A stretch of DNA of 63,545 nucleotides from a virus. The notes under the pieces are model-generated. The model had not been told where the DNA came from. It worked only from the letters and a program-made list of their open reading frames with translations, and ran no database searches. The DNA is taken from the IMG/VR virus record IMGVR_UViG_3300010155_000006, positions 1-63,545 of that record. One strand, 5' to 3'. Below, piece by piece: positions 1 to 63,545 of this stretch (the first letter of the stretch is position 1; every line of letters begins with the position of its first letter). Made by a program: the position numbers and the translations under genes.

Positions 1-1
1 A

Positions 2-235
2 GATTTAAAAACTTTATTGGATTCACGTTTCGTATTTTTTGACGAATACCTACCCATCCAAGGGAAAAACGGTAACAGGTCCAAAGGTCAAAGAGTTTTA
101 CAATTATTGAAAAAATATCCACAGGTAGAAGAAGTAGAATATTGGGAAGATAAAGATAAACATATTGTAGATGTGTTAGAAGTATTAGAAGCTTTTCCTG
201 ATATTAAAATTACAATTAATAAGATACCTACTTAA
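2..235 (+). CDS. HAD-like protein, 3' end only
   Basis: The reading frame is already open at the left edge, so this is the C-terminal part (about 77 codons) of a gene that begins outside the window; the internal TTG at 17 need not be a start. The tail has a run resembling the last motif of HAD-type phosphatases of the 'Swiss army knife RNA repair' kind: EYWEDKDKHI followed by a helix and a short strand. The catalytic Asp box would lie upstream and cannot be seen. It converges with, and overlaps by 8 bases, the minus-strand P-loop kinase. A kinase and a second HAD protein next door make nucleic-acid end processing a reasonable guess. Family assignment is tentative. Confidence 0.45.
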   Translation, partial: DLKTLLDSRFVFFDEYLPIQGKNGNRSKGQRVLQLLKKYPQVEEVEYWEDKDKHIVDVLEVLEAFPDIKITINKIPT

Positions 236-881
236 GTTGGTGTATCCTTCCCAACGGTCTTTCACTAGGAGCTAAATCCTGAGTATTATCAATTACCCAA
301 TAATTATCTACATACGGTACTAAATTTGAGACCGCATTTTTAACTTTATCGTGATAATCTACAACCATTTCTGGTGGTAAGCTCCTCTCTCTTTCTAGAT
401 TACGTTCTAAAGCTTTTTCTAATTCAGTTACGACATGAACAATACTCACAACGAATCCATTTTCTTCTGCAAGTTTTATAATATCTCTCATTACTTTTTC
501 TTGTCCTCCACCCGCGTCATAGACGATATTCGTAGGTTCTTTTCTTTCTGATTCTAAGAAGTTTTTTAGAAACTGAATGGTTACATTACGTGGGTCTGAA
601 GTGGTATGAGTTAAATCTAGAATTGTTTTATACCCCTCATCTGTGGATATAATTTCTTCCCAGTTATCTCCCCACAATTTTTTTGCTGTTGCTATTCTAT
701 AGTTGTCTACATTAAAGGGTTTAACATTATCTAAATCTATAAAATGTTGACTGACGTAACTTTTACCGGCACCGGGACCACCAGCTAAGATTACAAAATT
801 TCCATTAGGTTGGTTAAAGGTAACCATTTTGGCTTCCATTAACATTAAATTTTTCATTCTATTTATTTGTTCTACTAACAT
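228..881 (-). CDS. P-loop kinase (zeta-toxin / polynucleotide-kinase-like)
   Basis: Walker A motif AGGPGAGKS lies at residues 33-41 after a beta strand (NFVIL), with an Asp-rich segment (FNVDNYR) behind it, as in AAA_33 / zeta-toxin-type kinases that phosphorylate nucleic-acid ends, nucleosides or sugar nucleotides. A later strand-plus-helix segment with an Arg/Glu-rich patch (ERNLERERS) resembles a lid. Length, 217 aa, suits a single-domain kinase. The start is uncertain: the first ATG is at 881, but an internal ATG at 857 (MKNLMLMEA...) has a better A-rich leader and would give 209 aa. The gene is divergent from the HAD gene at 925 across a 43-base gap containing a perfect palindrome. The substrate cannot be told from sequence. 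Confidence 0.7.
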   Translation of the reverse strand: MLVEQINRMKNLMLMEAKMVTFNQPNGNFVILAGGPGAGKSYVSQHFIDLDNVKPFNVDNYRIATAKKLWGDNWEEIISTDEGYKTILDLTHTTSDPRNVTIQFLKNFLESERKEPTNIVYDAGGGQEKVMRDIIKLAEENGFVVSIVHVVTELEKALERNLERERSLPPEMVVDYHDKVKNAVSNLVPYVDNYWVIDNTQDLAPSERPLGRIHQLK

Positions 882-887
882 ACCTAC

Positions 888-905
888 TAATAAATATATT
901 TATTA
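888..905. promoter_or_regulatory. 18-bp perfect palindrome, possible divergent promoter
   Basis: TAATAAATATATTTATTA reads the same on both strands and sits between the divergent kinase and HAD genes. Each half contains the TATTTATT octamer that recurs upstream of other gene blocks in this window. On the + strand it ends 20 bases before the ATG at 925. On the - strand it ends 7 bases before the first ATG (881) or 31 bases before the internal ATG at 857. It could be a bidirectional promoter; an operator is the alternative. Confidence 0.45.
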
Positions 906-924
906 TGTAGAACTATAATTGTTT

Positions 925-1572
925 ATGAAAAGTTTAATAAAACAAATTCTTAATGAATACGCAAAAACTAATAGATTAATACTATTAGATGTGGACGACA
1001 CCCTCTTAAAACCAACTGGGGTATATATCTATAGAAAACTCCCAAGCGACTCACAGGAGGTAGCATTGACCCCTTACGAGTATGGTTTGGAACACGTAAC
1101 ACCCCAGACCAAACAATATTATGATTATCGGGATTTCATGAACCCTGAAAAAACTAGACAGTCCATTTCTCAGGCGGAACCCATAGTAGCAAATTTATCT
1201 ATAATGGATGATTTTATTAAACAAGGACATCAGATTGGGATTTTAACGGCGAGGTCCAACGAAGATATTGTCTATCAAGGTTTAAAGGATTGGTTGATGT
1301 ATAAAGATAAACGAGGAGACTTAATCCCCTTGGGGGACAGGTTAGAACGAGAGAATATATTTGCGGTTAATGATATTAAGAGGATGGAAGAGTTAGAAGC
1401 GGAAACGGATTACGAAAAAAAGGCTGAAGTCGTAGAAAGATTATTAACATCCTATGATGAGATTGTTTTTATAGACGATGATTTAAAGAATATTAAACAA
1501 ATGATGATACTAAAACGAGATTTACCAAAAGAATTAAGTAAAAAGTTATTTGTAATGCATGCTAAAGAATAA
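925..1572 (+). CDS. HAD-superfamily phosphatase
   Basis: The HAD nucleophile motif DVDDT is at residues 22-26 (Asp22 nucleophile, Asp24 general acid). Motif II is in the ILTARSNED segment and motif III in FIDDDLKNI near the C terminus, so all core HAD elements are present. Start is the ATG at 925 in preference to the TTG at 919. The N-terminal 12 residues (MKSLIKQILNEY) are basic and amphipathic and end in L-x-E, like capsid-targeting peptides cleaved by T4-type prohead proteases; the kinase next door has a similar beginning. HAD enzymes of this size remove phosphate from nucleotides, sugars or DNA/RNA 3' ends. With the adjacent kinase it may work on nucleic-acid ends; this is inference. Confidence 0.7.
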   Translation: MKSLIKQILNEYAKTNRLILLDVDDTLLKPTGVYIYRKLPSDSQEVALTPYEYGLEHVTPQTKQYYDYRDFMNPEKTRQSISQAEPIVANLSIMDDFIKQGHQIGILTARSNEDIVYQGLKDWLMYKDKRGDLIPLGDRLERENIFAVNDIKRMEELEAETDYEKKAEVVERLLTSYDEIVFIDDDLKNIKQMMILKRDLPKELSKKLFVMHAKE

Positions 1573-1580
1573 GCTTCTAA

Positions 1581-1588
1581 TATTTATA
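1581..1588 (+). promoter_or_regulatory. TATTTATA octamer in the 146-base gap before gp19
   Basis: TATTTATA lies 8 bases after the HAD gene stop. It is followed by AT-rich DNA with no convincing gene (only a 14-codon reading frame). It may be a second promoter for the tail-tube gene, 130 bases downstream, or chance in AT-rich sequence. The rest of the gap shows nothing else apart from the octamer at 1678. Confidence 0.25.
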
Positions 1589-1677
1589 TTATATAATGAA
1601 ATGGCTTTATGCTTTGCATATTATAATTTTAAAATATTAAAGTAAAGAGTTTTAATATCGGTTTTTGTAAAACTGTA

Positions 1678-1685
1678 TATTTATT
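1678..1685 (+). promoter_or_regulatory. Candidate late promoter upstream of tail tube gene
   Basis: TATTTATT ends 33 bases before the ATG of the gp19-like gene. It matches the octamer found before the genes at 925, 3912, 18292, 23250, 26964, 29350 and 53309. Confidence 0.4.
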
Positions 1686-1718
1686 AAGAAATAACACTAG
1701 AAAAACAAAAATATTACC

Positions 1719-2207
1719 ATGGCTGATTTATTAATGAAAATGCCCATACCGTATGAACCCAAAAAGAAAAATAGGTTTATTCTTAGATTTCCTTCATCGT
1801 TGGGTATTAATGAATGGTATGTGGAAACAACATCTGGACCACAGGTTACAGTTAATTCTGTAGAAATTCCTTTTTTAAATACTTCTACCTATGTTGCTGG
1901 TAGATTTGTATGGAATACAATAAATGTAACATTCAGAGACCCAATTGGTCCTTCGGCTGCACAAGCATTGATGGAATGGGTAAGATTACACGCGGAATCG
2001 GTAACAGGAAGAATGGGATATGCCGCAGGATACAAAAAAGACATTGATTTAGAGATGTTAGACCCTACAGGTGTAGTTGTAGAAAAATGGATTTTACAAG
2101 GAACATTCTTAACAGATGTTAACTTTGATAGTTTAGGATATAGTGATGATGCACTTGCTACCATTAGTGCGACTCTTCGACCAGATAGATGTATCTTAGT
2201 TTACTAA
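1719..2207 (+). CDS. 19: Tail tube protein, T4 gp19-like
   Basis: Polymerises into the inner tube of the contractile tail, through which DNA leaves the virion. At 162 aa it matches T4 gp19 (163 aa). The order of elements fits the tail-tube fold: an N-terminal strand after a Lys-rich stretch, a central hairpin (RFVWNTINVTF), a helix with the ALMEWV core, and a C-terminal run of strands (DIDLEMLDPTG, KWILQGTFLTDV, ALATISATLR). The ATG at 1719 follows an A-rich leader with no Shine-Dalgarno site, as elsewhere in the window. It is followed by a strong terminator. The tail sheath gene, expected beside it, is not in the window and probably lies to the left. Confidence 0.85.
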   Translation: MADLLMKMPIPYEPKKKNRFILRFPSSLGINEWYVETTSGPQVTVNSVEIPFLNTSTYVAGRFVWNTINVTFRDPIGPSAAQALMEWVRLHAESVTGRMGYAAGYKKDIDLEMLDPTGVVVEKWILQGTFLTDVNFDSLGYSDDALATISATLRPDRCILVY

Positions 2208-2236
2208 GAAATTAGACAAATTATAAAGACCTACAT

Positions 2237-2878
2237 TTAACCCACGCTTACAGGTGTGGGTTTTTTATTTAAAGGAGATTTATTTTCTTCTTTAGGATAC
2301 GGAAATTTACCCCACTTACATTTTAAATTTGAATCATAGATTAGTAGATAACGATGTTTACGAGCTCTAGGTCTCCACTCCCCCTTAAATCCTTTTACTG
2401 GTCCTCTTTGGTGTTTAGTGTAGGTTCCATCTCCATTATCGAACCAGAAATCCTTTTTCTTATCGGTTAGACCATAGTAACCAAAATTAGTAGCTTGATA
2501 GATATATCCATTATGGAATGATGAATCCGCATATGAAAGAAGTGCTCTTACAGTAATTTCTTTTCGGAGTAATTTAATACATTTTGATATAAACCATGAA
2601 AGTATGTTTTTTTGGGTAATATTTGGTCTTAAACATAGTCTCCCCAATTCAAAAATACCTTCTTGTTGGTCTCTGTTTAAACTAAAACACCCCTTTACTG
2701 TTTCAGGGACGGACGGCGAGTGAAAGACACACACCCCCACTAATACATTATTGGTAAATAATCCGAAATTGTACCCACATCTAAATCCTTTATTAATTTT
2801 AGATAGATAATGGTACTCTTCAAGTATAGACTTACACTCGGTTTTAGTTATTTTTTTTATGTTAAAATTTTTAATCAT
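2237..2878 (-). CDS. Mom-like DNA adenine hypermodification protein
   Basis: Resembles the Mom family of phage Mu, GNAT-fold enzymes that convert adenine in phage DNA to N6-carbamoylmethyladenine and shield it from restriction. Seen in the sequence: EEYHYLSK near residue 20, ELGRLCLRP (77-85) as the acetyltransferase core strand, then SYADSSFHNG (115-124) and YIYQATNFGYYG (125-136), and the RKHRYLLIY strand (173-181). The last pattern (SYAD, a His, YQA-N, Y-G, then KHRY) is what I recall of Mom proteins, and 213 aa suits the family. It is one of only two minus-strand genes here, and its 3' end encodes the opposing gene's terminator. A general GNAT acetyltransferase is the alternative; target specificity is not readable. 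Confidence 0.7.
   Translation of the reverse strand: MIKNFNIKKITKTECKSILEEYHYLSKINKGFRCGYNFGLFTNNVLVGVCVFHSPSVPETVKGCFSLNRDQQEGIFELGRLCLRPNITQKNILSWFISKCIKLLRKEITVRALLSYADSSFHNGYIYQATNFGYYGLTDKKKDFWFDNGDGTYTKHQRGPVKGFKGEWRPRARKHRYLLIYDSNLKCKWGKFPYPKEENKSPLNKKPTPVSVG
2239..2266 (+). terminator. Rho-independent terminator after tail tube gene
   Basis: A 9-bp stem (AACCCACGC pairing with GTGTGGGTT, one G-U pair) encloses a 6-base loop and runs into a T tract (TTTTTTATTT). It sits 32 bases after the gp19 stop and overlaps the last codons of the antisense Mom-like gene. Confidence 0.8.
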
Positions 2879-2882
2879 AGTG

Positions 2883-2890
2883 TATTTATA
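2883..2890. promoter_or_regulatory. TATTTATA / TATAAATA between divergent genes
   Basis: On the + strand this reads TATTTATA, 47 bases upstream of the gp26-like ATG. On the - strand it reads TATAAATA, the T4 late-promoter consensus, 4 bases upstream of the Mom-like ATG, which is too close to serve that start by the usual spacing. The + strand reading matches the other sites in the window and is preferred. Confidence 0.35.
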
Positions 2891-2937
2891 TAAAACATTG
2901 ACTTCTTAAAATATAAAATTAAATTTATAAAAAACAA

Positions 2938-3699
2938 ATGGACCCGAGCCACTATTCCGATATCAGCCAAATAAAAGTACCTTATGATGTAGTTAGTTTA
3001 CCATCACAGGGCATCTTTTATGTGAATAAAGTAAAAGAGGTAAAGATAACTTATCTTAATGCCTCGGATGAAAATTTGTTAAGTTCACCGAGTATTGTTA
3101 AATCAGGAAATTTAATTGATGGATTATTAAAGAGAAAAGTGGTAGGTGGGGAATTAAGAGTAGAGGAAATGTTAGACTGTGATAAACAGGCTCTTTTAAT
3201 ATTTTTACGAAACACCGCTTATGGACCCAGCTATGAATTCACTTTGACTGACCCAAAAACCAACACTAATTTTACCCACACACATGATTTAAGTAATGTA
3301 AAAATAAAAGATTTTACATTAAAAGCTGACAGTAATGGTGAATTTGATTATATATTTCCCCAGACGAAGAAAAAAATTAAGTTTAAATTTTTAAATTCAC
3401 AACAAGAGAATGAACTTACAAATTTAGACGAACAATACCACAATGGACAAATTACTCCAATAGCAACTCGCAGATTAGAACTTTTAATTCAAGAAATTGA
3501 AGGAGAAAGAGATTTAGGAAAACTTTCAGAAATGATACAAACGATGCCAATACGTGACTCACAGGAGTTTAAAAAATACGTTTGGAATAATCAACCGGGA
3601 CTAGATTTATCAGTTACGGTCAAAGCGCCATCAGGAGAAGATATCACGACATCAGTGGTGTTTGGCGCCCACTTTTTTCGCTCTTTCTTCGGAGTATAG
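2938..3699 (+). CDS. 26: Baseplate hub / tail assembly protein, T4 gp26-like
   Basis: Resembles the T4 base-plate family typified by gp26. The N terminus has the LPSQGIFYV box (families of this type carry LPS-G-YP), then a strand with KITYLNASDENLL, a short helical IDGLL, and DCDKQALLIFLRNTAYG, the D-R-L-L-R-YG motif. The C-terminal third is helical and charged. The gene lies between tail tube and tape measure, the place where tail-assembly chaperone genes are usually found. Its last 95 bases overlap an open +1 frame, and a TTT-TTT-CGC string seven codons before the stop could let ribosomes shift into it (see the frameshift feature). The unshifted product is 253 aa; the shifted product would be 310 aa. 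Confidence 0.7.
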   Translation: MDPSHYSDISQIKVPYDVVSLPSQGIFYVNKVKEVKITYLNASDENLLSSPSIVKSGNLIDGLLKRKVVGGELRVEEMLDCDKQALLIFLRNTAYGPSYEFTLTDPKTNTNFTHTHDLSNVKIKDFTLKADSNGEFDYIFPQTKKKIKFKFLNSQQENELTNLDEQYHNGQITPIATRRLELLIQEIEGERDLGKLSEMIQTMPIRDSQEFKKYVWNNQPGLDLSVTVKAPSGEDITTSVVFGAHFFRSFFGV

Positions 3700-3871
3700 G
3701 CAAGCTGTGCTCGATGAAATCTACTACCTAGTCAAACTCGCAAATTTTTCTCATAGTGACATTATGGAAATGCCTATATATGAACGTAGGTATTATATAG
3801 GGAAACTTACAGAAGAATTCGAGAAAAAAAGAGAAGCTACCGACCAAGCAAAAAACAAAAGTAGACTCTAG
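3662..3871 (+). CDS. Frameshift extension of gp26-like protein (tail assembly chaperone-like)
   Basis: The frame is open from 3605 and ends at 3871, in the +1 register relative to the gp26-like gene. Read from the TTG at 3662 it gives 69 aa; read by frameshift it adds 63 residues from 3680. The content looks real: a helix with LDEIYYLVKLANFSHSDI, then MPIYERRYYIGKLTEEFEKK, a pattern (mostly helical, M-P-x-x-x-R-R-x-x-x-x-K-L) that recurs in short phage proteins encoded just before the tape measure. The first ATG (3763) would remove half of it. I read it as the T part of a G/GT-type tail-assembly chaperone pair. Start codon or frameshift remains to be decided. Confidence 0.6.
   Translation: MAPTFFALSSEYRQAVLDEIYYLVKLANFSHSDIMEMPIYERRYYIGKLTEEFEKKREATDQAKNKSRL
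3673..3681 (+). other. Candidate +1 programmed frameshift site
   Basis: In frame 0 the codons are CAC-TTT-TTT-CGC. A Phe tRNA on the second TTT (3676-3678) can slip forward by one base onto TTC, its cognate codon. The waiting frame-0 codon CGC should be slow in an AT-rich genome. After the shift the next codon is GCT at 3680, and the +1 frame stays open to the TAG at 3869. The +1 frame has no ATG until 3763, yet its conserved-looking part starts well before that, so entry by frameshifting is more economical than an independent start. Confidence 0.55.
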
Positions 3872-3887
3872 AAAATTAATCCCCATC

Positions 3888-3895
3888 TATTTATT
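3888..3895 (+). promoter_or_regulatory. Candidate late promoter upstream of tape measure gene
   Basis: TATTTATT, 16 bases before the ATG at 3912, in a 40-base gap. It matches the recurrent octamer. Confidence 0.4.
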
Positions 3896-3911
3896 AATAA
3901 AACTATAGCTG

Positions 3912-6044
3912 ATGCCTAAAACTAATACGCAGATATACCAAGAAAATGAAGCCGCATTAAAAAAGGTAGGTGTATCTACCCTAGGGGTCTGGAATGCACT
4001 CGATGCAGACCAAAAGTTGCAGAAGCTTAATGAGGCCAAGGCAAAATCTATGACCTCTAATACAAATACGGGAAGTGCAAATAGTGCGGGTGCTCTTAAT
4101 AGTGCCCTTCCTGAATTAGATAAACTTCTAACTCGATATGATGCGTTAACTAACAAGCAGACTGTGATGCTTGAACTTTTGACTATAGCGGGGGAGGCCC
4201 TTGAACATGAGGCTAAAACTAGAAAAGCTATTGTCACTGAGTTAGGTCAAGTTGGGGTCCTACAACAACGTACCAATGCCCGTATCACTGAGGCAGAACA
4301 GACGACCGCAAAATGGGGGATTTCACAAGAGGACATTCTCAATACAGTTACTGCAATAGGAAAGGAAGTGGGAAGAAATATTTCTTTTACTGCAGACGAA
4401 ATAGACAGACTATCGGTATTCCAAAAAGCATTTAAACTTACTGAACATGAGGTTGCATCTATGGTTAAAATGTTCGACCAAATGGGTGACACCATTGGTA
4501 ACAATATAACCAAGGCTACGGAGATGGCTGATGTTGCAAGAATGATGGGTGTTAATATGGAAGCTTTCATGGAAAACATGGGGCAAAACATGAAAATGCT
4601 CAATCTTTATAATTTTGCAGATGGTGTAAAAGGATTTGCAAAAATGGCAGCCCAATCCGAACGATTAGGTCTGGGAATGGAGCAAGTAGCTGGTTTAGCT
4701 GAAAAGGTTATGGACCCAGAGGGGGCAATTGATTTAGCTGCACAATTACAAGTAATAGGTGGGGGATTTGGAGATTTAGCAGACCCAATGAAGTTAATGT
4801 ATATGGCCACCAATGATTTAGAGGGATTACAAGACGCAATAGTTGGTGTAGGAAAAGAGATGGTTGTTGTAGGTGAGAATGGGGAACTAATGTTCCCACC
4901 AACCGCACAACGACAATTAAGAGATATGGCCAAAGCTCTTGATATTCCTAAAGATGAGTTAGCGAATATGATAAAACTTCAAAAGAAGTTTGAAACCATT
5001 CAAAATCAGATGACGGGAGACCTATTAGGTGAATCTGAAGAAGTACAAAATTTTATTAGTAGTATCGCGAAACTTGGTAAAGGAGGAAAGTATGAAGTAG
5101 AAATAGAATCATTAGGGAAAGATGGGGAAATGGTTAAATCTTTCAAGAATATCAATGAACTACAAGGGAACGACATTAAGGACCTAGTGAAGATGCAAAA
5201 ACAGCAAAAGATGTCCGAAAAAGATGTTTTACGGGAACAAACAGGTCTTTTGGAAGCTATAAATAATAGTGTTGGGGCTATGAATAAAACCCTAACGCTC
5301 GGACTAATTAAGAACTTAGACCTATCTGAAATACAGACTTCGTTAGTTGGAAATGTAACAAGTGATAAATTTTTACCCGGAGGAATAGTTGCAGAAATAG
5401 GAGATGATATTAGTGAAGGAGTTAAAAAAGGAATGTTAGAATTAACAGGGGCAGAATCTTGGACAGATATGAAAGAGGGTATATTAGAATTAGGGGACAG
5501 CATAGAAAAATTACCCCAATTGAGTATAACGGCACTGGATAAAGCGTTAAATGGTGGTAATTTTATGATAGAACTGATGAAGGGACTCGGCATACGTACT
5601 GTAGAAAACTTAGAAATAAATGCAGATGGGGGATATAAATTTGATGATTTTGATATCAAACCAGACGGTACCCCAAAGTATGTTGTAGGTAATAAATCTG
5701 GTGGTGGTGGGGGAATAGGTGCCATCCAAACCCATGGCAATGACTGGATATCGGGTAGACTGAAACCAGAGATGGGTAGTACCGCAAGCTTAGCCGCTGC
5801 AGGTGGAGGGACTACTAAAACCCAAGTAGAATTAGTGGGCAACAAATCCATCAATATAACTTTAGAGAAAATGCCGTGGTTTACAATGGATGGGAAGAAT
5901 ATGTTTGGAAAAATAGTAAAGACTCTAAAAGAGTCCTCGGTGGCGGCACGTGCAATGAATAATGCATTACAAGAAGGTTCTAATACCGTAGCTCCTAATT
6001 ATCAAAATATGGACCCCCAAGCGTTTGGACCATTAAACACATAA
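3912..6044 (+). CDS. Tail tape-measure-like protein
   Basis: A 710-aa protein directly after the putative tail-assembly chaperone, which is where tape measures sit. It is rich in long helices: a heptad-like region over residues 55-120 (LPELDKLL through EHEAKTRKAI), then a conserved-looking tract with repeated GI/LT-x-x-E-x-x-x-hydrophobic units (ISQEDILNTVTAIG, LTEHEVASMVKMF, MNMEAFMENMG-like) of the kind seen in tape measures. A Gly-rich hinge (SGGGGGIGAIQ) is near residue 600, and the C-terminal part is short and amphipathic. There is no clear transmembrane segment and no peptidase or lysozyme motif. As a tape measure it would set tail length and be ejected with the DNA. Assignment rests on position and composition. 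Confidence 0.65.
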   Translation: MPKTNTQIYQENEAALKKVGVSTLGVWNALDADQKLQKLNEAKAKSMTSNTNTGSANSAGALNSALPELDKLLTRYDALTNKQTVMLELLTIAGEALEHEAKTRKAIVTELGQVGVLQQRTNARITEAEQTTAKWGISQEDILNTVTAIGKEVGRNISFTADEIDRLSVFQKAFKLTEHEVASMVKMFDQMGDTIGNNITKATEMADVARMMGVNMEAFMENMGQNMKMLNLYNFADGVKGFAKMAAQSERLGLGMEQVAGLAEKVMDPEGAIDLAAQLQVIGGGFGDLADPMKLMYMATNDLEGLQDAIVGVGKEMVVVGENGELMFPPTAQRQLRDMAKALDIPKDELANMIKLQKKFETIQNQMTGDLLGESEEVQNFISSIAKLGKGGKYEVEIESLGKDGEMVKSFKNINELQGNDIKDLVKMQKQQKMSEKDVLREQTGLLEAINNSVGAMNKTLTLGLIKNLDLSEIQTSLVGNVTSDKFLPGGIVAEIGDDISEGVKKGMLELTGAESWTDMKEGILELGDSIEKLPQLSITALDKALNGGNFMIELMKGLGIRTVENLEINADGGYKFDDFDIKPDGTPKYVVGNKSGGGGGIGAIQTHGNDWISGRLKPEMGSTASLAAAGGGTTKTQVELVGNKSINITLEKMPWFTMDGKNMFGKIVKTLKESSVAARAMNNALQEGSNTVAPNYQNMDPQAFGPLNT

Positions 6045-6064
6045 TATATAGATAAAAAAGAATC

Positions 6065-9000
6065 ATGCCAGGATTACCACAAAATGATAATAAGAAACCT
6101 AATTTAAGTTTTTCAGGGACCAAAGCCCTTAGAGATTTAATGTTATCTAAAAATCTGCCCAATCCAACCACAACACCTTATTTTGATAAGCGTAATACTG
6201 GACCAGATGATTTTACTGATGGACAGGTAAGGGTAGATTCATTAAGAGATTTAGCAGTACCAGACCAACCAACAGTAGACGAACAAGCAGAGTTCTATAT
6301 AGATAAAGCTTATTTGGCGAATGCATATGGACCATCAGGTGGGTTTTCTGATTGGATTCAGATATATGATGTATCACAAAAAATTGCAAAAGTAAATGAG
6401 GGGGAATATCCAAACTTTACTGCACCAGAAACAGGAGCTGGTTTATTTGGTGCCAATCCCTTTAGAACTGTAGCCAAATATTATTCCCCCATTGATATTT
6501 TATTGGGTGTAACGGCAGAAGGATTATTATCTACTACTTTATTAGAAGATAGTGCATTACAACAACAGGGTGCACTTGCATTGAGACGCGAATTCCAATC
6601 ACGGATTCAGCAGGAACTATACCAAGAAACTATAGGAAGATTAAATTTTGTAGATGCTTTAAAAGACCCCTTTAAAGCTTTAGATATCGTGACAGGACGG
6701 GAATCTTTAATTGAAAGAGATAATAATATAACTGTTCCCAAATCTTTAGTAGGGAAAGGATTAGACTTTGTTTCAAGATTAACTGGTGTATATGTCCCGT
6801 ATTCCTACATACCAGGAGATTATTTCGAGTTGGAACCCCCAAGAGGATTAGGTACCGCAGGAAAAATAATATCCGATGTTACAGGAATATTAGGTAGTTT
6901 AATTGGAATACCCAGAAGAAGACAATCCCCATCACAACGATTTTTAGACTATACGGGAGGGGCATCAAAGAATCAATTATTTAAACATATAAGATATAAT
7001 GTATATGGTCCACAATATGGAGAAGGTGCACAAGCCCAAACAGCAATTGGAGCAGGATTTGGTGAAGCAATAGATTTTATTAAGGGTGGTATATTAGGAG
7101 CGGGTAATTTTCCACCTAACCCACCACAATATGTCGGAGGGCCTAGAAATAGAATTGCTGATATGACTAGTCCACCAGAGAGTACCTATGCTGGTAAAAA
7201 TTATGTCCCTCAATTTGGTCCTGATGCAGTAGCTAAAGAATTCGATAGTAATGAATATGACTTTGGTATGAAAGGAAGAACATACATTAACCAAGGAAAT
7301 GTACCGGGAGGGTTTACTTGGTTTACCGATAGTTCTGGTAGAGGTAAATTAGCTGAATTTTTCGGAGCAGGTCCCGGCCCACAAGAACCAGGAACGTCCC
7401 AAGGTGCTGAAGGGTCAACAGATGATACGAAGGAATATCAGACCCCACCAGACTACGATAGAACCAAGTCCACCAATTATGATTTTAGAGATGATTCGGT
7501 GATGGATGTTACCCAACAAATTATTGATTCAGTCCCAAAAGGAGGAGCTAAACTTAAATCAGTTTCTCATGCGATGAATCAAGTAAGTAAAGTTTTTAAC
7601 GATGGGTATAAAGAATTAACAAAAGGTTCCCGAGTTAGAACATATATTAATACTGACCCAATTAATGAGGAAGTTGCTAGTGATAAGAATAAACCTAAAA
7701 ACGGAGTAGGAAGAGGAGCAGAAGTAGCTAGAGAATATTGCCGAGTATGGACTAAGGATATTCCTTATTACACATATGGTAGATTAATGAAGACACGGAT
7801 GAACCATCGTAAAGAAACTTATTCGGTATTAGATAGTCCTTACAATTTAAATATTGCTCCATGGAGGACAGATGAAACAGGTAAAGGTTCCACTAATATA
7901 GTGGGTGGTAAAGTTAAAAAATATATGTTTTCTTTGGAAAATTTAGCATGGAGAACTAGTTCTGCTAAAGGATTAACTTATGACGACCTCCCCACTTGTG
8001 AGAAAGGACCTAACGGTGGAAGAATAATGTGGTTCCCACCATATGATTTACAAGTAGATGAATCAAGCAATGCTAATTGGACTGAAAATAATTTTGTAGG
8101 AAGACCAGAGCCTGTTTACACCTACAACAACACTAATAGAACGGGCACCTTACGGTTTAAAATTGTAGTAGACCACCCTAGTATTTTAAATCTCATTGTT
8201 AGAAAATATTTAAAAAATATGACACCCGAAGAAACTGATGGTATTGTAGATTCTTTTTTTGCTGGATGTAAAAATTTTGATATTTACGATTTAGCACGAA
8301 AGTGGCCTCAATTTTCTGTTAATGAACTAGCCGGATTACAAGAACAATTAGACAACAAAAACTTGACCAAAGAAGGTAAAGGTAAGATTGCACAAGACAC
8401 TATAACCGACGTAGAGACTGTAATAGAACCCACCCCAGAAATACCTAATTTAGACGATTACAAAGGACTAACTTTTTATTTCCAGAATGACCAACCTAAC
8501 CCTAATAGCAGGGATAAAACAAGTAAACAACCATTTAATATATTAGCTGGGGATTATTTAACGGTAAGTGCACGAGATACTAATGTTGGAGAAGCTCTAG
8601 AACAAGATAAAGATAGTTTTAGAAATTTCTATAATGAAACTATGATAAATCATTGGGATACCAAATGGCCCGCATTTGCAAAAGAATTGTATAAGATTTT
8701 AACTGGTGGATTATATAAAGTACGTTTATCCTTTAAAGGGGCGGCGAGCTCTATTGCGTCTAGTGATTACAATGTTGATTTATCCAAAAGAAGATTAGAT
8801 GCCGTAAAACAATTATTTGAAAATTATACTCTAGGGAATGAAAATGCTTTTAAAGAATATATGACTAAGGATATTTTAACTAATTTTGAAGGGCAAGCTT
8901 TGGGTGAAAGTATTTGTAATTCTGAACAACGAGACGCCAATGGAGACATATCCCAACCAAAAGCTATTTCCGCGGTTTATTCACAGGCGGCAGCTCAATG

Positions 9001-11176
9001 TAGAAAAGTGTGGATTGATAATATAGAGTTTGAAAAAATAGATGTAGAAGAAGAAGAAGTTCAACTCACACCCCCACCAAATCCACCAATTATCCGAAAG
9101 GATAGACCTTTAGCTAAGAAAAAGAAAGAACAAAAACTTATAAGTAAGAATACTAGAAGAGAAATTGCTAATACGGTATTAATGAAAATGGTAACCGAAT
9201 GTGATTATTTTGATTTAATAAAAGAAGAAAACGAATTTATTTATGATAGATTAAGTGAAAAGTTTAAGTTTTTCCAACCTGCTTTTCATTCTATTACCCC
9301 TGAAGGGTTAAATAGTAGATTAACCTTTCTTAACCAATGTGTTAGACCGGGAGCCACTATTCCTACCAAACAAGAAGGTGGTGGGTTAAGTACCGGTGTG
9401 GATGCAAAAAATACTGCCTTTGGTGCTCCACCCATATGTGTTTTAAGAATTGGAGATTTTTACCATACTAAAATTGCTATTGGAAATATTGGATTTTCCT
9501 ATGATGATAATTTATTGGATTTAAATCCAGAAGGTATAGGGGTACAACCGATGATTGCGAGTGTAACTTTAACTTTTAATTATCTTGGTGGTCAAGGAAT
9601 AAAAGAACCAGTCAATAGATTACAAAATGCTTTATCTTTTAATTATTATGCTAATACAGAAATGTATGATTCACGGTCCATCTTAACTGTTACAGATGAA
9701 GACCCAGATGAGGCAGCGTGGTTAAAGGAGAATGCTGATTTAGTAGGGACAACCCAAGAGACAGGTTCAGGTGACCCAGAAGAAGCAGCTAATAAACAGG
9801 AAGAAGCAGACACATCACCTAATGATGGTTTTACCATAGGTAATAGAGAAAACCAAGTATTAACCGAAAGTGGGGAAACTGGAACCATAAAGTATGATAC
9901 AAAATTTAATGAATTAAATTCACAAACATATAATTATTTTCACGAAACTCACCAGTCCATTTATGATGTTATGAGCACATTAAATTATGGTGTTATACAA
10001 GTATATTTTAGTGATAAAATATGGAATGAAGGTGAATATTATGAAGCAGACACAGATTCAACCATAACTCCTTTTACGTTAAACGGAGAATTAATAGGTG
10101 TAGGTAAGGATTACGATGCCAGGCTCACTGAAATAGTGAATATATATAGAGGAAAGATTAAAAGTGAAACCACCTATATTCAAGGACAAGCAGATAACTT
10201 TTTATCAGGAGGTGAAAAAAGAAAATTAAAAAAGTTTTTGGAACAAAAATTAACTAATGCAGATGCAGACTTAAGACAAGTTTTTAGTGATTTAGATGAA
10301 GGTTTGAAGAAGACACATTTAAATTATTTAAAAGAAGTTAATGCGTTTAATGTTGTTAATAGATATACAGATGGATTTATAGAAAATGGTAAAACTACTG
10401 TTTTTAGATTAAGTGGTGGAACGCCAGTATACGAAACTTCATCACTGGACTTCCAACCTACATGGCCTAGTAACACATTAAAGGAATTAGGAAATGATTA
10501 CAAATATCTCACTAATAGTTTAAGTTGTTATTCTAAAATTATGAATGGTAGTATATTGGTAGACCTTAATGGATATAATACCGCATCTGCAGCAGCACTT
10601 ACCCAATCAGGAAAATATAATAGTAATCCTGGTGGCATTAATTTCATTCAAACTTCGGATGAATCTCCCAAACTTAATCAAACTATTTTATTTGAGTATT
10701 TTCTATTCTCAGAACAAATGATTGATAAAAATACTGTAGCCCCATTGAATGTTCCACAGTTTAAAGAAGATAATATTTATGCAGAGACAGGTGAAGGTGA
10801 ATTTTTTACTGAATTAAAAACTGCATTAGGCATATCGGAACCAGAACCTAATTGGATTAGTGATATGAGAGTATTAATGAATCAGGCGATTGCTGAAAAT
10901 GAAAATTTTTATTTAACACAATTGTGGGAAATTCAAAACGACGTAATTTATGTATTAGCCCAAATTGTGGATGATAATGTCCTTGTAGATGGATTAGCTA
11001 GTGATAGTGATTTAGGTACTAAAGGAGATACCAGCACTAGACCAGTTATTAGTAAAGATAAACCTAGAGAACTATTATATGAAAAAGAGTCTAATGGGGT
11101 TTATGAAGAATATATTAGAGAATACAATAGTGACACCAATAGTGATAATGATACCTTTAATTTAAAATTTAACTAA
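6065..11176 (+). CDS. Giant baseplate/tail protein with OmpA-like domain
   Basis: A 1703-aa structural protein. Residues 1-450 are Gly/Pro/Tyr-rich. A compact region near 620-710 contains FSLENLAWR, GPNGGRIMWFPPYDL, EPVYTYNNT and DHPSIL. Residues about 798-1000 look like an OmpA-family peptidoglycan-binding domain: an opening strand (GLTFYFQND), then YKVRLSFKGAASSIASS followed by YNVDLSKRRLDAVKQLF, which fits the family pattern G-x-A/S...N-x-x-LS-x-R-R-x-x-A-V. Residues 1135-1190 (APPICVLRIGDFY...PMIASVTLTFNYLGG) resemble the beta layout of tail-tube-initiator proteins such as gp48/gp54. It is followed after one base by a LysM/gp53-like gene and then the amidase-bearing protein. Probable role: baseplate centre, touching the cell wall during injection. 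The exact T4 counterpart is unclear. Confidence 0.65.
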   Translation: MPGLPQNDNKKPNLSFSGTKALRDLMLSKNLPNPTTTPYFDKRNTGPDDFTDGQVRVDSLRDLAVPDQPTVDEQAEFYIDKAYLANAYGPSGGFSDWIQIYDVSQKIAKVNEGEYPNFTAPETGAGLFGANPFRTVAKYYSPIDILLGVTAEGLLSTTLLEDSALQQQGALALRREFQSRIQQELYQETIGRLNFVDALKDPFKALDIVTGRESLIERDNNITVPKSLVGKGLDFVSRLTGVYVPYSYIPGDYFELEPPRGLGTAGKIISDVTGILGSLIGIPRRRQSPSQRFLDYTGGASKNQLFKHIRYNVYGPQYGEGAQAQTAIGAGFGEAIDFIKGGILGAGNFPPNPPQYVGGPRNRIADMTSPPESTYAGKNYVPQFGPDAVAKEFDSNEYDFGMKGRTYINQGNVPGGFTWFTDSSGRGKLAEFFGAGPGPQEPGTSQGAEGSTDDTKEYQTPPDYDRTKSTNYDFRDDSVMDVTQQIIDSVPKGGAKLKSVSHAMNQVSKVFNDGYKELTKGSRVRTYINTDPINEEVASDKNKPKNGVGRGAEVAREYCRVWTKDIPYYTYGRLMKTRMNHRKETYSVLDSPYNLNIAPWRTDETGKGSTNIVGGKVKKYMFSLENLAWRTSSAKGLTYDDLPTCEKGPNGGRIMWFPPYDLQVDESSNANWTENNFVGRPEPVYTYNNTNRTGTLRFKIVVDHPSILNLIVRKYLKNMTPEETDGIVDSFFAGCKNFDIYDLARKWPQFSVNELAGLQEQLDNKNLTKEGKGKIAQDTITDVETVIEPTPEIPNLDDYKGLTFYFQNDQPNPNSRDKTSKQPFNILAGDYLTVSARDTNVGEALEQDKDSFRNFYNETMINHWDTKWPAFAKELYKILTGGLYKVRLSFKGAASSIASSDYNVDLSKRRLDAVKQLFENYTLGNENAFKEYMTKDILTNFEGQALGESICNSEQRDANGDISQPKAISAVYSQAAAQCRKVWIDNIEFEKIDVEEEEVQLTPPPNPPIIRKDRPLAKKKKEQKLISKNTRREIANTVLMKMVTECDYFDLIKEENEFIYDRLSEKFKFFQPAFHSITPEGLNSRLTFLNQCVRPGATIPTKQEGGGLSTGVDAKNTAFGAPPICVLRIGDFYHTKIAIGNIGFSYDDNLLDLNPEGIGVQPMIASVTLTFNYLGGQGIKEPVNRLQNALSFNYYANTEMYDSRSILTVTDEDPDEAAWLKENADLVGTTQETGSGDPEEAANKQEEADTSPNDGFTIGNRENQVLTESGETGTIKYDTKFNELNSQTYNYFHETHQSIYDVMSTLNYGVIQVYFSDKIWNEGEYYEADTDSTITPFTLNGELIGVGKDYDARLTEIVNIYRGKIKSETTYIQGQADNFLSGGEKRKLKKFLEQKLTNADADLRQVFSDLDEGLKKTHLNYLKEVNAFNVVNRYTDGFIENGKTTVFRLSGGTPVYETSSLDFQPTWPSNTLKELGNDYKYLTNSLSCYSKIMNGSILVDLNGYNTASAAALTQSGKYNSNPGGINFIQTSDESPKLNQTILFEYFLFSEQMIDKNTVAPLNVPQFKEDNIYAETGEGEFFTELKTALGISEPEPNWISDMRVLMNQAIAENENFYLTQLWEIQNDVIYVLAQIVDDNVLVDGLASDSDLGTKGDTSTRPVISKDKPRELLYEKESNGVYEEYIREYNSDTNSDNDTFNLKFN

Positions 11177-11177
11177 T

Positions 11178-11597
11178 ATGTCTAATTATTATAACAGATA
11201 TTCAGATTTTAACATCAACGGAGAAAATATAACCGTCCCCTATATAAAATTACCTTCTAAATCTACTGATAAGAGAGTAATATATAAGGTAGGGAGGTCA
11301 CGTTTAGATAAAGTTAGTCAACAATATTATGAGAGTCCGTACTTTGGTTGGTTAATATTACAAGCTAATCCTTCTGTTGGGGGTTTAGAGTGGAATATTA
11401 AAGATGGGCAAGTATTGATTGTACCATATCCTTTAGTAGCTTCTTTACAGGTTTATAAAACAGCGATAGATAATCATTTCTTTTTTTACGGTAAAAGTTT
11501 ACCAACAAAGAATTACGCAGTTCCCTATATAGAAAGTAAACCCATAACGGAGGTGGCACCAACCACTAACAAGAATATTGGTGGTTCCTCTTATTAA
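11178..11597 (+). CDS. 53: Baseplate wedge protein, gp53/LysM-like
   Basis: At 139 aa it has the LysM-like arrangement seen in T4 gp53: KVGRSRLDKVSQQYYESP, then YFGWLILQANPSVGGLEW and KDGQVLIVPYP, i.e. a helix with R-L-D-x-x-S-x-x-Y-Y, a W-x-I/L-x-x-A-N helix, and a G-x-x-L-x-I-P strand. T4 gp53 joins wedges around the hub; LysM folds in other proteins bind N-acetylglucosamine in peptidoglycan or act only as assembly domains. The ATG at 11178 begins one base after the previous stop, so the two genes are probably coupled. The C-terminal 30 residues are low-complexity. Family call is good; whether it binds glycan is unknown. Confidence 0.7.
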   Translation: MSNYYNRYSDFNINGENITVPYIKLPSKSTDKRVIYKVGRSRLDKVSQQYYESPYFGWLILQANPSVGGLEWNIKDGQVLIVPYPLVASLQVYKTAIDNHFFFYGKSLPTKNYAVPYIESKPITEVAPTTNKNIGGSSY

Positions 11598-11610
11598 ATT
11601 ATGTAAATAG

Positions 11611-14600
11611 ATGGCAAATGAGATTTTAAATGGTGACGATGTACTAGTTGAATTTTCAGAGAATAATATTCTTTTAGTTGACCCCAATCGCATATACCAA
11701 AATGGTCAAGCGGTTGATAGGGCAGTTAAACATGAAAATTTAACCATTTATGCCAATCTTAAAGCACGAGTAGTACCACGTAGTAAATTAATTAGTGGTG
11801 TAGGAATTGATAGTGAAACTCCAGAAGCATTTGTAGATGTGTTTGAAGGGGAAATAAATTTTTTAAAACCTGGTTCAAAAGAGTATATGACTACTGATTG
11901 GGCCGATAGTCAAACAGGTAAAGGATTTAATGTAGCAACAGGAGGGGGTAATTTAAATCAAAAAGTTTATACTACTTTAAAAGATATCAATACAGGTGAA
12001 GATGTAACAACAGAAAAAATTACTAATAAGTTAGATACCGAATCTTTTGGAATAGAAAGTATTTCAGTTACCCTAAACAGGTCATACACCCCAACAGTTC
12101 AAATAAATTTTGTTGATGTAAGAGGACAAACTCTTTTTGAACAAGGAAAAGATTCACCATATGCTGCTTTTTTCCAACTCCCCTACCCTCTTTTTAAATT
12201 AATTTTAAAGGGGTATTATGGGAAAGCCGTGGAGTACCAACTTATGTGTCAAAAGTTTAATGCTTCATTTGACGCTAGTAGTGGAAATTATATTGTTACC
12301 TGTTCTTTTATTGGTAGAATATCTGCTCTTCTTAATGACATAACATTACAAGAACTTAAAATGGCTCCTTATATGTTTTCAAAAACATATGAAATAAATG
12401 ATGGAGAAAGTGACCCCAGAACAGTAATAACCAGTAAAGGAAGACAAACACTACATGAGGTTTATACAGGATATAAAAATCTAGGCCTTGTGAGTCAAGG
12501 ATTACCTGAAATGACATTAGTAGAGTTAATTGAAAAGGTGGAAAAGCTTGAGACAGATATCCAACAAAACCTAAAAAAAGAAGACTTAGAGGGATTAGAT
12601 GATATTGATAATTATGAAAGAAATGTTTTAAATTATAGAAGAAAGATTTTAGAATCTGGTGGTTGGAAATATATCCATATGGAGCATAAATTAGACTCCC
12701 CACAACATTTTATTGTTAATCACAACACCCAACAAAAGTACTACAGATGGACTAAATTTTATCAAGACGATGTTGAAAAAAGAACTAATGCTTTAACAGA
12801 GTTAGATAAACACATAGAAACGTATAATAATTTATTATTAGATAATAAGACATTTGGTAAAAATGGTATTAGTGCTATTCCTATTAATATTACATTTAAT
12901 GATTTTTTAGCTCCCCCAAGTGACCTTATAGCGATGGGAGAAGCCCCAGACGCTCAATGGTTTATTTTTGACACACGGGCTACCACTTTTGGAGTTAAAA
13001 TCGGTAAAATAATTGCTCAGTTTAACGCTAAAAGAAATCAAATAGAACAGAAGATTACAGGAAAGATTAATAGCACAGTTATTGATATATTAGGATTTAA
13101 ACCCACCATTAGAAATTTATTTGCTATTTTAATAGCTCAAGCAGATACATTTTTAAGATTAATGGATGAAACCCACACTAAAGCATTTGCAGTAAGAGAT
13201 AGTCAGTATAGATTAGAGGCCGTAAAGGGAGATGGTAAATCCAATCAAAATACGGAACCACCAGAACAACCTTTTGTATATCCATGGCCCCATTATTATG
13301 TTAGAAAAGAAACTGAAGGAACCACTTCATTTGTAAGTACTTATCCCGGTGCATATATGGTACAAGATAAAATTATGTCCTATGATGCTACATTATGGCC
13401 TGAGGTAAATTTTGTGGAAGAGTACCTCAAAGCTCACACCGTAAAAGATAATGCAGTTGGTTCAGAATTCACCAACACTTCTATATCACAAAAATGGTTA
13501 CCCATAACATCATTTGATTTATTTGAAAATGATTTATATGCTATTGCTTCATATACTACTTTAAGTTATGAGATTTGGGACAGAGCCACCGTACATACTT
13601 TTTTTTCAGGCATTATTCCTAGAATTACCACCAATCAGGGAAGTGGTGTTTTGGATGCATGGGGAATGTTTGAAGCGTTAAATATAAAACAAAGAACTCA
13701 AGGATTTTTTCAAATACGAGAATTCTGGAAAAATCAAACTTTTAATTATAATACATTTTTAGACTATCTAAAAGAGTTAGCTCCCCTCACCGATTACCAA
13801 ATATTGTTAGAAGATAATTACAATACTCCTTATTTAAGAACAAAAATTCATAATAGTAGATTTTCTTTATTACCAGCAAGTCAATTTGAGGGGGTAATAT
13901 ATAGTGTAGATGATGCAGATATAAAAAATGAAGAAGCATTGCTTGAATCGGTTTTACAAGTTCGAGTGGATAGAGATAATATTTTGGAAACATATCCACT
14001 TTCAGATTTTCTTTCACCAAGTTCAAATATAGAACCATTCCCGTGGGTTAAAGAAAATTTAGCGGGGGGTCAATATATAAAGAGTTACGAAGAATTGAAT
14101 TATATTCACAATGGTGTTCAGTACGGTAAAGACCAAAAAATGTACACCTCCTTTCCTTATGAAGATACCTTACCCCTTAATGTAAGATTTTATTCTAATG
14201 CCCGTTGGGCAGTTAGTAAACTTCGTGAAACTTGGGATGCTATCGGACTAAAAAAAGTGAAAATTGAGGAATTCCAACTGTATTACCAAGATATCCTTAC
14301 CAAGCGAACCACTGAAACCGACCATAACACTAACCTTAAATATAAAGAGGTATATGATAACTATATTTTAAAAGAAAATTTCGTACACGGCAAGAATCAT
14401 AATATGTTTTTAACAGAAGGACCTCTTAATTACGGTAATCAATATTCGGGCAATACCACCCCTACTCAGGTTACATCTATTTTAAATACTCCATATTTTA
14501 TTAATGGGTTGATTCAAGGAATTAATAATGAAATTAATGATTCACCAACCCCATATGTGGCAGCATCCTATTTGTTTTTAAATTCTCTACCTTTAGGTAC

Positions 14601-17600
14601 TCTAAGAGAAAAAACTATTGAGAGTATTGGAAATATTAGTGTATATGGAGACTATATTGCTAAAGTTTTAAATCAAGTTTCTGCAGTTCATCCACTTCCC
14701 TACGCATGGATTTTAAAATACGGGAGTATTTGGCACCGGTATAAGAATTTCGTTAAAACAGGAACTGACATTTTGACAGATGTGTGGGATAATTATGATG
14801 CTGGTACCTATTTTAATGCAGATAATGGTATTTCTCACACCTATAATTTAGATGTTGGACCCAGTAATAGTTCTATCACCTTTGGAGGACAATGGTATAT
14901 TGGAGGTAATTTTACAAAAATGAATGTGGGTGTTTATCCTGAATTAAATAATTTAATAAATTATTTTATCACAGGCCGTTTATTGTACAATGGAACCAAC
15001 ATTACAGGAGCACCATTAACTAGTAACGAAATTAATGCATTTATTAGTAATGATGCATTAATATTAAAAGAAGCAAATGAATTAATCATTAATACCGAAC
15101 CCAATACTTTAAATCAAGATATGAATTGTAGTTTCTGGTATGGTTATTATGATTTAAGTAGAGATGGTTATTTAACGGGTTATAGTCCTACACAATATTA
15201 TTTATTCCCTTCTTGTGGTGGAATGAAAACACAACAACTCCAATTTGAGACTAAAGAATCAATAGATTTACTTAATAATCCTAGTGTGCATAATGGGGCA
15301 ATTCGTTTAGCGTGGGGAATGTCCAACTACGGGTTTTTCCAACATAATAAAAATACTTTTCCTTCTCCTACTCAATATTTCAAAGTTATAGATTCAGAAG
15401 AAAATGAACAATATGCTTTTAATATTACTAACCAAAGTGAATACGCAAGTATTGAGGAATTATTTGATATTTTTACTCCCGACATATTAGACGTATTTGA
15501 ACAATATTTTTTAAATTTTTCTGAAAAAGATTCAGCAGTTTCATTTTTACTTCCAGGGTTTTCCGGAACTACACACGCCGACGGAGTATTACCTGACGAT
15601 AATTATGCTCCTACCTCTGCTACATTAGGGGTGACTAACTATAAAAGTTTCCAAAGCATTATTAGAAATATATTGGTGGTGGACCACAGTGCGGTGAAGG
15701 ATGCTACAGACAACACCCAACTTAGTTTTAATTTAGGTGAAGCACAACTGACTAAAATTAATTCCGTACTTACTCATTTTTTGAGTGAAAAAATGGCTTT
15801 TAATTTTTACAACCCAAAAGATATTGACCCACGAGTATTAAGAAGTTTTGCGGGTAGTGCAAAGTTTTATGAGTTTGGACCAACAGACGGCGTAGAAGAC
15901 CGTACCACAAATACCTATACGGGCAATTTACCTCCAGAAATATCGTTTAGCCAATCACAACTCGATTATCCATTAGAGTGGGAAACACTTAAATTAGAGG
16001 TGGGATTTTATACGGACCCAGTTTACCCAACCCAAACATTTACTATTCCTTATTTTTCAGGTGGTTTACCCGTAGGGACTATACAAGTTACTGGAACAAG
16101 TCTTACCACTTCAGCATTATCCTATAGTGGAAATAGTTCTCTAGTAACTGATTTCTTTAGGGAAATGAATATAGCTTTTACTATACCCAACATTAAAGCC
16201 TTGAGAAAGGTAATTAGAATGTATGTTACCCAACGGATTAATAATAAAGCGTTGGTTCCTGGTTATTCTGGTGATACCACTGTTCAGACTACTTTTAGAA
16301 CCCAAGTCCAAACACTAATGGACAAATTAGACACCGCACAAGGAGATTTATTAGAACAATTATTTGAAGATATGAGAAAGATATTTCCAGACATTAGAGA
16401 GACACAAGCAGATGAAGCTAAAAAAAATACTGCAATGCAAACTGATGAAAATAAGTTGGAACAATATCTTTTGTTTAAAGCATTTAACGATAAATGGATT
16501 GGGGGTGAGGATTATAGTAGCAAATTTTTGTTTAAAGATTTTTTATTTTTTGATGTTGCCAATAGGGATATTGGAGACGTGGCTATTTTAGATACAGATA
16601 GAATTAAAGAGTTTAATAATCCAGACAACGCAAAGCTAAGTTTATTACATATTATTAGTAGAATGTTACAAGGTAACTTTTTTAATTTTTTAGCACTCCC
16701 TAGTTATATCAATTTTTATGGTATAACCTCTACGGGAAATAATACCATACCAAAACTTAGTACTAGAGAAGAAGCAAATGCATTATTTGGTACTCATTTA
16801 GAAGTAGATTTTTTAGATTCTTCACCAAAATTTTTATGTCAATATGTGGGGGAAACCTCGAATCAGTTAGCAGACTTGAATGAGAAAACAAAATATAATA
16901 ACGATTCTTTTAATATAGGTAGAACAGCAGACAACCCTCTATTTTCTAATTGTTACGACCCACAGAGATGCAATAAAGTAGTAGCTTTTGCCGTAGATTT
17001 TGGAATACAAAGTCAAGGGATTTTTAAAGGGATTAGTTTGGACACCACAGAATTTCAAAATACATCTGAGTCTTATGGTATATTAGAGGCAATGGCTCAA
17101 TCCACCAACGATAAAAGTATAAAATCACAAGGGTTAAATTTATTTAATGTATATAAGTCAAGGTCTTACACTTGTAAAATTGAGGCTATGGGAAATGTCT
17201 GTATCCAACCCACAATGTATTTTAGTTTAAGACATGTTCCAATGTTTAATGGTCCATATATGATATTAAGTGTAGAACATAACATTCAACCTAATACGAT
17301 GACTACAACATTTACGGGGGTTAGAGTACCATTCCATCAATTACCAGCAATTGAAAATTTAGTGGGAAAAGTGAATAAATCTTTTATTAATAAGATAAAA
17401 ACAAAAATAAAGAATGAGGAGGCTCTTGCTACACAAGGTGGGTTTGACGCGGAAAATGAAGATGAAGAAAAAGTACATGCTGCTACTACTTGGCCTGCGG
17501 CTAATAGCGATAAAGTAAAAATGTTGATTATTCATGTAACTGGAGGATTGGATTATGGTTCGAACCCCGTAGAACGAATTAATAAACAACATAAAGATAG

Positions 17601-18246
17601 AGGTTTTGCGGGGATTGGATATCATTATGTAATTTCTAGAGGTACTGGAGGGAGCAGGCCAGATGGTACATTATATGCTGCACGTCCCGACACATATATT
17701 GGGGCACATGTCCGGGGTAAAAATACAGAATCTTTGGGTATTTCTATGATAGCGGACTGTGCAAAAATAGGGTATTATGACAGTAAAGGTGATTATGCAA
17801 CAACTGCACAAAAAACAACTTTGGAATGGGTATTATTAGCTCTTTTATTTAAAAAAAGAATTTTTTACCTTAAAAAGGTTAGTGGGAAATTAGAATTATA
17901 TATTAGGCCTATTAATATTACCGTAACGGACCCTGAAAATATAAGTGACAGTACTAGAGGAGTAACATCTGCTATATGGTATAAAGTAATAAAAGGACAT
18001 AATGATTTTACTAATAGAAAAAGATGTCCCTGTTTTAAAGTACAAACAGCATTAAATGGTACATTCGGCATTAATCTAAGAAAGAATTTAGCAATTATTA
18101 TACAAGAAATAAACATGTCATTAGACAATGCAAGTATAAATAATGAGGCACAAAGTATTGCCTTTAGTAAACTAGGGTCAGGACGAACTTTAGTGGCGAC
18201 ACCATACCAACCAGATAAAGAGGGAGATATTAAGACTTTGGCCTAA
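11611..18246 (+). CDS. Giant baseplate hub-like protein with C-terminal amidase
   Basis: A 2211-aa protein. Residues 145-260 (ESISVTLNRSYTPTVQINFVD, PLFKLILKGYYG, YIVTCSFIGRISALL) look like a tail hub core. Residues about 1785-1915 (FGIQSQGIFKGISLD, KSRSYTCKIEAMGN, PMFNGPYMILSVEHNI) resemble the C-terminal strands of hub proteins of the gp27/late-control type. Residues about 1955-2170 form an amidase_2 / T7-lysozyme-type domain: LIIHVTGG with His1975, GIGYHYVIS with His2005, GAHVRGKN, GISM, and KGHNDF (His2130) with Cys2139 in KRCPCF. His1975, His2130 and Cys2139 match the zinc triad. It would cut the MurNAc-L-Ala bond during infection, the job done in T4 by the lysozyme domain of gp5. The middle 1400 residues are not assignable. 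Confidence 0.75.
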   Translation: MANEILNGDDVLVEFSENNILLVDPNRIYQNGQAVDRAVKHENLTIYANLKARVVPRSKLISGVGIDSETPEAFVDVFEGEINFLKPGSKEYMTTDWADSQTGKGFNVATGGGNLNQKVYTTLKDINTGEDVTTEKITNKLDTESFGIESISVTLNRSYTPTVQINFVDVRGQTLFEQGKDSPYAAFFQLPYPLFKLILKGYYGKAVEYQLMCQKFNASFDASSGNYIVTCSFIGRISALLNDITLQELKMAPYMFSKTYEINDGESDPRTVITSKGRQTLHEVYTGYKNLGLVSQGLPEMTLVELIEKVEKLETDIQQNLKKEDLEGLDDIDNYERNVLNYRRKILESGGWKYIHMEHKLDSPQHFIVNHNTQQKYYRWTKFYQDDVEKRTNALTELDKHIETYNNLLLDNKTFGKNGISAIPINITFNDFLAPPSDLIAMGEAPDAQWFIFDTRATTFGVKIGKIIAQFNAKRNQIEQKITGKINSTVIDILGFKPTIRNLFAILIAQADTFLRLMDETHTKAFAVRDSQYRLEAVKGDGKSNQNTEPPEQPFVYPWPHYYVRKETEGTTSFVSTYPGAYMVQDKIMSYDATLWPEVNFVEEYLKAHTVKDNAVGSEFTNTSISQKWLPITSFDLFENDLYAIASYTTLSYEIWDRATVHTFFSGIIPRITTNQGSGVLDAWGMFEALNIKQRTQGFFQIREFWKNQTFNYNTFLDYLKELAPLTDYQILLEDNYNTPYLRTKIHNSRFSLLPASQFEGVIYSVDDADIKNEEALLESVLQVRVDRDNILETYPLSDFLSPSSNIEPFPWVKENLAGGQYIKSYEELNYIHNGVQYGKDQKMYTSFPYEDTLPLNVRFYSNARWAVSKLRETWDAIGLKKVKIEEFQLYYQDILTKRTTETDHNTNLKYKEVYDNYILKENFVHGKNHNMFLTEGPLNYGNQYSGNTTPTQVTSILNTPYFINGLIQGINNEINDSPTPYVAASYLFLNSLPLGTLREKTIESIGNISVYGDYIAKVLNQVSAVHPLPYAWILKYGSIWHRYKNFVKTGTDILTDVWDNYDAGTYFNADNGISHTYNLDVGPSNSSITFGGQWYIGGNFTKMNVGVYPELNNLINYFITGRLLYNGTNITGAPLTSNEINAFISNDALILKEANELIINTEPNTLNQDMNCSFWYGYYDLSRDGYLTGYSPTQYYLFPSCGGMKTQQLQFETKESIDLLNNPSVHNGAIRLAWGMSNYGFFQHNKNTFPSPTQYFKVIDSEENEQYAFNITNQSEYASIEELFDIFTPDILDVFEQYFLNFSEKDSAVSFLLPGFSGTTHADGVLPDDNYAPTSATLGVTNYKSFQSIIRNILVVDHSAVKDATDNTQLSFNLGEAQLTKINSVLTHFLSEKMAFNFYNPKDIDPRVLRSFAGSAKFYEFGPTDGVEDRTTNTYTGNLPPEISFSQSQLDYPLEWETLKLEVGFYTDPVYPTQTFTIPYFSGGLPVGTIQVTGTSLTTSALSYSGNSSLVTDFFREMNIAFTIPNIKALRKVIRMYVTQRINNKALVPGYSGDTTVQTTFRTQVQTLMDKLDTAQGDLLEQLFEDMRKIFPDIRETQADEAKKNTAMQTDENKLEQYLLFKAFNDKWIGGEDYSSKFLFKDFLFFDVANRDIGDVAILDTDRIKEFNNPDNAKLSLLHIISRMLQGNFFNFLALPSYINFYGITSTGNNTIPKLSTREEANALFGTHLEVDFLDSSPKFLCQYVGETSNQLADLNEKTKYNNDSFNIGRTADNPLFSNCYDPQRCNKVVAFAVDFGIQSQGIFKGISLDTTEFQNTSESYGILEAMAQSTNDKSIKSQGLNLFNVYKSRSYTCKIEAMGNVCIQPTMYFSLRHVPMFNGPYMILSVEHNIQPNTMTTTFTGVRVPFHQLPAIENLVGKVNKSFINKIKTKIKNEEALATQGGFDAENEDEEKVHAATTWPAANSDKVKMLIIHVTGGLDYGSNPVERINKQHKDRGFAGIGYHYVISRGTGGSRPDGTLYAARPDTYIGAHVRGKNTESLGISMIADCAKIGYYDSKGDYATTAQKTTLEWVLLALLFKKRIFYLKKVSGKLELYIRPINITVTDPENISDSTRGVTSAIWYKVIKGHNDFTNRKRCPCFKVQTALNGTFGINLRKNLAIIIQEINMSLDNASINNEAQSIAFSKLGSGRTLVATPYQPDKEGDIKTLA

Positions 18247-18267
18247 TAATTTTATGGTATAAGGATA

Positions 18268-18275
18268 TATTTATA
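18268..18275 (+). promoter_or_regulatory. Candidate late promoter
   Basis: TATTTATA, 16 bases before the ATG at 18292, in the 45-base gap after the giant hub gene. Another instance of the recurrent octamer. Confidence 0.4.
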
Positions 18276-18291
18276 GTAAAAGAAAATAATC

Positions 18292-18498
18292 ATGGAAAAT
18301 TTAGAAAAAAAATTAGATAAATTTCTAGGTAAAAAAACTAAAACTAAAGAAGAGCTAAAAGTAGAGGAAGAAGGATTTGAAGAAGTGTGTGATAAAGATA
18401 CTGGTGAATGTTATACTATTAGGTCTAAAGATGGTTTAATAGAAAGGGTAAATAAAAAAATGGTCACCGAAGATGGTCGTACCCTTTTAATGGATTAA
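18292..18498 (+). CDS. Small charged protein, function unknown
   Basis: A 68-aa protein with a lysine-rich N-terminal helix (residues 1-25) followed by an acidic stretch and a compact segment with two cysteines: CDKDTGECYTIRSKDGLIER then VNKK and EDGRTLLM. The C-x7-C spacing is not a zinc site on its own. No catalytic motif is visible. The ATG at 18292 follows an A-rich leader. It is 14 bases upstream of the acidic coiled-coil gene and the two probably share a transcript that ends at the terminator near 19340. The ordered C-terminal half suggests a real conserved protein, possibly a head or tail accessory factor, but I do not recognise it. Confidence 0.6.
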   Translation: MENLEKKLDKFLGKKTKTKEELKVEEEGFEEVCDKDTGECYTIRSKDGLIERVNKKMVTEDGRTLLMD

Positions 18499-18512
18499 AA
18501 CTGTATATAGAA

Positions 18513-19292
18513 ATGAGTTTAATAGAAGATTTAATAGCAGAAGAATTTAAAAGATTTAATAACATTAATACTTATGTTCAAAATCTTAACGAACAATTTA
18601 TTGGGTTAGCTGGAAATACACATGCTTTCGACTTAGGAGAACAAGCCGAAACACCCCCAGAGGAAGATGAAGGAATTGACCCATTAGCTGGTGGAGAAGA
18701 AGCGATTGACCCATTAGCGGGTGGAGAAGAAGGAAGTGAGACATTAGCTGCTGGAGAAGAAGGAATTGACCCCTTAGGTGATACTGCAGAAGGTGATGTA
18801 GACCCATTAGCGGGTGGAGAAGATGGTGGAGAGACATTAACCCCACCAGTTGAGGATGAGTCAGGTAAAGAAGAACTAGATGTAACTGATATTGTTACCA
18901 TGACTAAAGAAACTGGAGAAAAGGCAGAGAATTTAGAAAAAAGTATTAATACTCAGCAAAATAGTGTAGATGCTTTAATTAGTAAATTAGATGATTTGGA
19001 AACCAAATTAGGTGATATGGATAAAATTGTTGCATCCATTGATGAATTAGAAGGTAAGTTTGAAAAATACAGACCACAGACCCCAGTAGAAAAATTGGAA
19101 TTACGATATTTGGATAGTGGCCCATTTAATCAAAAACCTAGTGATTATTGGGAAGAAAAAACCGGAGAACTAGAAAAACAAAAAGATAAACACGAGTATG
19201 TCCTCACCCAAGGTGAAGTAGAGAATTATAATGATTCAGATATTAAACAAAGTTGGACATATGAGGATGATAATGATGAAGATTCTTTTTAA
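18513..19292 (+). CDS. Acidic repeat and coiled-coil protein, possibly scaffold-like
   Basis: 259 aa in three parts. The N-terminal helix MSLIEDLIAEEFKRF ends in L-x-A-E|E, resembling a capsid-targeting peptide with a prohead-protease site. Residues 53-110 are very acidic, built from a 10-residue unit (EGIDPLAGGE). Residues 125-180 form a coiled coil (AENLEKSINTQQNS, ISKLDDLETKLGDMDKI), followed by a compact tail with EKLELRYLDSGPFN and an Asp/Glu-rich end. High acidity plus coiled coil is typical of prohead core (scaffold) proteins such as T4 gp22 or gp68, but nothing proves it and no capsid gene is in the window. It is the last gene before a strong terminator. Confidence 0.55.
   Translation: MSLIEDLIAEEFKRFNNINTYVQNLNEQFIGLAGNTHAFDLGEQAETPPEEDEGIDPLAGGEEAIDPLAGGEEGSETLAAGEEGIDPLGDTAEGDVDPLAGGEDGGETLTPPVEDESGKEELDVTDIVTMTKETGEKAENLEKSINTQQNSVDALISKLDDLETKLGDMDKIVASIDELEGKFEKYRPQTPVEKLELRYLDSGPFNQKPSDYWEEKTGELEKQKDKHEYVLTQGEVENYNDSDIKQSWTYEDDNDEDSF
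18669..18845 (+). repeat. Tandem 30-base repeats encoding an acidic decapeptide
   Basis: The unit EGIDPLAGGE (30 bases) is followed by EAIDPLAGGE, EGSETLAAGE, EGIDPLGDTA, a partial DVDPLAGGE and DGGETLTPP. Copies are imperfect at both DNA and protein level, and one has slipped by a few residues. Such arrays change length by replication slippage. Confidence 0.8.
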
Positions 19293-19321
19293 TTATATAA
19301 AATAATAGTAAAATTTAGGTG

Positions 19322-19349
19322 GGGAAGTGGGTTGACTTCCCTATTTTTT
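19322..19349 (+). terminator. Rho-independent terminator
   Basis: A 7-bp stem GGGAAGT / ACTTCCC with loop GGGTTG is followed by TATTTTTTT. It lies 30 bases after the acidic coiled-coil gene and 49 bases before the gp32-like ATG, separating the structural block from the replication block. Confidence 0.8.
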
Positions 19350-19397
19350 TGTGTTACTTTTGGGTATTAAAAACATTTTAAATTAAAAAATATAATT

Positions 19398-20252
19398 ATG
19401 AGCACTTTAGATGCAGTTTTAAAACAATACGAACAAAATCAAGTTAACGGTAGCTCTACAAATAATATTAGTAGAGAAGAAAGATTAAAAAAATATTTTG
19501 CTACCTTTTTACCGAAAGGTGAAACAGAGGGGGAAAAAATTATACGCATATTACCCACTATAGATGGGAGTTCCCCATTTAAAGAAGTCTATTATCATGA
19601 AGTACAGATAGATGGAAAATGGACTAAATTATTAGACCCCGGTAAAAATGGTGATGGTACACCTACAGGTGAAAGAAGTCCGTTAAATGAAGTTGAAGAA
19701 GCTTTAAAAATGACAGGCAATGAGAAAGATAAAGAAATTGCAAGACAATATAGGTCTAAAAAATTCTATATTGTAAAAGTTATTGATAGAGAAAACGAGG
19801 AAGATGGTGTGAAATTTTGGAGATTTAAGTGGAACTATAAAGGTGACGGTGTTATCGATAAAATAATTCCCATTTTTCAAAAAAGAGGTGACATCACCGA
19901 TACAAAAGAAGGTAGAGATTTAACTTTAGTTCTTAAATCAGTTCCCCTTCCTAGTGGAAAAGGAACTTACACCGTAGTTTCTATGGTAATGGCTGAAGAC
20001 CCAAGTACACTTACTTCAGATAAAGCTAACCTTAAAGAATGGACTGAAAATACTGAGACATGGCAAGATGTGTACGCCAAAAAACCAGTTGAGTATTTAG
20101 AAGCAATTGCTAGAGGTGAAACTCCAGTGTGGGATAGTCAATTAAAGAAGTATGTTTACACTGATTCAACAGAAACAGTTACCGTAGATGGTGGTGGTAC
20201 TGTTGTAGACCCACAAAAAGATTCCCCAACAGACAACGATTTACCATTTTAA
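19398..20252 (+). CDS. 32: Single-stranded DNA-binding protein, gp32-like
   Basis: Coats ssDNA during replication and recombination and recruits partners through its acidic tail. At 284 aa it is close to T4 gp32 (301 aa). The N terminus is basic (ISREERLKKYF); the OB-fold core includes KIIRILPTIDGSSPFKEVYYHEV, FYIVKVIDREN and FWRFKWNYKG; the C terminus is acidic and ends in DNDLPF (279-284), the classic SSB-type interaction tail. The protein contains no cysteine, so the zinc knuckle of T4 gp32 is absent and its place is taken by a Gly/Pro-rich loop (DPGKNGDGTPTGER). It is the first gene of the replication block, 12 bases ahead of uvsX. Confidence 0.85.
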   Translation: MSTLDAVLKQYEQNQVNGSSTNNISREERLKKYFATFLPKGETEGEKIIRILPTIDGSSPFKEVYYHEVQIDGKWTKLLDPGKNGDGTPTGERSPLNEVEEALKMTGNEKDKEIARQYRSKKFYIVKVIDRENEEDGVKFWRFKWNYKGDGVIDKIIPIFQKRGDITDTKEGRDLTLVLKSVPLPSGKGTYTVVSMVMAEDPSTLTSDKANLKEWTENTETWQDVYAKKPVEYLEAIARGETPVWDSQLKKYVYTDSTETVTVDGGGTVVDPQKDSPTDNDLPF

Positions 20253-20264
20253 TAACGAGTAGTT

Positions 20265-21275
20265 ATGGCTATAAAGAAGAAAAACTTTAAAGACATTAAA
20301 GCAAAATTTTCCAAAAAAGCCTCCTTCAAACCAGACAGATTTTTTGATTTGGGGGAAGCTTTTTTAGATGCTACAGGCATTCCCGGTCCAGCGATGGGAC
20401 ATATCAATATGTTTTTAGGACATACCGATACTGGAAAAACCACCGCATTAGTTAAAACTGCAAGTGATGCTCAAAAGAAAGGAATTCTTCCTGTTTTTAT
20501 TATAACTGAACAAAAATGGGATTTTAGTCATGCCAAATTATTGGGTCTAGAATGTGAAGAAAGTGTAGATAAAGAGACTGGTGAAATAGAGTGGGACGGA
20601 TTTTTTCTATTTAATAACGATTTTCATTATATAGAACAAATTACCGATTATATTAATGAACTAATAGACGCACAAGATAAGGGTGAGGTGGATTATGATT
20701 TATTATTTCTGTGGGATTCAGTTGGGTCAGTTCCGTGTAAAATGACTTTTGATGGTAAGGGTGGTAAAATGCATAATGCGAGTACATTAGCTGATAAAAT
20801 TGGCATGGGAATAAACCAACGAATTACTGGGTCCAGAAAAGACACATCAAAGTTTACAAATACCTTATTGATTGTTAACCAACCTTGGGTAGAGTTACCA
20901 GATAATCCTTTTGGGCAACCTAAAATAAAGGCTAAAGGTGGAGAATCATTATGGTTAAATTCTACTTTAGTATTTTTATTTGGGAATCAAAAAAATGCTG
21001 GAATAACAAAAATAACTGCTACCAAAGATAAACGTAAAGTTAAATTTGCAAGCCGTACAAAGGTATCAATTTTAAAGAATCATGTTAATGGTTTGGGATA
21101 TGAAGATGGTAAAATTATGGTTACACCACACGGGTTTTTAAAAGGGAAAGACCAAACCGAAGAAAAAAAATCAATTGAAATATATAAAGAAGAAAACGCA
21201 ACCTATTGGAAAGAAATTATTGGTTCTGATGGTGATTACAACTTAGCAGTAGAAGATACTGGTGAATTATTTTAA
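20265..21275 (+). CDS. uvsX: UvsX/RecA-like recombinase
   Basis: ATP-dependent strand-exchange protein that starts recombination-dependent replication and repair. Walker A is GHTDTGKTT near residue 52; Walker B is in YDLLFLWDSVGS; the DNA-binding loop region carries GMGINQRITGSRKD; NTLLIVNQPWVE matches the RecA-core strand after Walker B; KAKGGESLWL is the motif before the C-terminal strands. At 336 aa it is slightly shorter than T4 UvsX (391 aa). It follows the gp32-like gene as a natural functional partner. The short acidic end (VEDTGELF) is typical of phage UvsX and may contact partners. Confidence 0.9.
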   Translation: MAIKKKNFKDIKAKFSKKASFKPDRFFDLGEAFLDATGIPGPAMGHINMFLGHTDTGKTTALVKTASDAQKKGILPVFIITEQKWDFSHAKLLGLECEESVDKETGEIEWDGFFLFNNDFHYIEQITDYINELIDAQDKGEVDYDLLFLWDSVGSVPCKMTFDGKGGKMHNASTLADKIGMGINQRITGSRKDTSKFTNTLLIVNQPWVELPDNPFGQPKIKAKGGESLWLNSTLVFLFGNQKNAGITKITATKDKRKVKFASRTKVSILKNHVNGLGYEDGKIMVTPHGFLKGKDQTEEKKSIEIYKEENATYWKEIIGSDGDYNLAVEDTGELF

Positions 21276-21291
21276 ATTAAAAAAACAAATT

Positions 21292-21726
21292 ATGAAACAA
21301 GTAGAAAAAGGAAACAAAATAAAAGTTCATTATACCGGAACTTTAAATGACGGAAATAAGTTTGATAGTTCCCACGACAGAGGAGATACTTTAAATTTTG
21401 AAGTAGGAGCTGGTCAAATGATTAAAGGATTTGATGAAGCGGTAGTTGGAATGGAAACTGGAGAAACTAAAAAAATTAATTTAAAACCAACCGATGCTTA
21501 TGGGGATGTTAATCCTAAAGCATTGACTGAGGTTCCTACTAACTCATTTCCTACGGATTTTAATCCTAAAGTAGATGAAATGGTACAAGGAAGTACTATA
21601 GATGGTAAACCAATAATTGCCAAGGTTAAAGAATTAAAAGAATCAACAATTGTTTTAGATTTAAATCATCCCTTAGCTGGTCAAGAACTTAATTTTGAAA
21701 TAGAATTAGTAGAAATAGAAAAATAG
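21292..21726 (+). CDS. FKBP-type peptidyl-prolyl isomerase (SlyD-like)
   Basis: Catalyses cis-trans isomerisation of X-Pro bonds. At 144 aa it has the SlyD/FkpB layout: VHYTGTLNDGNKFDSS (12-27), GAGQMIKGFDEAVVGM (39-54), ETKKINLKPTDAYGD (58-72), then an insert-in-flap region and the closing LDLNHPLAGQELNFEIELV, the signature HPLAG of SlyD-type enzymes. It lacks the His-rich metal-binding tail. Start is the ATG at 21292, preceded by AAAAAACAAATT; a GTG at 21262 would overlap uvsX and is less likely. The gene lies within a DNA-replication cluster, where a folding factor is unexpected. A role in folding virion proteins is plausible, but not shown by the sequence. Confidence 0.9.
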   Translation: MKQVEKGNKIKVHYTGTLNDGNKFDSSHDRGDTLNFEVGAGQMIKGFDEAVVGMETGETKKINLKPTDAYGDVNPKALTEVPTNSFPTDFNPKVDEMVQGSTIDGKPIIAKVKELKESTIVLDLNHPLAGQELNFEIELVEIEK

Positions 21727-21750
21727 TGTTTAACCCTTTAAAAATAAAAT

Positions 21751-22761
21751 ATGTTAAAGACATTAGTAGTCGATGGGAATAGCCTTTTACAGACAGGATT
21801 TCACGGTGTCAAAGATTTTTACCACAAAGGTAAACATTTTGGAGCTATTTTCCATTTCTTACACACTATTAAGAAACATTTAGAGAAATTTGACCATGAT
21901 AAGGTTGTAGTTTTTTGGGACGGTAAAAATAATCGTTCCCAAAGACAGGAATTTTACCCCTCCTATAAGCTCAAGAGAAAAAGTAGATTAAATAAATCCC
22001 AGACTGATGATATGTTTAGACAAAAACATAGAATCACCCAATATCTAGAAGAGTTATTTATTCGCCAAGGCGATTTTGAAGGTTGTGAAGCGGATGATTG
22101 TATTGCTTATTATTGCCAAAATTCCACCCATGAACATAAAACAATTATTACTACTGATAAAGATTTGGGTCAACTCATTTCTCAAAAAGTTAATTTATAT
22201 TTTCCTAGAGAAGACAAATTAATTACTTTCACAGACAAGATTAAAATAGGTGGACTGAGAGTTCCTATTAGTAATTTAATAATAGTTAAAACATTATTAG
22301 GCGATAAAAGTGACAATATCAAAGGAATTTCTTATTTTGGTGAAAAGTCTTTATTAAAATATTTTCCAGAAATAGAAGAAAAAGATATTACTTTAAAAAC
22401 TATTTTAAGAAAAACTAAAGAAATTGTAGAAAGTGGTAATAAAGAAAAAGGAATAAAAAATCTAAATGAAGGAATTTCTTCCGATGGAAGAAGTGGTACT
22501 GAATTCTTTAGTATTAGTGAAAAATTGATTAATCTTGATAATGTATTCCTTCCTGATACCGTTAAAGATGAAATTATCACTTTAATAAATGAAGGATTAG
22601 ACCCAGAAGGAAGGGAGAGTGAACACATATTAAGAATGATGATGGAAGATGGGATGTTTAAGGTACTCCCACAAAAAGAAGATGGCTGGACCATTTTTTT
22701 TAAACCCTTAATTAAATTAAAGAAAAAAGAAATAAAATTTTATAACACCAAAAAAGTTTAA
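21751..22761 (+). CDS. rnh: 5'-3' exonuclease / RNase H (FEN-1 family, T4 rnh-like)
   Basis: Removes RNA primers and flaps from Okazaki fragments. At 336 aa it compares well with T4 RNase H (305 aa). The metal-binding acidic residues are in order: VVDGNSL (Asp8), VVFWDGK (Asp57), CEADDC (Glu113, Asp115, Asp116), TTDKDLGQL (Asp136, Asp138) and GDKSDNIKG (Asp185, Asp188), the last also being the start of the helix-hairpin-helix. The arch helix region contains the basic YKLKRKSRL segment that threads 5' flaps. It sits between the isomerase and an uncharacterised gene, upstream of the helicase, in the replication block. Confidence 0.9.
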   Translation: MLKTLVVDGNSLLQTGFHGVKDFYHKGKHFGAIFHFLHTIKKHLEKFDHDKVVVFWDGKNNRSQRQEFYPSYKLKRKSRLNKSQTDDMFRQKHRITQYLEELFIRQGDFEGCEADDCIAYYCQNSTHEHKTIITTDKDLGQLISQKVNLYFPREDKLITFTDKIKIGGLRVPISNLIIVKTLLGDKSDNIKGISYFGEKSLLKYFPEIEEKDITLKTILRKTKEIVESGNKEKGIKNLNEGISSDGRSGTEFFSISEKLINLDNVFLPDTVKDEIITLINEGLDPEGRESEHILRMMMEDGMFKVLPQKEDGWTIFFKPLIKLKKKEIKFYNTKKV

Positions 22762-22765
22762 AAAA

Positions 22766-23215
22766 ATGGAAGATAAAAAGCTTACAAAGTTTGAATTTTT
22801 AATGTCATTAGAAGACAACATTATTTGTCAACGATACTTTAATGTAAAAGGATATAAGCCTCAAAATAGGCGATGTTTTGATTTGTATGAACATTTGAAG
22901 TGGATAGAGCATGTAATTGAGGATGACTTAAAAATGAAGTCAATGGATTACTTAATGGAACAATATAATCGTTATACTAATCATGTCAATTTGTCCGACC
23001 AAGACAAAAATATACAACAAGATGAAATGTTTCATATGTATTTGAAACTTAATAATGAAATAGTAAGCCATAAAATTTTCCCTGCATGGATATACCCATC
23101 AAGGATAAGATATACTGTAGACATTAGACCTTTTATTTCAGGGTTCTTAAAAAACTTAAGTGACGTTTTGTCATCAGAAAAAGTTCAAAGAAAATACCTA
23201 GAAACAACTCTTTGA
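22766..23215 (+). CDS. Conserved-looking replication-block protein, unknown
   Basis: 149 aa, largely helical and charged, with aromatic and Cys residues in the N-terminal third (IICQRYFNVKGY, then RRCFDLYEHLKWIEH) and a C-terminal helix pair (RPFISGFLKNLSDVLSSE). No catalytic motif is recognised. The A-rich leader AAAAAA sits directly on the ATG, 4 bases after the RNase H gene, so co-translation is likely. Position between RNase H and the gp41-like helicase suggests a small replication partner. T4 gp59, the helicase loader, is all-helical and of comparable size (217 aa), but the sequence gives no direct support for that identity. Confidence 0.6.
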   Translation: MEDKKLTKFEFLMSLEDNIICQRYFNVKGYKPQNRRCFDLYEHLKWIEHVIEDDLKMKSMDYLMEQYNRYTNHVNLSDQDKNIQQDEMFHMYLKLNNEIVSHKIFPAWIYPSRIRYTVDIRPFISGFLKNLSDVLSSEKVQRKYLETTL

Positions 23216-23218
23216 TAG

Positions 23219-23226
23219 TATTTATA
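23219..23226 (+). promoter_or_regulatory. Candidate promoter upstream of helicase gene
   Basis: TATTTATA, 23 bases before the helicase ATG at 23250. The recurrent octamer also precedes this non-structural gene, so if it is a promoter it is not restricted to tail genes. Confidence 0.4.
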
Positions 23227-23249
23227 TTATACCTAAACCAGCAAACTAT

Positions 23250-24626
23250 ATGAAGGAAAGTAAAAGTTTTGGGTACTTGGGGCATTCGTTCCAGCTCAAA
23301 TTAATGAATCAATTAATTACGGATAAAAAATTCGCTAATAATATAGTGGATGTTATAGACCCGAAGTATTTTGACAACCAATATTTTAAGTTAATTTCTC
23401 AAATGGTAAAAGAATATCATGAGAATTATGATACCCCTCCGAGCTTTGATGCGTTGGACCAATTGACACGATTAGAGGTATCCTCAGAAATGGCAAAAAG
23501 AACTATTTTTGATATGTTAGCTGATATTAGAGATTGTACATTAGAAGACCATTTATGGATTCAAGAAAAAGCTTTAAAATTCTGTAAACAACAAGAATTA
23601 AAAAAAGCAATTAATAAGGTTAATAAAATATTAGAAAAAGGAGATTTTGAATCCTATGATAGGTGTGAGGAATATATTAGAGATGCGATACAAGTAGGAG
23701 AAAATGGGGACGAATCTAGGGATGTATTTAGTGAGTTAGATGAAGTTTTAATTGATGATTTTAGACATCCTATCCCTTTAGGTATTACTGGAATAGATAA
23801 TTTAATGGATGGTGGATTAGCTAAAGGAGAAATTGGGGTTTTTCTTGCACCTACAGGGGTGGGGAAAACAACTGTTCTTACTAAAGTAGCTAATACCGCT
23901 TATAATTTAGGATTTAATGTGTTACAAATCTTTTTTGAGGATAACCCTAAAGTAATTCAACGAAAACACCTTACATGTTGGACAAAGATTCCCGCAATAG
24001 AACAAGCAAGTAGAAAGTCAGAAGTATTGAGTAAACTTAAACCATTTAGAGAGGGACGAGGTAAACTTATCTTAGAAAAATTACCATCCGATAGTATCAC
24101 TATCCCAAAAATAAAAAATAGAATTAGAAAATTAGTAGCGGAAGGTAATAAGTTTGATATGGTAGTATTAGATTATATTGATTGTATATTACCCGATAAA
24201 CATTTTAATGAAAGTTGGCAAGGTGAAGGGTTGGTAATGAGACAGTTTGAAAGTATGTGTAATGAGTTAGATGTAGTCGGTTGGACAGCCTCACAAGGTA
24301 ATCGTACTTCAATAAGTGCGGAAGTGGTAACGACAGATATGATTGGCGGGTCTATTAAAAAAGCACAGGTAGGGCATGTAATTATTACTGTAGCAAAAAC
24401 TTTACAACAAAAAGAAATGGGTCTTGCGACTATTGCTATTACTAAGTCTAGAGTAGGGAAAGATGGTATTGTTTTTCAGAATTGTACTTTTAATAATGAA
24501 ACCTTAGAAATAGATACGGAACAAGCACAAACACTATTAGATTTAGAACACCAACGAGAAGAACAGAACGCTGAAAGAGTAAGACAGGCACTTGAAAGGC
24601 GAAGACAAACAATAAATAACCAATAA
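23250..24626 (+). CDS. 41: Replicative DNA helicase, gp41/DnaB-like
   Basis: Ring helicase that unwinds the fork 5'-3'. The N-terminal helical domain (residues 1-155) is followed by the RecA-type motor: PLGITGIDNLMDGGLAKGE, Walker A APTGVGKTT near residue 200, the FFEDNPK segment, Walker B DMVVLDYIDC, and TASQGNRTS with the DMIGGSIKKAQVGHVIITV tract, ending with TKSRVGKDGI (the arginine-finger region). At 458 aa it is close to T4 gp41 (475 aa). The C terminus is a basic helix rich in Arg, Glu and Gln. The primase partner begins at the right end of the window, away from this gene. Confidence 0.9.
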   Translation: MKESKSFGYLGHSFQLKLMNQLITDKKFANNIVDVIDPKYFDNQYFKLISQMVKEYHENYDTPPSFDALDQLTRLEVSSEMAKRTIFDMLADIRDCTLEDHLWIQEKALKFCKQQELKKAINKVNKILEKGDFESYDRCEEYIRDAIQVGENGDESRDVFSELDEVLIDDFRHPIPLGITGIDNLMDGGLAKGEIGVFLAPTGVGKTTVLTKVANTAYNLGFNVLQIFFEDNPKVIQRKHLTCWTKIPAIEQASRKSEVLSKLKPFREGRGKLILEKLPSDSITIPKIKNRIRKLVAEGNKFDMVVLDYIDCILPDKHFNESWQGEGLVMRQFESMCNELDVVGWTASQGNRTSISAEVVTTDMIGGSIKKAQVGHVIITVAKTLQQKEMGLATIAITKSRVGKDGIVFQNCTFNNETLEIDTEQAQTLLDLEHQREEQNAERVRQALERRRQTINNQ

Positions 24627-24639
24627 TTAAAATTAACGT

Positions 24640-26547
24640 ATGGAGATTTCAAGTAAAATTTTATCAGACATTACCGTATACATGAAGTATGCAAAATATT
24701 ATCCAGAACTTAATAGAAGAGAAACGTGGGCAGAATTAGTTACACGTAATAAGAACATGCACCTCAAAAAATTTCCACACTTAAAGGAAGAAATTGAAAA
24801 GAATTATAAATTTGTCTACGATAAAAAAGTACTCCCCTCTATGAGAAGTATGCAATTTGGGGGAAAACCCATTGAGATATCCCCAAATAGAATCTATAAC
24901 TGTGCTTATATGCCTATAGACCATATCGATACCTTTAGTGAATGTATGTTTTTATTGTTAGGTGGAACAGGTGTGGGGTATTCTGTACAGAAACATCATG
25001 TGGAAAAATTACCCCCAATAAACAAACCATACCCAAAACGTAAAAGGAGATTTTTAATTGGGGATTCTATTGAAGGCTGGGCGGATTCTATTAAAGTATT
25101 GATAAAATCGTATTTAAATGGAAAAGGGTCCAGAATTGAGTTTGATTATTCGGATATTAGACCTAAAGGAGCGAGATTAGTTACTTCTGGTGGTAAAGCA
25201 CCGGGACCCCAACCATTAAAAGAATGTTTAGTTAAAATAGAAGGATTATTAAGTGAAAAAGAAGATGGAGATAAACTTTCTCCAATTGAGGTCCATGATA
25301 TTGTATGTTATATTGCGGATGCAGTTTTAGCGGGAGGTATTAGACGGGCAGCACTTATTTCTTTATTTAGTGCAGATGATACTGAAATGATAGGATGTAA
25401 GTCAGGGTCTTGGTGGGAATTAAATCCACAAAGAGGCAGGGCAAACAATTCAGTGGTATTAATGAGACATAAAATCACCAAGGAATTTTTTCTAGATGTA
25501 TGGAAACGTGTAGAGTTAAGTGGAGCGGGAGAACCAGGAATTTATTTTTCCAATGATAAAGACTGGGGAACCAATCCTTGTTGTGAAATTGCTTTACGAC
25601 CCTACCAATTTTGTAATTTATGTGAAGTAAATGTTTCAGATATTGAAACACAAGAAGACCTGAATGAACGAGTTAAGGTAGCTACATTTATAGGAACCTT
25701 ACAAGCGGGTTATACTGAATTTCATTATTTAAGAGAGGTATGGCAAGAAACTACAGAAAAAGAAGCTTTAATTGGTATTAGTATGACGGGTATAGGTTCG
25801 GGAAGTGTATTAGGATATGATATGTCAAAAGCCGCCAGTTTAGTTAAAAGAGAAAATACTAGAGTATCTAAATTACTGGATATAAATCCCGCAGCTAGAT
25901 GTACAACAGTTAAACCAGCAGGGACCACTTCATTAACATTAGGAACGTCATCAGGTATTCATGCTTGGCATAATGAGTATTATATTAGAAGAATGAGGGT
26001 AGGAAAAAATGAATCCATTTATAATTATTTGGTAACTTACCACCCGGAGTTAATAGAAGATGAATATTTTAGGCCACACGATACTGCAGTTATTTCTGTA
26101 CCCCAAAAAGCACCAGAAGGTGCAATTATGAGAACCGAATCTCCATTTCAGTTACTAGAAAGAGTTAAAAAAGTATCCAAAGGGTGGGTTAAAGCAGGAC
26201 ATCGAAAGGGTTCTAACACCCACAATGTATCTGCTACAGTTTCACTCGAAGAAGCAGATTGGGAATTAGCTGGAGAATGGATGTGGGAAAATAGAGAATA
26301 TTATAATGGGTTATCTGTCTTACCTTACAATGGAGGTTCCTATAAACAAGCTCCTTTTGAGGACTGCACTAAAGAAACTTATGAAAAGATGTTAAAAAGT
26401 TTAACGGAGGTTGACTTAACAAAAATTATAGAGTTAGACGATAACACTAACTTAACAGGAGAACTTGCATGTGCGGGAGGACAATGTGAAATAGATGTAG
26501 GTGCCACCTATATTAAAAAAAATAAAGAAATTAGTGAAATTACATAA
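24640..26547 (+). CDS. nrdJ: Class II (adenosylcobalamin-dependent) ribonucleotide reductase
   Basis: Makes deoxyribonucleotides from ribonucleotides with a cobalamin-generated thiyl radical, without oxygen. At 635 aa it is a compact monomeric enzyme like the lactobacillus ribonucleoside-triphosphate reductase. Seen: NRIYNCAYMPI at the first active-site Cys; GGTGVGYSVQ; NPCCEIALRPYQFCNL with the N-x-C-x-E triad (Asn312, Cys314, Glu316); CTTVKPAGTTSLTLGTSSGIH, the PAGT-SG-H segment; and a C-terminal redox pair Cys611/Cys616 in ACAGGQCEI (C-x4-C). No nrdA/nrdB pair is in the window. It ends inside the following zinc-ribbon gene. Use of a B12 enzyme implies a host that makes or imports cobalamin. 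Confidence 0.9.
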   Translation: MEISSKILSDITVYMKYAKYYPELNRRETWAELVTRNKNMHLKKFPHLKEEIEKNYKFVYDKKVLPSMRSMQFGGKPIEISPNRIYNCAYMPIDHIDTFSECMFLLLGGTGVGYSVQKHHVEKLPPINKPYPKRKRRFLIGDSIEGWADSIKVLIKSYLNGKGSRIEFDYSDIRPKGARLVTSGGKAPGPQPLKECLVKIEGLLSEKEDGDKLSPIEVHDIVCYIADAVLAGGIRRAALISLFSADDTEMIGCKSGSWWELNPQRGRANNSVVLMRHKITKEFFLDVWKRVELSGAGEPGIYFSNDKDWGTNPCCEIALRPYQFCNLCEVNVSDIETQEDLNERVKVATFIGTLQAGYTEFHYLREVWQETTEKEALIGISMTGIGSGSVLGYDMSKAASLVKRENTRVSKLLDINPAARCTTVKPAGTTSLTLGTSSGIHAWHNEYYIRRMRVGKNESIYNYLVTYHPELIEDEYFRPHDTAVISVPQKAPEGAIMRTESPFQLLERVKKVSKGWVKAGHRKGSNTHNVSATVSLEEADWELAGEWMWENREYYNGLSVLPYNGGSYKQAPFEDCTKETYEKMLKSLTEVDLTKIIELDDNTNLTGELACAGGQCEIDVGATYIKKNKEISEIT

Positions 26548-26710
26548 AGTAAGTAAGGAGATATTATATCATTTCCAATGCGGAGAATGTACTAAATGGT
26601 GGACTATTGCGGACCACCATTTATTATTAGAGGATACCGATAATTGGGTTAGTTGTCCACATTGTGGACAGAGACATAAAACAATAGAAAAGAGTGAGGA
26701 GTTACGATGA
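26534..26710 (+). CDS. Small zinc-ribbon protein
   Basis: 58 aa with two CxxC pairs: FQCGECTKWW (Cys16, Cys19) and SCPHCGQR (Cys41, Cys44), the pattern of a zinc ribbon. The best start is the GTG at 26534 (VKLHKVSKEILYHF...), since no ATG is available in frame; a GTG at 26501 would run deeper into nrdJ. It overlaps the nrdJ stop by 14 bases and ends in an ATGA overlap with the Smr gene, so the three are translationally coupled. Zinc ribbons of this size often bind nucleic acid or act as adaptors; a redox or delivery role with the reductase is possible but not shown. Confidence 0.7.
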   Translation: MKLHKVSKEILYHFQCGECTKWWTIADHHLLLEDTDNWVSCPHCGQRHKTIEKSEELR

Positions 26711-26928
26711 TAGTAACCTTAGATTTACATGGTTATAAAATCACTCAAACTACCAATATTATAGATAGTTTTATTTCTGACCAACTTTTATTTGGGATTA
26801 AAAAAATAGAAATAATTACTGGAGATAGTAAAGACATAAAAAGTGTCGTTAAAAAAGTGGTAAAAAATTATGGGTTACAGTGTAAAGAACACCTATACAA
26901 TAAACAAGTTTTAACAATACTATTTTAG
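26707..26928 (+). CDS. Stand-alone Smr-like domain protein
   Basis: 73 aa resembling the Smr (small MutS-related) domain: LDLHGY at the N terminus (the DLHG motif), a helix FISDQLLFGIKK, the strand IEIITGDS (Smr has TG-x-G here, and the second Gly is lost), a helix SVVKKVVKNYG, and a closing strand VLTILF. Smr domains nick or bind branched DNA or act on RNA ends and ribosomes. It overlaps the zinc-ribbon gene by 4 bases (ATGA). The protein is slightly short for the family (about 80 aa) but has all secondary elements. Activity cannot be predicted with the altered second glycine. Confidence 0.65.
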   Translation: MIVTLDLHGYKITQTTNIIDSFISDQLLFGIKKIEIITGDSKDIKSVVKKVVKNYGLQCKEHLYNKQVLTILF

Positions 26929-26943
26929 ATTCTAAGTTAGAAG

Positions 26944-26951
26944 TATTTATA
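26944..26951 (+). promoter_or_regulatory. Candidate late promoter upstream of gp25 gene
   Basis: TATTTATA, 12 bases before the ATG at 26964, in a 35-base gap that separates the nucleotide-metabolism genes from the second structural block. Confidence 0.45.
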
Positions 26952-26963
26952 AAGAAAACAATT

Positions 26964-27422
26964 ATGCCCGAGTTTGGAACATATGGGATAGATTTTCCTT
27001 TTCAAGATAGTGACTTAGGATATTATTTACAATTAACGGAAACTCCAGAAGAAGAAATTAAAGCCAATTTAATTCATCTTTTACTGACGAGAAAAGGCAC
27101 TAGATATTTTTTACCAGATTTTGGTACTCGACTTTATGAATATATATTTGAGCCGTTAGATGCACCCACTTTTGATTCTATTGAGGCAGAAATTAGAGAA
27201 CAGGTGGATAAATATATCCCTAACTTAAAATTAAACACTGTTACCGTAACCCCAGCGTTAGATACCGAAGACTCACCCGGTACGATTGTAGCGGAAAATG
27301 ACCCTAGAGTATATAGGATAGCGGGAGAGGGAACAAAAGAACATACGGCTAAGGTGAGGTTAGATTATACCATAACTAGTAACGCATTTGAAACTAGAGA
27401 TTTTATTATAATTAATTTATAA
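26964..27422 (+). CDS. 25: Baseplate wedge protein, gp25-like
   Basis: Fits the gp25 / GPW family, the wedge component that starts sheath polymerisation. At 152 aa (T4 gp25 is 132 aa) it has the family pattern: GIDFPFQDSD, then helix EEEIKANLIHLLLTRKGTRYFLPDFG followed by TRLYEYIFEP (the T-x-x-G-x-R-x-x-x-P-x-F-G ... L-x-x-x-I-F-E-P box), a helix with IREQVDKYIPN and the strands around LKLNTVTVTP. It is immediately followed by a gp6-like gene, the usual gp25-gp6 order. Calling it lysozyme-like would be misleading, since no lysozyme activity is known for the conserved wedge version. Confidence 0.9.
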   Translation: MPEFGTYGIDFPFQDSDLGYYLQLTETPEEEIKANLIHLLLTRKGTRYFLPDFGTRLYEYIFEPLDAPTFDSIEAEIREQVDKYIPNLKLNTVTVTPALDTEDSPGTIVAENDPRVYRIAGEGTKEHTAKVRLDYTITSNAFETRDFIIINL

Positions 27423-27423
27423 C

Positions 27424-29277
27424 GTGGCAAGTAACAAAATATCATACACTGAAAGAGATTTCGTAGGAATTAGGAGTGAACTTCTAAACTATGTACAACA
27501 ACAATATCCGGAGTTAATCCAAAACGCAAATGACGCTTCTATTTTTTCTGTATTTCTAGATTTAAATGCGGCAGTCGCTGATAACCTTCATTACCATATT
27601 GACCGTAGTCTACAAGAGACTGTCCTACAATTTGCAAATCAAAAATCTTCCCTTTATAATATTGCAAGGACTTATGGACTTAAAATACCGGGAAATCGTC
27701 CTTCAGTTTCTGTCTGTGATTTTACTACTACGGTTCCTGTAGCTCAAGTGTCAGGTGGAGGAGATAAAGAAGATGTACGTTATTTAGGGGTTTTACAACG
27801 TGGAACCCAAGTACGTGGTGGTGGACAAGTATTTGAAAATATATACGATATAGATTTTGCTCTACCTTTTGATTCTACGGGAGCACCGAATAGAACTAAA
27901 ATACCTAATTTTGATTCCAATGGAACAGTAGTAAGTTATAATATAACTAAACGAGAAGTGGTGGTTAATGGAATTACCAAAGTATTTAAACGTGTAATAA
28001 CCGATACTGATATCTTACCATTTTTAAAAGTATTTTTACCTGAAAAAAATGTATTGGGGATTACCGCTGTAATTCAAAAAGATGGTACTAACATACAATC
28101 TATTCCTAAAGCTAGTGAGTTTATATCTTCTGCAAATCAATGGTATGAAGTAGACGCTTTAGCAGAAGATAAAGTTTTTGTTATAGATACCACTAAAAAA
28201 TCAGACCTACCCGGCATAAAAGTAGGAAAATGGGAGATAGTGAATCAGCGATTTATTACTGAATATACCCCAGAAGGATTTTTCTTTTTAACTTTAGGTG
28301 GTGGAACTAGCACTTCCCAAGACAGTTTAGATGACCTCACTACGGAAGGATTCTCCATGGATTTAAGTAGATATATGAATAATATTTCATTGGGTACAAC
28401 ACCTAAGTCAAATACCACTCTTTTTATTCAGTATAGAGTAGGTGGTGGTAAAGCGACTAATATTGGCCCTAATTCTATTAATAGTTTTGGAACTATAGTT
28501 TTTGTAATTAATGGTCCTAATTCTAATATTAATACTTCGGTAGAAAATTCCTTACAGGTTAATAATGTGACTGCTGCAATAGGAGGTTCTAACCAACCTA
28601 CAGTAGAGGAAATAAGAAATTATGTGGGATTTAATTTTTCTGCCCAAAAACGTGCCGTCACTATTACTGATTATAAATCATTAATTGATGGAATGCCAGG
28701 CATTTTTGGGGCACCAGCAAAATGTGGAATTATAGAAGAAGAAAATAAGATATTAGTAAATCTCTTATCATACGCGAGTGATGGCACATTAACTTCACAA
28801 GTAAGTAGCACCCTTATGCATAATATTGCAGAATATTTATCAGATTATAGGATGTTAAACGATTATATTTTAACACAACCAGCACAAGTAATTGATTTAG
28901 CGGTGGAAATAGACCTATTAGTTCAACCCTCTTTTAATCAAGGAGAATTAGTGGCAAATATAATTAATACAGTAAGTGATTTCTTTTCTCCCAATAATAA
29001 GGAAATGGGGCAAGACGTATATGTAGGAGAACTAGTTAAAGTAGTTTCACTTCAAGATGGAGTAACTAATTTAATTAATTTAAGAATATACAATAAAGTG
29101 GGTGGTCGTTATTCTAGTAATGAAGTATCACAAAGATATCTAGATGACAATACTAAACAAATTGAATTGATTGATGGTATTATTTTTTCACAACCTAACC
29201 AATCTTTTCAGATTAAATTCCCTAATAAAGATATTGTAATTAGAATTAAATCAACTGACCAAACTAGAATCTCTTAA
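27424..29277 (+). CDS. 6: Baseplate wedge protein, gp6 / baseplate-J-like
   Basis: 617 aa, close to T4 gp6 (660 aa). The N terminus (KISYTERDFVGIRSELLNYV, PELIQNANDASIFSVFLDLNA) is typical of phage baseplate-J proteins, with AVADNLHYHIDRSLQETVL as the conserved helix that pairs wedges and LYNIARTYGLKIPGNRPS as the J-family box. The C-terminal half carries VEEIRNYVGFNFSAQKRAVTITDYKSLI, also characteristic of the family. GTG at 27424 is the start, one base after the gp25 stop, suggesting tight coupling. gp6 forms the ring joining wedges and triggers sheath contraction. The next gene has its own promoter-like octamer. Confidence 0.88.
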   Translation: MASNKISYTERDFVGIRSELLNYVQQQYPELIQNANDASIFSVFLDLNAAVADNLHYHIDRSLQETVLQFANQKSSLYNIARTYGLKIPGNRPSVSVCDFTTTVPVAQVSGGGDKEDVRYLGVLQRGTQVRGGGQVFENIYDIDFALPFDSTGAPNRTKIPNFDSNGTVVSYNITKREVVVNGITKVFKRVITDTDILPFLKVFLPEKNVLGITAVIQKDGTNIQSIPKASEFISSANQWYEVDALAEDKVFVIDTTKKSDLPGIKVGKWEIVNQRFITEYTPEGFFFLTLGGGTSTSQDSLDDLTTEGFSMDLSRYMNNISLGTTPKSNTTLFIQYRVGGGKATNIGPNSINSFGTIVFVINGPNSNINTSVENSLQVNNVTAAIGGSNQPTVEEIRNYVGFNFSAQKRAVTITDYKSLIDGMPGIFGAPAKCGIIEEENKILVNLLSYASDGTLTSQVSSTLMHNIAEYLSDYRMLNDYILTQPAQVIDLAVEIDLLVQPSFNQGELVANIINTVSDFFSPNNKEMGQDVYVGELVKVVSLQDGVTNLINLRIYNKVGGRYSSNEVSQRYLDDNTKQIELIDGIIFSQPNQSFQIKFPNKDIVIRIKSTDQTRIS

Positions 29278-29327
29278 TTAGTTTACATATTTGTAGCTTG
29301 AAGTAAATTTGATTTTATTAGGATAAC

Positions 29328-29335
29328 TATTTATT
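29328..29335 (+). promoter_or_regulatory. Candidate late promoter
   Basis: TATTTATT, 14 bases before the ATG at 29350, in a 72-base gap after the gp6-like gene. The rest of the gap is AT-rich with no hairpin. Confidence 0.4.
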
Positions 29336-29349
29336 TGAAAAGATAATTT

Positions 29350-32300
29350 ATGCCCAAGACAGTTAGAATAAAGGCTACTCCACAAGCAGATAAAAATATA
29401 CACGTCAAATTAGAACAAGATTTTGATTTATTAGAAATACTCAGCTTAAAAATTTCTAAGTCAGACATCTATACTCGAATGTGTGCAGAATATGGGGTTA
29501 TTGTAGGAAGAGCTTTGGCTAATAGTGGGTTTGGAATTCCCAATGCAAAAATATCTGTTTTTGTACCCTTGACGAAAGAAGATGAAAAGGACCCAATCAT
29601 CTCCCAATTATATCCTTATAAGCAAGTTAATGACAAAAATGAGGAAGGGTATCGTTATAATTTATTACCTAAAACATCGGAAGGATGTAACCACAAAGCA
29701 ACGGGTAGTTTTTTCACTGCAGAAGAGGCTATAAACAATCCTATAGTGGTAGAAGTATTTGAAAAATATTATAAGTATACCACTAAGACTAATAAGAGTG
29801 GAGATTTTATGTTATGGGGTATCCCATTAGGGGTTCAAACAGTACATGCAAGTATTGATGTGAGTGATATTGGGTGTTATTCTATGCGACCCTATCAATT
29901 TATTAAACAAGGGGTTAGTCCCGCTAAATTTGAAAGTTCCTTAGAATTTAAATCGTCTAATAATTTGGACACCCTACCCCAGATTATTATTCAGAATAAA
30001 GTTGTGGATGTAGTTCCTTTTTGGGGTGACGACGAATTATGTAATGTAGGCATTACTAGAACTGATTTTGACTTAAGGGATTCTGGCGTAGAAATTATAC
30101 CTAGTGCCACATTCATGGGGTCTATTATCACAGATGAGGATAGTAATTATGTAAAGATTAGAGGTGATGCGAGTAGGAACCAAGGCAATTTATGTAGTTT
30201 GACTACAGGTACTGGCACTATAGAAGCCGTCAGACATACAATTCTAAAAGAAGAAGATGGTTGCACCCCAAAATTAGAATATTTTACTTTAGAAAGTGGT
30301 GGAAAAGTAATAGATGGTGATGGGTCTTGGGTTATACAAGTACCAATGAATCTCGAATTCGTAGTTACCAACGAATATGGTGAACAAGTCATTTCCAACA
30401 ATCCAAAGGTAGGTATACCTACAGAGGGAAAGTATAGATTTAGAATAAGTTTTGACGCTAATAGTGGGGAGAATAGGAAAGGTAGTTATTTAGTACCCAA
30501 TATTAGAGAATATGAGTTAGAGAGCAGCCCTATATCCGATTATATTAATCCCATTACTGGTGAGGTATATAGTTCACCCAGTTATACGTTTTCAGATAAA
30601 TTAATTAATTATCCTTTAGACAATAATGGTTCATGGGAAAATTCTCCAGCTTATAAATGTGAAGACTATTTTTATCATTTTGAACCTAATAAGGTATATA
30701 CTATTGCAAATTTTATTGACAATTACAGGAAACATTACGACGGTGCGGACCCAAGAAATAGTCGTTGGAATTTTATAGGGATTAAAAGTATTAATCCACC
30801 ACCTGAAAGTACATGTGCGGATATAACTAAAGAATTTCCCACTAATGATGTTTTTAGAGGGGGGACGATGTTTTTTACTGCTCAACAACTTCTGCGGACT
30901 TATCAGATAGTCACAGTACTATTAACTGCTTTGACGACTATGGCGAGTGTTATACTTATGTTTTTTGATATAGGACGATTCTGGCAACAACTGGCTATAC
31001 TCACGACGGGAGGTGTTAGTGGTATTTTGGCTGCTATAGTTTTTGGAATTTCAGCTATTGGACAAGCAATAGCTGCGGGAGTTGCTACTACACTATACCT
31101 TTCACTGATGTTTATTTTATTAAAGTCCTTTTATTTTGTAAGAAGACTTTATAATTTTCCCAGTTGTGAACCGTGCAGTTGTGGTGCTGCTTGGTATTTA
31201 CGGGTACTGGGTAGCCAATTTATTACCGACGAAGATGAAATACAAGAAACACATGGTGAAGATAATAAGTCGGTAGGGACTTGTGATGAAAATCCATATA
31301 TGACGGGATATGCTAATAATAATAAATATTGGCAAGGAAAAGACAACGGATTCCCTCAAGGTTGTTATGTTATTACGTGGAGTAACGCTATATATGGGAC
31401 CTTATTGGTTATTACTATAGTAATAGTTGTTCTTGCAATTATTCCAATGGCTGGGCCAGGCGCTGTAGGAAACGCAGTTGCGATAGCCGCAGGTATACAG
31501 GCAGTAGTCATGGTTCTGGATATAGGAAAGATGTTGGTGGGGATGAACCAATGGAGAAGGTTAGCGGATATTTATATGGGTTTATGTCAGGGAGTATTTA
31601 ATATGAAATTTAGTAATAATTGGGTAAATGGTGTTTTGTATCATTTTAGGTTTATGCGTAAAACGAGAAAAGTAGATAGTAGTGGTACCGCGTTACTTAA
31701 TCCTGTTGATTTATACCCCGATAGAGTAATTTGGAGACAACAGGAGAATGATACAACCTATTATTATTATAGGAGTTGTCCTTTTACTTTAACGGGTGGG
31801 TTCCGCGCTCAAAATGTTAATGTAGACACTAGTGGTGACTGGCCCTTAAATTCGGTGGACCCGGAGATAGGTAATGCACATTGTGGAATTAATTTTCCCA
31901 CCACGATAGTAGATTTAGGTCCTTTAGACCCCTGTATAACGGAATTATGTTCTGAAACAGGAATAGTGAACCCAGACGAATGTTTTTTTGTAGACAAATT
32001 AAAACCCAGCAGTTACCAACCAACCCAAGAATTATTGGGTCGTATAATCCAACAAAAAATAGGAATACAAGACTGGTACCAATTCCGATATAGTGGAATA
32101 AATAAGTGGTTTGGCCCTATTTATGTGGACCTAAATATCACTAGTTTTTTAACACAAGTATTTAATGGTAATGTTACTTTTAATGAGAGAATAGGAAGTG
32201 CGGGAGCAGGTGAAGGAACGGGAAGACTGATAGATGGTGATATTGCTCAATTAATCGCTACTAATAGTATGTTATCTATTTCGACATATACTACAGATAA

Positions 32301-32862
32301 TCAAGACCCCTATTATGGGCTATCATTAGGTGGTTCTAATCAGCAATGGTATGACCAGTTTGGCCCAGAACAAGTGGGAGTAGTCAACGCTTCCACCACC
32401 CAATTTCATTTATTAGTTAGAGACAATAGATTATTACAATGTTTAACTGGGGATAGAAATGGATTAAGCCACACCCAAGTAGTACCATCTTATATATGGA
32501 ATAAACAGAGTCAGGGGTATGGTAATTTGGACGCAGATTATATTTTTGACAGTACATGTAATAATACCGAGATTTACACTATGGGATACCAGCAAGGTTA
32601 TGGGACATATTTACCACATCCAGACTATCCGGAAGGAACAAATAGTGGTGATTGGAGCTCACCCGCCTTTTATGCACTTGGTCCCCCCGCTACGCTCCCT
32701 CCCCTAGGTATCTTTAATACTACCGCACAAATGGGTTATTTCACTGCAAGTAGTTGGTCTAGACTAGGGAGTAATTTATTTTTCTATTTTGGATTAAGAC
32801 AGGGGGCTAGCTCTTATGATAAATTTATAAACGAATACTTACCACCAGGAGAAAATGAATAA
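29350..32862 (+). CDS. Large baseplate/tail protein with internal membrane segments
   Basis: 1170 aa, unrecognised. Residues 1-500 are beta-rich (IHVKLEQDFDLLEIL, MWGIPLG-like strands, Tyr-rich), typical of baseplate or fibre proteins. Residues about 515-597 and 679-730 are two strongly hydrophobic stretches (VTVLLTALTTMASVILMFF, VSGILAAIVFGIS, LYLSLMFILLKSFYF; then LLVITIVIVVLAIIP and VAIAAGIQAVVMVL) that would be 4-6 transmembrane helices in a cell. Between them lies a Cys-rich loop (PSCEPCSCGAAW). The C-terminal part is Tyr/Gly-rich. Position after gp25-gp6 suggests a wedge-associated protein, like T4 gp7, which is also over 1000 aa. It could insert into the host inner membrane on contraction. 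Its stop overlaps the next start. Confidence 0.55.
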   Translation: MPKTVRIKATPQADKNIHVKLEQDFDLLEILSLKISKSDIYTRMCAEYGVIVGRALANSGFGIPNAKISVFVPLTKEDEKDPIISQLYPYKQVNDKNEEGYRYNLLPKTSEGCNHKATGSFFTAEEAINNPIVVEVFEKYYKYTTKTNKSGDFMLWGIPLGVQTVHASIDVSDIGCYSMRPYQFIKQGVSPAKFESSLEFKSSNNLDTLPQIIIQNKVVDVVPFWGDDELCNVGITRTDFDLRDSGVEIIPSATFMGSIITDEDSNYVKIRGDASRNQGNLCSLTTGTGTIEAVRHTILKEEDGCTPKLEYFTLESGGKVIDGDGSWVIQVPMNLEFVVTNEYGEQVISNNPKVGIPTEGKYRFRISFDANSGENRKGSYLVPNIREYELESSPISDYINPITGEVYSSPSYTFSDKLINYPLDNNGSWENSPAYKCEDYFYHFEPNKVYTIANFIDNYRKHYDGADPRNSRWNFIGIKSINPPPESTCADITKEFPTNDVFRGGTMFFTAQQLLRTYQIVTVLLTALTTMASVILMFFDIGRFWQQLAILTTGGVSGILAAIVFGISAIGQAIAAGVATTLYLSLMFILLKSFYFVRRLYNFPSCEPCSCGAAWYLRVLGSQFITDEDEIQETHGEDNKSVGTCDENPYMTGYANNNKYWQGKDNGFPQGCYVITWSNAIYGTLLVITIVIVVLAIIPMAGPGAVGNAVAIAAGIQAVVMVLDIGKMLVGMNQWRRLADIYMGLCQGVFNMKFSNNWVNGVLYHFRFMRKTRKVDSSGTALLNPVDLYPDRVIWRQQENDTTYYYYRSCPFTLTGGFRAQNVNVDTSGDWPLNSVDPEIGNAHCGINFPTTIVDLGPLDPCITELCSETGIVNPDECFFVDKLKPSSYQPTQELLGRIIQQKIGIQDWYQFRYSGINKWFGPIYVDLNITSFLTQVFNGNVTFNERIGSAGAGEGTGRLIDGDIAQLIATNSMLSISTYTTDNQDPYYGLSLGGSNQQWYDQFGPEQVGVVNASTTQFHLLVRDNRLLQCLTGDRNGLSHTQVVPSYIWNKQSQGYGNLDADYIFDSTCNNTEIYTMGYQQGYGTYLPHPDYPEGTNSGDWSSPAFYALGPPATLPPLGIFNTTAQMGYFTASSWSRLGSNLFFYFGLRQGASSYDKFINEYLPPGENE

Positions 32863-34564
32863 TATTAAAGTTATAGCATCCGACAAAAAATTTAAGGGGG
32901 CTCCACCCTTAGACCAACATTTTAATATAGAGTTAGAACAACAATATTTAGAAATGGTAGAAGGGGATAGAAGTGTTCCCCTTAATTTAGCGGAGAGATT
33001 TAATGAAGAGAGACAAAATATTTCTGAATATCGTTTATATGGTAAAATACAACCTTTTATAGATAATGCATATTCTGGTATTACGGACCCTAGCCAATCT
33101 AGATTATTTTATAATATGTATAATATTGGGAGTTCTCTGACCGGCCAACCTATAGGGTTTCCTGAATTTGAAGAATTTGATTTTATCCGTCTTTTTAATT
33201 CTAGAACACAAATAGATGAATCGGTAGGTGATGAGACCAACTGGAACATATATGTAACAGTACCAAGTACTTGTAACTCAACACAACCTATGGTGTATCA
33301 ACCCCAGAAGAATGGTAATACTCTTTCTTTTGTGGCTTCCGACGGTATTCCTTTTCATATACAAAATATTACAAAAGGTGGTAAAAAGTTAATACAGTTT
33401 AAATGTGCTGCACCCCATGGACTGAAAGTGGGGGAGTATGCCCAACTTAATATCCCCATACAACCTAATTATCCATCTGGATTTGCTTTTATTAATAATA
33501 GAAATACCTTTCCAGTTTATAGTGTTGGAGACGGTACCCGAAAATCCGACCTTACTATTTTTTCTTTAATTATTCCCGAGATAAATTATACACTTCCTTT
33601 ACTACTTAATACTCTGGGGACTTTTAAAAGACAAATATTACTTAACGACCCCACCACTCTCTCTTATTATTATGTTATTGAACATGAAATTATAACTAAT
33701 GTAAAAGATTATAACTTAAATAAATGTGCATTCGCTAAGGGAGTGTTTAAAAAAGTAGAAAAATTCCAACCCGCAATAGAAAATCCAGATGTAAAAGATA
33801 GGGTGAGTGTGAAAGTGGCTTACCCCAGTTACTTATATGTAATTAGTAAAGACATTAATGTTAAGAACTATTTAGATAATTTAAAAAAACCTTTAACTAC
33901 TTTATATATCACCATTATGTTACGTAGTAATTTAGGGTATTTCGATTACCCCCCCAACTATGGGTGGGGGTGGAACTTTCCTTATGACTTTGCCGATAGT
34001 AATGTAAATAATTTTGTGGTGAGAGGAGCCACCTTATCCGATGCCCAACCAGTTACGGGAATTATATTTAATCAGTCACTCACATCTGCCAATTTAAAGT
34101 CGGGTATTCCCTTGCATCCTGGTGATAGATTGAGGGGAGAATTTGCGGAATATAATATGCAGGAGTTAAAAGAAAGAATTATTTCTGATATTAGACATAG
34201 ATTTAATTTTAATTCTTTTATTTTTACTGGTGGGGAAGCGGGGTATGTGTATAAACCTCACTATCCAGTACCTATTCGTGTTTATTCCGATTATATTGAG
34301 GAGGGAGACCCAACTAAAGTTGCACACATCCCTTTTTATGCCACATATTTTAAAGATGAAAAAATATGGAAATGGAGAGATTTATATGATATAGGTTTTA
34401 TAGAAGCTGGAAGAGGAGTAGATTATCCATTTATTAATACTGCACATTACCCACAGACTGATATTGATTTTAGGGTTCATAGAACCATTCGTGCGGATGC
34501 ATTTACCGATATTAGTATATCGGCTAACACTCTTGAAAATTTTGTTGTAGATGGCTGTGAATAG
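32855..34564 (+). CDS. Structural protein of the baseplate region, unknown
   Basis: 569 aa, no recognisable domain. Beta-rich with many aromatic and Asn/Pro residues and a few charged helices. Local landmarks: an N-terminal helix (LDQHFNIELEQQYLEMVEGD), a segment KVGEYAQLNIPI, VAYPSYLYVISKDINV, and the turn-rich YPPNYGWGWNFPYDFAD; FKDEKIWKWRDLYDIGFIEAG lies near the C terminus. No signal peptide or membrane segment is visible. The ATG at 32855 overlaps the end of the previous gene by 8 bases and the stop overlaps the next start by 14, so the run 29350-35591 is one coupled unit. Most likely a baseplate component. Confidence 0.55.
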   Translation: MNNIKVIASDKKFKGAPPLDQHFNIELEQQYLEMVEGDRSVPLNLAERFNEERQNISEYRLYGKIQPFIDNAYSGITDPSQSRLFYNMYNIGSSLTGQPIGFPEFEEFDFIRLFNSRTQIDESVGDETNWNIYVTVPSTCNSTQPMVYQPQKNGNTLSFVASDGIPFHIQNITKGGKKLIQFKCAAPHGLKVGEYAQLNIPIQPNYPSGFAFINNRNTFPVYSVGDGTRKSDLTIFSLIIPEINYTLPLLLNTLGTFKRQILLNDPTTLSYYYVIEHEIITNVKDYNLNKCAFAKGVFKKVEKFQPAIENPDVKDRVSVKVAYPSYLYVISKDINVKNYLDNLKKPLTTLYITIMLRSNLGYFDYPPNYGWGWNFPYDFADSNVNNFVVRGATLSDAQPVTGIIFNQSLTSANLKSGIPLHPGDRLRGEFAEYNMQELKERIISDIRHRFNFNSFIFTGGEAGYVYKPHYPVPIRVYSDYIEEGDPTKVAHIPFYATYFKDEKIWKWRDLYDIGFIEAGRGVDYPFINTAHYPQTDIDFRVHRTIRADAFTDISISANTLENFVVDGCE

Positions 34565-35591
34565 ACTTAAAATAAAAATAAATAACTCTCAGGATGAAAA
34601 CTTGGATAAAGTTTTGGTTATTCCTATACCACAAACTACAGATGAAGTAGGAAGAGGAGATTTAATAGATGAATATGAGAGAGAAACCATAGAGAGACTC
34701 CTTCACCTTAAAAAAGATTATGAGGTAATTAGATATACTCAGGCTCCCCTTATTGGAGGAGACCCGAGCCCAAATATGGTTTATAATTTTAATTTTGGGG
34801 TTGGGGACCCCAACACACCGGGTCCAGTTTATTATAATAATGTTCCTGAAGTGACTATGGCGACGACGTGGAACAATGCAGGTACCAGTCCATGCCCCCA
34901 ACAATTAGAAGCAATATATGGGATGGGTGGTAGTGACCCAGAGTTGTTGCCTGATGGTATCACTGTCGCCCCTATCCTTACACCTTCTCTTTATCCTACC
35001 TTCCCCCCTACATGGTATGGGTACGACGCAGCAGGGTTTTCAGCCGAAGAGGCATATAGAAATGAGAAAAGTTTTGTTAAAAGTTTTTTTAAATTAGATT
35101 TATATGATAGTCCTATAAGAAATAATCAAAAGCTATATATTAGTATAATTTTAAATCCTATTAATAGTGAAAAAATTTACCGACCTACTTTAAATAATAG
35201 TTGTCCTGCGGATGCTTTAGCTGATGGAAGATGGAATTGTAAACCTTATGGTGATAGATGGGTTCCTACTCCTCATTTTAATTTGGACCCATTTGGAAAC
35301 AATGATGGGTATTACATATATTGGTTAAAAGATGATAAATTTTTAGATATAAAGGATTTCTATATGAGTGCTAAATTTTATAATGGAAAAACGGGTGTTA
35401 TTACTTCTTTTATAAACCAAAGCCAAAACACATTACCTAATCCCTTTAATTTTACACCAGAAAATTTTTCTTACTATAAAATAACATTAGATAGGATTAA
35501 TTACACTTATACTATGTTTGATAGTAGTAATAACAGAGCGGGTATTCCCAGTAACCCCATAATCTTTTGGCAATATATAAATAAAGGATAA
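34551..35591 (+). CDS. Structural protein of the baseplate region, unknown
   Basis: 346 aa with an N-terminal acidic/basic helix (DLIDEYERETIERLLHLKKDYEVIR) and then Pro/Tyr/Asn-rich beta sequence with WGYDAAG-like loops (TWYGYDAAGFSAEEAYRNEK) and FFKLDLYDSPIRNNQKLYISI. The C-terminal part (FYKITLDRINYTYTMFDSSN region) looks like a beta sandwich. No enzymatic motif. It overlaps the previous gene by 14 bases and its TAA shares a base with the next ATG (TAATG), a layout favouring re-initiation. A small baseplate or fibre-connector role is inferred from position. Confidence 0.55.
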   Translation: MAVNRLKIKINNSQDENLDKVLVIPIPQTTDEVGRGDLIDEYERETIERLLHLKKDYEVIRYTQAPLIGGDPSPNMVYNFNFGVGDPNTPGPVYYNNVPEVTMATTWNNAGTSPCPQQLEAIYGMGGSDPELLPDGITVAPILTPSLYPTFPPTWYGYDAAGFSAEEAYRNEKSFVKSFFKLDLYDSPIRNNQKLYISIILNPINSEKIYRPTLNNSCPADALADGRWNCKPYGDRWVPTPHFNLDPFGNNDGYYIYWLKDDKFLDIKDFYMSAKFYNGKTGVITSFINQSQNTLPNPFNFTPENFSYYKITLDRINYTYTMFDSSNNRAGIPSNPIIFWQYINKG

Positions 35592-37294
35592 TGGAAAAGT
35601 ATTCGTTTACTATTAAGAGAAAATTTTATCCCGGTGAAACCACAGCAATGTCGCCGCAGTTACCTCTCCATTATATATCTGACACTAATTCTGCAGTACC
35701 TGTCGGTCAAAATTGTAATAATTGTTTTTTTAATAGTGGTGGAAATTGTCAATATTGGAAATCTAATATACGAAAAAATTATTGGTGTGATAAATGGACC
35801 AATTTAAATTCTACAGTTTTTCCGACAAACCCCCCTTGTTTAACCGGCTTTACTGTTCCTATAATAATAACTGAAGATTTTAATGATATTGGAGTTTATA
35901 CACCATTTGATGGTTTAGTTATACAAAGAAATATAATAAATAATTTTATTTATATTGCGAATAATTTAACCGTAGAAGTATATAATACTTCCGATTTAGA
36001 GTTTAAAAGATTTTTAACCTTCGGTGACTATACTGTGTATTGGGGTGATGGAAATAGTTCCACCCTAACTATAGGAGGTCCCCAACTGAGTACTCACACC
36101 TACGGCGGTGCAGGTAGTTATACCATCACCTTACAACAAGCTAACCCGTGGGGTATAACTAAGATGCAAAAAATAATTAAATTACCTTATACTTCACAAG
36201 TTAACATCCCCAACCCTTTTGGTGTCCTAGAAATATACCCACCTAATTTAGGTGACCCTATTGCGTGTAATTCTATTTATCAGAGTTATCTTTTTAGTGG
36301 TGATAGTAATCCGGATGTATATGATTTCTTAAGTTTTAATTATGTATCGGTTCCTTACTCAGTTACAGGATATACTAGTAATAGTCGGTTATCCTTATTT
36401 AAACAATATGGTACAAACGGCATTCCTTTAACTGGAATAACCATAGAATTGGTAGATAAGGCAACGGGGCATATTGTTGATGTAACTCCCACCTACACAT
36501 CCTATACAGTTAATAATATAATTTATACAGATTTTAAAAATGGTAAGACTTATTTTAATGCTCGTAGTACGGGTTTTGATGTTAATAATTTAGACTGGGA
36601 CTGTTGTACGGAGGAAGAAGACCCTACGGGGTGTACTTGTGAAGAATATGCTGATTTGGGTGAACTAATAGTGGGTGGTAATTGGTCACCCGGCACTGCC
36701 TATATGCTTAATACTATCATCGAGGCAAATGGTTGTTGTTGGGTATGTACGAGTAGAAGTTTAGAAGGATGTAGGGAGGAACCACACTTTGAAAGTAGAG
36801 AATGGTCTCCGTGTCTACCTTGTGTTGCTCCTGTAGCACCGGTGGGGTGTCCTTGTGAGGACGGTACATTTAGTCCTGAGTGTTGTGACAACATAGACCC
36901 CACCATTCCTGAAGATTGTAGTTTGACCTTGTATATGGAACTTAGGGTTAATGAGGGTGCAACTAGTGGGTGGTATGGTGCATCGGTAGATATATATTTT
37001 GATAATCAATTTAATCAATCTTATACAGTACCAATTGGGTCCACTGATAATACAGTTACAATTACCATTCCTGCTGGACAAACAATGTCTGTTGAATATG
37101 TAGGTGAGAATCAAGGACAAGGAAATACACCTATGGCATATAAAATTTTAGATAATGGGATAGAAATATTTTCTGATGGTTATGGAGGCAATCAAGCCCA
37201 ATATGGTAATTGTTGTTCACCAGCTCCCGGTATCGTTTATTGTGCAGAATGCAATAATGGAAGCATAAGTGAAGTAGTATGTTTAGATGATTAA
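35591..37294 (+). CDS. Tail adhesin with PKD and chitin-binding-like domains
   Basis: 567 aa. Residues about 138-200 form a PKD-type domain: FGDYTVYWGDGNSS, then STHTYGGAGSYTITLQQ (WGDG, H-x-Y, G-x-Y-x-V/I-x-L). Residues about 360-410 resemble a chitin-binding type 5/12 module: GNWSPGTAYMLNTIIEANGCCWVC followed by REWSPC, with conserved W, Y and G positions. Next is a Cys-rich linker, VGCPCEDGTFSPECC, that reappears in the 1064-aa protein at 55778. The C-terminal region is a beta sandwich with GWYGASVDIYFDN. N-terminal Cys pairs are also present. Such modules bind glycans or proteins on cell surfaces, so this is likely a receptor-contact part of the baseplate. Confidence 0.6.
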   Translation: MEKYSFTIKRKFYPGETTAMSPQLPLHYISDTNSAVPVGQNCNNCFFNSGGNCQYWKSNIRKNYWCDKWTNLNSTVFPTNPPCLTGFTVPIIITEDFNDIGVYTPFDGLVIQRNIINNFIYIANNLTVEVYNTSDLEFKRFLTFGDYTVYWGDGNSSTLTIGGPQLSTHTYGGAGSYTITLQQANPWGITKMQKIIKLPYTSQVNIPNPFGVLEIYPPNLGDPIACNSIYQSYLFSGDSNPDVYDFLSFNYVSVPYSVTGYTSNSRLSLFKQYGTNGIPLTGITIELVDKATGHIVDVTPTYTSYTVNNIIYTDFKNGKTYFNARSTGFDVNNLDWDCCTEEEDPTGCTCEEYADLGELIVGGNWSPGTAYMLNTIIEANGCCWVCTSRSLEGCREEPHFESREWSPCLPCVAPVAPVGCPCEDGTFSPECCDNIDPTIPEDCSLTLYMELRVNEGATSGWYGASVDIYFDNQFNQSYTVPIGSTDNTVTITIPAGQTMSVEYVGENQGQGNTPMAYKILDNGIEIFSDGYGGNQAQYGNCCSPAPGIVYCAECNNGSISEVVCLDD

Positions 37295-37303
37295 TAAAAT
37301 TAG

Positions 37304-39859
37304 ATGATGAGAAAAAATTTATATAGACCCAAACATAAACCCTACCCTAAAGCGTTAAGTCATCCGAGTCTAGTGTTCAATCCATGTGGTGCATATTGTA
37401 CAGGTGGTTGTAGTAATGATTTTGATATGGGTAATTCTATGAATACTGATTGTAGAACCCACGCGGGAAGTGGTCATGACGATGGATTTTGTTGTGACAT
37501 GATGGGACGTATTGCTCCTGCCACAGGGTGGGAATACGGTAAAAATTATAAAATCTACCAAAACATTGTTGCTCAACATAACGATTGTGCTGGGTGTTAT
37601 GTTAATGCGTGGGAGGACAATCACTCAGACGAGGGTGCGTGTTCCACCACAATGAATTTTACCTTCTATAAGAATGAACCCTGTAAGGGTTGTCTAGTTA
37701 CCCCACCCGGGGTTGTCGAAGGATGGAGATATGTGTGGAGTGGGTGTGCCGACCCCTTAAATTTTATTGGTAGAGACGGGTGTACCAACCCAAATTCATT
37801 TGGGACTATTACTAATGCGACTACGGTTGCAGAACAGAGCAACGCGGGGTGCCCTAATCCTAATTCTATGTGTACCCAAAATTGTATGATGTTACTGCCG
37901 GGATATTATAATACTCATGTAGCGGGAACGAATGCCACCAACAGGGTGAATACGTTGATATATGGTGGTTTTGATAAAAAGAATTGTTTTGATTGTGAAC
38001 CTAATGACCCTAATAATTACGACAACACATCCATACAAGGTATGAAATTAATTTTTGCAGGCGTAGGGAATAATAGTAGTACGGGGAACTACCAGACTGC
38101 ATCGTCGGATGCTATAGATGGCCAATCCTATTCATTTAAGAGTGGGAGCTGGAGGGGATATCGGAACACCATGTGGCATTATAATAATGCACACGGACAG
38201 TTGGGACAGCCTGGTGGTCCTCCCACCCAAGCCAGTTCTCATTTATGGAGAAGACGAAGTCAATTTAAAATCAATGGTGTCAATAGGTACAGTACGGATT
38301 TTGATTCTTGCTGTAATTATGTGTCATTTGGATGTACGGACCCTAATTTTGGAAACTATGATAATGCAGCACAACTTAATTGTGCGGGAATTCCTTACAA
38401 TAATAAAGAGGACCAAAACGGAGATTGTTTAACACCTTTGGGTGACCCAGGAACTTGTTATGATAGTTTTACATTGGACTGTGCACCATGTCTCGACAAT
38501 AATGGTGAGTATGCGAGTGGTAACATAGGGACGGTAGTTGGGTGTACCCAAGATATTTGGGATGCATGTGGGGGTGGTGGTACATTACTCTCCGCTGCAT
38601 GGACTGATATGTGGGCGGCACGGCCTACTAGTCATATATATGGACAAGGACAGGTTTATACTAAGGAAGGCACTAGACTTACTGTTTCTTCAGCCCCCAA
38701 GTGTCAGTGTACAAATACTGGGTGCATGAATCCCATTTACGATAACGGTTCTAACACTAATACTAAGGACTGTGAAGAAGCAGCACCTGGTTTTGGAACC
38801 TACCCTACTGCTCCTTTTGGGAACGAAAGATGTTGTACTACCCAAATGTTTGGGTGTACGGACGAGAGTAGTGATAATTATTTTTGTTCTATAATCGGGT
38901 CTACTCCGGGGGTTCCACAAAATCAAATGTGGTGTATGGACCCAACCACTGGAGATAATTGTGCTGCCTTTCCTACATCACCGGGTTGTCTAACTACTGC
39001 AAGTCCTCCGGGTGGGGCACCACTTAATAATGTCACTAGCACTAACCAAAGTGTAAATAATGGTGTAGTTCAATTAATAGATGACGGTACCTGTAATCTT
39101 AATTTAGCTTCTGGGTGTAATGATAATGGTTTAACTTTTACATCACTATACCCTCCAGGCTCTACCCAGTGTCCTAATGGATGTGCAGCTTTAAATTATG
39201 ATGGTACTATAGGTATAAATAACCCCGCTGCTTGTATATATGCATTAGCGTGTACGGACCCTTTAGCGGATAATGTCATTAATGGAACACAATATTGTGT
39301 TCCGGGTTTCCCTAATGAAACCTCTGCGGGAGCACTTGCCACTGCAATTAATGCTCTTCCCGACCCACCCCCTGTCCCAATTACAGCTCAATATGTTTTA
39401 GATAATACAGTATCTAATCCAATTTGTTGTGACTACCCCTTTGAAGGAGGACCGGGATGTATGGACCCTTCCGCATTAAATTTTGACCCCACTGCGACGG
39501 TTCCTTTGGCTGGTGCCTGTTTATACGCTACGGAAGGATGTACCGACCCTAACGCTATTAATTATAACTCCCTCAATCCACCCATGGTTGATGACGGTTC
39601 CTGCATCTACTCAATAGATGACCCAGCAGAAGGAACTAATTTTTTAGATGGTTCGGAAATTTTATTGTGTATGGACCCACTAACTAAAGAAGAGGTGTTA
39701 ATGAATGTATGTGAACCCCCAAAAATTCAATCCGAAGTATTTATTGAAAGAGGTACACAAACAGTTTTTGAGCCAAACCAAAGATTAGGTGAAATTAATA
39801 CAATTGGGGGATTAGAAATTTACGGTTATGGATTTTATAACATAAAAAGACAAATATAA
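37304..39859 (+). CDS. Cysteine-rich GCTDP-repeat tail adhesin
   Basis: 851 aa, very rich in Cys, Gly, Asn and Asp. About seven copies of the repeat G-C-T/M-D/N-P-x(3-4)-N-Y/F-... are visible, clearest at the C-terminal end: GCMDPSALNFDPTA and GCTDPNAINYNSLN followed by DDGSCIY. The same repeat type (GCTDP...NYNP..DDGSC) is familiar from secreted Bacteroidetes proteins and some marine virus proteins. The last 110 residues lack cysteines and may attach to the baseplate. Start is the first of two adjacent ATGs, 10 bases after the previous stop. The likely role is surface adhesion by the tail; the ligand is unknown. Confidence 0.65.
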   Translation: MMRKNLYRPKHKPYPKALSHPSLVFNPCGAYCTGGCSNDFDMGNSMNTDCRTHAGSGHDDGFCCDMMGRIAPATGWEYGKNYKIYQNIVAQHNDCAGCYVNAWEDNHSDEGACSTTMNFTFYKNEPCKGCLVTPPGVVEGWRYVWSGCADPLNFIGRDGCTNPNSFGTITNATTVAEQSNAGCPNPNSMCTQNCMMLLPGYYNTHVAGTNATNRVNTLIYGGFDKKNCFDCEPNDPNNYDNTSIQGMKLIFAGVGNNSSTGNYQTASSDAIDGQSYSFKSGSWRGYRNTMWHYNNAHGQLGQPGGPPTQASSHLWRRRSQFKINGVNRYSTDFDSCCNYVSFGCTDPNFGNYDNAAQLNCAGIPYNNKEDQNGDCLTPLGDPGTCYDSFTLDCAPCLDNNGEYASGNIGTVVGCTQDIWDACGGGGTLLSAAWTDMWAARPTSHIYGQGQVYTKEGTRLTVSSAPKCQCTNTGCMNPIYDNGSNTNTKDCEEAAPGFGTYPTAPFGNERCCTTQMFGCTDESSDNYFCSIIGSTPGVPQNQMWCMDPTTGDNCAAFPTSPGCLTTASPPGGAPLNNVTSTNQSVNNGVVQLIDDGTCNLNLASGCNDNGLTFTSLYPPGSTQCPNGCAALNYDGTIGINNPAACIYALACTDPLADNVINGTQYCVPGFPNETSAGALATAINALPDPPPVPITAQYVLDNTVSNPICCDYPFEGGPGCMDPSALNFDPTATVPLAGACLYATEGCTDPNAINYNSLNPPMVDDGSCIYSIDDPAEGTNFLDGSEILLCMDPLTKEEVLMNVCEPPKIQSEVFIERGTQTVFEPNQRLGEINTIGGLEIYGYGFYNIKRQI
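37741..39613 (+). repeat. Degenerate GCTDP-type protein repeats
   Basis: Repeat cores read SGCADPLNF, DGCTNPNSF, FGCTDPNFGNYD, TGCMNPIYD, FGCTDESSDNYF, LACTDPLADN, GCMDPSALNFDP and GCTDPNAINYN. Spacing is irregular (about 25-110 residues) because Cys-rich inserts separate the units. DNA identity between copies is low, so these are old duplications, not a recent tandem array. Confidence 0.75.
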
Positions 39860-39865
39860 ATTAAA

Positions 39866-40777
39866 ATGGCTTTAGGAACTTACGGAATAAAAAGATTATC
39901 AGATGTATCTCCAGAAGATGTAGAAATATTATTACTCTACACCACATCTAGAGAAACAGTAGAAAATGCAACAATAACAACCTTAGACGCAAAAAGTGTA
40001 TTAACCCCTTATTATCACAATGCTAATACAAGTGGGAATAACGCAATTGAGTTACTGGGTGGTGTATATAATTTACGCTTACCATATAATGAGTTTAATA
40101 GTAAGGGATTTTATACTTTAATTATTAGACCTCTAGAAATTAGAACAACAATAACAGATTGTGGGGTTTTATCTTCATTACCTAATGTTAAAGGTTTAGT
40201 ATTTGATATTAATAATGTAACCGTAAGTTCTAGAAATAAATTTGTTAACAACGGTTTAGTGGGGTATAGAATTGAATATTTAAATTCTGATGGTAGTAAA
40301 ATACCTAATTTTTATAGGATTGTAACATCTTCTTTTTTCTGTGAACCCATTACACAAAATTTAACTAATAGCAATCAAAAAGCTATTAGATATCGTTATT
40401 TAAATGGGGGGAGTAATCTACTCTTTTGTACTTTAACCCCCACTTCGGCCCCCTCTAACAATCCTACCGCGTTACCCTATATTGGACAACCTACGCAGAA
40501 TGTAATAATTACTAATACTCATTTTAATCCTATAAGTATAGATATTGAAATGGTAGATTATGATATAGAAAGTTTGGGTATTGCATTATATGGTAATCAA
40601 ACCAAATCTTTAAGTGATGGAATTTATACCATTTATGATAGTGCAAATAACATTTATAAACAATATAATTTATATGAAACCAGAGACCAGTTTGGAGCCC
40701 CACTTTATGAGGTTAAACAAGACAGGGGGAATAATATAGATTTTACTAAAGCGTTTAATAATATTGCACAACAATAA
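39866..40777 (+). CDS. Tail structural protein, unknown (baseplate connector?)
   Basis: 303 aa, beta-rich, with no enzymatic motif. The N-terminal part reads LGTYGIKRLSDVSPEDVEILLLYTTSR (written here in shorter pieces: GTYGIKRLS, SPEDVEILLLY), then a Gly/Asn turn-rich core (NAIELLGGVYNLRLPYNEFN, GFYTLIIRPLEIR). The C-terminal part ends with LYETRDQFGAPLYEVKQDRG. It starts 7 bases after the GCTDP-repeat gene and shares a base with the next ATG (TAATG), so it is coupled to the 2931-aa gene. It could be the adaptor between the baseplate and that giant protein. I do not recognise a family. Confidence 0.55.
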   Translation: MALGTYGIKRLSDVSPEDVEILLLYTTSRETVENATITTLDAKSVLTPYYHNANTSGNNAIELLGGVYNLRLPYNEFNSKGFYTLIIRPLEIRTTITDCGVLSSLPNVKGLVFDINNVTVSSRNKFVNNGLVGYRIEYLNSDGSKIPNFYRIVTSSFFCEPITQNLTNSNQKAIRYRYLNGGSNLLFCTLTPTSAPSNNPTALPYIGQPTQNVIITNTHFNPISIDIEMVDYDIESLGIALYGNQTKSLSDGIYTIYDSANNIYKQYNLYETRDQFGAPLYEVKQDRGNNIDFTKAFNNIAQQ

Positions 40778-43700
40778 TGGCAAACGGCATTTACAATAAT
40801 AGTACACCGATTCCCGGAAATGGAGCAGATAGATTTGGGGACAAGTTAGTGGGGAACCAATTTACTGACGGCACCTCTCAATTTACCCTAGGGAATTTTG
40901 ATATGTATTCTAATGTTGCCCCAAAAGATTCCAGAGACTTTTCTTTAGGTAACTTTTCTGAGCCTATAACATTAGAAACTCTTCATATTGAAAATATTGC
41001 AGAATCTAAACTTTTTGCCAGTAATAGACTTGAAATTTTTATTAATTTTGACCGTTCTAAGGTTACTAATTTTACGTTATATGGCTCACTTAGGGAGAGA
41101 TTAAAAGTTGCGGTACATAACGTTATTAAAAAATTTCCAGCTGCAATGCTTTTCAATTCGATGCGGACATGGTCGGATTATAAAACAGGAACTACCGCTA
41201 TTAATATTGCGTATGAGCCCGACGATAATGAAACTTTTATAGATTTAAACCTTTATACTGTTTATAATCCATTTAGTTTAGAATTCACTACAGGTGATTT
41301 GTTGGTTGGAGCATCCGATAGTATTCCGATAAGAAATCTTGGTAATTCTTTTATACAATATTCTTTATATATAAATAATAAAGAATATCCCCTTACTTTT
41401 TTGGTCCCTACTACAGGAAATACAGATACGGGCTTATTACAGATTGCTGTAAAAGGAAAACCTTTTTCTGGTAATTCTCCAACCACTATATCCTCTTTTT
41501 ATATTAAACCTAATACAGTAGAAACAGAAAAAGCTTTTGATGGACTTCAAGAAGTAGAGAAATTTTTAGTAGAGAGAGCCACCACCCCAATTTATACTGC
41601 AACTTTTGACCAACCTAGAGAAACTGAAAGTGGTAAATTAATTAAATCTACCACTAGCATAACGTGGCCTACGGGAGATAAATGGAATATTCGGATAACA
41701 GGAGATTTATTTGAGACTTATTTAGATAAACTATATGAAGTAGGAGATTCATTTGATAGATACAAAACTAATTTAATTTCCAGATTTTTAACAACTGCTG
41801 CATTTAAGGAATTTGATACCTATGATGAAAAAGTAGATAAGATATTAAAAATTTATGGAAGAAGTTTTGATGAGGTTAAAAAGTATATTGACGGATTAGC
41901 CTATATGACTAATGTCACCTATGACAGTAAAAATAATATCCCCAACGAGCTTATTAAAAATTTCGCTAGAACTCTAGGATGGTCAACACCCTCAGCTATA
42001 AAAGATGAGGGATTTTTAGAATCTATATTTAAAAGAAATCCTGAGAAACAATATGCAGGAGAAGGGGAGACTCAGACACCAGCTGAATTAGATACTGAAC
42101 TATATAGACGGTTATTAATGAATACTGCCTATCTTTTTAAATCTAAGGGAACGAGACGAGGTATAGAATTTATGCTCAGATTTATTGGGGCTCCCCAAGC
42201 TTTAATTGAGTTTAATGAAAATATCTACCTAGCAGGACAACGTATTAATATGACTAAATTTAACAACCAGATGTTAAAGATTTCTGGTGGTACATATACG
42301 GAAGAAGTACCAGTTAAAAATCTCTATTTCTCCGCTATCACTAACACCTTCCCACCAATGAGCATAACAGGTTTTAGTTTTGGATATAAAACCCTTACAA
42401 AAACTACTACCGCACAACGAGACCTTTATCCTGTAGATAAAAAAGGGTATCCTGTTACACCCAAATATGGGCCAGACGCTTATTTTCAAGCAGGAGCAGG
42501 TTGGTTTGAAGAGACTATAGAACATAGAGGTAAAAGAATAATAAATTACGATAAGTCAGTATTTACGGGAAATGACCCCATTACTAAGACTAAATTAAAC
42601 CAGTTCACCTATGGTGAACCTTATTTGGATTTATATAGAAAATTTCCAGATAGTAAACTAGGATTTTCTATTGTTAGAACTCACGATAACAAAAAATCGT
42701 GGGTAACACAAGACAGTCCAGATTCTAGGTATTATGGTTTACCATTAAGAGGAACTCAGTATGAAACGGCTAAAGATAAATTAGTTATTAATGTTAAAAA
42801 TGTTGAATTATTTTTAAATGTTGGTCAAGGATTAGAGTGGGATGTGTGGAATTATTCACGGAAATATGGATGTCCATTTGGTCCACATGCTTTAAGTGCA
42901 CCTTATCCGGGTTATGGTGGTCCTGATTGGACTAAAGTTTTAATTGATGCATCAAAAGTCTCATTTTTTGAATTTGCTAATAAATTTTGGAGAGTGTTGG
43001 TGAATGTTAAAAATAGATTAACAATTGATGATGGGCATGCCGGTGGGTACCCTACATTATTAATGATTTACCTCAATTATTTAAAGAGTGACCTTACTTG
43101 CGGAACTGCTAGCAATAACTACACATATGAAAAGATGATTAAATATGTGGAAAAATTGGGGGAGTATTGGATGCGATTAATAGAACAGTTTATTCCAGCT
43201 ACCACTATTTGGACGGGAGGGGTTAAATACGAAAATTCTATTTTCCACCAAGATAAGTTTGCGTATAAACATGAACCTTTATGTGATGATACGGAATGTT
43301 TTGGGTCATTTATAACATGTTGTGCACCAATAATGAATGATATTCTGGTGGAGGCCGCGAATTCATGTGAAGGGTTGCTTTTTACGGGAGCCACATGGCA
43401 GAATCAAATAACGTTAGGGGGTCAAGAGTATACGGGAAATATCTACTATAGTAGTACTACCTTATATGATATACCGGGTACCCAGATGTGGTTAGATGAT
43501 ATGGTAACAATATTGAGTGGCATTACCCAAGATATTACAGACCCGAACCATCTTCTTAACTACTATCTTATTAATAATATAACTACTCCTAATATTCCCG
43601 GTTTAACTAATCCAAACTGTGTAATTGTCCAAGGACCATGTGGTACTGGTGAGCCCATATGTGATTGTCCTTCAGGGTATACATTTAGTGCCACTAGTGT

Positions 43701-46700
43701 GGACAGGAGTGGTTCTGTACAGGGTATTTGTTTAGGCCCTCAAGTGAGTGGAACTACCGGAACTACCACACTAACTGCTGCCACTACATGTGTTACTTAT
43801 CCTGCCGGTCAAGATGTATGGAACGCAAATAATGGTATAGACCCACATTATTTTAAATCCGAAATTTGCTTACATATGCAATCGGTACAGGTGACACCTA
43901 TCCCCAACGATACCGACATTTATGCTTTTTACGATACTTCTTCTACTCCGTTTCAGACTTCGCAAACCGCTAAACAAAGTTTGGATACATGGGTAGGGAG
44001 CAATACCTCTTATACGGGTAATCTATATCATATTCCACTTTCCGATGAAAGATGGTTGCGCTGGGCAACGATACCTAGTATGGGTGGTACATTTGAAACG
44101 CCCACTTGTTGTGGTTGGCAAAATACTACTGTTGGTGGTGGAAATGGTGGAACTTTTGCGGTTTTACCCCCCGGTACTTCCTACTCTCCCACACCCTGTA
44201 ATACCGCAGGTGCAAAAGATGGAGCGTTCTATACTTTTCCACCTAATTTATCTACTGATGTCTTAGTTCTTACTTTTATTGATGAAGCCGGGGGACTACA
44301 GAGTGTGGGGGACTACTATCACGGTGCACGGGGGTTTACCGCCGACCTAGGCCAACCGTGTAGGTTGAATACGAAGATAGGTACACCTCCAGGATGGGAA
44401 GCCATTGCTGGAATTCCTTATAGTCCCTCCAGTGATTGGGATTCTCCAAGAATTACTACAAGTGCACCCCCCTACGTCCAACCCACCCCCGCCTACACAT
44501 CGGATTTTGGTGCGTTTACCACTGCACATGCTTCTTATACTTCATTTAAGGGGTTTATGTATCCTATTATATTTTTAGACCACAATGAAAATATGATGTT
44601 TCCATTACATGTGTATGGAGCAATGTTTTCTGGAACGGTAGACCCTTCTCAGGTAATAGAAAATCCTACAGTTATTGCGGCGGGAGGATGCTTTAGTGCA
44701 ATAACCCTCACCAATCCCTATAGTGTTTTAACTGCAACCAATACACTAACGGGGTATGTGGGTGCGGGCCTTAATAATTTTGGATGGGGAGCCCAATTTG
44801 ATTTAGGGGTGAATTGCCCCACCCAATGTGGTGATTGTAGTAATCCTGATTGTTTTAGTCCCAACTGTCCTGATAATGAGTCCCCTAATCCGTGTCGAAC
44901 GGGTGACCCCTTTGGATGTGACTCGTCATTTGGGGCCCGGCAGCGTAACCTTTGTACCGACCCTTCTACTTTTTTCACTGAAGACAGATTCCAACAAGAT
45001 TTATATAATTTTTTATTAGGTGACAGTACTGTTACCATTATTGATTGTAATATCTGTTTACCTGTTTGTTCTACTGAAGAAAATTTACCCATACGTCCTT
45101 GGGATAAAGGAATACTGGTAGAATATGGAGACTTAATTTCCTTTAATGGAGTGGTATACCAATATATTGGACATATTTCCCCAACATACCCTTTTTGTCC
45201 TACGTGTTATGATACGTGGCACGAGCAGTGGGTAGTGTATGATGCCGCACCAACAGGAATTCCATTCCTAGGTGGTAATAACTTTACCGAAGGAGATAAT
45301 TGTGACGACTATCAGGAAATTGTTATACCCACCAATCCACCTATTACTGGTGAGACCATCACTACTAACCCCGTTATTTTTAAAGAGGGAATTTTTAATG
45401 TGGGAGCACAAGATTGTTTTGAATCTAAATATCGCCCATGTGAAGAATTAGTAGACCCTTGTGTCTGTCTTACTATATGGACGCCCGAGAATAGTGGTAC
45501 ACTTTATAATGTGGGTGATGTAGTATGTTGTGATTTTGATGGGGATGGCATAGGGGATATAGCTTATATCTTAAAAGATGACCCCATTAATTGTTCTCCC
45601 CCCCGAACATTTCCTGGAGGTGATAGCCCACTTTGTGAGGGATTTGTTGATGAGTGTTGGATACCTTGTGAGTCACTTGCAGCGTCAGGCACTAGAGAAA
45701 AAGTTGGGAAAGATATTATTTCCCTCCCTACTAATGACCCTACGGACCCTTGTAATCCAGATACACCAGTTTTCCCAGAGCCGGCGAAATGTGGGTGTGA
45801 ACCGACAACTATCGGTGAGGGAGGGACTACATCACAGAATATTGATTTAGACTTTTACAGTATTACCGCAGCTGAGGTTCCACCAGCAGTATTAGAATTC
45901 TATCTCGATGAAGAAGAGTCACAACCCACCATTTTATGGACCCTACCCGCCAGTACCAATACCAGCCCGATATGGAGAAAAGCTATTATGAATCCGTGTT
46001 GTCTAGCCGATATATTTAAAATTCATTTTCATCAGTATCATTACGACTACGATAATGCTCATGCATCTTATGGTCACCCTGCGAGTGGATTATATACCAC
46101 CACAGATGTTGCAGTATATGATGTAGCAATTAATGACAATACTCAAATAGAATTTTATAGGGCTATTGTTCCTAACCGTGGACCGAGATTTTATATGTAT
46201 TTTCCATGTCTTCAGACGTGTGGTATTAACTTATCTGTTGAATCTGTTTCACCTTATGATACTAGTACAGAATTCCCAACCTCTCAAACTTTAGTTTTAC
46301 AATTGGGTGGAATGGTTGGTATAACGGAGACTACCGCATTTTTCCTCCAAAAAGTTAATGATAGTACTTATCTTACTGATAATGGAACTATGAGCAATAA
46401 TACCGACCTAGGTGTGGTACCAGACAGATATTGGTATACACAACAATGGGGTGATATAGGTAATTATGGTGCATTAACTGCTCAGGAACTAGGTCGTATT
46501 CTTCCTAATACTATCCCTAACAATGTGGGAGGACATCCTTTTGAAGGATATACGTACAATATGGAAATAGAGGTAGCGTGTCAAGGAGTAGAATGTAGTT
46601 TTCTACAATTTAATGTAGTAGAACGTGAGGCGGATGTTACCAATCCGTGCCCCACCAATAGGGGAGCTTCACGAGTAGCTCAAACCGCACCTATAGTACC

Positions 46701-49572
46701 AAAAGAAGTAAACATCACAGAAACAGTAGGGGCTGGAAATGTTGTAGAATTATTCAATCTTAAAGATGTATTATATACAGTTAATCCTGATTTAAAAGCT
46801 GACGATTATACTATTGATACTACCCAATTATATCTAGTAGAAAATACTAGAACTGTTGTGGGTGTTCCTTTTAATTGGAATAAAGCCATTCCTACAATGA
46901 CCACACCTACCACGGATATCTTAGGGAAGGCTACGGTGGGTAAAATACGTACTTCTGAAACCTTTATTTCTCCTATGACTGGAAGAAAATTAGTAGCACT
47001 TTCATGGATGGATGATATTCTACAGAATAACACTAATGAAGAAGTGAAAATTAGTTTTGTAAGTAAATCCAATCAACGAACTTTCACACAATCCTTACCT
47101 TATCATTTTGTAGGTCAAGGGGCAGAACCCTTTCAAACGTATAACTCTAAAGATGTTAATGGTATTAAGACTGCTTATGCTACCTATGGAACTTTAGATA
47201 CATGGATAACACGAAGTATAGGAGATGTAGACCAATTTTACCCCAAAGAGGCCATATATACAAATGGAATCTTTGATTATTTCGTGGTAACTCCAGTAAG
47301 AACCATAGATACCACTAATTCCCAATATATTACTGGGGTAGCACCTATTGCGAATACTACAACAGATTTCATAGTTACCAACGAAGGAAGTTGGTCTAAA
47401 TTTTTGGCCACACAAAGTGGAGCAACCGTCTCCGCTGTAACTACTACTTATTCTGGATATACAAATTTAAGTGGATACACAAATCTAGAGGGGCAAGCTA
47501 ATTCCCCAGACGCGGTATTTAATCTTACTTTTAATTCTCCAAGTGTTCTCTGGAAGAATTACATTCCTTTATCAGATAGAATAAAAGCACCGTTTAATTT
47601 TATTGGGAGTAAAATAAACTATATGCCCACCATACCTCTCGATGCATTGATTCAGAAGTGTGGGCCTTTCGAGATATTACGAAATCCTGGGGAGTATTCT
47701 CGTTATGTGGTAAGTGAAGGAGGAATTTATAACTTCCAATATAAAACAAATGTGGATATTACATATAAGGATGAAGGGTGGTGTAGTTACTTACAAGCGA
47801 ATTATTGGGACTTTACAGATAATGAATATCCCTCTACCAATAAGGATTATTTTGATTTATTTAATACCAGTATTCTCCGATTAGGGGGCAATAATTTAAG
47901 TACCGAGATAGAAGGAAATGTGGCAAATGAGAAATTAAATAGAAAGAAAAGGTATGTACCTGCTTTTGGATTTAGTCCTAACACGGGATTAGAATTAGAT
48001 ATGAAGTTCACCATCAAAAGGATTCTTTCTGGAACTACTTCTGCAAGTACATTGGCAGAATACACCATTAAAAGAACAGTGGATGATGGGAAGGCAGATG
48101 CTTATATGAGTTTTGAGGTTAATCCAACGGATGAAAAGACAAGTACCTATAGTTGTTCGGGAACTTCGGCTACCACCGTAGTTTTCCATAAACAATTTAC
48201 TCCTTATTTAGATACGGGTTGTGTTAAATTAAATAAAGGAGATGTAATTGAATTAGTGGGTCACGCGAATTGGGTAAGTACCACTAAATTTCAAGGAACA
48301 GGAACCACCGCTACTACTTTATCAGTTATAATCGGAAGTGATAATCAGAATAATTATCCTTACTTTAGAGGTACCTCATGTACCAACCAAACCATAACAG
48401 AAAATAAAGAAAAGAACGAACTATTTTTATACTGGAATCCTGATGTTCCCCCATTACCCCCCACTATTGCATATGTAGATGGGCAACCTGTGGAGGGTGA
48501 TTTTAATAGTAATACAGGCACTTTAAATATGGTAACGAGTCGAGATGAAATAAATAACCCTTACTCGCCCCCCATAATTAATGCTTCCACCTTTGGTAGT
48601 CTTACATTTGTAGATATACCCACTAAAGATTACACTGGACCTTTATTTCTTATTCCCACTACAAAACAATCTAATTTATGGGTTCAGGCAATTATAGATA
48701 ATAAAATTGATGGATTTAAGGTGAATGCATTAAAAATGGTAGATATAATTGACGGGAATAGAGCAATTTGGAATACCCCCGTCCCAATCACCATTAAGGA
48801 CTTGGTTTCGTCGGATGTAGTCGAGACGAGTTTTAATCCTACAGGGGATGTTATAGGGTATGACATACCCTTAAAGAGTACAGAAACTCTTGAGCTTGAA
48901 GACCTTGCATCCCCCAATACAAGTCTGAGTCAAGGGGATGATGCGTGGAACTTTTTGAGAAGAGGGTCCATCAAAAGAAGTGGTACGGCCGATAATATAT
49001 ACAACCCGAGATATACCCTTGTTTATACAGCGGCTATTAGAATTAAAGGGACCCGGGAGACATTTAATTGGGTTGGTGCCCTTCTACCAAAAGTTAAAAC
49101 TCCTTTAAATTATGTGGTCCCCACACCAGCACCCGAGACGGAGTTTAATAATATGAGTGAACATATCAGTGTGACTTCCTCATCATTATTAGAAGACAGA
49201 ACTATAGATTTTACCCAGAACCAACTTATAATTGGTAAAAAGATTGTTAATATGACACCCGCCTCATACTCCACTACTACACCGACTACAGTGAAAGGAA
49301 GTAGTAGAGTTACTTATTGTAAGTGTGCACCAGATACATATCTCCCAATTGATGGAGATAGTGTGGCTAATTGTAAACAATGGTGCTGTGCGTTTAGACA
49401 TAACGATTATTATCCTTGTAGTGAGAAAACACCTAAACAATGGGTAAAAGAATTGGGTAGTATAGATATAGCCTCAGACGCCGATTTAATTACGGATAAA
49501 AATAAACTTAAAGGTGTAGTTAGAGACCCTGTAATAGGAACAATCAGGTGGACGCAACCCAAACTTAAATAA
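40777..49572 (+). CDS. 2931-aa modular tail/adhesion protein
   Basis: The largest gene in the window. N-terminal 300 residues: tail-like beta region. Residues about 440-490: ELYRRLLMNTAYLFKSKGTR then RGIEFMLRFIGAP, the helix pattern of P2 gpI-like baseplate proteins, placing this end in the baseplate. Residues about 1035-1430: a Cys-rich, VWA-like module (IYAFYDTSST, YTGNLYHIPLSDERW, DVLVLTFIDEAGG, FPLHVYGAM, NFGWG), also present in the protein at 55778. Residues about 1440-1500: a W/Y-rich segment (YGDLISFNGVVYQYIG) resembling a chitin-binding fold. Residues 2000-2931: alternating beta domains, ending in a Cys-rich tip (YCKCAPDTYLPI, CKQWCCAF). Likely a side or central fibre reaching the receptor. 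Confidence 0.6.
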   Translation: MANGIYNNSTPIPGNGADRFGDKLVGNQFTDGTSQFTLGNFDMYSNVAPKDSRDFSLGNFSEPITLETLHIENIAESKLFASNRLEIFINFDRSKVTNFTLYGSLRERLKVAVHNVIKKFPAAMLFNSMRTWSDYKTGTTAINIAYEPDDNETFIDLNLYTVYNPFSLEFTTGDLLVGASDSIPIRNLGNSFIQYSLYINNKEYPLTFLVPTTGNTDTGLLQIAVKGKPFSGNSPTTISSFYIKPNTVETEKAFDGLQEVEKFLVERATTPIYTATFDQPRETESGKLIKSTTSITWPTGDKWNIRITGDLFETYLDKLYEVGDSFDRYKTNLISRFLTTAAFKEFDTYDEKVDKILKIYGRSFDEVKKYIDGLAYMTNVTYDSKNNIPNELIKNFARTLGWSTPSAIKDEGFLESIFKRNPEKQYAGEGETQTPAELDTELYRRLLMNTAYLFKSKGTRRGIEFMLRFIGAPQALIEFNENIYLAGQRINMTKFNNQMLKISGGTYTEEVPVKNLYFSAITNTFPPMSITGFSFGYKTLTKTTTAQRDLYPVDKKGYPVTPKYGPDAYFQAGAGWFEETIEHRGKRIINYDKSVFTGNDPITKTKLNQFTYGEPYLDLYRKFPDSKLGFSIVRTHDNKKSWVTQDSPDSRYYGLPLRGTQYETAKDKLVINVKNVELFLNVGQGLEWDVWNYSRKYGCPFGPHALSAPYPGYGGPDWTKVLIDASKVSFFEFANKFWRVLVNVKNRLTIDDGHAGGYPTLLMIYLNYLKSDLTCGTASNNYTYEKMIKYVEKLGEYWMRLIEQFIPATTIWTGGVKYENSIFHQDKFAYKHEPLCDDTECFGSFITCCAPIMNDILVEAANSCEGLLFTGATWQNQITLGGQEYTGNIYYSSTTLYDIPGTQMWLDDMVTILSGITQDITDPNHLLNYYLINNITTPNIPGLTNPNCVIVQGPCGTGEPICDCPSGYTFSATSVDRSGSVQGICLGPQVSGTTGTTTLTAATTCVTYPAGQDVWNANNGIDPHYFKSEICLHMQSVQVTPIPNDTDIYAFYDTSSTPFQTSQTAKQSLDTWVGSNTSYTGNLYHIPLSDERWLRWATIPSMGGTFETPTCCGWQNTTVGGGNGGTFAVLPPGTSYSPTPCNTAGAKDGAFYTFPPNLSTDVLVLTFIDEAGGLQSVGDYYHGARGFTADLGQPCRLNTKIGTPPGWEAIAGIPYSPSSDWDSPRITTSAPPYVQPTPAYTSDFGAFTTAHASYTSFKGFMYPIIFLDHNENMMFPLHVYGAMFSGTVDPSQVIENPTVIAAGGCFSAITLTNPYSVLTATNTLTGYVGAGLNNFGWGAQFDLGVNCPTQCGDCSNPDCFSPNCPDNESPNPCRTGDPFGCDSSFGARQRNLCTDPSTFFTEDRFQQDLYNFLLGDSTVTIIDCNICLPVCSTEENLPIRPWDKGILVEYGDLISFNGVVYQYIGHISPTYPFCPTCYDTWHEQWVVYDAAPTGIPFLGGNNFTEGDNCDDYQEIVIPTNPPITGETITTNPVIFKEGIFNVGAQDCFESKYRPCEELVDPCVCLTIWTPENSGTLYNVGDVVCCDFDGDGIGDIAYILKDDPINCSPPRTFPGGDSPLCEGFVDECWIPCESLAASGTREKVGKDIISLPTNDPTDPCNPDTPVFPEPAKCGCEPTTIGEGGTTSQNIDLDFYSITAAEVPPAVLEFYLDEEESQPTILWTLPASTNTSPIWRKAIMNPCCLADIFKIHFHQYHYDYDNAHASYGHPASGLYTTTDVAVYDVAINDNTQIEFYRAIVPNRGPRFYMYFPCLQTCGINLSVESVSPYDTSTEFPTSQTLVLQLGGMVGITETTAFFLQKVNDSTYLTDNGTMSNNTDLGVVPDRYWYTQQWGDIGNYGALTAQELGRILPNTIPNNVGGHPFEGYTYNMEIEVACQGVECSFLQFNVVEREADVTNPCPTNRGASRVAQTAPIVPKEVNITETVGAGNVVELFNLKDVLYTVNPDLKADDYTIDTTQLYLVENTRTVVGVPFNWNKAIPTMTTPTTDILGKATVGKIRTSETFISPMTGRKLVALSWMDDILQNNTNEEVKISFVSKSNQRTFTQSLPYHFVGQGAEPFQTYNSKDVNGIKTAYATYGTLDTWITRSIGDVDQFYPKEAIYTNGIFDYFVVTPVRTIDTTNSQYITGVAPIANTTTDFIVTNEGSWSKFLATQSGATVSAVTTTYSGYTNLSGYTNLEGQANSPDAVFNLTFNSPSVLWKNYIPLSDRIKAPFNFIGSKINYMPTIPLDALIQKCGPFEILRNPGEYSRYVVSEGGIYNFQYKTNVDITYKDEGWCSYLQANYWDFTDNEYPSTNKDYFDLFNTSILRLGGNNLSTEIEGNVANEKLNRKKRYVPAFGFSPNTGLELDMKFTIKRILSGTTSASTLAEYTIKRTVDDGKADAYMSFEVNPTDEKTSTYSCSGTSATTVVFHKQFTPYLDTGCVKLNKGDVIELVGHANWVSTTKFQGTGTTATTLSVIIGSDNQNNYPYFRGTSCTNQTITENKEKNELFLYWNPDVPPLPPTIAYVDGQPVEGDFNSNTGTLNMVTSRDEINNPYSPPIINASTFGSLTFVDIPTKDYTGPLFLIPTTKQSNLWVQAIIDNKIDGFKVNALKMVDIIDGNRAIWNTPVPITIKDLVSSDVVETSFNPTGDVIGYDIPLKSTETLELEDLASPNTSLSQGDDAWNFLRRGSIKRSGTADNIYNPRYTLVYTAAIRIKGTRETFNWVGALLPKVKTPLNYVVPTPAPETEFNNMSEHISVTSSSLLEDRTIDFTQNQLIIGKKIVNMTPASYSTTTPTTVKGSSRVTYCKCAPDTYLPIDGDSVANCKQWCCAFRHNDYYPCSEKTPKQWVKELGSIDIASDADLITDKNKLKGVVRDPVIGTIRWTQPKLK

Positions 49573-49577
49573 AATAA

Positions 49578-52500
49578 ATGGCGACAATTTCCCAAATAAT
49601 AACGACAGGAGAACCTTACATCAGGTCGTATAGGAAACAAAATATTATACAAAACATTTTGTCTAATGATTGTACGGGATTTATTGATAATGTAACTTTA
49701 GATGGTGGAAGTGCTCCTTACGAGATTTTATGGCGAGGACCTAGTGGGTATACCGCTACTACTTTAGACAATTATAATTTATGTGGGGGAGTTTATTCTG
49801 GTACTGTTACTGATACACAGTTTAGTGCACATACTAGTGTTATCTTTCTCGATACTCAACCAGCACCCACCTTATCTGCAACTACTATAGACAGTGGATG
49901 CACCACAAATATTAATCAGTTTTGTAAAATTAAAGTCCATCAATTTACCCACACCCAACCTACATTTACCTATATCCTATATAAGGATGGGGTACCCTAT
50001 AAAGATTATATTGGTAGTACGGGAAATGAAATACACACTTTTACTAATTTATCCTGTGGGTCTTATGCATTATCCGCGTATGACGGAATAGAAGTAGATA
50101 TTCAGTACCTAATCAATGAAGCCAAGTGTAGTGACGGCTATTTTTTAGATAGTGATGTGTTTGGAGGAACTGGGAGTCCTACTATCTTTACGGGACTTAC
50201 CCCACAACATATTGTAGAGGAATGGAATAAAACCATCAAATTTACTGATTCGGTTATTCCTTTTCGAGTAGGAGCAGGACCCAATTCATATAGTGGATTT
50301 GGGTTTACCATATACTACGATACAGGACTTATTAGTGGTGGTACTATCGAAACTAATAATCCCGATGCTTGGTTTTACACTGGAAGTACCGCAACTAGAC
50401 GTACTGACAAAAATGAGGATTGGTTTTTAGGCACCTCCGCGTTAACAATGACTGAAGGTGCAAATATAGGGCCTGTGGGATTGAGTACCTTAGCTGATAT
50501 AGGAAAATTTTATTATAATTCTTTTATTAAAAAGTTTGTGGTAAATTATAGAGCCACTCCGTTCACTAATTCGTGGGTTACATATAACCCCACAGAATAC
50601 TATGGGGTTAATGGAAATCCTGTGGCCTCCCAACTTTTAACTGGTACCAGTTATTATAACACTACCACCCCACTGGGCACATTAATATTTGATTATACCG
50701 TTACTGCTGATACTAATACCGTCATCCGATGGGATAGTGTTACGGCAGGTAACTCTGTGTTTTTATTAGACGGAAATGTGGGAATTCCTATCGGTAATAG
50801 TAGTACCTGTTATTACGGTAATTATAGCCATGAAGTGACCTTAGGTTCCAGTGCAATTGATAATGATTTGATTGGTATTGTATTAGCATCTTCAAGAGAT
50901 GAGTTAGGATTATATGGTGAGGTAAACCACACACATAATCTCATTTTATGGTTTAAAAATACATCTTCCGCTTCTGCGGTAGGAATCCAATTTAATTATG
51001 CTGACCGTACTAATGGATTTGTTGGAAGTAATGGAATTCGTCATTGTGGAAATCCTAGTAATCCATGTACTACCGCTTATAGTGGGTATTCCTCAACCAT
51101 AACCACTAGACCGGTCGCTAACTCTCCATTTAGTATCGCCAATTTTAATACTCAAGGAACAACCAGAGTAAAAATTGAAAGAAAGGGATTATTCGGTGAA
51201 AGATTTAGAATTAGGATGACGGATTTAATTACGGCTCCGAGTGGGGGTGTTATTCCTTATAATCCCCTTTATGAAATGAATTTGAATTTATTAGATAAAA
51301 CTACATGGTCAGGTGAAACGGCTTCCGCTCCTAGTTATGTGGATGATTTAGATTTAATAAGATTTTTAGGTGGACAACAAATAGGGTACTATCAAAGCTC
51401 ACAAGCAGACAGTAGATTTTTTCATATCTCTTTTAGTGGTCACCAATCTAATAATTTAAGTACTGTGGGTGGTTATGGTGCAAGTGCTACTCAACTATTT
51501 CCCTTTTGTAGCTATCAATTACGTAGTATGGATATGTCCAATACTACTAATCAGAATTATTGGAAGTCTATTGGTGGTGGTGGAGTTGTAGGGAATAGTA
51601 CGGTCCCCGTTGCACAACCCATCCCCCAGATTACTATGGAAACTATTGAAGAACCTAAAGTTGTAATAACTAAAGGAGGTACTAAGGTAACAGTGCCCTC
51701 GACAGATATTGTAATTATAGACCCTAAAGATTATAGGGAGAAATGTTTAGAACTAGGATTTGAATGGCAAACACATACAGACAGAATCCAACATAATGTG
51801 ATGTTAGCGGGATATGCTCTTTATGGGTATAAACCCGAAGACCAAAAATTCAGTAAAAAAGCACTTCAGATGAGATTTTTTGATAAACTATCTACCACTA
51901 TACAATATATAAAAAAGGAAGATAATGAAGTGATAGGTGAAGGTGTTGCACAAACTGATTGTTTACCCTTTAATTTCTTGGACCCAAATATTTGTGAATA
52001 TGGGATTAAACCTATCTTTTTAACTGCCAGTGTGCTGGACCAAGTAGTGGTAGAACCAGGCACTATTGCGGCTTTAGTTGAGGACGCATGTGACCCCAAT
52101 ACCTCTAGTACGTGGTTATCTACCTTAGATGTGAATGCCGATGATGATAGTCCATATGGCAACTTCAACATTGACAAAGATTTTTATTTTGCACAATACC
52201 CCAGTATCAGTAAACCTAATTTACTCACCAATACTTTAGATTATGGGGCTCCTAGGTGTAGCAACGAGTTAATAAATAAACAAGTGACGGTAGTACCCTA
52301 TCCCGTGTGGTCAGGTGATACCCCCACCACAGGAAGTACCGAACGACCTTATTTAGTTGAAGGCAAACCTTTTGCGTTTACCTTAGACTATAATTGTATA
52401 GGAACTGCTCTACAAGTTACACTTAATGGTGTTACCCAAACACAAGGACAAGTCGGAGTTCCTAGTTATGGTGATTATACATTTACTAATCCTATTGTTA

Positions 52501-53222
52501 CTTTTTTTCCAGACACACTGGCGGCTGAGGATGAAATCCAAGTAATTTATATGCCTGATAGTAATAGAGACTCGTATCATTTTAATTCCTATGTCGTACC
52601 TCCTGTTATACCTTCTATTTCCGCGACTACTTCAGCAACTACTTTAACTCAGAATGGATTCTTTTATTTTTACACTCTTGATGAACCAGTTCTGGGGATT
52701 GTAGGGATGGTATTAAATGGAATAGTCCTTACGGATGGGGAGGATTATAAATTAATTTCTAATAATAAAGTCCAACTTTTAAGTGTTACTTATCCAGGTG
52801 GTCTTGTAGAAGGGGATATCTTGTCCTTTTTCTATATTACACAAGTAGATGTGTTGGGGTTAGCACGTCATAAAGAACCAGTGTTAGAGGTAGGTATTAG
52901 ATGTTCACCTAATTATGATATTGATTTAACATGTAATGTTTTAAACACTCGAGGAAAGGTAGTATACACCTATACCAACACCTTAAGAAAAGAAAAATGT
53001 ATAAACGAGAATGTTAGCCGTATAGAATATAAATTAAAAGTGCCGGGACCCGGCACCTATAGTTATCATATAATTTCCACCTCTAAATATATGAGTATAA
53101 CGGGGTTACCATTAACTAATTCTTTTACTTCTGATACTTACATGTTTAATATAACTCCAGCAGTTTACTATAGTGTATCTGGTGGAGATGATAGTGGTAC
53201 CACCCAACCCTCCCAACTATAG
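49578..53222 (+). CDS. SprB-repeat-type tail adhesin
   Basis: 1214 aa. Residues about 32-77 match the SprB-repeat pattern: C-x-G-x-I-x-x-V-x-L-x-GGSAPYEILW...LCGGVYSGTVTD. A second, more degenerate unit follows at residues about 90-150 (CKIKVHQFTHTQPTFTYILY, LSCGSYALSAYDG). SprB repeats build the gliding-motility adhesin of Flavobacterium and related secreted proteins. The middle is beta-rich with an FGFTIYYDTG segment and several Gly-Thr loops. Near the C terminus two related beta units share L-N-G-V-x-x...DY...F...D-x-I-x-V-x-Y (LQVTLNGVTQTQGQ and IVGMVLNGIVLTDGEDY). It starts 5 bases after the giant gene. A receptor-binding fibre is the likely role. Confidence 0.6.
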   Translation: MATISQIITTGEPYIRSYRKQNIIQNILSNDCTGFIDNVTLDGGSAPYEILWRGPSGYTATTLDNYNLCGGVYSGTVTDTQFSAHTSVIFLDTQPAPTLSATTIDSGCTTNINQFCKIKVHQFTHTQPTFTYILYKDGVPYKDYIGSTGNEIHTFTNLSCGSYALSAYDGIEVDIQYLINEAKCSDGYFLDSDVFGGTGSPTIFTGLTPQHIVEEWNKTIKFTDSVIPFRVGAGPNSYSGFGFTIYYDTGLISGGTIETNNPDAWFYTGSTATRRTDKNEDWFLGTSALTMTEGANIGPVGLSTLADIGKFYYNSFIKKFVVNYRATPFTNSWVTYNPTEYYGVNGNPVASQLLTGTSYYNTTTPLGTLIFDYTVTADTNTVIRWDSVTAGNSVFLLDGNVGIPIGNSSTCYYGNYSHEVTLGSSAIDNDLIGIVLASSRDELGLYGEVNHTHNLILWFKNTSSASAVGIQFNYADRTNGFVGSNGIRHCGNPSNPCTTAYSGYSSTITTRPVANSPFSIANFNTQGTTRVKIERKGLFGERFRIRMTDLITAPSGGVIPYNPLYEMNLNLLDKTTWSGETASAPSYVDDLDLIRFLGGQQIGYYQSSQADSRFFHISFSGHQSNNLSTVGGYGASATQLFPFCSYQLRSMDMSNTTNQNYWKSIGGGGVVGNSTVPVAQPIPQITMETIEEPKVVITKGGTKVTVPSTDIVIIDPKDYREKCLELGFEWQTHTDRIQHNVMLAGYALYGYKPEDQKFSKKALQMRFFDKLSTTIQYIKKEDNEVIGEGVAQTDCLPFNFLDPNICEYGIKPIFLTASVLDQVVVEPGTIAALVEDACDPNTSSTWLSTLDVNADDDSPYGNFNIDKDFYFAQYPSISKPNLLTNTLDYGAPRCSNELINKQVTVVPYPVWSGDTPTTGSTERPYLVEGKPFAFTLDYNCIGTALQVTLNGVTQTQGQVGVPSYGDYTFTNPIVTFFPDTLAAEDEIQVIYMPDSNRDSYHFNSYVVPPVIPSISATTSATTLTQNGFFYFYTLDEPVLGIVGMVLNGIVLTDGEDYKLISNNKVQLLSVTYPGGLVEGDILSFFYITQVDVLGLARHKEPVLEVGIRCSPNYDIDLTCNVLNTRGKVVYTYTNTLRKEKCINENVSRIEYKLKVPGPGTYSYHIISTSKYMSITGLPLTNSFTSDTYMFNITPAVYYSVSGGDDSGTTQPSQL

Positions 53223-53287
53223 GGTATTAAAAATGAAAATGAATAAAAACATATGATGTTTACAACAAGTAAAAATAAGACTTATAA

Positions 53288-53299
53288 TATTTATAAATA
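53288..53299. promoter_or_regulatory. Candidate late promoter TATTTATAAATA
   Basis: A 12-base string containing TATTTATA and, overlapping it, TATAAATA on the same strand. It ends 9 bases before the ATG at 53309 in an 86-base gap after the SprB-type adhesin gene. Confidence 0.45.
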
Positions 53300-53308
53300 A
53301 ATTAGAAG

Positions 53309-55765
53309 ATGAGTTATATATTAAAAACAGGCAGCAGTGGCTTAATAAATGTACGATTAACTGACGCGGGAAGAAAAAAGTTGTCCCAAGGTAAGCTAAC
53401 TCTCAATTTATTTCAATTTGGAGATAGTGAAATGTGTTATAATTGTTATACTGACATTTTAACACAGTCCAACGGAGTTTTCATTACGGAACCAAAATGG
53501 AATGCACAAAATATTTCCAACTTTTCGAATGAGTTGAATAAAATGGATGTAAAGTATCCAATCCCAATAACAGACACTAACAGTGGACAAACTTATGGGG
53601 TCCTCACTCCTGGTGCTACTGAAAATACTGTATATAATACTGCTCGTCAACGAGGATTTTTTAGTGGAAACACCACCACCCCATTTTCTGCTATTACTAA
53701 TGCTCAATATGTTTATTCTGCTAACTGGTGTTATCCCCTTAATGAAATGACGGGTGGAACAGAAATGGTATTATTTAGTGCGGCCTGTAATACTATTGCT
53801 TATACTCCAGTAATAGGGGACCTTATTATGGTACAGTATATAAATCCTTTCCAAACCACAACCTCCAATTGTAATACTAGTTATTTAAATATTCCTTCTA
53901 ACAATCCCGTACCTTACTTATTTTATCAAGTAGTGTCCGCCGCTACCAATATGACTGGTGGTAGTATTGTTACTAGTGCTAATACCGAAAGTCAAATTAA
54001 AGTACCAGTAGACCGAGAATTACCTAATTATACCATGTTTCCATCTGCAACAGGATGTTCACGCGTATTGATTTATCCTCCAGGTGGTATACTAAATTTT
54101 TATGGAGAAGACACACCAATCCCTTATTGGTCTCCAGGTTCACTATCTTTTGATAATAATTGTGATGTTTCAGTTAAAGATGTTAAGGTGTGGAATATGA
54201 ATATTAACTGGACCCAAGTATATGATAGCAGCCTTAATTGGGGTACCGTTGCGGGGGTTAATAATAATACATATGGTGATGTAAACACCTATGGTTCCAG
54301 TGGATATTGTGGAACTAAAGAATGGTTAGGTTATAACAGTAATGTAGGACAATATGACAGTACCAACGTTACTGATTTTTATAGTTCCGAGAATGTACCT
54401 GGTTATCAAAATAATCCCATCCCTACTTCTGGAACTTATATTAGAGATTCGTTTGGTAAAATCCGAACTATTTTACCAGATGACCAAAGATGTATTGCTA
54501 TATTACATTATAGTAACGAAACAATTTCTAATTTTTATGGAGAAAAATTTGCATTAGAACCTACGGGTCAAGGCACCATTAATGGCATAGGAGAATCTCG
54601 TAATTTTAAGATTCATATGCCTACATTGATGTGGCATAAAAAGAAAGGTGGTGCATTAGGAAGTGGTACAGGAACAGGAAGAGGAGATGAATGTACTATT
54701 GGACAAACTTTTTATGTTAATCCTCCGGGTTTTGAGAATGTAGATGGTGTTAAATTTATTGCTTCTCTTCCTAATCCTGATATGAATGAACCGGGTATCC
54801 GTTATTATCATTTATGGGACGATAATGTTGCAACCATAAGTGGTGCGACTGCAGTACCAAATAGAGTGGGTAAGGTTTTTCCTGATTTACAAATAATAGT
54901 AATTGATGACCAAGAATTAGTGGCAGCTATGACTTATAAATCTAATAGAAATTGGACACTTCCGATGCCTCGTTTAGGTTTGATTGAAGCAGGACAAGCA
55001 TGTGCTACTACCGATAGTAACGCAGGATTTTTTAATGGATTCCCTAATAGTGAACAAGTATGGGTAAGTTATTTATTAGAAAATCATTCTGGTCATACAA
55101 CAGGGTTACATTGTAATTATTACACTAAAATAATAGGGGATACTTCGGGGTCCAATAAAGATGTGGTGATGAATTTTGGAGATGAGTTTCCATATATACG
55201 ACCTTATAATAATACCTTATGTGGAGCATATTCTGGTTCTGGAGTTCAAGTGGATACGTTTAATGTTTTATTTCAGAAGACACCTAATGGTGTAGCTCCT
55301 GACCCCGCACAATGGCAAATATTAGACATTAGTTCCCAAGTTCCAAGCTATACTGCAACCACCCCCCTTCAGGCGGGAGCACTTATTTCTTCCAATAGTT
55401 GTTCCTTTTATTTAACGGCTGATAGTATTATTAGTGCAACAACTTATAATTTACATGATTATATAAACATTCCATTGAATAATAATCAAGAACCTACTAA
55501 CCTACAATTTGGGGATGAATATTTCTTTTATGGAAGTCTGGATACTGATATTATGGCTACCATTTATGAGATGAGATACGGTATAGGAATTGCTGCGAAT
55601 CAATTTACCACATCAACTAACCCTACTTGGACTTCAGGTAATATTGTAAGAATAACTGAGATAGGACTTTTTGATAATGATAAAGATTTAATGGCAATTG
55701 CAAAACTTAAAAATCCCACTAAACGTGTAGGAATCCAGAATTATCAGATAAAAATTGATTTTTAA
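53309..55765 (+). CDS. Tail fibre/tip protein with shared LTDAGR N-terminal module
   Basis: 818 aa. The N terminus LINVRLTDAGRKKLSQGKL followed by FQFGDSE is a module also found at the starts of the next two large genes (LTDRGKELML; LTERGRRLLLQG...GDGDEDY). The C terminus ITEIGLFDNDKDLMAIAKL with KRVGIQNYQIKIDF matches the end of the 375-aa protein at 61116, and such VTEIG-x-x-D-x-x-x-x-L-x-A-V/I-A strings occur in P2 gpH-type tail fibres. The middle is beta-rich with many Asn, Thr, Tyr and Gly residues. The whole is best read as a fibre attached at the N-terminal module, with the trimerising or tip end at the C terminus. Confidence 0.6.
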   Translation: MSYILKTGSSGLINVRLTDAGRKKLSQGKLTLNLFQFGDSEMCYNCYTDILTQSNGVFITEPKWNAQNISNFSNELNKMDVKYPIPITDTNSGQTYGVLTPGATENTVYNTARQRGFFSGNTTTPFSAITNAQYVYSANWCYPLNEMTGGTEMVLFSAACNTIAYTPVIGDLIMVQYINPFQTTTSNCNTSYLNIPSNNPVPYLFYQVVSAATNMTGGSIVTSANTESQIKVPVDRELPNYTMFPSATGCSRVLIYPPGGILNFYGEDTPIPYWSPGSLSFDNNCDVSVKDVKVWNMNINWTQVYDSSLNWGTVAGVNNNTYGDVNTYGSSGYCGTKEWLGYNSNVGQYDSTNVTDFYSSENVPGYQNNPIPTSGTYIRDSFGKIRTILPDDQRCIAILHYSNETISNFYGEKFALEPTGQGTINGIGESRNFKIHMPTLMWHKKKGGALGSGTGTGRGDECTIGQTFYVNPPGFENVDGVKFIASLPNPDMNEPGIRYYHLWDDNVATISGATAVPNRVGKVFPDLQIIVIDDQELVAAMTYKSNRNWTLPMPRLGLIEAGQACATTDSNAGFFNGFPNSEQVWVSYLLENHSGHTTGLHCNYYTKIIGDTSGSNKDVVMNFGDEFPYIRPYNNTLCGAYSGSGVQVDTFNVLFQKTPNGVAPDPAQWQILDISSQVPSYTATTPLQAGALISSNSCSFYLTADSIISATTYNLHDYINIPLNNNQEPTNLQFGDEYFFYGSLDTDIMATIYEMRYGIGIAANQFTTSTNPTWTSGNIVRITEIGLFDNDKDLMAIAKLKNPTKRVGIQNYQIKIDF

Positions 55766-55777
55766 TTAATCAACCAT

Positions 55778-58700
55778 ATGGGGTTTCTAGAACTAGATAA
55801 AGTAAATACCTTAGAACTTTTTTTAACCGATAGAGGGAAAGAATTAATGCTCAAACAAAACGGTCAAGGTTTATATGACCTCATTAATCAATTTTCCACT
55901 GATGATAGAGATTATGACTATAGACGAAGTAGTGATATTTGGGTAGAAGGGATATCCCCCCAACCGGACGGTAGTGGCCTTCCATGGGGGACCACAGGTA
56001 TTCCCGGCGCTGGTAATTCCCAAGGTATAACTGGGGGTGTTAACCCATGTGCAACTGGTCCTGTAACCAACCAGTGTTGGTTTGATATGCCTGATGTAAG
56101 AGGAGATAGGGGACAAAAAATCATTAGTTGTAATATGATTACGGCTACTACCGAAGGAATTGCAGCATGTACCAATATCTATTGTTTTTATGATGTGACA
56201 TCTACTAGAATAGCAGATGCACGCGCTGCTAAACTCGGACTTACTGATTGGTTTAATAGTATAACTGCTAGTACCCCCAATTATACTGGTAAAATATTTC
56301 ATATTCCCGTATATGGGGAGACATGGATTAATACAAGTTATTATCCGTGGAATGGTAAATTGGATGCATGGGATTGGGCACCAGGAAGAAATACAGCAGG
56401 CACAAGTTGGACCCCAGCATTTTGTGGTGACCCTACTTTACCTAATTATGCTAGATGTACTACTTATTGGGCACAAGGTGGTGTAAATACTGTGGGCCCA
56501 AGTCCCACCACCAGTTTTGATGGTGAAACTACGCGAAAATATCCCACACCAATTACTGGGTTGTTTCTTCAAGCGAACAATTGGGGGGTTAATACTGGGA
56601 ATTATTCGGGTTTTCCTGTATTACCTCCTGGTGCGGGTTCACAGACAGGAAGCAGAGCAGAGTTTTGGACTACCGGATGTACCTTAAATACTTTAGGGGG
56701 GAAACCAGATGCAGGACCAATCCCCAATGGTGAATTTGCAGTTAGTAGTTTTAAAATGATTATTAATAACCCTATTGTGTCTTTTACCGCAACAAGCATT
56801 GGTGGGGGTTATTCATCTGTTAACTTTGACCCAACGGCTTTAGAACCACCTTATCCTACTATATTTGGTGGTCTCATTTACCCTGGGTTGAGTGGATACA
56901 CATTAGAAGAGTACTTCGATGTATTTGACAGTGTATTAGTAACTAGTGCTGCTTCCCAGTATTCAGAATATGCGTCCCCTGAAAATCTATGTGTGGATAA
57001 TTGTTGTCCCGACCCTTTGACTTATACAGGACCGGGTTTATTTGGTTGTCAAGACTGTAGTCCATTTGATAGTACTATTACTACTGCAGCACAGTACCGG
57101 GTATTTGCTTCTGGGTGGAACCCCACCACTGAACTTGCACCAGGAATAAGTGCAGGAACCGCCCATATACAAGTGCATGAATGGGGCATACCCTGCGAAA
57201 AATATAGAGGTATGGACCGAAATGTTCTAGTAGTAAATATTTTTGATGAAGTTGATGCACAACCTCGACAATCTCATGCTGGAAATTTAATGTTGGGAGC
57301 TAAAAACTTTTATAATCTTACAGATAGTAGTAATTGGCAAAATTCATATCCGGGAAATTATATGAGTGACCCTTTTCCTTATATTGGACAACTAAATGGG
57401 ACTCAAACTGGGAGTGCAGGTGAGTGGTTAGACAAGAACTTTCTAGGTTATCATGGACATAATAGGGCAGATACTTCTGCTGGTTCCGCCCCATGCTGGG
57501 ATTATAAACCCTGTTGTGCTCCTACTGGCGTTCCATCTGATTGGAATCAATGGAATATCAACGCTACGTGTGGTACTGGAATAATTGAAGCAAATAAACA
57601 AATACAACCCACAATCTCCTATGTTTATGGAGAAGATTTATTTCATAAGACTAATGCTTTTTATAATAATTTTAGAGGTTTTGTGTATCCTGTTTTAGCT
57701 ACAGAAAGTTCTGCCTTCTGGGGTGGAATTTTTGCACTTCACTTATATGGAGCTATGAAAGGTAGGGTAATTAGTCAGAGTGAGTTCGTTGATAACCCTA
57801 CGTGTCTTTCTCAGGGGATGACCTTATCTGCTATCACTAATTCTAACCCCTATAGTACGATTACTCCAGTAATATATACAGTTAATACTACACAATGGTA
57901 TGAACCCGCGTCTACCACTGAACCCTACGATTCAGGTCAATTGGGACCTGGTTATAATTCATGGTACGGTTTTTATGGTCACACTAATGGTGGGAATGGG
58001 CAGAGTGGAACACCAGTTAGAGGACTTCAAAATTTTGGATGGGGATTTAGTCCAGATGTGGGATGTGCAGTTCCAGACTGTAATACATCTCTTATTTTTT
58101 CTGGTGGAACTTTTGAAAAAGATTTGAATGCGTTTCTTAGTGGTAGTAGTTACTTAATAGAGACCGTTACTACTGGGTGTACAGAATGTCAGTGTTTACC
58201 ATCAGTTTTTCTAAATCATCCAGGCCCTATATTAGTAGACCCAGTAGACCCAGTAGGATGTCCTTGTCCGGATGGTAGTACTAGTCCCGAGTGTTGTCCC
58301 CCACCAACACCTACACCAGAAACTTTATGTGGTCCTTCCCCATTAAGTACTACGAACCTCCAAACATCACAAACCACCGTGAACAGTACCGGAGAAATGC
58401 AAAGAAGAAGTGCACGACAAGCAACCTACACAATACCATCTCCTCAAACCTCATTAATGACCGGTAATCATTCTCTAACTAAAGGATTAGAAGTACTGGA
58501 CGCACCGAAAAGAGTTAATTCTTTAGATAAAAGATATAGGGGGGATTGCAGTATAGGATTTGAACCACATTTACACCAATATTTAGATAATGAGGGGATG
58601 GTTCAGTATACTATAGAATTAAGAAGTACTTCTAGGTATAATGGAAAATTAATTGAATCTAATGCTCTATTTTATTGGAAGTGGTCTTCTGGGTTTAAAT

Positions 58701-58972
58701 TTAATAAAGGCACACTAAAAGAAACTCAGCCGTGTATAAAGGTAACTAAAAGTCAAATTCTTAAATTAGGAACTAAGGCTGGTCCTGTATTTTATTTTAA
58801 CCCATTAGAAGAAAACCAAGATATCTTTACACAAGATATGAAGGCATCTATTCTTACTCAAGAATTGTGTATGTCAATGGGATATATACTACATGGAAGT
58901 CTTCTAACTAAAACTAAAAGAATTAGAGTCTGGGGTAATACAGGGTTTGGCTGGGGAATGAAGGTTTTATAA
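55778..58972 (+). CDS. 1064-aa tail protein with VWA-like module
   Basis: Begins with the shared attachment module (LELFLTDRGKELMLKQNG, then DDRDYDY). Residues about 118-810 are a Cys-rich module paralogous to residues 1035-1430 of the 2931-aa protein: NIYCFYDVTSTRIADA with a D-x-T-x-T string, YTGKIFHIPVYGETWI, NVLVVNIFDEVDAQP, FALHLYGAMKGRV, SNPYSTIT and LQNFGWGFSPDVGC line up in the same order, with insertions. Then comes VGCPCPDGSTSPECC, shared with the protein at 35591, and a C-terminal beta region (HLHQYLDNEGMVQYTIELRS, TKTKRIRVWGNTGFGWGMKVL). Most likely a second receptor-binding protein arising from duplication of an adhesion module. Confidence 0.6.
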   Translation: MGFLELDKVNTLELFLTDRGKELMLKQNGQGLYDLINQFSTDDRDYDYRRSSDIWVEGISPQPDGSGLPWGTTGIPGAGNSQGITGGVNPCATGPVTNQCWFDMPDVRGDRGQKIISCNMITATTEGIAACTNIYCFYDVTSTRIADARAAKLGLTDWFNSITASTPNYTGKIFHIPVYGETWINTSYYPWNGKLDAWDWAPGRNTAGTSWTPAFCGDPTLPNYARCTTYWAQGGVNTVGPSPTTSFDGETTRKYPTPITGLFLQANNWGVNTGNYSGFPVLPPGAGSQTGSRAEFWTTGCTLNTLGGKPDAGPIPNGEFAVSSFKMIINNPIVSFTATSIGGGYSSVNFDPTALEPPYPTIFGGLIYPGLSGYTLEEYFDVFDSVLVTSAASQYSEYASPENLCVDNCCPDPLTYTGPGLFGCQDCSPFDSTITTAAQYRVFASGWNPTTELAPGISAGTAHIQVHEWGIPCEKYRGMDRNVLVVNIFDEVDAQPRQSHAGNLMLGAKNFYNLTDSSNWQNSYPGNYMSDPFPYIGQLNGTQTGSAGEWLDKNFLGYHGHNRADTSAGSAPCWDYKPCCAPTGVPSDWNQWNINATCGTGIIEANKQIQPTISYVYGEDLFHKTNAFYNNFRGFVYPVLATESSAFWGGIFALHLYGAMKGRVISQSEFVDNPTCLSQGMTLSAITNSNPYSTITPVIYTVNTTQWYEPASTTEPYDSGQLGPGYNSWYGFYGHTNGGNGQSGTPVRGLQNFGWGFSPDVGCAVPDCNTSLIFSGGTFEKDLNAFLSGSSYLIETVTTGCTECQCLPSVFLNHPGPILVDPVDPVGCPCPDGSTSPECCPPPTPTPETLCGPSPLSTTNLQTSQTTVNSTGEMQRRSARQATYTIPSPQTSLMTGNHSLTKGLEVLDAPKRVNSLDKRYRGDCSIGFEPHLHQYLDNEGMVQYTIELRSTSRYNGKLIESNALFYWKWSSGFKFNKGTLKETQPCIKVTKSQILKLGTKAGPVFYFNPLEENQDIFTQDMKASILTQELCMSMGYILHGSLLTKTKRIRVWGNTGFGWGMKVL

Positions 58973-59038
58973 CATAAATGAAAATTATTTACTATACAGA
59001 AATAAAAGTTAAGATAATTATATAATAGAAAAGAAACA

Positions 59039-60694
59039 ATGGGATATATAGCAAGTTCACCAACCGAGTATTTAGACCTCCATTTAACAGAAAGAGGTAG
59101 AAGACTTCTACTGCAAGGTAGTTTAGGAGACCAAATTGTAAAATTCGCATTAGGTGATGGGGATGAAGATTACCAAAATAGCCAACAACTAACGAGTGGG
59201 TTTGTACCAGATGTAACTGGTGCTCATCTTAATTGTATTTTTGGTGTTAATGACGGATATGAAATAAAAGATAAAATCCAATGGGTTGAAGGGGGACAGA
59301 GTTTATTAAGACAACAACAACAAGCGGAAATGGTGTTTGGATATCAGAGTGAAGGTAGTTATCTATGGGCTAATAAAGCCCTTGTTAATGTATATCTTCA
59401 TGATTATTTAGCAATGCTCAAAGTCTTGGCATTACATAATGCACCTTATCATTCTTTTGGTACTTTTAATAGTAGTAATTTTACCACTTATTTTAGTCAG
59501 ATTTTTGATTCAGGTGGGGTTGCCTGGAGTCAAGACATAAAAGAATTTTTTGAAACTTTAGAGGAACAAGGAAAGGATTTAAATTTAAATTTTATTGATA
59601 AAATTTTTAAAAGAGTAACAGGTACCATTTCACCTACAAACGTTAAATTAACGTTAGTTGGAAATAATAATCAAACCTTATTTAAGAAGTTTGTAGGTTC
59701 AGTCTATATCCAAAGTGATAGTACTCCCATGACTCAAGACGGTCCTCAGTATGGATTAGGTAATCCTGATAAAATTCTTTCTCCTTTTTGTATGAGTAAT
59801 AGCATTTATACAGATGTAAATAATACTTCATGGGCGGGAGCAGGACCTATGGGCATCAACATAGGCGGTGCAATTGACTATGGTTATAGTTTTGTTTCTG
59901 TTATTCAACCTAATGTTGCATATTATCCTGACTATGGTTTTGAAAATACTATAGGTGGGTATTATAATATTTTCCAAACTCAAAATTCTAGTTTTAATCA
60001 ACAATTTGACACCACCAACTTAGATTGTATTATTCCTAGTGCAAGATTTATACTGCCCCAGAATCCAGACACTAATGCTTATTTTATTTTACAGACTAAT
60101 CAGATTAATATGTCTAATACTAATACTCATTTTACATCTGCATCGGGGGGGTTACAAGGACAAGCAGCTACTGAATCTACATCAGCGTGGGAAACATTTG
60201 GAATGTTTATGGCTGGAACTGCACAATATGAGGTTAAACCGGGTGTGGGGTATGGTAAACAATTTAAAAAACAGAATCACCCCAACACTAATTTGGAGCC
60301 CAAAATGGGGGTAACTACTTTGATATATCAAACTATACAATTTTTTGAGGCATTAGAACTGGACCCACTCTGTTCTACATTTATTACAGTGAGTGGAACT
60401 GGTGTTAATAAAGTTTATACTGTTCCCTTTACTATTCAAGCGAGTGATAATGCTAATATAGGAACCGCGACCGCCACCTTAAATTTAAATTTTATATTAA
60501 GTTTACCTGCTTTATATAGTAATTTTACTTTAGATAGTCCTATTGCGTTCCGTACATATGACACTAGCCAATTGGAAGCGAGATTTTATGGTGGTGGGTA
60601 TGATGGATTAACTGAATACACTACTGACCCAACTCATTGGCATACAACGGGAGTTAATGAGTATAAAACATTTGTAGACTTTAAACCTTTATAA
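59039..60694 (+). CDS. Tail protein with shared LTERGR N-terminal module
   Basis: 551 aa. The N terminus EYLDLHLTERGRRLLLQGSL followed by FALGDGDEDYQ is the third copy of the attachment module. The rest is mainly beta with an alpha-helical stretch near residue 110-150 (LVNVYLHDYLAMLKVLALHN) and a segment SWAGAGPMGINIGGAIDYGYSF. C-terminal part: ITVSGTGVNKVYTVPFTIQASDNANIG region reads like an Ig-like or bacterial cadherin-like beta sandwich (piece: VNKVYTVPFTI). No cysteine-rich insert. Its 67-base leader lacks the octamer but is AT-rich. Likely a connector or fibre in the same complex as the two preceding proteins. Confidence 0.55.
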   Translation: MGYIASSPTEYLDLHLTERGRRLLLQGSLGDQIVKFALGDGDEDYQNSQQLTSGFVPDVTGAHLNCIFGVNDGYEIKDKIQWVEGGQSLLRQQQQAEMVFGYQSEGSYLWANKALVNVYLHDYLAMLKVLALHNAPYHSFGTFNSSNFTTYFSQIFDSGGVAWSQDIKEFFETLEEQGKDLNLNFIDKIFKRVTGTISPTNVKLTLVGNNNQTLFKKFVGSVYIQSDSTPMTQDGPQYGLGNPDKILSPFCMSNSIYTDVNNTSWAGAGPMGINIGGAIDYGYSFVSVIQPNVAYYPDYGFENTIGGYYNIFQTQNSSFNQQFDTTNLDCIIPSARFILPQNPDTNAYFILQTNQINMSNTNTHFTSASGGLQGQAATESTSAWETFGMFMAGTAQYEVKPGVGYGKQFKKQNHPNTNLEPKMGVTTLIYQTIQFFEALELDPLCSTFITVSGTGVNKVYTVPFTIQASDNANIGTATATLNLNFILSLPALYSNFTLDSPIAFRTYDTSQLEARFYGGGYDGLTEYTTDPTHWHTTGVNEYKTFVDFKPL

Positions 60695-60696
60695 TT

Positions 60697-61089
60697 ATGG
60701 CAACTAATACCTCACAAACTATCATCAATTTTACTTCTAATTTTGGAGACACACCTTATGGTAATTCTACCCCTAATATTCAGTATAAATCTGGAGTAAA
60801 TTATATAGATAATATGACATCTATGCAAACTCCACCTAGAATCGCCCCCAATAATAAACACACCGCAGGAGAATTGGCCAATACTTCTTTAATACCCACT
60901 AAATTCTTATCTGTAGATAATCCTATACGTGATACTAGTATTAAAGGAGTAAATTTATTAGTGTTTTCTCCTCAAGCAATTAATTATACTACTAATGGAA
61001 ATGTGGTAATGGACCCAAGAGCCTATGTTAAATTCTTTTTTTCAGGTGTACAATTTTTAAAATTAAATGGTAGTGAACTTACCCCATAA
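60697..61089 (+). CDS. Small structural protein, unknown
   Basis: 130 aa, Asn/Thr/Pro-rich with little charge, like virion proteins. Visible landmarks: TIINFTSNFGDTPYGN near the start, a mid-section RIAPNNKHTAGELANTSLIP, and a C-terminal strand region VKFFFSGVQFLKLNG. No cysteine, no membrane segment, no known motif. The ATG at 60697 comes two bases after the previous stop. It sits between two tail fibre-type genes, so a small fibre-associated or adaptor protein is the most economical reading. Confidence 0.5.
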   Translation: MATNTSQTIINFTSNFGDTPYGNSTPNIQYKSGVNYIDNMTSMQTPPRIAPNNKHTAGELANTSLIPTKFLSVDNPIRDTSIKGVNLLVFSPQAINYTTNGNVVMDPRAYVKFFFSGVQFLKLNGSELTP

Positions 61090-61115
61090 TAAAACAAAGA
61101 TAAAAATATAGAGAA

Positions 61116-62243
61116 ATGGATTTTAAACCAGTAACATTAAAAACAGTAGATTCTGAAATAATACCTTTTGGAACCCTAAACCCCAACTTTAACGGGTATA
61201 ATCAAATAAGTGGTTCCAATCTGAAATTTACAGTGGCTCAAAGAGACCCAAATAACGGAAGACCTTTTTCTAACTTATATTCTTCTTTTGGACTTCCGGC
61301 TGCTCCCTTTGAGGTAAATGCGTGGGATACCGAATGGGGAAATAATAGTGCATTGACAACTATTGATAACGCACTTAATGTAGTGGTGGTAGAAATTCCA
61401 AAAAATACGTATGGGGAATTGATAGATGGAAGGACTTTCCGACTTAAATTACCTTTAGTGGGTGGTGTTAGTGTCAATTGTTATAGTTCATATTACGCTT
61501 CTTATAATGCTTCGAGTGACCCGAGTATTGAGGCAGAAAGATTTGGACATACCTCAGCCTTAAGTTTAGGACTTACCCCAGATATTGAAACACCGAGTAC
61601 TAATGTATCATTTTTATTTGCAGATACTTTTGGTACTCCAGTAAATGGTGGAAGTTGGTCCGCTGGTTATACCACTAGTTCTCCACCAGCTGGTTATCCT
61701 GACGCGACTTCATTCTTTAGTTTTACTCAAGATAAAGTAGTTGCCGTTCCTAGTGATGGTGGAAGTGGAGTAGATTATCCTATAGGCATATGTTATTTAG
61801 ATAAAGGATTTATTGTATTAACTAGTTCTGCCCTTACTCAAAGCATAGATTGGTCTGCCTCTACCGCGTCCGGTTGTATACCAGCAGGAACTGGTTGTAC
61901 AGGAACTACTGTAATATATAGTGCTATCACCCAAGATTATTTTGCACCCAGTGCTGCAGATTTAACCTATTATAGTTTTGAAAAACAATGGGTACTAAGC
62001 GTTCAATGTGATGCAATAACAGATGAATTTTATTTAAGTAGTAATCCTACCGCTGCACCTTTAAATCCTATAGTCACTTCTAATGGAGAATATGATTTAA
62101 GTAGTGTTAATAAACCCGTTTACATTACTGAAATTGGGTTGTATGATTCTAATGGAGATATGCTAGCAATAGCTAAACCCGATAGGCCAATTGAAAAATA
62201 TAGGAATCAAACACAAACTTTTGACTTGAAATTTAGATTTTAA
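61116..62243 (+). CDS. Tail fibre-like protein with TEIGLYD C-terminal motif
   Basis: 375 aa. The C terminus ITEIGLYDSNGDMLAIAKPD then PIEKYRNQTQTFDLKFRF is homologous to the end of the 818-aa protein, and to the conserved ITE-x-G-x-x-D-x-x-G-x-L-x-A-x-x motif of P2 gpH-like fibres. The N terminus (PFGTLNPNFNGYNQISGSN) and Gly/Ser/Ala-rich middle (SYYASYNASSDPSIEAER) look like fibre sequence. No Cys-rich module except one pair (GCIPAGTGC). It shares a base with the resolvase ATG (TAATG). Probably the distal or chaperone-like component of the fibre set. Confidence 0.6.
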   Translation: MDFKPVTLKTVDSEIIPFGTLNPNFNGYNQISGSNLKFTVAQRDPNNGRPFSNLYSSFGLPAAPFEVNAWDTEWGNNSALTTIDNALNVVVVEIPKNTYGELIDGRTFRLKLPLVGGVSVNCYSSYYASYNASSDPSIEAERFGHTSALSLGLTPDIETPSTNVSFLFADTFGTPVNGGSWSAGYTTSSPPAGYPDATSFFSFTQDKVVAVPSDGGSGVDYPIGICYLDKGFIVLTSSALTQSIDWSASTASGCIPAGTGCTGTTVIYSAITQDYFAPSAADLTYYSFEKQWVLSVQCDAITDEFYLSSNPTAAPLNPIVTSNGEYDLSSVNKPVYITEIGLYDSNGDMLAIAKPDRPIEKYRNQTQTFDLKFRF

Positions 62244-62836
62244 TGGAATTAAAAAATGAACCCAAAGTACTGGGATTAGATATCTCAACCAAGACTATTG
62301 GTTGGGCTCTTTTTGGGCTCAAGAGTCAAAAATTATTAGAATTAACCCATTTTTCCCCTAGAGTTAGTCCGCGCCCAGAAGATAAAATAGAAGAACACCT
62401 GAAGAAAGCGGCGGCTTTTCAAGAAAAATTAGAAGAAGTAAAAGGATTGGGTGTTATTCGTGTAATCATTGAAGAACCTCTTTTAACTTCTAATAATCTT
62501 TATACGGTAGGGACATTATTACGATACAATTCAATGATTGTTAAAACAGTTTACGATATCCTTAATGTAGTTCCTACTTTTATTTCTACCTACAATTCTA
62601 GAAAATATGCACATTCTTCATTGTATGGTTACAATGACAAAGGTAAAAAAGTATTATTTGGTGGATTTCCTAAAGACACTAATAAAAAAGTAGCAGTCTG
62701 GGAACAAGTTAAAAAATTAGAACCACATATTGTTTGGCCTTATACTAAAAATGATACCCCCAAAAAAGAATGTTTTGATATGGCAGATGCTTACACATGT
62801 GTAAGAGGTCATATGTTACAAAATGAGTTGTGGTAA
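62243..62836 (+). CDS. RuvC-like Holliday junction resolvase
   Basis: 197 aa with the RNase H-like fold of RuvC-type nucleases. First strand VLGLDISTKTIGWALF with Asp13; VIRVIIEEPL with Glu77/Glu78 in the second catalytic strand; a helix with TLLRYNSMIVKTVYDIL; and the C-terminal FDMADAYTC (Asp179, Asp182). Asp13, Glu77 or 78, Asp179 and Asp182 form the expected metal-binding set. It would cut branched DNA in replication intermediates before packaging, the job of T4 endonuclease VII, which is an unrelated fold. It begins in the stop codon of the fibre gene and is followed by the primase gene. Confidence 0.8.
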   Translation: MELKNEPKVLGLDISTKTIGWALFGLKSQKLLELTHFSPRVSPRPEDKIEEHLKKAAAFQEKLEEVKGLGVIRVIIEEPLLTSNNLYTVGTLLRYNSMIVKTVYDILNVVPTFISTYNSRKYAHSSLYGYNDKGKKVLFGGFPKDTNKKVAVWEQVKKLEPHIVWPYTKNDTPKKECFDMADAYTCVRGHMLQNELW

Positions 62837-62870
62837 TTGACATTCTCACTTAATAAAATTATATTTAGGT

Positions 62871-63545
62871 GTGGAAGACTATCAACTTATTATAGAAATA
62901 CTAGAAGAGGTATTTGGTGACATTCACCAACATTACCCCCATAAAGGTCAGATTTCATTTGATTGCCCCGTTTGTTCTTATGATATTAAAGGATTAGAAA
63001 GTGGAGACCGCAAAGGTAATTTAGAAATTAATTATCAAATGGGGGTTTATAAATGTTGGGCTTGTACCGAGACCCACGACACCCATGGATATATTCCTAA
63101 ACTTATCAGAAAATGGGGAGATAAAACCCAACTACGTAATTTTGAATTAGTATGTCCTGATGAATTTCTTCAGGTAGAGAAAAAATTTAATAAAAATATT
63201 AAATTACCATATGGTTTTACTAAATTAACAGACGCTTCACCTTATGATTTAAATGCAAAACAAGCATTTAATTATCTAAGAAAAAGAAACATAGGAGAAG
63301 AGCTAATAAAAAAATATGGAATTGGTTTTACCATTCAAGGAGAATATAAATTTAGAATAATAGTACCGACTTACACTTCAGAAGGGACCCTCCAGTATTT
63401 TGTAGGAAGAAGTTATATTAATGCTAAACTTAAATATAAAAATCCTGAACAGGAAAAAAGTAAAATCATTTTTAATGAAGAGAAAATTGATTGGGAAAAA
63501 GATATATTTTTAGTAGAAGGTGTATTTGATATGTTCTTTTTACCT
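62871..63545 (+). CDS. DNA primase (zinc finger and TOPRIM), 5' part
   Basis: Open to the right edge, so the C-terminal part lies outside. From the GTG at 62871 the 225 visible codons show a zinc finger, CPVC (Cys32, Cys35) and CWAC (Cys62, Cys65), and at the far end FLVEGVFDMFF, the TOPRIM E-G-x-x-D element (Glu216, Asp220). Together they identify a DnaG-type phage primase that lays RNA primers with the gp41-like helicase. The frame runs back in-phase to a stop at 62838 with no ATG: GTG at 62871 is the first normal start, though residues encoded just upstream (IKLYLG) look natural, so an ATA start at 62853 is conceivable. Confidence 0.85.
   Translation, partial: MEDYQLIIEILEEVFGDIHQHYPHKGQISFDCPVCSYDIKGLESGDRKGNLEINYQMGVYKCWACTETHDTHGYIPKLIRKWGDKTQLRNFELVCPDEFLQVEKKFNKNIKLPYGFTKLTDASPYDLNAKQAFNYLRKRNIGEELIKKYGIGFTIQGEYKFRIIVPTYTSEGTLQYFVGRSYINAKLKYKNPEQEKSKIIFNEEKIDWEKDIFLVEGVFDMFFLP

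Follow-up and report, generated by a model that had tools for sequence, protein, structure and literature searches.

The 63,545-bp virus contig IMGVR_UViG_3300010155_000006, which we analyzed from end to end (positions 1 to 63,545) and call the window below, contains no GATC at all. We think it very likely that the phage from which it derives, a T4-like myovirus that is probably virulent and probably infects Bacteroidota, has purged this tetranucleotide because Type II restriction enzymes cut unmodified GATC. The exact count is 0, where 204 sites are expected from base composition, 141 from a first-order Markov model and, under a second-order model, 127 when one strand is counted or 145 when both are. 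A preliminary description of this DNA had reported the absence and put the expectation near 200; the absence is real, and the expectation agrees with base composition, with Markov values lying between 127 and 145. It had also called the gap specific to GATC, and when all tetramers are counted and compared with the Markov expectation GATC is indeed the only one at zero. The other palindromes it listed as present (GTAC, CATG, AGCT, TTAA and GGCC) do all occur, though CATG and GGCC are reduced to about half of the first-order expectation (115/196 and 50/101, respectively), as are TCGA (43/86) and GCGC (8/18); GCGC is the next-lowest palindrome, with 8 seen versus 27 expected. GATC is thus missing relative to composition and codon models alike, and the loss is palindrome-specific and confined to GATC. 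The window has 2,791 positions that are one substitution short of GATC, so new sites must keep arising and being removed.

The codons carry a clear trace of this removal. When synonymous codons were shuffled 200 times with the proteins and the overall codon totals held fixed, the coding sequence was expected to contain 156 GATCs (minimum 133 in the 200 shuffles) where none is seen, and the resulting z of -18.5 is the most extreme among all tetramers. All three reading frames are adapted to the loss. Asp before a codon that starts with C is GAC in 134 of 134 cases, compared with 223 of 1,095 elsewhere in the window, so the earlier remark that Asp-Pro is written GAC-CCN wherever checked is not only correct but extends to any C-starting codon. 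Following a codon that ends in G, Ile never uses ATC (0/119, versus 132/1,230 elsewhere), and Ser after xGA is always AGY (35/35) and never TCN (0/35), although TCN accounts for 721 of 1,273 Ser codons elsewhere. GATC was thus very likely lost by synonymous and near-neutral substitutions, with GAC in place of GAT before C, ATT or ATA in place of ATC after G, and AGY in place of TCN after GA; since sites in all three frames can be removed without changing a protein, the purge can reach exactly zero. The same codon pattern refutes the idea that a sequencing, library or assembly artefact removed the sites. The metagenomic origin of the window makes this a natural concern, but it has almost no probability given that compensation in the codons leaves the proteins intact, that the zero state recurs across independent metagenomes as well as in the genome of an isolate, and that GATC is retained in close relatives whose metagenomes are comparable.

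The virus record is no longer than this contig, so the window is a fragment. Its predicted genes include, all on the forward strand, those for a myovirus-type tail tube protein (1719-2207), a baseplate hub-like protein (2938-3699), a gp32-like single-strand DNA-binding protein (19398-20252), a UvsX/RecA-like recombinase (20265-21275), a DnaB-like replicative helicase (23250-24626), a B12-dependent, NrdJ-like ribonucleotide reductase (24640-26547, phrog_367) and a gp25-like baseplate wedge subunit (26964-27422), and a 5'-3' exonuclease is encoded as well. The tail tube, baseplate, gp32-like, UvsX/RecA-like, exonuclease, DnaB-like and NrdJ genes mark it, by sequence resemblance, as a piece of a T4-like myovirus, and the adjacency of DnaB and NrdJ is common to the window and Microcystis phage Mel-JY01. 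Two further genes may be mentioned: the product of 11611-18246, which is 2,211 residues long, has an amidase/endolysin-like domain close to the C-terminal end, and an FKBP-type peptidyl-prolyl isomerase gene (21262-21726) lies within the replication region. Shine-Dalgarno motifs precede 6% of the window's genes versus a third of those of the cyanophage Mel-JY01, and their scarcity is Bacteroidota-like; the window has no tRNA genes that might serve as a host clue. Relatives with 79% and 64% NrdJ identity were found in a Flavobacteriia MAG bin and an Altibacter (Flavobacteriaceae) bin, respectively. A host among the Bacteroidota is therefore probable but only suggested, because other relatives sit in unrelated bins (Maricaulis and a Prochlorococcus single cell).

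NrdJ was the marker for finding and placing relatives of the window (L numbers denote loci and G numbers records). The approximately 150 related loci are strongly bimodal, with GATC either exactly zero or near normal: about half of the NrdJ-found loci have no GATC where 10 to 70 are expected, most of the others have it at 0.5 to 1.1 of expectation, and few are intermediate. Twenty-four whole records (1.41 Mb, about 3,500 expected sites) contain zero GATC; these were picked as the zero class, and their weight lies in the gap between the classes. The complete, 190,001-bp genome of Mel-JY01 (PP395634; L159-L162) has none where the second-order model predicts 357 on one strand or 395 on two, and the jumbo record G030 (317,259 bp; L232-L247) has none where about 950 are expected. 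Mapped onto a 140-row tree of NrdJ, the zero state implies 11 changes, 8 of them forced by well-supported branches; that is, GATC avoidance has been switched on or off many times in these related phages, at least 8 to 11 times. Within the NrdJ alignment itself, GATC occupies 238 of 3,268 cells, spread over 54 columns, in the keepers and 0 of 3,165 in the GATC-null relatives. Simple swapping of NrdJ as the switch can be rejected, as the zero or normal state spans whole records of differing architecture. Record G005 (L121-L126) has 18 GATCs versus 267 expected, scattered along its length; this is perhaps a purge under way or one that is decaying.

A purge that is both absolute and lineage-wide is also what a self-imposed constraint would produce, as when a phage encodes its own GATC nuclease, for example for degradation of host DNA, and is not cut itself because it contains no GATC. 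Several of the records are fragments from which such a gene could be missed, but we consider this explanation improbable. No MutH/Sau3AI-family protein scores above the cut-off in 39 records, the complete Mel-JY01 genome included, and the only protein families restricted to null genomes and shared by distant ones are glycosyltransferase-like and tail-like.

A phage nuclease for GATC would also leave unexplained the loss of CCGG, CTAG, GGWCC and other sites, for the relatives lack further Type II sites too, in sets that differ from lineage to lineage. CCGG is absent from G030 (0 seen/216 expected), G031 (L248-L251; 0/59), G033 (0/65) and G017 (0/25), TTTAAA is absent from G005 (0/157) and G008 (L133-L135; 0/77), and Mel-JY01 is at 0 for CTAG, GGWCC, RCATGY, TTCGAA, GAATTC, AAGCTT, CCATGG and more. 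The simplest thing with the shape of such lineage-specific loss is a set of restriction specificities. We note in passing that Mel-JY01 has five matches to N6/N4 methyltransferases, and that G031 has 0 TGWCA where 179 are expected, a motif for which we know of no enzyme.

Escape from GATC-cutting restriction, as first proposed for the window, is thus the best supported explanation, both in the all-or-none state of the relatives and in their loss of other Type II sites, with the causal step itself an inference. Enzymes of the DpnII/MboI or Sau3AI type in the bacteria entered would cut unmodified GATC, and each new GATC would cost infections and so be removed. For the lineage of the window, the role of a host restriction enzyme as the selecting agent is inferred, as is the host group. 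We searched 240 flavobacterial species genomes, from the family of the Flavobacteriia bin above, and found the DpnII family (PF04556) in 6 and the MutH/Sau3AI family (PF02976) in 7, together 13/240 or about 5%, which is a lower bound since it covers two families only. One PF02976 protein matches the solved Sau3AI at 6.5e-66 and lies above the cut-off of the curated Sau3AI model, and five others are Sau3AI-like in length (453 to 508 residues). In L320 a Dam-family methyltransferase, a DpnII-family enzyme and a second methyltransferase lie side by side in a DpnM-DpnII-DpnA-like arrangement. Judging from such matches, complete DpnII and Sau3AI enzymes are present, if patchily, in flavobacterial genomes, and bacteria equipped in this way are plausible hosts. 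Several observations weigh against restriction. No more than about 5% of the genomes searched have the two enzyme families (again a lower bound), although this frequency would presumably be enough for strong selection in large phage populations; keepers with no detected modification gene need enzyme-free hosts or unseen protection; and a D12 methyltransferase encoded by G030, if it methylates GATC, would be redundant in a genome that has no such site.

The same flavobacterial genomes bear on two further explanations. GATC is the MutH site, and nicking of unmethylated GATC by MutH during methyl-directed mismatch repair could select against it; such counterselection in enterobacterial phages is reportedly an old proposal (McClelland; Deschavanne and Radman). 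Here we regard it as very improbable, since the flavobacterial family member examined is Sau3AI and not MutH (the five others being of Sau3AI-like length), Mel-JY01 infects a cyanobacterium, and the relatives' losses are not limited to GATC but include other restriction palindromes. Alternatively, host Dam-type methylation might mark GATC and thereby make it costly, through a DpnI-like Type IV nuclease or through regulatory interference. D12 methyltransferases are present in 36 of the 240 flavobacterial genomes and DpnI-type enzymes do exist, yet we give this explanation little credence; it is inseparable here from ordinary Type II restriction, and the many non-Dam sites lost in the relatives point to ordinary Type II enzymes.

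If restriction is the cause, relatives whose guanines are protected by 7-deazaguanine modification would be freed from the pressure and would keep GATC. In several GATC-keeping relatives, FolE, QueD and QueE genes follow NrdJ within a few kilobases, and some of these relatives encode a TGT/DpdA-like protein; a QueC gene is present in G010, the only one of 20 records searched to have it, and in L313. FolE/QueD/QueE genes are near NrdJ in 20 loci, all of which keep GATC, and this Que module is present in 0 of the 33 null loci in which at least 3 kb downstream of NrdJ is covered. (We scored 21 of the 140 tree rows as carriers but discounted L319, whose match shares 30% identity with QueE and comes from a high-GC Opitutaceae contig.) Palindromes other than GATC are also less depleted in the carriers, with a median 6-mer ratio of 0.94 versus 0.83 or 0.84 (p 0.0004 to 0.0017, kinship ignored). 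Counted by lineage, the association between Que genes and GATC has p values of 0.03 to 0.10 for a comparison chosen after seeing the data and with few lineages; in an independent-pairs test the informative pairs all agree, but at about 2.4 of 8 they are too few for significance. One keeper nested among null relatives, L005, is covered over 12.3 kb and shows no modification gene there. D12 (Dam-like) methyltransferases, all below the curated Dam cut-off, are present in the keepers G004, G041 and G042 and in the GATC-low G043; we dropped them as a general cause of GATC keeping, since the zero-GATC G030 carries one too.

The window itself carries a gene of another modification type. On the reverse strand between the tail tube and baseplate hub genes, the product of 2237-2878 matches the family of the phage Mu Mom protein over its full length (PF25680, positions 1-202 of 202, 4.9e-30; phrog_1384), and so is predicted to be a Mom-like DNA modification protein. 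PF25680 genes are present in the window, L069/L073, L223 and G023, all of them GATC-null or low. Paired Mom-like genes lie right after NrdJ in L073 (3648-5140) and L223 (7508-9261), near the site that 7-deazaguanine genes occupy in relatives. The association by lineage (p 0.01 to 0.08) was noticed after looking and involves few lineages, and for these same reasons the Que and Mom associations are suggestive leads only. The Mu Mom target context is said to be C/G-A-C/G-N-C/T, which excludes the A of GATC, so if the predicted protein has the Mu specificity it could not protect GATC. A possible, though rather unlikely, extension is that the modification module decides which sites are deleted, 7-deazaguanine carriers keeping GATC and Mom-like carriers purging exactly GATC. 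If true, 7-deazaguanine would shield every G while the Mom-like adenine mark would miss the A of GATC, and the window, with its Mom-like gene and GATC as its sole missing site, would illustrate the Mom-like type cleanly.

Site purging is already known from other phages, and the window is a further case. The 140-kb genome of Staphylococcus phage K has no GATC, which is attributed to Sau3A avoidance (PMC6532042); there as here GATC is wholly absent over a large myovirus sequence and the absence is ascribed to GATC restriction by the host. The family of the window differs in consisting of aquatic phages unrelated to phage K in which the state has been gained or lost repeatedly, in reaching 317 kb, and in that full removal often extends to a second palindrome in the window's relatives. 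Rusinov et al. (2018, PMC6286503) found GATC under-represented in every one of 46 phages infecting hosts with a GATC enzyme, Type II palindromes (almost) completely eliminated in about one tenth of viral genomes, and no site avoidance in hydroxymethylase phages. In the present family, by comparison, the 7-deazaguanine module appears as the alternative to avoidance among close kin, and the sampling is dense enough for switching to show. Protection of phage DNA by the 7-deazaguanine route is established (Hutinet et al. 2019, PMC6884629), and its genes (FolE, QueD, QueE, in some cases QueC, and TGT/DpdA-like), as genes alone, are those of our GATC-keeping relatives; the window lacks the module. 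What is added here is therefore the dense switching within a family, the large size that GATC-free genomes reach, and 7-deazaguanine modification as an apparent alternative to purging. Purging has usually been shown phage by phage, and here a single family is all-or-none, with exact zeros in records as large as 317 kb and, plausibly, a trade-off between purging and DNA modification. Such a family offers natural replicates on the strength and constancy of restriction in nature. Which sites a phage lineage lacks could also read out the enzymes it meets, a potential host clue for uncultured phages.
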